Of a stretch of 36,704 nucleotides of DNA, positions 1 through 36,704 are shown piece after piece. Source of the DNA: an uncultured Clostridia bacterium (GTDB lineage Bacteria > Bacillota > Clostridia > Christensenellales > UBA3700); NCBI GenBank assembly GCA_945992255.1, contig CAMFVQ010000022.1, positions 1 through 36,704 of the forward strand, given 5' to 3'. The position numbers and the translations under genes are program-made. The notes beneath the pieces are model-generated. The model was not told the origin of the DNA and made no database searches. It saw nothing but the letters and a program-made list of their open reading frames with translations. Position 1 is the stretch's first letter; each line of letters begins with the position of its first letter.

Positions 1-46
1 AAATCTATATATTTTGTAATGTTTTTCTAAAAAAATAATTAAAATG

Positions 47-75
47 TGTAAAAACATAAAAATATGTAGTATACT
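47..75 (+). promoter_or_regulatory. Probable promoter of the HtrA-like protease gene
   Basis: A TATACT -10 hexamer (70-75) lies 17 nt after a weak TGTAAA -35 (47-52). Transcription would start near 82, just ahead of the GAGGAG ribosome site at 91-96. The -10 is good and the -35 poor, so this is a moderate call. Confidence 0.45.
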
Positions 76-103
76 CAATTTAGACCTATTGAGGAGTAGA
101 TAT

Positions 104-1468
104 ATGAACAAAAAATCAAAGATATTTTCTATAATAACAATAATAATCATATTGGTAATGGTGGTAGTTATGACCACAGCCTGCACGATTGGTGGCGAAA
201 AAGGACTTTCGGCATACGAGATTGCAGTCAAGAATGGTTTTACAGGTACAGAGGCAGAGTGGCTTGCCAGTTTGAAGGGTAGCAACGGCACCAATGGCAA
301 GGACGGACAAAGTCTGACGATTGATGACCTAAAACAGCTCTACAATGAAGAAGTTGCCAAAGGCTACGAGGGCGACTTTTATGCTTTTCTCAAAGATAAA
401 ATGGGGGTAGAGTTCAATGTCGGCAAGGACAATGCTGAGACTATATCCAACAACATGTTGTCTTGCGTAACTATCAATACGGTACTTACATCAGGCGGTT
501 TGTTGTCCGGTTCGAGCAGTATGTCGGCAGGCTCTGGTGTGATTTACGACATTGACCGAGAAAAGGGCAATGCGACCATAATCACCAACTATCACGTAGT
601 TTATGACCAAAATTCTACCACCAAAATTGGCAAAGAGATAAGGGTTATGTTGCGTGGACAAGAATATTCTGACTATCAAATGATAGCCAAATACATTGGC
701 GGTAGTATGAAATACGACCTTGCTGTGCTAAGGATCGAGAACAGCGAAGTCATCAAGAACAGCAATGCGACAGCAGTTGAGCTAGACAATTCTCCTGTCA
801 AGGTAGGCGGAGCAGCTATTGCAATCGGCAATCCGCAAGGCACAGGTATGTCCGTGACTGAGGGTATAGTTAGTGTGGATAGCGAATATATCGAAATGTC
901 ACTTGTGGACAATTCCGGCAAAGAACAAATGCGTGTTTTGCGTGTTGATACAGCTATCAACCAAGGCAACAGCGGTGGCGGACTTTTCAATGCTGAGGGC
1001 AAGCTCATCGGCATTGTCAATGCAAAAATCATCAAAACAGGTGTTGAGAGTGTGGGCTATGCAATTCCTGCCAGTGTTGTAAGGGGTGTGGTTGAAAACA
1101 TTCTTGCGCATTGCGACGGCGTGACCAATACACAGGTGCTAAAACCAACCCTCGGCGTGTCTGTTAAGATAAAGGATAGCAAGCTCGAATATGTGTCCGA
1201 TAAGAGCATTTACAAGATTAAAGAAACTGTCGAAATAGCTGAGATTGAAAACAATTCTTTGGCAGATGGTAAATTCCAAGTTGGCGACATTTTGCAGTCT
1301 GTCACAATCAACGGCGTGACCAAAGAAATAGATAGAATGTTCGTGGTAACTGACAGCTTGCTTGATGCAAGAGCAGGTGCGGAAGTGACAATCAAAGTGT
1401 TGCGTGGTGGCGAAACAATCGACATAGTTGTCCCAATCACGACAGCGGATATGAATGCAGTAAAATAA
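104..1468 (+). CDS. HtrA/DegP-like trypsin-fold serine protease, lipoprotein with one PDZ domain
   Basis: This 454-residue protein is a predicted membrane-tethered S1C protease acting outside the cell, the family that degrades or refolds damaged envelope proteins. The start at 104 is chosen because GAGGAG (91-96) sits 7 nt upstream; an in-frame ATG at 44 would add 20 residues before the signal peptide. Residues 1-28 form a signal peptide ending in the lipobox TTAC. Next comes a SAYEIAVKNGFTGTEAEWL segment and short G-x-x repeats (GSNGTNGKDG), a pairing seen in Firmicute surface proteins and here perhaps a spacer. The protease domain carries the full triad: H164 (TNYHVV), D205 (YDLAVL) and S290 (GNSGGGL). 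A PDZ-like domain spans about 340-450. No two-component partner is adjacent. The protease call is secure; the substrate is unknown. Confidence 0.9.
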   Translation: MNKKSKIFSIITIIIILVMVVVMTTACTIGGEKGLSAYEIAVKNGFTGTEAEWLASLKGSNGTNGKDGQSLTIDDLKQLYNEEVAKGYEGDFYAFLKDKMGVEFNVGKDNAETISNNMLSCVTINTVLTSGGLLSGSSSMSAGSGVIYDIDREKGNATIITNYHVVYDQNSTTKIGKEIRVMLRGQEYSDYQMIAKYIGGSMKYDLAVLRIENSEVIKNSNATAVELDNSPVKVGGAAIAIGNPQGTGMSVTEGIVSVDSEYIEMSLVDNSGKEQMRVLRVDTAINQGNSGGGLFNAEGKLIGIVNAKIIKTGVESVGYAIPASVVRGVVENILAHCDGVTNTQVLKPTLGVSVKIKDSKLEYVSDKSIYKIKETVEIAEIENNSLADGKFQVGDILQSVTINGVTKEIDRMFVVTDSLLDARAGAEVTIKVLRGGETIDIVVPITTADMNAVK

Positions 1469-1524
1469 ATTGTACTAGCCTAGCTAGTCAACACCGCAAC
1501 ATGGTTGCGAGATGTTCTCCAAAG

Positions 1525-1560
1525 ATAGCGTAGCGATATTGTCGTTACGCTATATTTTAT
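1525..1560 (+). terminator. Rho-independent terminator after the protease gene
   Basis: Arms 1525-1536 and 1542-1553 pair over 12 bp (one G-T wobble) around a 5-nt loop, followed by a modest ATTTTAT tract. It begins 57 nt past the stop codon. Confidence 0.7.
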
Positions 1561-2040
1561 GCAATCTATCAGTAGTAGTATTTGGCCGTGGGCGGTATAG
1601 AAGTTGTATGCACGAGCATAATTGTTGTAAATTATGGCTGTGTAGAGCCAATAGGTGCGAATGCCAGCATTTTAATTTGCATAGTGTTGCGGGCAGAGCT
1701 ATTGTATAAATTGTGTGGAGGCTAAGGGCTTGTAAATCGTTGTGCGGCGCAGCAAATAAGTGTGGTATAAATTGAGGAGTATAGAGGTCAATAGTGTAAA
1801 TAAGTGGAGATGTAGTCTATGTGGTGGTGAGAGCGATAGCTTTTGCAAATAGGTGAAGGAGCTTTTTGTCGGATAGGTAGAATAAAAATGCAAAACGGCT
1901 TGTAAAATATAGTAAGTAAAGCGATAATAATATTCTAAGTAATAATTTTGGGACACTATTGCCGATTTGGGGTACTCAATATTCTTGCATTGTATCAAAT
2001 GAAAATTTTTGGGGAATGTAAAGTGGTGCTAAATATGTGC
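1561..2040. other. Gene-free, strongly G-over-C skewed stretch
   Basis: No convincing gene is present. The short frames here (plus 1512-1709, minus 1699-1998) lack ribosome sites, recognisable motifs and plausible composition. The plus strand is very G-rich relative to C: in 1741-1860 I count 41 G against 9 C. It could be a decayed gene or an unrecognised untranslated RNA; nothing in it decides between these. Confidence 0.4.
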
Positions 2041-2056
2041 ATTTTGATAAGGGATA

Positions 2057-2065
2057 TGTTATACT
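2057..2065 (+). promoter_or_regulatory. Extended -10 promoter of the CaCA exchanger gene
   Basis: TGTTATACT is an extended -10 (TG at 2057-2058, TATACT at 2060-2065). The -35 region is poor (TGTGCA-like near 2036), as is usual when the TG extension is present. The same nine bases recur at the promoter at 26367-26375. Confidence 0.6.
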
Positions 2066-2095
2066 TTCCGTACAATAACAACTTAGGAGGTTACA

Positions 2096-3064
2096 GTGAG
2101 CATATTTCTTAATATACTTTTCCTAATCATAGGTTTTGTGATGCTCATCAAAGGTGCAGACTGGTTCGTAGACGGCGCATCTAGTTTGGCTAAAAAATTC
2201 GGCATACCACAGATCGTTATCGGTTTGACAGTGGTAGCGTTAGGCACTTCGCTTCCAGAAGCCTCAGTAAGCATAACGGCGGCAGTGCAAGGTAACAGTT
2301 CAGTTGCAATCGGCAACATTGTTGGCAGCAATATTGCCAACGTCTTGTTGATACTTGGTATTTGCGGTTTGATGGCGAAGAATGGTCTAAATGTAAAGAA
2401 ACAAACACTTTGGATAGAGATTCCGTTCGTGTTGGTGTTGACAACAATGCTACTCCTTATGGGCTATTTTGACGGACAAATCGGCAGAATTGATGCGGCA
2501 GTTTTCTTGATACTATTTGTTTTGTTCATTGTTTATCTTGCAATGATGGTCAAGCGTGACAAAAAGCTTGGACTTGCAGAGCCAGAAGAAGAAACAGCAG
2601 TGCTTCCAATATGGAAAATCATCGTATTCTTGATATTGGGTGCAGTGTGCGTAGTTGCAGGTGGAACATTCGTAGTAGATACAGCGACAACACTTGTAGG
2701 CTATATGGGACTCAGCACCAACTTTGCAGGACTTGTCATCGTGGCATTCGGAACTTCACTTCCTGAGCTTGTGACCTCTGTCATAGCTACTCGCAAGGGC
2801 GAGCAAGATATCGCAATCGGCAACATTATCGGCAGCAACATCTTTAATATATTGTTCGTCATCGGAATGTCAGCAATGATTTCTCCAGTCGTATTCGCAC
2901 CATCATTCTTGTGGGATACATTGGTTGCAATTGCAGCCGCATTGATGCTTTTCGTGGCAGTTGTTGTCACCAAAAAGAAACAACTAGGTCGCATTGGAGG
3001 AGCTTTGATGACACTCAGCTATATAGGATATTTTGTGTATATCTTGTTGGCATCAAAAGTCTAA
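2096..3064 (+). CDS. Ca2+/cation antiporter (CaCA family, YrbG-like Na+/Ca2+ exchanger)
   Basis: A 322-residue, highly hydrophobic inner-membrane antiporter predicted to export Ca2+ (or a similar cation) in exchange for Na+ or H+. It has the two inverted alpha-repeats that define the family, each with a GTSLPE motif (residues 50-55 and 219-224) followed by AIGN(I)xGSNI in the next helix, the ion-binding core. About ten membrane helices are apparent, with a charged loop near residues 155-170 separating the halves. Length matches the usual 310-330 residues. The start is GTG at 2096, supported by AGGAGG at 2085-2090. It stands alone between its own promoter and terminator. The exact ion cannot be settled from sequence. 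Confidence 0.93.
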   Translation: MSIFLNILFLIIGFVMLIKGADWFVDGASSLAKKFGIPQIVIGLTVVALGTSLPEASVSITAAVQGNSSVAIGNIVGSNIANVLLILGICGLMAKNGLNVKKQTLWIEIPFVLVLTTMLLLMGYFDGQIGRIDAAVFLILFVLFIVYLAMMVKRDKKLGLAEPEEETAVLPIWKIIVFLILGAVCVVAGGTFVVDTATTLVGYMGLSTNFAGLVIVAFGTSLPELVTSVIATRKGEQDIAIGNIIGSNIFNILFVIGMSAMISPVVFAPSFLWDTLVAIAAALMLFVAVVVTKKKQLGRIGGALMTLSYIGYFVYILLASKV

Positions 3065-3095
3065 ATTCAGCTTTTTTAATTCCAAAATATCATCA

Positions 3096-3125
3096 AATAG
3101 TCACGCAAGCCGTGGCTATTTTTTT
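3096..3125 (+). terminator. Rho-independent terminator after the exchanger gene
   Basis: Arms 3096-3105 and 3111-3120 form a 10-bp stem (one G-T) with a 5-nt loop, running straight into a T tract. It begins 31 nt after the stop codon. Confidence 0.85.
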
Positions 3126-3220
3126 GTGGCGATTTGGGCAGGGGCTTTGGACGGCAATATGTAAAAAATAGTGCAAAAATCGCAAACAGAAAAAATAATT
3201 AAGTTTTTTTTAAGTTTGTA

Positions 3221-3249
3221 TTGATTTTATTTATAGTATTTGTTAGAAT
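3221..3249 (+). promoter_or_regulatory. Promoter of the response-regulator gene
   Basis: TTGATT (3221-3226), a 17-nt spacer and TAGAAT (3244-3249) with an extended TG at 3241-3242. The predicted start near 3256 leaves a leader of only about 9 nt, most of it the ribosome site GAGGG (3256-3260). Confidence 0.75.
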
Positions 3250-3264
3250 GTCTCTGAGGGATTT

Positions 3265-3966
3265 ATGAAATTTTTAACAATAGAGAGCAACAAGAATATT
3301 GCAGATGACTTGGCAAGGGTGTTATCTCCACTTGGTGAGAGCGTAAATGCGTTCGATGGTGAAGAGGGGCTTTATATGTCTGAGGTCAATGACTATGATA
3401 TGATAGTGATTGATGCGGTTTTGCCAAAACTAAACGGCTTTGCTGTGCTAGAAAAGCTTAGGAAAAATACACTTTGTCCTGTGCTTATCGTGACAGCATT
3501 GGACAACGTGGACAAGAAGGTAGAGGGGCTTAGATTGGGCGCAGATGACTACATAGTGCACCCATACCACGAGCAAGAGCTGTTGGCGAGGGCGGAGGCT
3601 GTGCTAAGACGCTACAACAACAACTTTTCGGACATCTATGTTCACGAAGACATCAAAATGGATTTTCGGAGCAAAATGTTCAGTGTAAATGGTGAATATG
3701 TCAAGATTTCTGGCAAAATGTACGACCTACTCGAACACCTTATTCGCAACCGCAATATCATCATATCCAAAGAGCAATTGTTCAATCGCATATGGGGATT
3801 TGACAGCGAAACAATCATCACTGTGACCGAAGTATATGTGAGCAAACTTAGAAAAATCTTGGACAAATATGGTGTCAAACACTATCTTTGCACTATCAAA
3901 AATATCGGATATATGTGGCATGACAAGGATGACAAAGTCGAAAAATCGACACAAGAAATAATATAA
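3265..3966 (+). CDS. OmpR/PhoB-type response regulator with an atypical receiver
   Basis: A 233-residue DNA-binding regulator: receiver domain (about 1-118) plus winged-helix domain (about 125-225, with the EVYVSKLRKIL recognition helix and the NIGYMW wing). D50 (VIDAVLP) aligns with the phospho-acceptor and T77 and Y96 with the switch residues. Two conserved features are altered: the N-terminal acidic pair is E7-S8 instead of two acids, and the invariant lysine of the KPF motif is H99 (HPY). These positions bind Mg2+ and the phosphoryl group, so classical phosphorylation may be weak or lost. No histidine kinase is next to it in this window. ATG at 3265 is fixed by GAGGG 4 nt upstream and by the normal receiver N-terminus. 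Family call is secure; its targets are unknown. Confidence 0.92.
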   Translation: MKFLTIESNKNIADDLARVLSPLGESVNAFDGEEGLYMSEVNDYDMIVIDAVLPKLNGFAVLEKLRKNTLCPVLIVTALDNVDKKVEGLRLGADDYIVHPYHEQELLARAEAVLRRYNNNFSDIYVHEDIKMDFRSKMFSVNGEYVKISGKMYDLLEHLIRNRNIIISKEQLFNRIWGFDSETIITVTEVYVSKLRKILDKYGVKHYLCTIKNIGYMWHDKDDKVEKSTQEII

Positions 3967-3979
3967 AAAATGGCAAAAA

Positions 3980-4002
3980 GTCGATACATATCGACATTTT
4001 TA
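3980..4002 (+). terminator. Weak terminator after the response-regulator gene
   Basis: Arms 3980-3985 and 3990-3995 give a 6-bp stem with a 4-nt loop, followed by ATTTTTAT. It is short but correctly placed 14 nt past the stop. Confidence 0.5.
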
Positions 4003-4134
4003 TCAAATAAAATAAGTAGACTTGGCAATCGTGTCAGGTCTTTTTTTTGTTGCAAAATGCAGGCATAAACCCACATATCAATTCGCACAGTGAGCAAAGC
4101 TTGTAGTTTGGGTATAAGTGGCAAAAGACAACAA

Positions 4135-4330
4135 TTACAAAGAACGCAATCTATCGCTTATTTGGAGCAAGATTGCACTTATGATTGACTGTGCAACACA
4201 CCATTGCAAAGAACGCAAGCTATCTCTCATCGAGAGCAAGGCTATGCTTACGAGTGCAAAACAAGTTACAATCATAAAGCCAAGCAAAAACGCAATATAA
4301 GAGCAAAATAGTAACAATAAGCAGTATTGC
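4135..4330. repeat. Degenerate hairpin repeats in non-coding DNA
   Basis: Two 53-nt direct copies (4135-4187 and 4204-4256) align without gaps at about 39 of 53 positions, 69 nt apart. The first folds through a perfect 7-bp stem (4146-4152 with 4170-4176). The second can form an equivalent bulged stem plus an inner CTCTC/GAGAG hairpin. A weaker third unit has a 6-bp stem (4292-4297 with 4325-4330). The shared core is the AACGCAA...GAGCAAG pattern. They resemble intergenic palindromic (REP-like) repeats; no ribosome site supports the short frames crossing them. Confidence 0.45.
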
Positions 4331-4689
4331 CAATATCGATATATAGTCCAAACAAAAAAAATATCAACTCTATGCAAAAGTGGCAAAATCATATATAACA
4401 GAAGACCTTTCTTGCGGAATAGTTTGCTCAAACAAAGGAGTATCAAGGCAGTTTTATGATTAAATTTTGAGTAGTGTATGCGATTGGCGAATGTGTAAAA
4501 ACTGGTTGATTTTATATTTATCAATAACCAATTGACATAAAAAATAAAATTTTACAAAAAAAATTTATGCTACAAAAATTGTCATAAATCACTAAGTTGT
4601 TGTAAAAAAATAATATTTTCTTGAAAAAATCGATAAGCAATCGTTATAAAAATAATTTTTTTGAAAAATTTTCTCGAATTAGTTAAGGT
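4331..4689. other. AT-rich intergenic DNA
   Basis: No gene is visible. The segment is mostly A/T runs, especially 4530-4680. It may serve as an upstream (UP-element-like or bent) region for the promoter of the giant surface operon that follows. Confidence 0.35.
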
Positions 4690-4719
4690 TTGTTTAAGAC
4701 AACAACATTATTATATAAT
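4690..4719 (+). promoter_or_regulatory. Promoter of the giant surface-protein operon
   Basis: A consensus TATAAT (4714-4719) follows TTGTTT (4690-4695) by 18 nt. It is the only clear promoter found upstream of the four-gene unit ending at 26214. Confidence 0.65.
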
Positions 4720-4729
4720 AAATAAAAAA

Positions 4730-4756
4730 CTATTACGCATTATGCTTGCGTAGTGG
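4730..4756 (+). promoter_or_regulatory. Leader hairpin abutting the ribosome binding site of the giant lipoprotein gene
   Basis: Arms 4730-4739 and 4747-4756 pair over 10 bp (including G-T pairs) with a 7-nt loop. The 3' arm ends in the GGGAGGG ribosome site (4755-4761). Folding could shield the 5' end from decay or tune translation of the first gene. Confidence 0.5.
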
Positions 4757-4765
4757 GAGGGAAAT

Positions 4766-7700
4766 ATGAGAAACAAAAAAATAGTTTTGTTAGTCGTTGT
4801 GACCATGTTGCTCATACTTTCTTTGTCCCTTGTATTCAGTGCCTGCGACTTTGATAAAAACAAGCCAGGCGATGATAATATAGGTGGCGAAGATAATATA
4901 ACACCAGGTCCAGGCGATAATACCGGCTCCGACGACGGTGATTGGGATGACGAAGATGACACCCCACCGCCTCCACCACCTCCACCAGTAAAACCTGATG
5001 GTGGCGGCGCTGTTATAATTAAACCAATGGACGTGCTTAAACAAATGGCGGCTGCTGTTGAAAAGACAAGCGGTGATGAAAAGAAACTTAACTTTGACAT
5101 GTCATCAACTATCTTGACTGATGATGGCAAAAAGTATGAGTTTTCTATCAAGACCAACTTGTCTGGCTACTTCAAAGAAGATGCAGAGTTGGGCAAGCCA
5201 GAATTGGCTATGGTGCTCAAGGATATCACTGACACCAACACAGACAACCAACCAGTAAACTTTGCTTTTTACATAATCGATGAGAAGCCATATATCCAAG
5301 TTGAGGGTTATGACCATTTGCTTTATTTGTCTGACTTCAACATGAGATATGTTCTCCAAATTTTGAAGAATGCCCCAGAAGTGCTTATACCTGAGCTAGA
5401 TAAATTGTTGGGCGGTTTGGGTTTCACTGTCGACAGCATTCTCAACCTTGTTGTAAGTATGCTATGCAGTAACGCTAAGAATGTAAAGGATGGCAATGTG
5501 ACCAATCTTTCTGTTGATGTAGAAATCAAGAGTTTTATCAAGACAGTTACCAATGCTGTAGCAGGACTTCAATTGCCAATTTCTCTCAACTTGAAGCCAT
5601 TGTTGAACACAATCAACGACCTTGTTCCAAACGTAAAGATTGCGTTGGCGGCAAAGCTTGTTGATGGAGCTTTGGCGCAAGGGGAGGAGTCTTTCTCTGT
5701 CAAACTTATCGACAAAGACATTCCAGCAAATACACAAAGTGGCAATGAGGGTTCAAATTCAGCATCATTGAAAGTCAATGAAAAATTCTCTTTTACTGCA
5801 AGTATGAAGCTTACAGAAAAAGATGTAAATATTGAACTTCCAGTTGTTACAGAAGAGGATACTAGAGAATTCAGCTTTACCAACATGGGCTTTGATATTG
5901 ACTTTATTCTCAACACAGCAGACGGCGCAGGCTCTCCAAAACAAGTTGACATTGGAGCATTGGTCAACACATTCTTGAAGCTAGATCCAAACAACAAGAC
6001 TCTACTTCCTGAAAAAATGCTTATGCTAACTGTTGATATGGGCTTTAGATTGAGCTTTAAGATTGATTTGGACTTGGACTACAAGAATTCTCCTGTAGAC
6101 AAGAACCTTATCGCTATCGAGTTGTTCCTTATCAACAAAGACCACCAAAAGATAGAGAGCAAGCCACAGCTTGGATTGTACTATCAAGATGGTGCGGCTT
6201 ATGCACAACTCGGCAACCTCATTCCTAACTATTACCAAGGCAAAAATATAAGACTTGATACCAACCTAAAACCACTTATCAGTATGTTGGTGGACAAAGT
6301 TGCAACAGAAATCGACAAAGCGTTGAAGACAGACTTTGATTCGGCTATCAATCCAAAGGGAGCAACCACTGCTCCAGCATTGGCAAGTGCTGACATTTTT
6401 ATGATTGATAAAAATGGCGAAGCAACCATTATTCCATGGTATGTAAAGCTTCTTGATGCTGTTGCTGCAACATTCGGCATTCAAGAATACCTCAAGACCG
6501 ATCACTTGACAGATGCCAACGCGTATTTGGAATTGGAAGTAAGCAACGACTTGCTTGCTGCTCTAGAAAAGTCCCTTGGTATCACAATCAGAGACAAGTT
6601 CTCATTCCCTGACAATATCGGTGATATTCGCTTGTTTATTGGTAATACTGTTGTTCCAGACAAGGATACACCGGCATACGACAAGTACAATGAGAACGGA
6701 ACAAAACAATTCGGTATCACCGGTGAAACAAGCGTTGGCGGTATCAATGTTGGCTTACAAATCCGCAACTTTGGTTTGTTCTTCCAAGATATCAACTTCA
6801 AGGAATATGTGACGAATGCAATTGGCGACAAGAAGAATGCAACCAACTCAATCAGAGCTGTGTTGGATGATGTTCTTGCCAACTTCCACTTCCAAACCAA
6901 CCTAAGCATCAACTTTACAAAGGGTACATACGATATTATCCCATTCTTGTTGGGCGTAGGTGGCGATGCTTTGAGTATGCTCGAAGGTCAACACTTGCTG
7001 TGGACATTCGATGAAGACTTCACTCTTGACGCAGATCTCATTGTTCAAATTGCACTCGACAAGAACAATAGTGCAGACAGCACGTTGGTAGTCGAGCTAA
7101 AGACCAACAAAGAAATCAGAATTGGCAGTGAAGTGTTGTTCCCAGCCAATACAGTTATCCTAGGACTATATGGATATAATAATGCTGTATATGCTGATCT
7201 ATCTAATATCAAGATAGCAAAAATCACTTTGCCTAAGCTCAAAGCTGATCTTGACTTTACAGCACTTGTCAACAAGCTCCTAGGCGACTTTGACTACAAG
7301 CTTGCATTTGACTTGACCACATTGTTCCCTAAGAAAGATGATGCAAACAACGGTACAGCAAATACAGCTGTAGACAAAGAGCAAGCTCAACAATACGCTG
7401 TTGACCAAATGTTTGTAAATGGTGACAGTCAAGGCGAGCTTACTGCAGTAGGCCAAATCATTGTAGGTGTAGACACCAACAAGTTGGCAGTAACAACCAC
7501 ACTTGCGGCAATCCTTGATCTAGTAAATTATATCAACAAAACGAATGGTAAAGAAGACAAGGTTTCTGTTGACTTTATCAAGAAAATGGATATAAATCTA
7601 GTAGCTTCTAGACTTGATGGACTCACTATTGACATAGATGCAGAACTTGTACCAAAGGTAACTCTTGACAGTAAGGGTAAGCCTGAAGTGAACGAAAAAG

Positions 7701-10700
7701 GTGAAACAATTTACACTTATGACAGCAAATTGAAGGTTCACCTCGAGACAGGTACAAGTGCTAAGCCATTGCAAATAGGCAACCTTGGCAAGCTCAAGAT
7801 TGATCTTTCTAAGAAAGCAGACGAGTTCAAGGCATATGAAGATGATCTTATCCAAGCAATTGTAAATACTATTGGTAAGGCTAAGTTCCAAGCCAAGGTA
7901 AATCTAAAGACGCTTGAAGAGACATTCAACCTAACATCAATCATCAACAACATTTTGTCTGCAAACGGCAAAGAACTCAACTTGCCAATCAACTTGCACC
8001 TTGATGATTGGAATACTTATGTTGACTTGACTGTTGCTTGGAAACTTGATCTTAACAACTTCAACAACTCTGAGCTTCAAGTAAAATTGTCATATCTCGA
8101 AAAGACATTGCTCGAAGTTGATATTTACAAGGGCAGCATCGTGATTGACCTCAGTGGACTTGGCTTCTTCAGCCTTGAACTTACCAATGCTCCATTCCTA
8201 GAACTTATCAACAATGCGCTCAAAGGCGTAGTTGACAAGCTCGGCAGCTTCAACTTGTCAGAGATTTTGAACAAAGCTCTTGGCAATTTGACACTAGGTG
8301 GAGTGACTGGCAATGACAAGATTTTGGAAAGCTATGCAGATAGTTTGCTAAGTGAAAATCCACCAGCAGGTGACAATCAATCAAAACCAGGACTTGACCA
8401 AGCTACTTTGGACTTGATTGCTGTCATCATCAATGGTGTAAGGGCAAACAACGCTACATTGTTTGTCAAGCTTGATGCTTTGATGCTTGATCAAGTACTA
8501 ACCCAACTTCTTGGCTTTGGACTAGGTATCGGTATTGGTGTAGATGCCAAATTCGACGTTGTAAATGGCGAAATCGATCTTGGACTCAAAGTAGAAAGTA
8601 TGAGCGTGGATATCAACTTGAAGATGATGGTAGGTGAAGAACCTAATATCAATGTTGACCTCAGCCTTATTCCTGACTGGGATTGTACAAATGGTGAAAC
8701 ACTTGCCAAGGCATTGTTTGACAACCTTGACATTGCGCTAGCACTCGACTACAAGCTTACCAACAAAGATATCTATCGCTTCAACCAAAGAGATAGTGGT
8801 ACAGCTCAAGTAGAAGATAATGATGATGCTAACCAAGCGGCAACATATTATACCCGTGTAATTGTTGAAAAACTCAAAACCAACAAGACGCTTGCAAATA
8901 CTGGCGGTAAGAAAGCATCTAAGGGTTCTATCCTTGTTTCACTTGGCAGTATCAACAAAACTAAATATAACAACAGCCCAACATTGGACGGCAACAACTT
9001 CTCTCCAATGTTGTATGCAGAACTCAACTACAATGAAGGCAAACTAAATGTAGCACTTGCGAAGAATTTGCTCAAATTGGGTACATTGATCGACTTTGCT
9101 GATCTTATCAATATCAGTGTCCCACTCGATATTATCAAGACTCTTGCACCTACATTCCAAGGCTTGCTTGATCAAATCAAAGATTTGAACAAAAACTTTG
9201 GCAAACCAAATGCCCCACAAGAGAATTCACCTGTTCCACTAAGTGATCCTGGCACAACTCCAACTGAGCCAAAACCAAAGACTCGTATGGATTTGGCTTT
9301 CGAGAACTTTGACATTATGCAATTGTTGAGTGGTGGTATTGATGTTTATCTCCGCAATACAGGTTTGTTCAATGCCAATGTGACATTCGATCCATTTACC
9401 ATCAACTGGTTGATCGACGAGATTATGTCTAGCGTATTCGGTCCAGACACAATCCTCAACTTGGCAGAATTGGCTCCAGACTTGTTTGCGACCAACTATT
9501 TGGCTGAAGTCAACTGGGATAGAATTGCACCAGAACACTTCTGGTTCAGCTTGCAAGATATTATTAAACCTCTTGCAAAAGAAGTTGTAAGAAAGATTCA
9601 AAATGGTAAGTATGCTGCGGCAGCTCCATTTATCACCGACACAATTTTGAACGGCTTGTATGGACAAGTAAGAAGAATTGTTGGCAGATTGGTACCATTC
9701 CCTGTATTCAACGAATTCTCTGCAGGTATCAACGTTATGGACGGCTCATTCGCCAACGTATATATCCAAGGATATGACCGCAACGAGACTGTATACTTGC
9801 CAAAGGGCAAGACAACATACTTGTGGAATCCAAACACTAAAGCATACACTCCAAGGCAAGTAGGCGAAAACGAAAATGTTGTTTACACATACTGGCAAAA
9901 GACTGGACGTGGAAGCGGCCATAGTCCTGACGTACTAGGCAACAACGAGGAGTACACACGTGAATATGTTCCTCGTGATGCAGCTCAAAATGATAAAGGT
10001 AGAACAAGTACCTATGGTAGTGTTGGTCGTGCTCGTGGCACAGCATACTGCACAGAGATTTGGCTCTACAACTGCTCACCATCAGTAGGTAGTCCTGACT
10101 ACAGCATTGACGGCAGCACAGAGGGTGTAATGACTTGGGGCGAAATCGATGCAGCTCCAAAATTCGACCCATATATGTACGGCTCTACCAAGAACGATAA
10201 GGGCGAGTATCAAACAACTGATGAAGCTAAGAGCGCATTCCTAGCTAAAGAATTCAGCAACAAAGAAGTTAAGTATCAACGTGGTGCCCAACTTCTTAAG
10301 ACAACCCCTACCTATTCTTGTGTAGCTAAGCTTGACAGCACAGGAAAACAAATTGCTACTTATGCAGGTGGCAAAGCATTGGATGCTATCAACTTCAACG
10401 AGCCAGGTATCTACAAGATTATTGCAACAGCAAACTTCACAGGCTCTGGTGTTGTAAGAACTTATGATATCTACTTGACAGTCTATGGATTTGACAAGAT
10501 TGCTGCAATCGGTCAAGAAGACCTCAACAGAGATTTTGTTGATGAAGTCCAACTCCACGCATACAGCAAGTTGCCAAGCATTTTGGTAATCAAATATGAC
10601 AAAGCAGACGTTCGTGGCGAATACAAGAGAAGAATTCCTGTGACTGATAATATGTTCATGGATTATGCTCCAGAGGGTATCCACGATCATGTACTCGGCT

Positions 10701-13294
10701 ACAAGACAGTAGATGGTCAATTGGTGGCTGACGAAGGCGGAACAAGAAGACCAGCCAAACTTGCTTTGCCAGGCTGTGAGCCTATCGCATTCAAGTTGCA
10801 CTATCTCGACAGCACAGTTGAAGATGTCAAGGGCGGTAAGTATGTATCGATTGATTTGTATCAATTCACAGCTACCAAGCCAGAAGAACTTGCACAATAT
10901 GCTCCAGAGACGCTTTACTTCCAATATCCAAATGGTGCATCTGACAAAGTTAGAGTAAATGCTGCATGGGATATGACCGAAGCTAAGGCACTCGTAGAGA
11001 AGACAGACCTCTCAGGTGCTGTATACACGATATCCAACACAATCGGATCTAGCACAACACTTCAAGATGTCAACATTTACTTTGTAGTAAAATCAAGAGT
11101 AGTAAGCAACATTGAAGTGAACGGACAATCCAACATCATCAAGATCAGTCCATATCAATATTATCTATACAATGTATCTGGACTACTTGATGAAAATGGC
11201 AACAGACTTGTTGATGATACAGGCGCTCCAATCGAAAAAGATAAGGATGAGTCACTCAACCCATTCCCAACTACTGTACAAGCGACATATACCGCAACAG
11301 TAGACAAGAATGGCAATCCATACCTCGACGAAAAGGGCAACCCAATCAAGGGATTGGACAGATACACCGAAGATGTATTGGTAAAATCTTGGAACATCAA
11401 CAAGAAGCTTGATTGGAACAACGACAACAAGATTGACCTTGAGAATGGCGTCCCAGTTAAGAACACAACATTGACACTCGACACTGTCAAGACTTATCTT
11501 GATGATAAGGGCGTAGAGCACAAAGTTTATGATACCAAGTTCTCTTGGGACTACGAACTCAACGTATCTTTGAACAGAAATCAAGTACAAGAAATCTACT
11601 TCGATGAAGAACTCAAAGTAAGAACATTCTCTATCGACCCATATCAATATAAGATATATGGTGACAAGATCTTCCCAAGACAAGCATGGGTTAAGTTCAC
11701 CAATGGTGAAGTTATGAAGATGCCTATCGGTTGGGTAAGAGAAGAGATTGACACATTCGACAGCACATTCGGATTCGAGGTGCAAAACAGACAATTCAGA
11801 GCTTATATCGGATATGACGTCAACAGCTATCCAAATGGTATTCTTACCCAAGCAGATGTCAATGAGCCAACAGGACTTCTTGCCAACGCAGATTATGCTA
11901 AGGTAAATAGTGTAAACGGCAGATTCTTGCAAAGAATTGTTGTCAACGCTAAGGTAGAAGGCTTGGTAGCAGAAGGCATCGAAATGAAGGGTAGCGCACT
12001 CAATCCAGGTACTGTATATGTGGTTGACCCAATCATCAGCAAGTATGGTATCCAAGACAAGGACGGCAATGATATTCCTGTATTCCCAGCGGAAGTAACC
12101 GTACGCTACAAGAATGGTGCAGGCACTGCGCTTCTTCCAGTAGATTGGACATACGATGCAGCTGCTGTTACCAACATCAATGGTGTTGAGCATATTGTAG
12201 CTACTGCGACTATCCGCAATACCGACATCAGCTTCGACATCAACTGCAGAGTGCTTGACAGAAGCAACCCAATTGTCACAGACAAGACTCGCACAATCAA
12301 CCCTTACGAGTTCACCACTGACAAGAACGGCAACAGAGTATACAAAGCATTCACCAGTGATATCAAGGCAAAATACTTCAAGAGCTATACACTCAGAGTA
12401 ACCAAAGTTGCGACAGCAACTGAAGCTGAAGAGGTATTCGATATAACCGACTTGCTTACTGATGAAGCACTCCAAGCTAAGATTGCTGAGTTGACTACCG
12501 GTGAGAACAAAGACAAGTACACAACTGAGACTATCAAGGTTTACGATACATACGAGACCATGAAGGTAGAATATTTCACAAGCTACACCCTCAAAGTAAC
12601 TAAGGTTGTGAAAGAAGGCGAAGAAAAGGAGGAATTCGAGGTAACAGACTTGTTTACCGACGATATGCTCCAAGCTGAGATTGCTAAGTGGACCACAGGT
12701 GACAACAAAGACAAGTACACCGTAGCTACTACAGAGGTTCGTGACACATACGATATTCCAGTTGTTTGGAACACACGTGCAATCAACTACATAGCTCCTC
12801 TCACCCAAAACAAAGATGTAACAATCAATGCTTATGCTACATTCAAGGGCGGCGACAAAGCAGTTGAAACAATCACCGTTCCTTGCACAATCTTGTACAA
12901 GAAAGTAATGGCTATCAATGAAGATGAGGATTATACATTCTACATTGTCAAAGGTGGTAAGAACTTGTCTGACATAGAGCGCAATACTCATATTGTAGAA
13001 AAAGATATGTATGTTACATTCACCAACGGCACAAAGAAGCCAGGCGATGAGCCAGGTACTGAAATTTGGGACCCAGCAGGTCTTGAATCTGTAAAGACTA
13101 AGGTGACATTTGACTTCACCAAAATAGACTTTACAAATGAAAACTATGACTTGGAAAAAGATGTACTAATATTTGCTCCATACACAGCAACGGCTTACAT
13201 CATGAAGGGTACAGACCTCGAACAAACAATTAATATTAAGGTATATGTAACAACAGCTCCAACTGAAAGCACTGACTCTTCAGTTGGAGAATAA
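4766..13294 (+). CDS. Giant 2842-residue lipoprotein: repeated beta-rich modules, then Ig-like modules
   Basis: Not assignable to a named family. Residues 1-27 are a lipoprotein signal peptide with lipobox FSAC (C27), so the mature protein is lipid-anchored outside the membrane. Residues 28-82 are an acidic, glycine/proline linker with a run of eight prolines. From about 85 to 1640 a theme recurs: a beta strand, a YxxDG-like turn, an LxNL strand, then an amphipathic leucine-rich helix (for example near 165, 468, 797, 1115, 1416). The first unit resembles LolA/LppX-type lipoprotein sheets; this is inference. From about 1650 to the end are Ig-like modules with PYQY/PYEF starts and FTNG...PVxW strands (near 2126, 2289, 2417, 2509), including a 66-residue tandem duplication (2536-2667). 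There is no C-terminal anchor. GGGAGGG lies 4 nt before the ATG. First gene of the operon. Confidence 0.9.
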   Translation: MRNKKIVLLVVVTMLLILSLSLVFSACDFDKNKPGDDNIGGEDNITPGPGDNTGSDDGDWDDEDDTPPPPPPPPVKPDGGGAVIIKPMDVLKQMAAAVEKTSGDEKKLNFDMSSTILTDDGKKYEFSIKTNLSGYFKEDAELGKPELAMVLKDITDTNTDNQPVNFAFYIIDEKPYIQVEGYDHLLYLSDFNMRYVLQILKNAPEVLIPELDKLLGGLGFTVDSILNLVVSMLCSNAKNVKDGNVTNLSVDVEIKSFIKTVTNAVAGLQLPISLNLKPLLNTINDLVPNVKIALAAKLVDGALAQGEESFSVKLIDKDIPANTQSGNEGSNSASLKVNEKFSFTASMKLTEKDVNIELPVVTEEDTREFSFTNMGFDIDFILNTADGAGSPKQVDIGALVNTFLKLDPNNKTLLPEKMLMLTVDMGFRLSFKIDLDLDYKNSPVDKNLIAIELFLINKDHQKIESKPQLGLYYQDGAAYAQLGNLIPNYYQGKNIRLDTNLKPLISMLVDKVATEIDKALKTDFDSAINPKGATTAPALASADIFMIDKNGEATIIPWYVKLLDAVAATFGIQEYLKTDHLTDANAYLELEVSNDLLAALEKSLGITIRDKFSFPDNIGDIRLFIGNTVVPDKDTPAYDKYNENGTKQFGITGETSVGGINVGLQIRNFGLFFQDINFKEYVTNAIGDKKNATNSIRAVLDDVLANFHFQTNLSINFTKGTYDIIPFLLGVGGDALSMLEGQHLLWTFDEDFTLDADLIVQIALDKNNSADSTLVVELKTNKEIRIGSEVLFPANTVILGLYGYNNAVYADLSNIKIAKITLPKLKADLDFTALVNKLLGDFDYKLAFDLTTLFPKKDDANNGTANTAVDKEQAQQYAVDQMFVNGDSQGELTAVGQIIVGVDTNKLAVTTTLAAILDLVNYINKTNGKEDKVSVDFIKKMDINLVASRLDGLTIDIDAELVPKVTLDSKGKPEVNEKGETIYTYDSKLKVHLETGTSAKPLQIGNLGKLKIDLSKKADEFKAYEDDLIQAIVNTIGKAKFQAKVNLKTLEETFNLTSIINNILSANGKELNLPINLHLDDWNTYVDLTVAWKLDLNNFNNSELQVKLSYLEKTLLEVDIYKGSIVIDLSGLGFFSLELTNAPFLELINNALKGVVDKLGSFNLSEILNKALGNLTLGGVTGNDKILESYADSLLSENPPAGDNQSKPGLDQATLDLIAVIINGVRANNATLFVKLDALMLDQVLTQLLGFGLGIGIGVDAKFDVVNGEIDLGLKVESMSVDINLKMMVGEEPNINVDLSLIPDWDCTNGETLAKALFDNLDIALALDYKLTNKDIYRFNQRDSGTAQVEDNDDANQAATYYTRVIVEKLKTNKTLANTGGKKASKGSILVSLGSINKTKYNNSPTLDGNNFSPMLYAELNYNEGKLNVALAKNLLKLGTLIDFADLINISVPLDIIKTLAPTFQGLLDQIKDLNKNFGKPNAPQENSPVPLSDPGTTPTEPKPKTRMDLAFENFDIMQLLSGGIDVYLRNTGLFNANVTFDPFTINWLIDEIMSSVFGPDTILNLAELAPDLFATNYLAEVNWDRIAPEHFWFSLQDIIKPLAKEVVRKIQNGKYAAAAPFITDTILNGLYGQVRRIVGRLVPFPVFNEFSAGINVMDGSFANVYIQGYDRNETVYLPKGKTTYLWNPNTKAYTPRQVGENENVVYTYWQKTGRGSGHSPDVLGNNEEYTREYVPRDAAQNDKGRTSTYGSVGRARGTAYCTEIWLYNCSPSVGSPDYSIDGSTEGVMTWGEIDAAPKFDPYMYGSTKNDKGEYQTTDEAKSAFLAKEFSNKEVKYQRGAQLLKTTPTYSCVAKLDSTGKQIATYAGGKALDAINFNEPGIYKIIATANFTGSGVVRTYDIYLTVYGFDKIAAIGQEDLNRDFVDEVQLHAYSKLPSILVIKYDKADVRGEYKRRIPVTDNMFMDYAPEGIHDHVLGYKTVDGQLVADEGGTRRPAKLALPGCEPIAFKLHYLDSTVEDVKGGKYVSIDLYQFTATKPEELAQYAPETLYFQYPNGASDKVRVNAAWDMTEAKALVEKTDLSGAVYTISNTIGSSTTLQDVNIYFVVKSRVVSNIEVNGQSNIIKISPYQYYLYNVSGLLDENGNRLVDDTGAPIEKDKDESLNPFPTTVQATYTATVDKNGNPYLDEKGNPIKGLDRYTEDVLVKSWNINKKLDWNNDNKIDLENGVPVKNTTLTLDTVKTYLDDKGVEHKVYDTKFSWDYELNVSLNRNQVQEIYFDEELKVRTFSIDPYQYKIYGDKIFPRQAWVKFTNGEVMKMPIGWVREEIDTFDSTFGFEVQNRQFRAYIGYDVNSYPNGILTQADVNEPTGLLANADYAKVNSVNGRFLQRIVVNAKVEGLVAEGIEMKGSALNPGTVYVVDPIISKYGIQDKDGNDIPVFPAEVTVRYKNGAGTALLPVDWTYDAAAVTNINGVEHIVATATIRNTDISFDINCRVLDRSNPIVTDKTRTINPYEFTTDKNGNRVYKAFTSDIKAKYFKSYTLRVTKVATATEAEEVFDITDLLTDEALQAKIAELTTGENKDKYTTETIKVYDTYETMKVEYFTSYTLKVTKVVKEGEEKEEFEVTDLFTDDMLQAEIAKWTTGDNKDKYTVATTEVRDTYDIPVVWNTRAINYIAPLTQNKDVTINAYATFKGGDKAVETITVPCTILYKKVMAINEDEDYTFYIVKGGKNLSDIERNTHIVEKDMYVTFTNGTKKPGDEPGTEIWDPAGLESVKTKVTFDFTKIDFTNENYDLEKDVLIFAPYTATAYIMKGTDLEQTINIKVYVTTAPTESTDSSVGE
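12371..12766 (+). repeat. Tandem 198-bp in-frame duplication inside the giant lipoprotein gene
   Basis: Unit 1 (12371-12568) and unit 2 (12569-12766) encode two abutting 66-residue blocks with 38 identical residues (58%), sharing YF-SYTL-VTKV, LQA-IA and NKDKYT. The copies have diverged, so the duplication is not recent. Confidence 0.9.
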
Positions 13295-13309
13295 GGGGGG
13301 ACGTGATAG

Positions 13310-16300
13310 ATGACAACAACAAATCACAAACTTATCATATCAATCATAGCAGCGATACTAGCAGTATCGTTGCTATGCACGGTGTGTTTTATAGCACAAG
13401 GCAAAGTGGAGAATGCTGACAGAGTATATGCGGCATCTGATTACTCTGCTGATTGCACTAGCCAAGACGGCACTATCCAAGCCAACGAGAATACTGAAGT
13501 AGGTGAGGATGGTAGAGTCCACTACAAAGTTGGCAAGGAACCAGTTCCAGCAGGCAAAACTCTTGTTAACATTAACAGCCAAGCCGAATTGCACGATTTT
13601 ATGAAAAACAATGCAGGCAAGTACGGTGTGCTTAAAACGGATATTGCTTTGGACTGGACAGGTACAACCAAAACATTTTTTGGTGGAGCCAACAGCTCAG
13701 ACCAAAATCTTGATGCCAGTGCAGTTTTGGATGGCAATGGCTACAATATCAGCATCAAGGGTGGTGTAGGTACAGGTAAATACTCTGCTCATACCACAAC
13801 AGACAACAAAGAAATCATGCCGGTGCCAAACAAATGTGATGAACAACAAGACAATGGCAAAGAAAGCGTGCAAATCATATTTACAGGTTTCCTCTTTGCC
13901 AAGACAATGGGTGAAATCAAGAATACAACATTTGAGTTTACATCTTCTCATGCGTTTTCAGGCAGTCAAGACATCAACGGAAACCAAATGTTGTTCAGCA
14001 ATGGAGATAAATATTTGGCATCAGCCGGTATAGTGACAGGTGGGTTGATTGGCGGAAAAATTGACAACTGCCGTCTCAATGTAAATAAGCCATTTGTACA
14101 CGGTACAAGCTATAAGGGTTATACACTAGCAAACACCTATTATCAAGAAAACGGTGCGTTCACCGGCGGTATTGCAGGTCTTGCAACCCATGGCGGCAGC
14201 ATCAATAACGTAACCGTCGACATCAAGACAAGTGGCTCAATCATCTCGCACGTGAATGGTTGTAGTGTAGGTGCAAACAGCACACGTTCCGGTCTTGCAA
14301 TCGCAGGCGGTGTTGTGGGTAACTATGCTCCAACTACCACCGCCACCCAAGGTACCCAACTCAATTATATTACTTTGATGGGTACAGGCAATGTCGAAGC
14401 TTATGTAGGTTATGCGTCTGGTGATGCCAACTTCCAAACTTTCCCTGGCGGAGTGATGGGTGCAAGTATGTATCTCACCGGTTGGAACTCTTGGAAGAAC
14501 TATGCAGGCACCAACGAATACACCAGATATTACGATGGTCAAAATGTCAACGAGAACAATGCCGCAATTAAGGGCATAATTTCAGGCTGGCAAGGAAAAG
14601 TTAGACACAATTTGCGTCGTGCCTTTGGTAAAAGAGACGAAAATGGCGTAACAGGAACATTGTTTGGCGCTGTAGCCGGTCAAAGTGGTGATGTATCCAA
14701 ATTCAAGGGTGTTGCCACATTGTTTGACTATGTAGGCAAGCGTGATGGTGCTGATGCGTTCGATATAGAGCATGCAGCCAGCTTGAAATACACAGACAAC
14801 GCAGTTCAAATTTATCCTGACACAACCAATGGTAATTTGAACGTATCTTTCGACAAGAGACCGGAAACAGTATACATGTTCCGTGTTAAGGCGGCAGCTG
14901 ATGGCTATGATGCAACCCAATTGTTCAGCCAAGATTATGCAGGTGCATCAAAAGCAGATGTCCTCAATGCTAAAGAATATGGATACTTTATTTGGAGTGT
15001 AGACAACAACGGCAGTGTTGTCACCCCTGAAGATGTAGAGGTAGCAGAAGTGCGTTATATTGCGCCTACAGCGTCAGGTAGTTATGTATATACTTTTGGT
15101 GAAGCACTCCAATATAGCTATACATCCAACAACGTTGGCGAAAATGGTAATGCTTATAGAGCATACAATGGTCAATCTCTAATAGATCCAACATTTACGC
15201 TCACCGGCAAGTCAGGAGCTGTAACTCCAGCCACAACCGATGGCAAGACTTATCAAAAGATTGGAGTAGATGGCAACCCAGTACTAGATAGCTCAGGCAA
15301 TCCGGAAACATACACCAAGCCTGCATACCAACTAGAATTGAGAACAATTCTTCAAGACAATGTTATTGGTGACCACAGCAGAGCAAAGCTCCCTGGCAAC
15401 TATAAATACAGAGCAAAATATGATGGCAAAGACACTTTTGCATATATGGATTATGCCAACAGACAACTTGCAAGATATGAAAAGGACAACAACAACGTGT
15501 TCTCTATCAGAGTTGCTACACTCAATGTAACTGGCAATGTAGAAAACTGGGTACAACAAGCCAATCTCAATTTGTCAATTGGCGAAGGTGCAACTGCGCC
15601 ATTCGACTTGATACGTTACACCAAGAGTGGTATTATGTCTGATTTTGTTCCAACAGGAGGAACTGTTTCACACACATTTGCTATCAACGAAACAACTTCT
15701 GAGTATGGTGATGCATACACATTCGATGCTTATTGTACAGAGCAATATCCGGACGGACGCAAAATCAATGTCCTAGTTGCTCAATCAGAAGGTCGTGTTG
15801 TTGTCAATGTAGATGCTTCGGCACCAACTATGAGCAATGTCCAATACTTTAGAGAAACTACAACTGACACTTGGACTCCAATCACAGAGTTGGAGGCTAC
15901 TACCAATTGGGTTAAATCTCGTATCAAGATGACCTATGAACTCAGCGATGATGGCCGTTCAGGTATCTCAAGTGTCAATGGTGGTAAAATTGTCGACAAT
16001 TCTACAAGTATTTGGAAGTGTGAGACTATCATGGACAAAGGACAAGTCTACACAATCACTTGCACAGACCAAATGGGCAATGTGATGACCAAAGAAGTCA
16101 ACGTTAGCATTGATACTGTAGATCCAACTTTGAATGTTGCACTTGGTTATTTTAACACAAGTGACTTCTATGATTACAATGATATCAAATGCTATTCACG
16201 TGCATTGCCAGTCGAGTACAATGCAACTATTGGTGGCAGTGGCTATGAGCTTTGGGCGTCTATCTCGAAAGATGAAAATGGAGAAGATGTTTGGTTCAAG

Positions 16301-19114
16301 ACAAATGCAGATTTCAAAAGCACGTCTGTCGAGATCCTAGACAACATTTTCCAATATGCTGTCCAATTCAAATTGCGTAACGTGAGCAAATTGTATGGTG
16401 ACGAAGAAGGCTTCCTACCCCCTGTTTCGTTGTCACTTGAAACCTATAATACTCCATTCTACGTAAGATTGGCAATTGGAGATGTGTATTTGACTTTGGA
16501 AGATATCGTATACACAGGCAATATGCAAGACAACGATGGCGCGTCTATGAATGGTTTGACCTTTGCTGTTATCAAAGCAAAAGGCATGCTAAACAAGTTG
16601 TTCGCAAAAGAATACGATGGTCAAACAAATGGTGTATTGTCCAATGTAGAAGTCAGATTGTACAATGATACTGGCAGCTATATTGGCAAAGGTGGTGGTA
16701 TGCATGTATGGAATATATACAACACCAACGACACTTCTATCAGACCAAAGTCAGACTACTTCGAAATGGTAGTCAACTATGCAAGTGCCAACGCAGGTAC
16801 AACAACTCTAACATTCGCTATCCAAGGCAAGGCAGATGCTGAGCGTCACGACAAGCTCTATCCTGTAGTATTCGTAGACAGTGTAGACCATGATGCAAAC
16901 GGTTTGGTATCAAGTGCCAATGTCGTAGGAAGAGCAAATGAAGAAGTAGCGGGCGTTGTTATCTCTCCATGCAAAATGGATATCAATGTAAGTGATTTTG
17001 TCAAAGAGGCATATACATATGGTGACAGCATTCCTACTACATTCGACCAAGAATTGAAATATGACAAGGGTGCGTTCGCTACATTCACTTTGACAGGTGG
17101 ATTGAAGACAAGATGTGATGCAGGCAGCTACAATGTAAGTGCCACAATCGATGCTTCACTCTATCCAAACTATACATTCAACATCGTTGAGCGTAAGGGT
17201 GTGACAGTTGGCAAAAAGGTAGTTTATGCAACTTCATACCTCGACGGAGAACAAAATTGGGTACCTTATATTACATTCACTGGCAAGTCTTACACATTGA
17301 CAGCTGATATGCGTGACCTAGATAACAATGTCATTCCATTGTCTGTAGAATTCTACAAGGACGCAAATAGAACCGAAACCAATATTTACAAGGGTGAAGA
17401 TGGCAATCCACTTACAACTATCAGAAATGCAGGCGACTACTATGTAAAATTCATTGCAAGTGCAGACGTTGCCAAAAACTATGAGATTGGCAACGTTTAC
17501 GAATATGAAATCAAGATAGACAAAGGCTTTATCCCAGTAAATCTTGACACCGATGAACAAGAGTACAATATTGATGGCAAAGCTATCCAATACAAGTACA
17601 CTGTAAATCTTGATCCAGAGGCAAATCTATACAGCAGCAGCGACTTCTCTATCACTTACTACAAGTATGGCGCTGATGCAGAGTATGACCCAATCACAAA
17701 GAAAATGGTCAAAGGTAAGCCAGACGGAACTCCTATTGCGCCAGATCAAGTCAAGGCAGTTGGATACTATGCAGTAAAGGTTATGTTCAAAGGCAACGAC
17801 AACTTCTACCAAAAATCTTTCGATGACACTTTGCTTGTTATCAAGAAAGCAGTGGTAGAAATCCAGGCAGATGACATCGCACTTACCTATGACGGCAAGG
17901 GACATATCTACAACAGCAAAGACGGCAACCTAAAACTTTGGAGTCCTGCATACGCCAAAGAAATCACCGATGCCAATATCGTCAAGAGAGCAAGTATCAA
18001 CAAGTATGACTTTGCCAGCGGCAAATATGTACCGGTTGATCCTATCAAAGACAGTGTGACCAACGCAGGCAAGTACAAATTCTATCTATCATTCGCAGAG
18101 AATGAGAGCTATCAGCCTGCTGTCGTTGATCCAAAGACAGGAAGCACTATCAAAGAAGTAAATCTTGTTGTCAACAAGGCAAAATTCGAGGGTGTTGTAT
18201 TCCAAGACAAGACCGTTGACTACAACAAGAATGCAGTAATCTTCGAGAGCAATGTCAAAAAACTAACATTGCCAGATAGTACAAAGGTTACTTATACCCA
18301 AGGTGTAAAATCTCAAGAAGAGCCATTCAGCTTTACAGATGCAGGCAAATATACCGTAGAACTCAAGCTAGAGAGAACCAACTATGAGACATTTACTACC
18401 AAGGCAGTATTGACAATCAACACAATTGATCTTGTGGGCATTCAAGCAGATATTACCCAAAACACAGTCACTTATGACGGCAAAGAACACACAGCTATGA
18501 TTTTCGGTAACGGATTGAAGCAAGAAGCCGATGGAACATTCAGTTACAATGGCGTAAAAGCAAATGTATCCAAAGACAATGTCACAGGCGTGAATGCAGG
18601 CACATACGAAGGTAGCTATACTATCATGGTCAAGAACTACAAGCCATTGACAGTCAAGACAACTCTCGTGATTGAGCAGGCAGAATTGACAGCAACAGAG
18701 CTTGATTATAGCCAAATCACCGGTATGGATTCAGCAAACTTCAATGTAAGTCAAGATTTCCGCAATGTCAAAGGTAGCTATACCGATGTCAATGGCAATG
18801 TGGTAGAGAAAGGATTCCGCTTCTATCTCATTCAAGCAGACGGCTCAGAGAAAGAAGTAGGCTTGACCGAAGAAGGTACTTTGGTAGCAGGCAAATATCG
18901 TGCATACGTAGGTTGTGACACCAACTACAAGGCAACAACTTATGCAGAGTTCGAGATTGTCAATCCAAACAAAACCAACACCACTCCAACAGATAAAAAG
19001 TCTTCTATCAATTTGTATGTTGTGATAGGTTCTGTATGTGGCGGTGTAGTAGTAATTGGTATCGTTGTGGGTGTAGTTATTGCACTCCAAAAGAAGAAAA
19101 AATCTTCAATATAA
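13310..19114 (+). CDS. 1934-residue surface protein: beta-helix-like N-terminus, Ig and MBG-type modules, C-terminal membrane anchor
   Basis: Secreted, membrane-anchored surface protein of unknown ligand. Residues 1-40 form a signal peptide ending near VYAAS. Residues of about 100-480 have short glycine-rich turns and the phrase VLDGNGYNI, typical of right-handed beta-helix surface proteins with GLUG-like repeats. An Ig-like pair lies at about 830-960 (DASAPTMSNV, DTVDPTLNV). From about 1223 to 1790 come MBG-like modules, each ending in a G-Y/K-Y-x-V strand such as AGKYTVELKLE and starting with YDGK or YGD. A hydrophilic linker is followed by one membrane helix (about 1902-1925) and a QKKKKSSI tail; there is no LPXTG, so anchoring does not use sortase. 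ATG at 13310 follows a GGGGGG-rich ribosome site and lies 15 nt after the previous stop. Adhesion or matrix building is the likely role, by analogy only. Confidence 0.88.
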   Translation: MTTTNHKLIISIIAAILAVSLLCTVCFIAQGKVENADRVYAASDYSADCTSQDGTIQANENTEVGEDGRVHYKVGKEPVPAGKTLVNINSQAELHDFMKNNAGKYGVLKTDIALDWTGTTKTFFGGANSSDQNLDASAVLDGNGYNISIKGGVGTGKYSAHTTTDNKEIMPVPNKCDEQQDNGKESVQIIFTGFLFAKTMGEIKNTTFEFTSSHAFSGSQDINGNQMLFSNGDKYLASAGIVTGGLIGGKIDNCRLNVNKPFVHGTSYKGYTLANTYYQENGAFTGGIAGLATHGGSINNVTVDIKTSGSIISHVNGCSVGANSTRSGLAIAGGVVGNYAPTTTATQGTQLNYITLMGTGNVEAYVGYASGDANFQTFPGGVMGASMYLTGWNSWKNYAGTNEYTRYYDGQNVNENNAAIKGIISGWQGKVRHNLRRAFGKRDENGVTGTLFGAVAGQSGDVSKFKGVATLFDYVGKRDGADAFDIEHAASLKYTDNAVQIYPDTTNGNLNVSFDKRPETVYMFRVKAAADGYDATQLFSQDYAGASKADVLNAKEYGYFIWSVDNNGSVVTPEDVEVAEVRYIAPTASGSYVYTFGEALQYSYTSNNVGENGNAYRAYNGQSLIDPTFTLTGKSGAVTPATTDGKTYQKIGVDGNPVLDSSGNPETYTKPAYQLELRTILQDNVIGDHSRAKLPGNYKYRAKYDGKDTFAYMDYANRQLARYEKDNNNVFSIRVATLNVTGNVENWVQQANLNLSIGEGATAPFDLIRYTKSGIMSDFVPTGGTVSHTFAINETTSEYGDAYTFDAYCTEQYPDGRKINVLVAQSEGRVVVNVDASAPTMSNVQYFRETTTDTWTPITELEATTNWVKSRIKMTYELSDDGRSGISSVNGGKIVDNSTSIWKCETIMDKGQVYTITCTDQMGNVMTKEVNVSIDTVDPTLNVALGYFNTSDFYDYNDIKCYSRALPVEYNATIGGSGYELWASISKDENGEDVWFKTNADFKSTSVEILDNIFQYAVQFKLRNVSKLYGDEEGFLPPVSLSLETYNTPFYVRLAIGDVYLTLEDIVYTGNMQDNDGASMNGLTFAVIKAKGMLNKLFAKEYDGQTNGVLSNVEVRLYNDTGSYIGKGGGMHVWNIYNTNDTSIRPKSDYFEMVVNYASANAGTTTLTFAIQGKADAERHDKLYPVVFVDSVDHDANGLVSSANVVGRANEEVAGVVISPCKMDINVSDFVKEAYTYGDSIPTTFDQELKYDKGAFATFTLTGGLKTRCDAGSYNVSATIDASLYPNYTFNIVERKGVTVGKKVVYATSYLDGEQNWVPYITFTGKSYTLTADMRDLDNNVIPLSVEFYKDANRTETNIYKGEDGNPLTTIRNAGDYYVKFIASADVAKNYEIGNVYEYEIKIDKGFIPVNLDTDEQEYNIDGKAIQYKYTVNLDPEANLYSSSDFSITYYKYGADAEYDPITKKMVKGKPDGTPIAPDQVKAVGYYAVKVMFKGNDNFYQKSFDDTLLVIKKAVVEIQADDIALTYDGKGHIYNSKDGNLKLWSPAYAKEITDANIVKRASINKYDFASGKYVPVDPIKDSVTNAGKYKFYLSFAENESYQPAVVDPKTGSTIKEVNLVVNKAKFEGVVFQDKTVDYNKNAVIFESNVKKLTLPDSTKVTYTQGVKSQEEPFSFTDAGKYTVELKLERTNYETFTTKAVLTINTIDLVGIQADITQNTVTYDGKEHTAMIFGNGLKQEADGTFSYNGVKANVSKDNVTGVNAGTYEGSYTIMVKNYKPLTVKTTLVIEQAELTATELDYSQITGMDSANFNVSQDFRNVKGSYTDVNGNVVEKGFRFYLIQADGSEKEVGLTEEGTLVAGKYRAYVGCDTNYKATTYAEFEIVNPNKTNTTPTDKKSSINLYVVIGSVCGGVVVIGIVVGVVIALQKKKKSSI

Positions 19115-19135
19115 TCATATAAGGTGAGGTTTATT

Positions 19136-22100
19136 ATGACAAAAATAAACAAAAAATCTATTATCGCATTGATTGTAGCCTTGGCGGCAGTCGTTGCAAT
19201 TTTGGGTTCTATTCTGTTTGCAGCCAATTCCACCAGTTCCGATACATTCGGAACTGGCATGGGCGGAGCATACCCAAATGTCAACGTTGTCAACGCAGGC
19301 TATGGCAGTGGCGATGTTCCAAGTGGACATACGCAGAGCGGTCTTGAAATTACAGATAAAGACACTTTGATTTCTTTCTTGAAGGGAGAAAAGGGCACAG
19401 AGGGTTATCTAAATGTTGACTCCATTACTATCGGCGCTGACACTGGTATCGATATGATACCTGCGGGTATTACGCTTGACGGCAATGGTAAAACTATCAA
19501 GTTCGAAGGCATTAGTGATTTTACTCTAGGTGAAATTGATTATGCGGGCAATGCTGCGACAGAAAAGTGGAAATTCCTAGACAGCAGCATCAGTGGCACA
19601 CAGCCTTTGAGAGCTGCTGGTGGACTTGCTCAAGCTTTGTGTGGCACTATCAAGAACACCAAGTTCGAGTGGAACAGCACAATCACGCAAAGTCAAACTG
19701 CCTCAGACAGATCAATTACTATTGGTTTGATAGCAGGTATTTGCAATGGTACAATCGAGAACTGTTCTGTAACAATCAACAACAATGTATCTATTAGATA
19801 CCAGCTGAAGGACTTAACCAGAGACCCAAGATTTCATACCGTTGCACTCGGTGGATTCGTTGGCGTACTTGCTGGCAAAGGTAAAGTTTCCAACTCTACA
19901 ATCAATATGAATGCCACACTTACCGGTAAAATTACTGGTTATAAAGATGGACGAACGGCTTTTGCTAATTGTACAGGTATGAACAGATTGTTCATTGGTG
20001 GTGTAGCCGGTGTTATGAACAGCAATAGCTTTGTAACCAACATCACCACTCTCGGCACAGGCAACTTTGATGCCTATGCTGACCCATATCCATCATATGG
20101 TTCAAAAGATAAGAAACCAAATGTTGTAGCAGCATCAGGTATCATTGCAGGTTGCAATGCTACAGCCATCGTTGACACCGTAACTGGCCAAGATGCCAAT
20201 ATGAGTATGGGTGCCTATGGTGGCAATGGTACTATCGACGGCGTATTCAATATGTGGACAGGTACAGCCAGAGCCAATCATGGTCGCGGCGAATATAAGA
20301 CATTTGGTGACACTGGATTGACAGCTGATTTTAAGAAAGCAACATCCGAAAACATTGGAACAGGCGGTGCGGGCGAGTATTACAACGCCGTTCTACCTGG
20401 TGTCATCGCCGGTCTTGCAGGCACATGGAACGGAAGCGATGCAAGCAAAGATGGCACTGGAAATGACAACATTTACAATGTATACTACATAGGTATGTCT
20501 GCACCAGCAGCTCTTGCAGCTAGGAACTGGACACCAGAGGCAAATCGTTCTAAGGGATATTCTATCTCTGTCAATGATAACAATGCTGGCGGTAGCTGTG
20601 CTTTCTCATTCAAGAATGCAGATGGTGGCACTCCTGACGCAACTGCCATTCCAACACTTACATATACCACTCCAACTGCAGACAATCAAATTGTATGGAG
20701 TGTAAATCTCAAGAAGAATGACGCACTCTCAGCAGTAGACAATGTATATGAGAGAGTTGGCTCTGTCAACAATGTATCCAAATTTACCACATGGAATTCT
20801 GGCGCTCAAATCACCAGAGGTCAAACTGTAGGTGGCGATAAATATTTGTTTGAGATCGACAATGGTCTTGTACTTGCTGCAGGCAATGTAAATGATTTGC
20901 AACTTGACGGCACCAACAATGTTTACCAAGCAGCTGAAAGAGAATTTGATGGAACAGCTATCCCAACTCCAAAGTTGAATCTATACAAAGATTGGGATTT
21001 TACAAACAAAGTAGGAGTATACGAGAACAAAGCTATTTGGAACGCATACAAAGGTGGTCAAGTGAAAGTTGATAGTCTTGACGACACCAAAGACGCAGCC
21101 GATTGGGTTTTGAAGATACCTACCACTGCTGACAATGCAGTAGTGCTTAGCGGTAAACTCGCAGGTGAAAATTTTGTGGTGTTCCAAGAACCTAAAATAA
21201 AATATGGTATCAACTTCAAACAAACTATCACTCCAAAGACACTTACCGCCAGCTGGAAAACAACTCCACATAATTCTGTTTATGATGGCAATCCAGTCAA
21301 CTTTGACGTCCAATTGGACGGCATTGTAAATGGTTTCCCTGCACAAGCGGAAGTAAAATATTATCTAAGCAACAATGATCCGGTAGCTCAAGCTATCAAA
21401 GCACAATCTTATATTGCCAAAACAACAGGCTTGAATTCTACCAACTACAAATTGCAAGCAAATCTTAGTGAGACTTTCGATATTACCAAGAGACCTATCA
21501 CGATAGAACAAGGCAATATTGATTTGACTTACACCGGACTCGACCAAAAGCCAAGCGTAGCAATTGTCAAATCGGACAATACTACATATTTCTCAGGTGA
21601 TGAAAATTCTCCTATCAAGGTAAAGAACCTTGTAGATGATGGTGTAATCAGTGTCAACTACGTATCAACCGCAGCTAACCATTCGTTCAAAGATGCCGGC
21701 AACTATACTGTTGAGATAGGATTTGCAAGTGGCGATATCACCAGCAACTATGAGTTCGCTCAAGATGCGCAACAAACAATTGGATATGAAATCAAGAAGC
21801 ATGTCCTAAGTCTCGAAATTGCAAGCGACGAATCAACTACAATTATTGAAGTAAATGGTGTACCTCAAACAGCAGTTGTTCGTCAGTATGTTGGTAATAA
21901 TATTGCAAATATAAAATTCAGTTATAACAAACCTGAGAATGGCACCAATCCAAATGTGGAAGTTATGTATGCTCTTGTGAATGGCGAGGGCAACCCATCA
22001 CCTTGGATACGCAATGTAGGTGAATACAGATTTACAGCTACATTGCCAGGCCAAAGCGTGAACAACGCCAACTACCAACTAGCAGATGGAGAATTCAACG

Positions 22101-25100
22101 GCTATCTTGTTATCCAGCCAAGGGCTTTGAGCATAACTTGGGACGCAACATTCCCAACATCTATTCCATTCGACGGAAACGAACATCCTTGTGAGTTGGC
22201 TACAGTATCAGGCTTGGTAGGTAAAGACACTGTAACACTATCTTACACCTACACCAAGAATGGTGAAGTATTCAATGGTGTGCCAAGAGATGCAGGAACT
22301 TATGAAGTAAAAGCAATTTTGGCAGACAGCAATATATCAAACAACTATACAGTAGACTCATCTCAAAACACCAAGGCTTTTGATATCACCCCAATGGATA
22401 TCTCTATCAAAGCAAAAGCTGTAAGCAGACAATATGGCTATGCCAACCCAACTTTTGAGTGGGAATATGTGGAGGGCTCAAACCAAATCTTAGCTGATGA
22501 TCTTGGCGGAGTAACAATCAACCTCCAATCAGAGGCCAACGAAGCATCTATCCCGGGCAAATATGCAGTAACTTATGTTGATGCAACTGGCGACAAGGCT
22601 GCCAACTACAATATCACATTCGTGGACAGCCCAGAAGCTCTTGAAATTATCCCAAGAGAAATCCATGCAACAATTGATACATTGGAGATCACTTATGGCG
22701 AAAATCCATTCGACAAAGAAGTAGTCTATACTCTTGCCGAGGGTAGCAGCTTCATCGAAGCTGACCAAATGCGTATAGTTGCCAACTTTGATTATGTTCA
22801 ATTCGGAAAAGCTGGCACTTACAATATGACAGCTACCCTAGATTCTAATGCGGGCTATGAAAAAACTGCATACTACAACTTGATTGTTGATGGCGAAAAC
22901 AACTTGATTGTCAACAAGAAAACTATCAATGTAGCATCTATCAATTGGGCAGTTGCTGACAATACTTATGACGGCACCAACAAACAAGCTAAAGTTGTTG
23001 TGAATGACGGAGAGATTGTCAACAATGACCAAGTAGAATTTACTCTCGAGTACACATTCAATGGAGCTGTCACAACCAACACAGCTGCAGCAGGTCAATA
23101 CGACGTTGTTGCAACTCTCACAGATGGCAGATATGAGCTTGCAGAAACTGCTTTTGCTAATTTGACCATTGCAAAGAGAAATGTAACACTCACTTTGGCT
23201 GATATCAAAGTTGTTTATGGCACCGAAAAACCAACTGATTTTGGTGTAACATATGCAAGCGGCAGCCTTGAGTTCGTAGCAAGTGACAATGTTACAACCA
23301 CAGCTTCTACCGAATACAACAGAACAAGCGTAGTTGGCAGTTATGCAATTAGCGTAACCACCAATGCCGATAAAAACAACTATAACGTTGTGGTAGATAG
23401 AGAAGCTTTTGTAGTGGTATCACCAAAAACAATCACTGCAACACTTACAATGCCAACAGACTTTGTATACAATGCCGTTGCTAAGCAAGTCGAGGTGCAA
23501 TTCAGTGGTATAATCAACAATGACCTTGTAGCTCCAGTTATCACATACAACGATGAGACAGAAGCTATTGATGCAGGCAAGTATGTTGTAAAAGTAACTT
23601 GCGACAATGAAAACTATGTTGTAGAACCACTCACAACAGGCAACGAATTCACTATCACCCCTGCAGAATTGAAATTCTCTGTAGAGAACGGAACTAAGGG
23701 CTATCACTCAGCTCAAGTTGTATTCGCAAACGACAGCATTGGATACTCTTATGAAGGCGAAATCTACAAAAGAGATGCCAAAGGTGTATATATCAATGTT
23801 GCAGTTGCGGAAATTGCCGAAGAAAAGCTTGGCGAAACATATCCAAATGTTTTGTACATAACACTTTCTGGTGCAAAAGCAGGCAACTACACAGCTACTA
23901 CTATCAGCAAGGGTGCGGTAACAATCGAGGCTAACAAGCTATCCAACATTGTATTGAGCAGCGACAGCAATGTGTACGATGCAACCAACCACAAAGATAC
24001 AATCCAAATTCTCAATGCAAAACTTGATGACTTCACTATCACATACAGCAGTGACGAATTCAAGAATGCTGGCACATACACAATCACACTTGTTTTGAAA
24101 GAGTCAGCAAAAGAAATGTATGACACCACCGAAGGCACAGAAAAAGTATTGACTTACACCATCACCAAACGCCAAGTTACTCTTGTTGCAACAGACAAAG
24201 TCAACGTAACTTATGGTGACAACAAGCCAGCCGATGCGGATATGTGGGCTTACGGCGAAGGTAGCCTACAATTCGTAGAAAGCGACAATGTTGTGGTAAC
24301 AGTAAACAATGCTTACACCAACACCACCAATGCAGGCGCAGATATCGATGTAACATTCTCAACCACCGCAAACGACAACTATGATGTTGTATTGCCAGAG
24401 GGCGTGAAGATGAATATCTCCAAGAAAGCTCTTACAGCAACTTTTGCCCAACCAGATGACCTCACTTTCGACAATACTGCCAAGGTAATGGGAGTAACTC
24501 TCGAGGGTATGGTAAATGGTGAGGCTGCTCCAGCAGTGACTATCACTTACAACGGAGCCACAGAAGCAAAGGGCGCAGGCGAATACGAAGTTGTTGTTTC
24601 AATCGCTGAGGGCAACTACACAGTCGACGCTACAACTACTATGACAATCAATGCTAGAGAGTTGACCGTAGCGTTCACACTCCCAACAGAGCTTGCATAC
24701 AACAAAACAGCTAAGACAGCTACCGCTACATTCGGCAACTTGCCAGAGGGCGTAACTGAAGTTGCACATAGCATCGTTTACAAGCAAGGCGAAAATGTTG
24801 TAGAGAATGCTATCAATGCAGGCGACTACGTTGTAGATGTAATTTTCAGTGACAACAACTACACACTTGCAGCTCACGAGCCAGCTACATTCACTATCAC
24901 CAAGAAAGATGTAACAGCAACAATCGAAGTAGCTGATACAACTTACACAGGTAGTGCAATCAAAGCTAGTGTTAAGTTCGAGGGTGTACTCGAAGGCGAT
25001 GAAATCACTTCTTACACCTTGACTTACAACGGAGCAGCTGAAGCTATCAATGCAGGCGAATATGCAGTAGCTTTGACTATCACTGATCCAAACTACAACC

Positions 25101-25705
25101 TTGCAGAAGAAGTGGCAGCAACTTTGAACATCACCAAAGCTAACCAAACTTTGACCAACAAGGGACTTAGCGTAGTAGCAAACTACAACAAACTCACCGT
25201 AAATGGTGGTACAGCAAAAATGGAATACAAGCTCCAAAACGGCAACTGGCAAAAGAGCAATGTATTCGGCAATGGTATCAAGGCAGAAACAAACTACACA
25301 ATCGTTGTAAGACTTGTAGGTGATGACAACCACAACGCGAGCAACGAAGTAACCTTGACAGCAGTTAAGACTGGCGTTGACCCAACTCCAATCAATGCAA
25401 AGCTCGACACAATCAATGATACATTCGGTTTTGAAGATATTGCAGTGATGAAAGAGATTGAAGAAATGATCAGCAAGATTGCCGCTCAAGATATGTCTTA
25501 TATCGACAATGCAAAACTCAGCAATGCAAGAGAAGCTTATGCGAAGTTCGTTGAGGATGTAAATACCGTTGTCAACGAAGCTCAAATCGCTGCAGCTAAG
25601 GCAGCTGGTAGAAATGTTGGGGCAGCAGCCGCAGCAGCTACCGCAGCAAGCGTATCTTTGTTGGGCGTTGCACTCGCTATCGCTAAAAAGAAAATGTTGT
25701 TCTAA
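19136..25705 (+). CDS. 2189-residue surface protein with about 16 tandem MBG-type modules and a C-terminal membrane anchor
   Basis: Related in plan to the preceding gene. The start at 19136 is preferred over an in-frame GTG at 19124 because AAGGTGAGG (19121-19129) is its ribosome site. Residues 1-31 are a signal peptide; about 60-480 look like a beta-helix (LDGNGKTIKF, LGGFVGVLAGKG). From about 600 to 2000 come roughly 16 tandem modules of 75-105 residues. These are of two kinds: ones with VxYGxxP and a GSLxFV segment, and ones with LxYNxTAK. Residues of about 2080-2150 are predicted helical and charged, like a stalk. The end is an alanine-rich membrane helix (about 2158-2182) and a KKKMLF tail, again without LPXTG. 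The MBG array would project the N-terminal domain tens of nanometres from the membrane. Ligand unknown. Gap to the previous stop is 21 nt. Confidence 0.88.
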   Translation: MTKINKKSIIALIVALAAVVAILGSILFAANSTSSDTFGTGMGGAYPNVNVVNAGYGSGDVPSGHTQSGLEITDKDTLISFLKGEKGTEGYLNVDSITIGADTGIDMIPAGITLDGNGKTIKFEGISDFTLGEIDYAGNAATEKWKFLDSSISGTQPLRAAGGLAQALCGTIKNTKFEWNSTITQSQTASDRSITIGLIAGICNGTIENCSVTINNNVSIRYQLKDLTRDPRFHTVALGGFVGVLAGKGKVSNSTINMNATLTGKITGYKDGRTAFANCTGMNRLFIGGVAGVMNSNSFVTNITTLGTGNFDAYADPYPSYGSKDKKPNVVAASGIIAGCNATAIVDTVTGQDANMSMGAYGGNGTIDGVFNMWTGTARANHGRGEYKTFGDTGLTADFKKATSENIGTGGAGEYYNAVLPGVIAGLAGTWNGSDASKDGTGNDNIYNVYYIGMSAPAALAARNWTPEANRSKGYSISVNDNNAGGSCAFSFKNADGGTPDATAIPTLTYTTPTADNQIVWSVNLKKNDALSAVDNVYERVGSVNNVSKFTTWNSGAQITRGQTVGGDKYLFEIDNGLVLAAGNVNDLQLDGTNNVYQAAEREFDGTAIPTPKLNLYKDWDFTNKVGVYENKAIWNAYKGGQVKVDSLDDTKDAADWVLKIPTTADNAVVLSGKLAGENFVVFQEPKIKYGINFKQTITPKTLTASWKTTPHNSVYDGNPVNFDVQLDGIVNGFPAQAEVKYYLSNNDPVAQAIKAQSYIAKTTGLNSTNYKLQANLSETFDITKRPITIEQGNIDLTYTGLDQKPSVAIVKSDNTTYFSGDENSPIKVKNLVDDGVISVNYVSTAANHSFKDAGNYTVEIGFASGDITSNYEFAQDAQQTIGYEIKKHVLSLEIASDESTTIIEVNGVPQTAVVRQYVGNNIANIKFSYNKPENGTNPNVEVMYALVNGEGNPSPWIRNVGEYRFTATLPGQSVNNANYQLADGEFNGYLVIQPRALSITWDATFPTSIPFDGNEHPCELATVSGLVGKDTVTLSYTYTKNGEVFNGVPRDAGTYEVKAILADSNISNNYTVDSSQNTKAFDITPMDISIKAKAVSRQYGYANPTFEWEYVEGSNQILADDLGGVTINLQSEANEASIPGKYAVTYVDATGDKAANYNITFVDSPEALEIIPREIHATIDTLEITYGENPFDKEVVYTLAEGSSFIEADQMRIVANFDYVQFGKAGTYNMTATLDSNAGYEKTAYYNLIVDGENNLIVNKKTINVASINWAVADNTYDGTNKQAKVVVNDGEIVNNDQVEFTLEYTFNGAVTTNTAAAGQYDVVATLTDGRYELAETAFANLTIAKRNVTLTLADIKVVYGTEKPTDFGVTYASGSLEFVASDNVTTTASTEYNRTSVVGSYAISVTTNADKNNYNVVVDREAFVVVSPKTITATLTMPTDFVYNAVAKQVEVQFSGIINNDLVAPVITYNDETEAIDAGKYVVKVTCDNENYVVEPLTTGNEFTITPAELKFSVENGTKGYHSAQVVFANDSIGYSYEGEIYKRDAKGVYINVAVAEIAEEKLGETYPNVLYITLSGAKAGNYTATTISKGAVTIEANKLSNIVLSSDSNVYDATNHKDTIQILNAKLDDFTITYSSDEFKNAGTYTITLVLKESAKEMYDTTEGTEKVLTYTITKRQVTLVATDKVNVTYGDNKPADADMWAYGEGSLQFVESDNVVVTVNNAYTNTTNAGADIDVTFSTTANDNYDVVLPEGVKMNISKKALTATFAQPDDLTFDNTAKVMGVTLEGMVNGEAAPAVTITYNGATEAKGAGEYEVVVSIAEGNYTVDATTTMTINARELTVAFTLPTELAYNKTAKTATATFGNLPEGVTEVAHSIVYKQGENVVENAINAGDYVVDVIFSDNNYTLAAHEPATFTITKKDVTATIEVADTTYTGSAIKASVKFEGVLEGDEITSYTLTYNGAAEAINAGEYAVALTITDPNYNLAEEVAATLNITKANQTLTNKGLSVVANYNKLTVNGGTAKMEYKLQNGNWQKSNVFGNGIKAETNYTIVVRLVGDDNHNASNEVTLTAVKTGVDPTPINAKLDTINDTFGFEDIAVMKEIEEMISKIAAQDMSYIDNAKLSNAREAYAKFVEDVNTVVNEAQIAAAKAAGRNVGAAAAAATAASVSLLGVALAIAKKKMLF

Positions 25706-25716
25706 GGAGGTGTACA

Positions 25717-26214
25717 ATGAAAAAGAAATATTTGATTGCAGTACTTGCACTAACAATTATTTTGACAGTAGCGATGACAGGTTGTTTTGTAAAGGTTAGC
25801 ATTGCTGACATTTACAACGCCGCATCATACAAGCCCCAAACCTCAGGCAACAGAACATTGTCTTTGACCGTGAAGAATGGCGATACTGTCGTATACAGCA
25901 ATATCAATGGTGAGATTACCCAAATCGAAGGATTCGAGTTCGACAATCTCATCACAGCCGATGCAGGCACAGGCTTTGCTTTCCAATCCAGCTACTTCAA
26001 AGATGAAAAGTTGAACAAAGGAAGCACAGAGTCTACCTACACAGCCAACATCGTGGACACCCAAAACTTCTTGGGTGTGTCCGATGCAACCGATGCAACT
26101 ATCAAAGTTGTTGTAGACACCAAAGCAAAGACTTTGAAGTCAACCACAATCAATTACAAGGTAACTAAGTCTGATTTGACTTTTGATGTGGAAATCAACG
26201 TAAGCGTTGCATAA
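25717..26214 (+). CDS. Small predicted lipoprotein closing the surface operon
   Basis: A 165-residue protein with a lipoprotein signal peptide (lipobox MTGC, C23) and an all-beta mature part. Strands such as TLSLTVKNGDTVVY and ATIKVVVDTKAKTLKS have the look of LolA/LppX-like lipoprotein sheets, like the first module of the giant lipoprotein, but no diagnostic motif is present, so this is weak inference. AAGGAGGT overlaps the stop codon of the preceding gene and the ATG follows 11 nt after that stop, which indicates co-translation with the big surface proteins. A strong terminator follows. Function unknown; an accessory role for the surface proteins is suggested by position only. Confidence 0.85.
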   Translation: MKKKYLIAVLALTIILTVAMTGCFVKVSIADIYNAASYKPQTSGNRTLSLTVKNGDTVVYSNINGEITQIEGFEFDNLITADAGTGFAFQSSYFKDEKLNKGSTESTYTANIVDTQNFLGVSDATDATIKVVVDTKAKTLKSTTINYKVTKSDLTFDVEINVSVA

Positions 26215-26265
26215 GTAGCCAAAGCTTAGAGCCATTCGCTCCAAGCCAAGGTAAGTTTAACGACC

Positions 26266-26297
26266 AAAACGGCGGTATTCGTACCGCCGTTTTTTAT
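26266..26297 (+). terminator. Strong terminator of the surface operon with UUCG loop
   Basis: Arms 26266-26277 and 26282-26293 form a perfect 12-bp stem capped by TTCG, the extra-stable tetraloop, with a continuing T run. It ends the 21.5 kb unit. Confidence 0.93.
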
Positions 26298-26346
26298 GTA
26301 GCAGCCCTATTTTGCCACAATTGTATCCAAACAGTACTTTTCAAAA

Positions 26347-26375
26347 TTTACAAGCTCCAACTTTTATGTTATACT
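26347..26375 (+). promoter_or_regulatory. Promoter placing transcription start at the start codon (leaderless)
   Basis: TTTACA (26347-26352), 17-nt spacer, TATACT (26370-26375) with extended TG. The ATG at 26382 begins 6 nt after the -10, about where the first transcribed base should fall. There is no ribosome site. Confidence 0.75.
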
Positions 26376-26381
26376 ATTGCT

Positions 26382-27566
26382 ATGAAAAATTATTTTGATG
26401 TTTTGATAATAGGTGGCGGTGCCAGTGGATTGGTATGCGCCATAGAATGTGCCAATGAGCATAGTGTTGCTTTGCTCGAAGCAACACCAAAAGTTGGCAA
26501 AAAAATACTCGTGACAGGCAATGGCAAGTGCAATCTTACCAACCTTGATATGAGTGCGGACAAATACAACACCGATTGGGTCCAAGACATTGTCGGTGAG
26601 TTTTCGCCTGCATATATCGTGGACAAATTTGCCCAATATGGACTATGCACCAAAGCCGATGACACTCGCATTTATCCGCACAGCGAAAGTGCCAACAGCG
26701 TACTCAATGTGTTGCTTGCCATGGCGAAAATGAACGGCGTGCAGATATTTGGCGACACCACAGCCCAATCTATCCGCCAAGCCAACGGAATGTGGCAAGT
26801 CACCACCAATGCCCAACAATATTTTTGCAAAAATTTAGTGTTGGCGACAGGCAGTCGTGCGACTTTCGGTATGTCCAGTTATGACCTTGTTTCATGCTTT
26901 GGACACACCACGACAAGGCTTTTTCCTGCCCTTGTACCACTCAAAAGCAAGAGCATAATAGGAGCCAACGGCGTGAGGGCAAAAGTGAGCGCAACCCTAG
27001 ACATAGACGGCAAGAAGTTTGCAGAAAACGGCGAGCTACTTTTCAAAGACGGCGCAATCTCAGGCATTTTGGCTTTCCGTATGTCATCGCATATTGCTCG
27101 TGCCAGTGTTCGTGGTTACAAGTCGGCGACTATGACCATTGACTTTGTCCCAGATATGACAGAGAGCGATCTTGCCCAATTTATCCAAGACACCTACACT
27201 CCATATATTGGCATTTTGGAGGGCGTGCTACACAAAGCACTCGCTGCCAATATTGTACGCAATACTTGTATGGACAGGTCGTTGTTGATGAGTCAAGAAA
27301 AAGCCGAGGCGCTTGCCCACACTTGCAAGCATTATACGGCGGTCATCGACGGACTTGGCAGTCTTAGCAATGCTCAGGTGGTATGTGGTGGACTAAATCT
27401 CGATGAGTGGGACAATCACACGCTTCAATCAAAGAAAGTTGCCAATCTGTGGGCAATGGGCGAAATGCTTAACGTGGACGGCGAGTGCGGTGGCTACAAC
27501 CTCCATTGGGCATGGGCATCGGCGCTTGCAGTCGCAAAGGATATCAACAATGCTAAAAATCAATAA
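26382..27566 (+). CDS. BaiN/HI0933-type FAD-dependent oxidoreductase
   Basis: A 394-residue soluble flavoprotein of the HI0933/YhiN family, which includes BaiN of bile-acid-converting clostridia; most members have no proven substrate. The Rossmann FAD motif GGGASG is at residues 11-16 and the family signature KKILVTGNGKCNLTN at 40-54. The C-terminal flavin-contacting segment GEMLNVDGECGGYNLHWAW is intact. Length is typical. The ATG is fixed by the start of the Rossmann strand; no Shine-Dalgarno is present and the promoter leaves essentially no leader. The next gene begins 17 nt before this one ends, so the two flavoproteins are probably translationally coupled. A bile-acid role should not be assumed. 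Confidence 0.92.
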   Translation: MKNYFDVLIIGGGASGLVCAIECANEHSVALLEATPKVGKKILVTGNGKCNLTNLDMSADKYNTDWVQDIVGEFSPAYIVDKFAQYGLCTKADDTRIYPHSESANSVLNVLLAMAKMNGVQIFGDTTAQSIRQANGMWQVTTNAQQYFCKNLVLATGSRATFGMSSYDLVSCFGHTTTRLFPALVPLKSKSIIGANGVRAKVSATLDIDGKKFAENGELLFKDGAISGILAFRMSSHIARASVRGYKSATMTIDFVPDMTESDLAQFIQDTYTPYIGILEGVLHKALAANIVRNTCMDRSLLMSQEKAEALAHTCKHYTAVIDGLGSLSNAQVVCGGLNLDEWDNHTLQSKKVANLWAMGEMLNVDGECGGYNLHWAWASALAVAKDINNAKNQ

Positions 27567-29139
27567 TATCAAAGTTCCGCTTATCCACAGCGAACAAGAC
27601 ATCAAGAATCATCTATCCCACACGATGAGGGTTAAACCTAGCCAAATTGCATGCTTTGAAATCATCAAAAGGTCAGTGGATTGTCGTGACAAGGGCGATA
27701 TCAAGTACGTGCTGAGTCTTGCCGTACAACTCCTTGATGAAGACAAATATCTAAAATTCAATCCAAAGGCGGAGAGCAGCCGCTATACCAAACCGCCAAC
27801 CGACATCGAGTATTTGCTCGACGGAGTTAGAGTTTTCCCACGCAAGCGACCAGTAGTGGTGGGCAGTGGACCGGCAGGAATGTTTTGCGCATTGACACTT
27901 GCACTTGCAGGGGCAAAACCTATTGTGTTGGAGCGTGGACAAAGCGTGACAGAGCGTGCCAATACCGTAGACAAATTTTGGAAGAGTGGCAAGCTCGACA
28001 CTTCCAGCAATATTCAGTTCGGCGAGGGTGGAGCAGGCACGTTTTCGGACGGAAAACTCAATACAGGTATAGGTTCTGACAAAATCAACATTGTGCTCAG
28101 CGAGTTTGTCAAAGCAGGTGCGCCAAGCGAAATAATGTGGCAAGCCAAACCGCATATAGGTACGGATATTTTGGTAGATTGTGTCCAAAATATACGCAAC
28201 AGAATAGTCGAACTTGGTGGAGAATACCGCTTCCAACACACTTTGGTGGACATCAAAAAGAATATGGGACAGCTGTCATCAATAGTTGTGGACAGTCCCC
28301 AAGGACGATATGAGCTAGACACCGACATTTGTGTGCTAGCTATCGGACACAGTGCCAGAGATACATTCGAGATGCTCTCAGGCAAGGTTGCCATAGAACA
28401 AAAAGCCTTCTCAATGGGTGTGAGAGTGGAGCATTTGCAAAGCGACATCAACAAAGCTCAGTATGGCAAAAACATTCCAGCTTTGGGAGCTAGCGATTAC
28501 AAGCTTGTCACTCACCTAGACAACGGCAGGTCGTGTTATACATTTTGTATGTGTCCGGGCGGTTATGTCATACCGGCTACCAGCGAAGAGGACTGTGTAG
28601 TCACCAACGGAATGAGCTATCACGCTCGTGACGGAGTCAACGCCAACAGTGCTTTGCTCGTGGGTGTTGGAACTGAAGATTTTCACTCAGACAATGTTCT
28701 CGCAGGTGTAGAGCTCCAACGAAAATACGAAAGAGCGGCATACAATGTTTCACATTCTTACAAAGCACCTTGTCAAAAGGTGGGCGACTTGATGAGGTAC
28801 AAAGAGTCCTCCAGCCTTGGCAGAGTCCAACCAACTTACAACTTGGGGGTAGAATTGTGTGATTTGAGCAGTTGTTTGCCTAGCTATATTGTCGAGAGCC
28901 TAAGGCTTGGTATCAAGGCTTTTGATAGGAAAATCAAGGGGTTTGCCGATGATGAAGCAATCTTGACAGGTGTAGAGAGCAGGTCGAGTTCGCCTATCCG
29001 CATTCTGAGAGATGAGCGAGGCAACAGCTCTATCCAAGGGCTTATTCCTTGTGGCGAGGGGGCAGGCTATGCAGGCGGTATCACCTCAGCTTGCGTGGAC
29101 GGCATAACTATGGCACTCAAAGCTATCAGACAATTATAA
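27550..29139 (+). CDS. NAD(P)/FAD-dependent dehydrogenase of the COG2509 type
   Basis: A 529-residue flavoprotein of a widespread, poorly characterised family. The N-terminal 85 residues (MLKINNIKVPL...) form the family's small ferredoxin-like domain. The FAD-binding GSGPAG motif is at 105-110, the diagnostic QFGEGGAGTFSDGKLN at about 156-171, and the C-terminal flavin segment GEGAGYAGGITSACVDG near 502-518. The start at 27550 is chosen because it is where family members begin; upstream in-frame sequence lies inside the previous gene. It overlaps that gene by 17 nt, so it depends on read-through or re-initiation from it. The role is presumably redox metabolism; substrate unknown. Confidence 0.92.
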   Translation: MLKINNIKVPLIHSEQDIKNHLSHTMRVKPSQIACFEIIKRSVDCRDKGDIKYVLSLAVQLLDEDKYLKFNPKAESSRYTKPPTDIEYLLDGVRVFPRKRPVVVGSGPAGMFCALTLALAGAKPIVLERGQSVTERANTVDKFWKSGKLDTSSNIQFGEGGAGTFSDGKLNTGIGSDKINIVLSEFVKAGAPSEIMWQAKPHIGTDILVDCVQNIRNRIVELGGEYRFQHTLVDIKKNMGQLSSIVVDSPQGRYELDTDICVLAIGHSARDTFEMLSGKVAIEQKAFSMGVRVEHLQSDINKAQYGKNIPALGASDYKLVTHLDNGRSCYTFCMCPGGYVIPATSEEDCVVTNGMSYHARDGVNANSALLVGVGTEDFHSDNVLAGVELQRKYERAAYNVSHSYKAPCQKVGDLMRYKESSSLGRVQPTYNLGVELCDLSSCLPSYIVESLRLGIKAFDRKIKGFADDEAILTGVESRSSSPIRILRDERGNSSIQGLIPCGEGAGYAGGITSACVDGITMALKAIRQL

Positions 29140-29146
29140 AATTTTA

Positions 29147-29175
29147 TTGAATTATGTTGTCGATTATGATATAAT
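29147..29175 (+). promoter_or_regulatory. Near-consensus promoter of the leucine-rich-repeat gene
   Basis: TTGAAT (29147-29152), 17-nt spacer, TATAAT (29170-29175) with extended TG at 29167-29168. Start of RNA is expected near 29182, giving a leader of about 33 nt with GGAGA at 29206-29210. Confidence 0.88.
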
Positions 29176-29214
29176 AAATTGATAAACGAAAAATCGTGCA
29201 AAAATGGAGAAAAT

Positions 29215-30900
29215 ATGAGCAAAAACGCAAAAATAATAACTTTGGCAGTGCTTTTGATATTGGTAATGGTTCTAAGTATCGTTATGGTATCTTATTTTGC
29301 TACTACACACGGCAATCAAAGTACTTCAGGCAACTTCAAAATTACCTCGACAGGCAGAGAATGTAAGATTGTTGGCTATTTGGGCAACGACAAGAATATC
29401 ACCATTCCAAGCAAGCTTGGCGGTAAGAGAGTAGTTGGCATTGGCGCCAATGCTTTCTCAGGCAAAGAGATTGAGAATATCGAGTTCGAGGCAGGCTTCG
29501 AGAAGCTATCTTTTGATGATGAAGCTTTTAGAGGACTTACCAAATTGGTATATGTCAAACTTCCAGACGGCTTGAAAGAAATCTCCAACAAAGCTTTTTA
29601 TGGTTGCAACAGCCTTACACATATCTATCTCCCATCTACACTCCAAAGCATAGGTGATTATGCTTTCGCCAAGTGCAATGCACTCAAATATACTGGCAGT
29701 GATGAAACGACAGGTTTTGTGTTGAGTAGTGACCTCATCAGTATTGGCAAAAATGCTTTTGAAGAGTGCTATGGAATATCTTCATTGACAGTTGGTGATA
29801 GATTGGAAGCAGTTGACAATTATGCTTTTTACAAGGCTACCAATCTAAAAAACTTTAAGATAGGCGAAAACAACAATGTCAAGACAATCGGCGACAATGC
29901 TTTCGAGGGTACAAGACTTAATTCTGCCAAGAGTGAGCCAATCAAATTCCCTAAGCTAGAAACAATCGGCAAACGTGCTTTTGCTAACATAACATCATAT
30001 TTTTCTTACTTTGAGCTTGGCAAAAATCTAAAGAAAATGGGCGATGAGGCATTTTTGGGTTGTAGCGTACTTTCTGAGGTATACTATGACAAAGACATTG
30101 AGCTAGAGAGCTTTGGTGAGGGCGTATTCACCAACAACACTTCTCTCGAAGTTATCAAAGCAGTAGGAGAGGATGTCAATTATGACAACAGCCTTCCAGA
30201 CAGCTTGAAGAGTATTCCAAAGCTCACATTCAGCGGTTGTTACAAGCTCTTGTACAAGAATGATTTCAAGATTGGAGCAAATGTAGAGAAAATCGGCGAT
30301 GGTGCATTCGCTATCTTCAACAACGATTATTCTGCTCGCACTTCTTACTTCCAACACACTATCAAGACAGGTGACAATGCCAACTTCAAAATGCAACCAC
30401 TTGCCAAATTCCAAAAAGATAACGAATCCAACCAAGTTCGCCTCAATCATTCTGTATTGATGACAGCCGATGGTAAAGAGTTGATTGCTTATATCGGAGT
30501 TTATACTACTTACAGCCGTTCGGACAAAGAATACAACGATTGTTATAGAGAGAACGACAAGACCAAGACTGCTTTCAAGTTCTTAGACGATGAGGCAATC
30601 CGCAACGACCTCGAAACTATCCGTGGATATGCGTTCGCAGGTGTTAGATTCAATCAATTCCTTGTTATTCCGGGTGTAAAGAATATGGGTGAAAATGTGT
30701 TCAAAGGCAGTGATGTTGACTCAGTATTGTTCGACAGCGAAGATTGCAACTTCACCGAAGAAACATTCAAGGGTATGCCAAAAGATACAGGTGTATATGT
30801 CGTATCTGGCAAGAGCAATGGCGCTCTCCTAGACAAACTCAATGAACTCATTGACAAAAAGATTATCGCAGAGACAGGTATCACAGCCAGCTACAGATAA
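29215..30900 (+). CDS. Membrane-anchored BspA-like leucine-rich-repeat protein (LRR_5)
   Basis: A 561-residue surface protein. An N-terminal membrane helix (about 6-28) with no lipobox or clear cleavage site suggests a signal anchor with the rest outside. From about residue 40 to 540 are BspA-type repeats of about 23 residues with the pattern I-G-x-x-A-F-x-x-C/G-x-x-L-x-x-I-x-L-P, for example IGDYAFAKCNALKY and ISNKAFYGCNSLTHIYLP. Such proteins form curved solenoids used for binding proteins or surfaces. The start at 29215 is supported by GGAGA 4 nt upstream; an upstream in-frame TTG at 29179 has none. Single-gene unit with its own promoter and terminator. Binding partner unknown. Confidence 0.9.
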   Translation: MSKNAKIITLAVLLILVMVLSIVMVSYFATTHGNQSTSGNFKITSTGRECKIVGYLGNDKNITIPSKLGGKRVVGIGANAFSGKEIENIEFEAGFEKLSFDDEAFRGLTKLVYVKLPDGLKEISNKAFYGCNSLTHIYLPSTLQSIGDYAFAKCNALKYTGSDETTGFVLSSDLISIGKNAFEECYGISSLTVGDRLEAVDNYAFYKATNLKNFKIGENNNVKTIGDNAFEGTRLNSAKSEPIKFPKLETIGKRAFANITSYFSYFELGKNLKKMGDEAFLGCSVLSEVYYDKDIELESFGEGVFTNNTSLEVIKAVGEDVNYDNSLPDSLKSIPKLTFSGCYKLLYKNDFKIGANVEKIGDGAFAIFNNDYSARTSYFQHTIKTGDNANFKMQPLAKFQKDNESNQVRLNHSVLMTADGKELIAYIGVYTTYSRSDKEYNDCYRENDKTKTAFKFLDDEAIRNDLETIRGYAFAGVRFNQFLVIPGVKNMGENVFKGSDVDSVLFDSEDCNFTEETFKGMPKDTGVYVVSGKSNGALLDKLNELIDKKIIAETGITASYR

Positions 30901-30923
30901 CACGGATCCACCAATAGTTACAA

Positions 30924-30953
30924 AAAAAGCTCACTAGTTGTAGTGAGCTTTTT
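30924..30953. terminator. Bidirectional terminator between convergent genes
   Basis: Arms 30924-30936 and 30941-30953 pair perfectly over 13 bp with a 4-nt loop. The A run on one side and T run on the other let it stop both the leucine-rich-repeat gene and the opposing reductase gene. Confidence 0.93.
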
Positions 30954-30976
30954 GTTTTACGATTGAAGTCCAATTC

Positions 30977-31708
30977 CTAGCAATTCCAACCGCCATTGAT
31001 AGATAGCACTTGACCATTGATATAGCTAGCTTTGTCGCTGTCCAACCAAAGCACGGCTTGAGCAATATCATCTACATTGCCCATTCTACCGCAAGGAATA
31101 TCTTCCACAATGTCGGCTATGTCTTGCTCGGACAAGTTGGAATTCATCTTTGTATCGACAAGTCCCGGAGCAATGCAGTTGACACGGATATGATTGTAGC
31201 CCAACTCTTTTGCCAAAGCTTTGGTGAGAGCAATAATACCGCCCTTGCTAGCAGAGTAGACGCTTTCGCACGAGCCACCAATCTCGCCCCAAATAGAAGA
31301 AATGTTGATGATATTGCCACTTTGATTGGATAGCATATGGCCAGCCACGGCTTTGCTCATCAAGATTGTTCCCACCAAGTTGGTAGAAATAACATTTTGG
31401 ATATCATCAGCGGACAGGTCAATGAGAAGACCAGTTTTGCATATTCCGGCATTGTTGACGAGCAGGTCAATTTTGCCGAATTTTTGCAAAGCAAAGTTTG
31501 CCAAGTGAGCCGTATCTTCGGCCTTAGCAATATCCGCATGGCAAGCCACTGCAGAGAGTCCTTGCGACACAAGTTCTTCTTCCAATTTTTGGGCAGAGAG
31601 CTTGTCAGTGTTGTAGCCGATGACTACATTGTAGTTGTTGTGGGCGAGCAAACGAGCAATTTGTTGTCCAATTCCGTTGCTAGCACCAGTAATAATTGCA
31701 GTTTTCAT
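30977..31708 (-). CDS. FabG-like short-chain dehydrogenase/reductase
   Basis: A 243-residue classical SDR, cytosolic and NAD(P)H-dependent, closest in pattern to 3-oxoacyl-ACP reductase (FabG) of fatty-acid synthesis. The cofactor motif TGASNGIG (7-14), NNAG (85-88) and the catalytic tetrad N110, S138, Y151 and K155 are all present; the C-terminal INGQVLSINGGW strand is typical. It is not beside other fatty-acid genes, so a different ketone or alcohol substrate is possible. The ATG is fixed by the first Rossmann strand. There is no ribosome site and the promoter ends 6 nt before the ATG, implying leaderless mRNA. Confidence 0.92.
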   Translation of the reverse strand: MKTAIITGASNGIGQQIARLLAHNNYNVVIGYNTDKLSAQKLEEELVSQGLSAVACHADIAKAEDTAHLANFALQKFGKIDLLVNNAGICKTGLLIDLSADDIQNVISTNLVGTILMSKAVAGHMLSNQSGNIINISSIWGEIGGSCESVYSASKGGIIALTKALAKELGYNHIRVNCIAPGLVDTKMNSNLSEQDIADIVEDIPCGRMGNVDDIAQAVLWLDSDKASYINGQVLSINGGWNC

Positions 31709-31714
31709 AACCTA

Positions 31715-31743
31715 ATTATACCTAACCATTTGGAGAAAATCAA
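31715..31743 (-). promoter_or_regulatory. Minus-strand promoter of the reductase gene (leaderless)
   Basis: On the minus strand: TTGATT (31743-31738), 17-nt spacer, consensus TATAAT (31720-31715), then 6 nt to the ATG at 31708. It overlaps the plus-strand promoter of the helicase gene. Confidence 0.85.
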
Positions 31744-31758
31744 CTTTTAGTGTATATT
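31730..31758 (+). promoter_or_regulatory. Plus-strand promoter of the helicase gene (probably leaderless)
   Basis: TATATT (31753-31758) lies 6 nt before the ATG at 31765, with a weak TTGGAG (31730-31735) 17 nt upstream. The -35 falls inside the spacer of the divergent reductase promoter. Confidence 0.55.
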
Positions 31759-31764
31759 GTATTT

Positions 31765-33507
31765 ATGAATAATTTTTTTGAAAACCAAAATTTGGACTCA
31801 AATTTTGTTAGAGCGTTGAAAGATGAGAATATTATTACCCCAACTCCTATCCAAGAGGGGGTTATTCCGTATGCACTTCAAGGTATGGATATGGTAGGTC
31901 AAGCGCCAACCGGCACAGGTAAAACACTTGCTTTTGTTTTGCCTGCACTCCAAATGATTGACCGAGATGACAATTCTGCCCAAGTGCTTGTATTGTGTCC
32001 AACAAGAGAACTTGTTATCCAAATATGTGAAGTGTTGTCCAAGGTATTGAAATATTCCGAAAAAATACGAGTTGCAGGACTTTATGGCGGACAAAATATC
32101 CAAAGACAGCTGATGTTTTTACGCAAAAAGCCCCAATTTATTGTAGGAACAGTGGGCAGAGTACTTGACCATATCGAACGCAAAACTCTAAAACTCAACA
32201 CATTGAAAACTTTTGTGCTTGATGAAGGCGATGAAATGTTTGATATGGGATTCCGCAACGACATCGAACGCATCATGGCAAAATGCCCAAAAGATTGCCA
32301 AAAAATGGTATTTTCCGCAACTATTCCAAAGGATATCCAAGCACTTATTGACAGCAAACTCAACCAACCAAAGCGAGTTAAGATAACTATCGAGGGCGAG
32401 AATACTCCAAAGATTGACCAACAATATTTTGTACTCAAAGACAGCAACCGCATAGGTCTGCTTTTGAAACTTATCGATGAGCATAACTATGACCGAGTTA
32501 TGGTATTTTGCAACACCAAAAAGCGTGCAGACAAGGTAGCTCAACTCCTCATCAGCAAAAACCGCAGTGCTATGGTATTGCACGGTGACCTAAGACAAAC
32601 CGAGCGTACTCGCATTATGAAAAAATTCAAGAGCGGAGAGCTTCAAATCCTCATTGCAACCGATGTTGCAGCTCGTGGCATTGATGTCAACGATGTTCAG
32701 GCAGTGTTCAACTTTGACCCACCGACCACCGAGGACTTCTATGTACACCGCATAGGCAGAACAGCTCGTGCCAACAAGGGTGGTGTGGCATATACTTTCA
32801 TCGATGGCGACCAAACTGCCAACATTCCTATCTATCAAAAAATCACAGGCGATGCACTCCAATATGTAGAGCTTCCAGAGATTGCGGACAGCTTTACTTT
32901 GCCAAAGGACAGCTCCAACCGCCTCAACCGAGCAAGTGTAGAAGAGAACACTTCAAGATTTTTTGTCAATGTGGGCAAAAAAGATATGCTCGATAAGGAC
33001 AGCGTACTCAAAATCATCACTCTCAAAACCAACATCAAAGTGTACGAAGTGACCGACATCAAACTCCGTGACACATACGGCTTTGTGGAAGTTGTCAAGG
33101 GCAAAGAGAATGAACTCAAAAAACTTGAAGGCTTGATGATTGGCACTCGCAAACTCACTATCGAAGATGCCGACCAAGAAAAAATGAAAAAGCCTGCCGA
33201 GAACAAAGAGTACAAGCCAAAGAAAGAAAAGACCGACATTCGCTATATGAAAAAGGGACTCAAAGAAAAATCTAAAGGCGAAAAGAGTGGACACAAAGGC
33301 GGAAGCGACAAGTCTCGCCAATCCAAGTCATCGAAGTCCAAGTCAAACGACAAAGACTTCAAGGAAAAACGCCCAAGAGCATACTCTAAAGATGACAACC
33401 GCAAGCCCTACAACTCAAGGCAGTCCAAGTCATCAAGACCAGCTACCAAGCCAGTGGGCAAGGGTGGCAAGTCCTCATCAAAGAGCAAGTCAAAAAGCTA
33501 CAAATAA
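31765..33507 (+). CDS. DEAD-box-family RNA helicase with DbpA-type RNA-binding domain (motif II is DEGD)
   Basis: A 580-residue ATP-dependent RNA helicase of the CshA/DeaD/DbpA group, likely in ribosome assembly, mRNA decay or cold adaptation. Visible motifs: Q motif (TPIQ, Q30), motif I APTGTGKT (47-54), PTREL (79-83), Ib TVGR (129-132, usually TPGR), II DEGD (153-156, usually DEAD), III SAT (184-186), V ATDVAARGID (298-307) and VI HRIGRTARA (328-336, usually HRIGRTGR). A DbpA-like RNA-binding fold spans about 398-473 (RFFVNVGKKDMLD). The last 105 residues are a basic lysine/serine-rich disordered tail. Catalytic acids D153 and E154 are kept, so activity is plausible despite the altered motifs. 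The ATG is fixed by the family N-terminus; a GTG at 31750 would fall beside the -10. Confidence 0.93.
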   Translation: MNNFFENQNLDSNFVRALKDENIITPTPIQEGVIPYALQGMDMVGQAPTGTGKTLAFVLPALQMIDRDDNSAQVLVLCPTRELVIQICEVLSKVLKYSEKIRVAGLYGGQNIQRQLMFLRKKPQFIVGTVGRVLDHIERKTLKLNTLKTFVLDEGDEMFDMGFRNDIERIMAKCPKDCQKMVFSATIPKDIQALIDSKLNQPKRVKITIEGENTPKIDQQYFVLKDSNRIGLLLKLIDEHNYDRVMVFCNTKKRADKVAQLLISKNRSAMVLHGDLRQTERTRIMKKFKSGELQILIATDVAARGIDVNDVQAVFNFDPPTTEDFYVHRIGRTARANKGGVAYTFIDGDQTANIPIYQKITGDALQYVELPEIADSFTLPKDSSNRLNRASVEENTSRFFVNVGKKDMLDKDSVLKIITLKTNIKVYEVTDIKLRDTYGFVEVVKGKENELKKLEGLMIGTRKLTIEDADQEKMKKPAENKEYKPKKEKTDIRYMKKGLKEKSKGEKSGHKGGSDKSRQSKSSKSKSNDKDFKEKRPRAYSKDDNRKPYNSRQSKSSRPATKPVGKGGKSSSKSKSKSYK

Positions 33508-33547
33508 AGCATAAAACGAATAAATAGCACGAAAATGTGTAAAATCG

Positions 33548-33581
33548 CTCTCCATAGCAATCTGTGGAGAGTATTTTTTTT
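33548..33581 (+). terminator. Rho-independent terminator after the helicase gene
   Basis: Arms 33548-33557 and 33562-33571 pair over 10 bp (one G-T) with loop CAAT, then a long T run. It is the last clearly chromosomal feature before the mobile element. Confidence 0.92.
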
Positions 33582-33661
33582 GCAAAAAAAAGAGCTTGGA
33601 CTTTATCGTAATAGTCATAGGGATTTTTACGGTAAACCGCAGGGTTTCAATTTAACAAGTT

Positions 33662-33686
33662 AAGGCGTGGCGTGATGCCACGCCTT
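33662..33686. terminator. Palindrome past the recombinase gene, possible terminator
   Basis: Arms 33662-33671 and 33677-33686 form a perfect 10-bp GC-rich stem with a 5-nt loop, 16 nt beyond the recombinase stop. The T run is on the plus-strand side (TTTTCT), so it suits plus-strand termination better than minus. Confidence 0.6.
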
Positions 33687-33701
33687 TTCTCGTATTCAGT
33701 T

Positions 33702-35363
33702 TTAATAATCAAATTTGTCCCAACTGTCAAAGTCAGGTAGTTCAATCGCTTCAACAAAGTTGTAAACTATTTCTATTGTATGCCTTATATGTCCGTCAAC
33801 CTTTTGTTTTTCGTAGATAATTATCTTATCCACGAACGCTCTCAAAATTTCGGGCGTTAGTTCTTCAAAGTCACTATACCTTTTCACGATAGCCATAAAC
33901 TTTTGTATGTTGTCATACTTGGTTTGGGCTTTTTCTATTTCTGCTTTTAAAGTTTTAACTTTTTCGGTTAATCCCTTTTGCTCGGCTTCGTAGTTGTCGC
34001 TCAGTTTAATATAGCGTTCTTCAGATAATTTACCTGACACCTTATCTTCGTAAAGGCTTTGGATTATTTGATCAAGGGCTACAATACGTTTTTCCGCTAC
34101 TTCTTTTTCTTCAATAGCGGAAGCAAGTTCACGTTTGTTCTTCGCTTCGGTACGCTCTTTTAGAATACTCATAAAAGCTTCTTTTTTATCGTTTGCAAAT
34201 TGAATGGTATAGCGTAAGTCGTTTTTAACCATTGCCATAACAGTGTGAACCGTTATTTGATGCGACGTGCAATACTTCTTCTTTTTCTTGCGATAAGTAG
34301 AGCAATTAAAATATTCTGCTTGTTTCATAGTGCTGCATCTACAAAGATACATCTTTTCGCCACAGTCTGCGCAATAGAGCATCCCCGAAAGTATATGTGG
34401 TGTTCCCATATCGGATATTCTCCTTTTCGCTTTGCGAAGGTTTTGAACAATATCAAAAGTTTCTTGGTTTATTATTGCTTCTTGCGTATTTTCTACGACA
34501 ACCCAATTTTCTCTTGGATTTTTAATATACTTTTTAGATTTGTAAGATTTCTTATACGTCTTAAAGTTTACTGTGCGTCCAAGATACTCTTCGTTTTCGA
34601 GAATATGTACGATTGATTGCATATTCCAAACATCCGAATCTTGTTTTATCTTATGCGGAGTAGGTATGCCTTTACGATGAAAATACATCGTTGGCGTTTC
34701 TATTCCACGTTCAGTTAAAATTCGAGCTATTTGACACGGACCGTAACCTTTAATGCAGAGATTAAAGATTTCTTTTACGATTAAAGCGGCTTCTTCGTCA
34801 ACTACCCATTTTTCTTTGTCTTCAGGGTCTTTTATATACCCCAAAGGCGGAAAAGATGAGATATGTTTGCCTGAATTACCTTTTGCTTTCACAACGGCTT
34901 TAATCTTACGGCTACAATCTTTTGCGTACATTTCGTTTAGGATATTCTTAAACGGTATAATATCGTCATCGGGATTAGTTTCCGTATCCATTTGGTCGAA
35001 GATTGCTATAAACCTTACGTCTGCATCGGGTAAATAATACTTGGTGTAATATCCCACGAGAATATGGTCACGCCCAAATCTTGACATATCTTTTACGATA
35101 ACAGTCGAAATCTCGCCGTTTTCCACGTCGTTAAGCAAACGCTTAAACGCAGGGCGTTCAAAATTACTACCACTATAACCGTCGTCTATGTAAAAACGAG
35201 TATTCCTAAACTTATTTTCTTTCGCATAATCCGAAAGCAATAACTTTTGATTTTTGATACTGTTGCTATCGCCCTCAAGGTCGTCATCTGAACTTAAACG
35301 GCAATAAAGGGCTGTGTACTGCTCATCTAAATGTTTTATTTTTTTATTCGATTGCAAATTCAT
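33702..35363 (-). CDS. Large serine recombinase (TnpX/Tn4451-like transposase-resolvase)
   Basis: A 553-residue site-specific recombinase that cuts and joins the element's ends through a serine-DNA link. The N-terminal resolvase domain (about 15-165) has catalytic S24 in YCRLSS, and active-site arginines including those in VKDMSRFGRD. A recombinase domain with the PPLGY segment follows (about 180-300). A zinc ribbon spans about 331-375 (CADCGEKMYLCRC, then a CST...YCTSH part), then a coiled coil (about 400-490) and a C-terminal segment with AFVDKIIIYEK. Length is standard for large serine recombinases. GGGAGG lies upstream of the ATG, which overlaps the preceding gene's stop as ATGA, so the two are coupled. 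Intact and probably active. Confidence 0.95.
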   Translation of the reverse strand: MNLQSNKKIKHLDEQYTALYCRLSSDDDLEGDSNSIKNQKLLLSDYAKENKFRNTRFYIDDGYSGSNFERPAFKRLLNDVENGEISTVIVKDMSRFGRDHILVGYYTKYYLPDADVRFIAIFDQMDTETNPDDDIIPFKNILNEMYAKDCSRKIKAVVKAKGNSGKHISSFPPLGYIKDPEDKEKWVVDEEAALIVKEIFNLCIKGYGPCQIARILTERGIETPTMYFHRKGIPTPHKIKQDSDVWNMQSIVHILENEEYLGRTVNFKTYKKSYKSKKYIKNPRENWVVVENTQEAIINQETFDIVQNLRKAKRRISDMGTPHILSGMLYCADCGEKMYLCRCSTMKQAEYFNCSTYRKKKKKYCTSHQITVHTVMAMVKNDLRYTIQFANDKKEAFMSILKERTEAKNKRELASAIEEKEVAEKRIVALDQIIQSLYEDKVSGKLSEERYIKLSDNYEAEQKGLTEKVKTLKAEIEKAQTKYDNIQKFMAIVKRYSDFEELTPEILRAFVDKIIIYEKQKVDGHIRHTIEIVYNFVEAIELPDFDSWDKFDY

Positions 35364-35560
35364 TGTTTTTTACCTCCCGAATTGCAATCTTCAAGCGATT
35401 CTGTTGTGATAGGCTCGTCATTTACCAAACTTTCTGCTTGGTTAGTGATTAACCTTTTTGCTATATCAAACGCCGAACTCTTGGCGCTTGGTTTTTGGCT
35501 TGAAATAATGCAGTAAGTTGTATTCCCAATTTTAATCTCACGGGTTCTTACGCAATTCAA
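35360..35560 (-). CDS. Small TnpW-like mobile-element protein, start uncertain
   Basis: A protein of at least 66 residues directly upstream of and overlapping the recombinase gene by 4 nt. The segment IKIGNTTYCIISS followed by a helix (FDIAKRLITNQAES) resembles the TnpW family found beside Tn4451-type recombinases, whose function is not established. The only standard start in frame is TTG at 35560, which has no ribosome site. The open frame continues upstream through plausible coding sequence (including HHCDKYLNC) to codons ATA (35635) and ATT (35638), which sit 6 and 3 nt from a perfect AAGGAGG (35648-35642). A rare ATT or ATA start giving about 91-92 residues is therefore possible. Confidence 0.6.
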   Translation of the reverse strand: MNCVRTREIKIGNTTYCIISSQKPSAKSSAFDIAKRLITNQAESLVNDEPITTESLEDCNSGGKKQ

Positions 35561-35641
35561 GTATTTATCGCAATGGTGATAAACTCTACCTTTTGCGAAT
35601 TGTAATTCATCGTTGTTCTTTTTATTTTCTTCTATAATAAT

Positions 35642-35648
35642 CCTCCTT
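35642..35648 (-). promoter_or_regulatory. Strong Shine-Dalgarno site with no standard start codon
   Basis: On the minus strand AAGGAGG is followed by ATT-ATT-ATA in the frame of the small TnpW-like protein, with no ATG, GTG or TTG within normal spacing in that frame. It argues for a non-canonical start or a mutated one. Confidence 0.6.
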
Positions 35649-35716
35649 ATGTGAAAGTCGAGTAGCCTTTCAGTTATTGATACTCGTCCTATAAGGAAGA
35701 AAGGGGTTAGAGAACG

Positions 35717-35983
35717 TTATTTCTTTTTACTCTCGAAAAAGTCGTCGTAGCCGTCCATAATTTTTGCCAAACCTAAATCGTGTTCAGCGGCTTCGTCAAG
35801 CAATGCTTTATATCCTGCTTCAATTAACTGTACTTTCGTAAATCCGTATTGAGAGAGAAACTCATTGATTTCTTCCGCAAACTTTCTTGGAATACTCGTT
35901 CCCCAAACTAAGCTCTTTGCTTTTCTTTCTTCCTTGTGTTTCTCTTCATACCTTTTGTCTGTTACCGCTCTCGGTTGTCTCAT
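35717..35983 (-). CDS. 88-residue ribbon-helix-helix-like DNA-binding protein of the element
   Basis: A small, charged protein. Residues 1-25 are basic; about 27-65 (WGTSIPRKFAEEINEFLSQY and on to EAGYKALL) fit a beta strand followed by two helices, the ribbon-helix-helix pattern of Arc/CopG/MobC-like proteins; the tail is acidic then KKK. It could be the element's repressor or a relaxosome accessory protein. AAAGGAG (35999-35993) supports the ATG. Its promoter contains a perfect 12-bp palindrome between -35 and -10, which makes autorepression likely. The fold is inferred by eye; no catalytic residues are expected. Confidence 0.75.
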   Translation of the reverse strand: MRQPRAVTDKRYEEKHKEERKAKSLVWGTSIPRKFAEEINEFLSQYGFTKVQLIEAGYKALLDEAAEHDLGLAKIMDGYDDFFESKKK

Positions 35984-36015
35984 TGCTTGTTTCTCCTTTA
36001 TACGTTAGTAAAAAT

Positions 36016-36044
36016 ATTGTATCGTATTAATACGGAATAGTCAA
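36016..36044 (-). promoter_or_regulatory. Promoter with palindromic operator for the 88-residue protein
   Basis: On the minus strand: TTGACT (36044-36039), 17-nt spacer, TACAAT (36021-36016). The spacer contains the perfect palindrome CGTATTAATACG (36023-36034). A protein bound there would block polymerase. Confidence 0.85.
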
Positions 36045-36085
36045 GCTGTTTTGAGATAAAAATTTTAATTTCGGTAGAAGAATAA

Positions 36086-36102
36086 AATCGGGTTTCCCGA
36101 TT
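36086..36102 (-). terminator. Minus-strand terminator separating the leader RNA from the next gene
   Basis: AATCGGG (36102-36096) pairs with CCCGATT (36092-36086) around a 3-nt loop, followed on the minus strand by TTTATT. It would end the structured RNA begun near 36576 before the 88-residue protein gene. Confidence 0.65.
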
Positions 36103-36129
36103 GTTTAAGTAAGTCAAAATTGCACAAAT

Positions 36130-36225
36130 TGGCAATTCTCTTTACCTGCTTGCAAAAAGCGGGAAATTGCCATTTGGTGCGGTTTTCTTAACCTGCTTAC
36201 TTTTTTTAAGATTGCGCACCGCACC
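36130..36225 (-). repeat. Twin hairpins with a shared loop motif
   Basis: Two hairpins lie 3 nt apart: 36130-36137 with 36165-36172, and 36176-36183 with 36218-36225, each a perfect 8-bp stem. The stem sequences differ, but the loops share a 15-nt motif (36139-36153 and 36186-36200, 13 of 15 identical) that reads about GYAAGCAGGTWAAGA on the minus strand. This points to a duplicated structural element recognised through its loop, as DNA or RNA. Confidence 0.65.
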
Positions 36226-36250
36226 GTGTGGTTAAATTTAGCCTCGCAGA

Positions 36251-36282
36251 GCCCACTACTTTCACAAGAAAGTGTAGTGGGC
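36251..36282. other. Stable hairpin following the 8-codon ORF
   Basis: Outer arms 36251-36259 and 36274-36282 pair perfectly over 9 bp. An inner 4-bp stem (36260-36263 with 36268-36271) follows a 2-nt bulge. Neither side has a strong T run, so it is probably a structural RNA element rather than a terminator. Confidence 0.55.
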
Positions 36283-36294
36283 TACACCTATATT

Positions 36295-36321
36295 TTAGGG
36301 TTTGTCTCTTGTTCTATTCAT
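36295..36321 (-). CDS. Eight-codon ORF with a good ribosome site
   Basis: ATG at 36321 follows AAGGAG (36333-36328) by 6 nt and encodes only MNRTRDKP before TAA. It lies just past the attenuator terminator. It may be a leader peptide or the stub of a lost gene that this promoter and leader once served. Confidence 0.45.
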   Translation of the reverse strand: MNRTRDKP

Positions 36322-36359
36322 AGTTGTCTCCTTATAGTTATTTCGGGCGCAGGGGATAG

Positions 36360-36409
36360 AAAAAGGCGAGCAGATAAAACCCACCTTATGTGAGTAACAC
36401 CTGCTCGCC
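36360..36409 (-). terminator. Large two-tier terminator hairpin (attenuator)
   Basis: On the minus strand GGCGAGCAG (36409-36401) pairs with CTGCTCGCC (36373-36365). A 5x5 internal loop leads to an inner 6-bp stem (36395-36390 with 36384-36379). Five T follow. It precedes the 8-codon ORF, so passing it is required to express anything beyond. Confidence 0.88.
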
Positions 36410-36524
36410 GAATTCTTAATGATTCGCAGTTTCGTATAAACGTCTTTATACGGCTTCAGTTAATTTCAACTCTTTAGCGAACGTAAGCATTGGCATTCAA
36501 CGGAATCCTTTGCCCGATATTTAA

Positions 36525-36563
36525 TTAAAGCAAACGTCTTATTTGACAGCAAAATAAGAACAT
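36525..36563 (-). CDS. Possible 12-codon leader peptide
   Basis: An ATG at 36563 about 13 nt from the predicted RNA start opens a frame encoding MFLFCCQIRRLL. It has no clear ribosome site. Part of it lies within a hairpin (36537-36559), so ribosome position could alter folding. Confidence 0.3.
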   Translation of the reverse strand: MFLFCCQIRRLL

Positions 36564-36582
36564 ATGTTCGCTTTGTGATACT

Positions 36583-36611
36583 ATTATACTATATAATTTT
36601 AGTAAAGTCAA
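36583..36611 (-). promoter_or_regulatory. Near-consensus minus-strand promoter of the structured leader
   Basis: On the minus strand TTGACT (36611-36606), 17-nt spacer, consensus TATAAT (36588-36583). It is among the strongest promoters in the window. Confidence 0.9.
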
Positions 36612-36650
36612 CGCCGACCTGTCCAAAAATACGGACATGTCGGCGCTTTT
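36611..36650 (+). terminator. Inverted repeat touching the -35 of the leader promoter
   Basis: Arms 36612-36624 and 36633-36645 pair at 12 of 13 positions with an 8-nt loop, followed on the plus strand by CTTTT. It could stop plus-strand transcription or act as an operator, since it abuts the -35 hexamer. No plus-strand gene precedes it here. Confidence 0.6.
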
Positions 36651-36704
36651 ACAAAGTTTTTTATTTAATTTTTATTCCTACTTGTTTTTTGTAGTCACGT
36701 AAAT

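Follow-up and report, generated by a model that had tools for sequence, protein, structure and literature searches.

A conserved four-gene locus for very large membrane-anchored surface proteins, with a candidate OmpR/PhoB-type promoter, in uncultured Clostridia

The window analysed here, a stretch of 36,704 nucleotides from an uncultured Clostridia bacterium (assembly GCA_945992255.1, contig CAMFVQ010000022.1), belongs to a 1.48 Mb draft genome that is about 98% complete, and its named relatives are uncultured Christensenellaceae and Clostridia metagenome assemblies. Four consecutive plus-strand genes, which we call P1 to P4, make up the locus. P1 (4766-13294) encodes a lipoprotein of 2842 residues, with beta-rich units of about 330 residues at positions of about 90-1300 and C-terminal repeats after them; P2 (13310-19114) encodes 1934 residues with a signal peptide and a C-terminal membrane helix; P3 (19136-25705), a paralogue of P2, encodes 2189 residues with a signal peptide, MBG repeats and a C-terminal membrane helix; and P4 (25717-26214) encodes a lipoprotein of 165 residues that is fused to P3 in genus g4. 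The spacers measure 15, 21 and 11 nt, the second shrinking to 9 nt if P3 begins at the alternative GTG at 19124 (2193 residues), the ATG at 19136 having the better-placed ribosome site. The gene set ends at an intrinsic terminator hairpin on the same strand (26266-26293, -17.8 kcal/mol) with a T run after it, which a consensus terminator scan did not list, probably because the T run lies partly within the stem. Both the four-gene layout with its gaps of 11-21 nt and the strong terminator that the initial annotation had described are therefore borne out. Downstream of the operon lies a gene for a BspA-type leucine-rich-repeat protein (29179-30900), syntenic in relatives, and near the contig end a minus-strand large serine recombinase gene (33702-35363; Resolvase, Recombinase and DUF4368 domains) marks the possible edge of a mobile element.

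The four open frames are real genes. In a comparison with the nearest relative (G001), differences amount to 0.61-0.69 at third codon positions and 0.27-0.42 at second positions across all four genes, and this dominance of third-position changes indicates that P1 to P4 are all under protein-level constraint. The orthologous frames are open at every locus.

Each product carries an export signal and a membrane tether, as had been proposed. The lipoboxes of P1 (FSAC27) and P4 (MTGC23) each end a hydrophobic leader, their cysteines (Cys27 and Cys23) are invariant across the alignments, and a signal peptidase II gene (LspA) was found in the window's genome, so that both proteins have the hallmarks of bacterial lipoproteins. 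P2 and P3 each start with an export segment and, near the C-terminus, carry a hydrophobic helix (residues 1908-1926 and 2168-2186, respectively) with lysines after it; no LPXTG-type motif precedes the helix in either tail, and these are not sortase-anchored adhesins by that test. A single-family search of the draft, about 98% complete, found no Omp85 or outer-membrane assembly gene, and the host cell is therefore probably bounded by a single membrane.

The paralogy of P2 and P3 is evident from a profile match (E 4.5e-51) and from blastp across the N-terminal 437 residues (E 1.6e-13). In P3 the Pfam domains MBG_2 and MBG_3 score 70.2 and 47.4 bits, over the cut-off of 25, while the single MBG domain of P2 scores 22.9 bits, below it. 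The idea that P4 might be a single P1-type unit was rejected, as no profile match extends past the signal peptide.

P1 itself, with its internal repeats of about 330 residues, matches no Pfam family above cut-off and, by sequence, nothing in the PDB; its relatives carry Big_4 and InlB-type repeats, and the counterparts of its C-terminal repeats are Ig-like. A 1200-residue structural model was set aside (pLDDT 63, pTM 0.50) and residues 88-535 (448 residues) were folded in its place, giving a predicted model with a pLDDT of 75. Foldseek matched this model to the staphylococcal tandem lipoprotein SAOUHSC_02783, Csa1B, LolA and LolB at probabilities of 0.97-1.0, with TM-scores of only 0.3-0.4. 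The resemblance of P1 to LolA/LolB-type folds is thus weak, and we regard it as a lead. It does raise the question of whether the locus handles lipids or other hydrophobic ligands in the envelope, the tandem LolA-like units of P1 binding, passing or storing a ligand across the wall, with P2 and P3 as scaffolds. The Foldseek probabilities, the repeated units and the lipid anchor of P1 speak for such a role; we nevertheless consider it unlikely, given the low TM-scores and the pLDDT of the model, the lack of any sequence match between P1 and LolA or any other lipid-binding family, and the outer-membrane assembly gene not found in the genome.

The P1 family is, judged by the libraries searched, without a match and previously undescribed, and some of its members are very large lipoproteins. 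A profile built on P1 residues 91-1290 also picks up sequences from other families within the order, which nearly always lie in very large frames of up to 12,531 residues, and in genus g2 the P1 homologue reaches 7,100-7,370 residues. The five giant relatives that we read are single lipobox proteins of 9,117-12,524 residues (the frame in G049 extending beyond the fetched stretch), with a P1 N-terminal domain right after the anchor that is clear in G036, G049 and G040 and weak in G198 and G175. These giants with an N-terminal lipobox sit in small Christensenellales genomes of 1.4-2.0 Mb (G175:C50:12630-50204, L106-L108; G198, G036, G049 and G040, L102-L119). G040 shows the same layout as P1 to P4: the giant comes before an MBG protein of 5,991 residues that has a C-terminal helix, and a 307-residue lipoprotein stands after that. 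The lipoprotein of G040 (family f7) matches P4 at E=1.6e-5, but the match vanishes once the signal peptide is removed, and it is not demonstrably a P4 homologue. In a sample of 391 genomes of the class the P1 N-terminal domain turned up within the order only, and a viral origin was dismissed since no relative occurs in viral contigs.

Orthologues of P1 occur in 33 of the 59 relatives searched, all of them members of one family (f1). In 14 mapped genomes from genera g1, g3, g4 and g6, the window included, the order is response regulator (often followed by a histidine kinase), P1, P2, P3 and P4, and the flanks of these neighbourhoods, genes for HI0933-like, FAD-dependent and leucine-rich-repeat proteins, are mostly kept too; at some of the loci the fetched stretch or the contig stops before one flanking gene. 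Homologues are thus not routinely found apart, an outcome that would have refuted the initial reading: their order is kept across genera at an identity of about 30-50%. P4 lies adjacent to P3 or is fused with it in 29 of the 31 genomes that have a significant P4 match (E of about 1e-6 or better; our own count). The P1-P2 gap is usually 0-21 nt, and that between P3 and P4, where the genes are separate, is 2-14 nt. An apparent lack of P2 in genus g3 was refuted by profile matches to the gene in that slot (E about 1e-143 to 1e-164).

Because the flanking housekeeping genes are equally syntenic, order alone could be passive and is weak evidence. It is nonetheless very improbable, and already disfavoured, that the four genes merely share synteny within one family and have no functional link: the tight P1-P2 and P3-P4 gaps persist while identity drops to about 30%, the combination is repeated in paralogous clusters elsewhere, and fusions occur in two genera. 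In genus g3 such clusters at other loci combine a gene resembling P1 with genes for an MBG-type membrane protein and a lipoprotein resembling P4, and the window's own genome carries on contig C12 (L026:9434-11786) genes for a P3-like protein (626 residues) and a P4-like protein (160 residues) amid housekeeping genes. The homology of P4 in these clusters persists when the mature part is compared without the signal peptide. The paralogous clusters and the P3-P4 fusions argue for a functional unit more strongly than gene order does.

The fusions deserve closer description. Of the 14 g4 genomes that match P4, 13 have P3 and P4 in one open frame, as does a single case in genus g2 (G017). The fused chain keeps the P3 C-terminal helix; lysine-rich sequence and another hydrophobic segment lead from it to a conserved lipobox-like cysteine and the P4 domain, and the lipobox cysteine is retained in all seven fused sequences that we read (e.g. 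VFAGC, VFTGC, VMVGC). If the first helix runs from outside to inside and the second from inside to outside, the fused P4 would lie outside the membrane, like the separate lipoprotein. The retention of the lipobox cysteine suggests that signal peptidase II could cut the fused chain there, the genome in which LspA was found being that of the window; the natural fusion offers a direct test of whether signal peptidase II processes a membrane polyprotein internally. One may go further and propose both that P1 and its giant relatives across the order are membrane-anchored filaments of many LolA-like units and that the g4 polyprotein is cut at its internal lipobox by signal peptidase II. We see little chance that the two hold together. 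If they did, filaments of P1 and of its relatives of 9,000-12,500 residues would carry or conduct hydrophobic molecules through a monoderm wall, and the cut would separate a lipoprotein from its membrane-protein partner, supplying the two at a 1:1 ratio.

The spacer between P2 and P3 differs among genera. It is short in g1 and g6, the window and its genus having no stem-loop there, while in g3 and part of g4 it forms a very stable stem-loop with no T run, whose sequence varies by genome (loci L050, L052, L055, L049, L059, L041, L068, L071 and L090; the spacer as a whole folds at about -24 to -55 kcal/mol). Such a stem-loop could adjust how much upstream product is made relative to downstream product, and in g3 and g4 it may partially uncouple the two halves of the operon. 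These stem-loops are one of several observations that suit another explanation, according to which P1, P2 and P3 are separate adhesins that share a locus and a promoter, each with its own ligand, and are clustered through common regulation of a surface-display phase, in the manner of other clusters of giant genes. The paralogy of P2 and P3 is typical of duplicated adhesins, giants of the P1 type can occur on their own in other families of the order, and the Giant1-5 cluster of Apilactobacillus kunkeei has been read as an adhesin-like set (PMC12863079). Against it, the recurrent P3-P4 fusion favours an assembled unit, and P1, an MBG protein and P4 recur together at paralogous loci. We take separate adhesins to be a serious but minority possibility, and the most credible of the alternatives.

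Turning to expression, the initial annotation had spoken of one visible promoter. Consensus scanning lends this no support: promoter-like hits numbered 35 and 44 against 25.5 +/- 5.7 and 31.7 +/- 5.9 in shuffled sequences, several of them inside genes, and being common within genes and barely above the shuffles they were dropped as evidence for a single promoter. At the start coordinate first proposed there is, on the other hand, a conserved direct repeat, GTTAAG-N5-TTTAAG (4682-4698, plus strand), one mismatch away from TTTAAG-N5-TTTAAG, with a -10 region at 4709-4719 on the same strand in which TATTAT, placed exactly 10 bp past the box as in other genomes, overlaps a TATAAT at 4714-4719. In most of the P1 genes and P1 paralogues examined, the start codon is preceded at 31-99 bp by a box that has no more than one mismatch, against a background rate of about 0.0075 per 400 bp; near the start codon it is absent at L072, L090, L092 and two other paralogues, the P1 genes of L072 and L090 having no box within 400 bp. 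Among the 23 aligned promoters with a site, which cover four genera and are related sequences rather than 23 independent events, 19 have a hexamer matching TATAAT at four or more of six positions at an offset of 10, the best offset tested. The G001 genome contains a single exact match to the box, before P1, and the window's genome contains six sites with at most one mismatch, two of which are the one ahead of P1 and the one ahead of the regulator gene. A single regulated promoter before P1 is supported by these conserved sites. The leader that follows contains a stem-loop just before the P1 ribosome site (4730-4756, plus strand, -13.3 kcal/mol), and in G001 a comparable hairpin of other sequence is visible by eye. 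Two imperfect 57-nt direct repeats, 74% identical, also lie at 4131-4256, within the noncoding stretch of 800 bp that separates the regulator gene from P1.

The gene upstream of this stretch (3265-3966, plus strand), syntenic with P1 across the family, encodes a response regulator of 233 residues whose receiver and Trans_reg_C domains (Pfam Response_reg and Trans_reg_C) place it in the OmpR/PhoB family. In most relatives this spot additionally holds a gene for a histidine kinase, recognised by its kinase domains; no kinase is adjacent in the genus to which the window belongs. The distance from a PhoB site to the -10 hexamer downstream of it is 10 bp in Escherichia coli (PMC1906773). The P1 promoter shares the geometry of OmpR/PhoB-activated promoters, with direct repeats phased at 11 bp and placed 10 bp upstream of the -10 (PMC1906773), and from this spacing and the neighbouring gene of the same regulator family we infer that the adjacent regulator drives the operon. 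The repeat of the P1 promoter is TTTAAG and not the pho box of PhoB-type activated promoters; as a candidate binding site it amounts to a concrete prediction of a regulator and its target. A second box, ATTAAG-N5-TTTAAG (3198-3214, plus strand), of the response-regulator type, stands before the regulator gene. Autoregulation through it was rejected as a general feature, the box having at most one mismatch only in the two g1 genomes (that of the window and G001), two mismatches in G011 and no counterpart in nine other genomes. An exact TTTAAG-N5-TTTAAG also occurs about 450 bp before the P1-profile match of a P1 paralogue (L123, G030:C13:899-915), which suggests that the regulon may extend to paralogous clusters.

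Taken as a whole, the locus is probably an operon under two-component control for a membrane-anchored surface complex. The response regulator encoded upstream would bind the TTTAAG direct repeats and switch on one promoter, the adjacent system thereby regulating all four genes. P1, its N-terminal lipid in the outer leaflet, would project as a chain of beta units, whose LolA-like fold is predicted from the model, followed by Ig-like repeats. P2 and P3 would each consist of a repetitive stalk, built of MBG repeats in P3, that bears a conserved N-terminal domain, and be anchored by their C-terminal helices, with P4 working as a small lipoprotein beside the membrane-proximal end of P3. P1 to P4 would then form a physical complex that most likely works outside the wall, in the gut, as a means of attachment or of capturing a ligand. 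The dedicated envelope apparatus first suggested for this DNA thus gains support as a functional unit from the conserved order, the P3-P4 fusions and the paralogous clusters. Its contrast with separate adhesins is not borne out, in view of the adhesin-like paralogues P2 and P3, the inferred nature of the complex, the g3/g4 stem-loops and the P1-type giants that can stand alone.

We found no published description of this four-gene system in the literature searched, and it represents a conserved surface system for an uncultured gut lineage; the P1-promoter repeat, the P3-P4 fusion with its lipobox, the P1 family with its giants and the P2/P3 paralogy are new here. Several known systems resemble parts of it. 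To the LolA/LolB superfamily the P1 model is similar in the order of helices and strands, at a Foldseek probability of up to 0.97, and it differs in the TM-score of 0.3-0.4 and in having no sequence or profile match, within a genome where no outer membrane assembly gene was found. The best Foldseek matches to the N-terminal model are the staphylococcal Lpl/Csa1 proteins (PDB 4eg9, 4egd, 4big), which like P1 are lipid-anchored surface proteins of a monoderm; they are single-domain proteins of about 200 residues, whereas P1 has 2842 residues, several units and further repeats, and is without a sequence or profile match in Pfam or the PDB. P3, with several MBG domains above cut-off, resembles MBG-domain surface proteins (PF18676, PF18887), and P2 has one such domain below it; what differs is the anchoring by a C-terminal helix without LPXTG and the pairing with P1 and P4.

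The nearest analogue is the five-gene cluster of giants in the 1.5 Mb genome of A. kunkeei, which looks similar in plan. Both consist of consecutive genes for giant secreted surface proteins with repetitive stalks, kept among relatives (PMC12863079). The A. kunkeei giants carry SH3b-like domains for wall binding at their C-termini and lack predicted transmembrane helices (PMC12863079), and clusters of that type are further marked by an N-terminal beta-solenoid resembling that of serine-rich repeat proteins; none of the P1 to P4 products has an SH3 match in Pfam, and P2 and P3 end in helices. The operon described here is set apart by its lipid anchors, its C-terminal helices and its other repeat families, as well as by the small lipoprotein that accompanies the giants and the two-component gene next to them.
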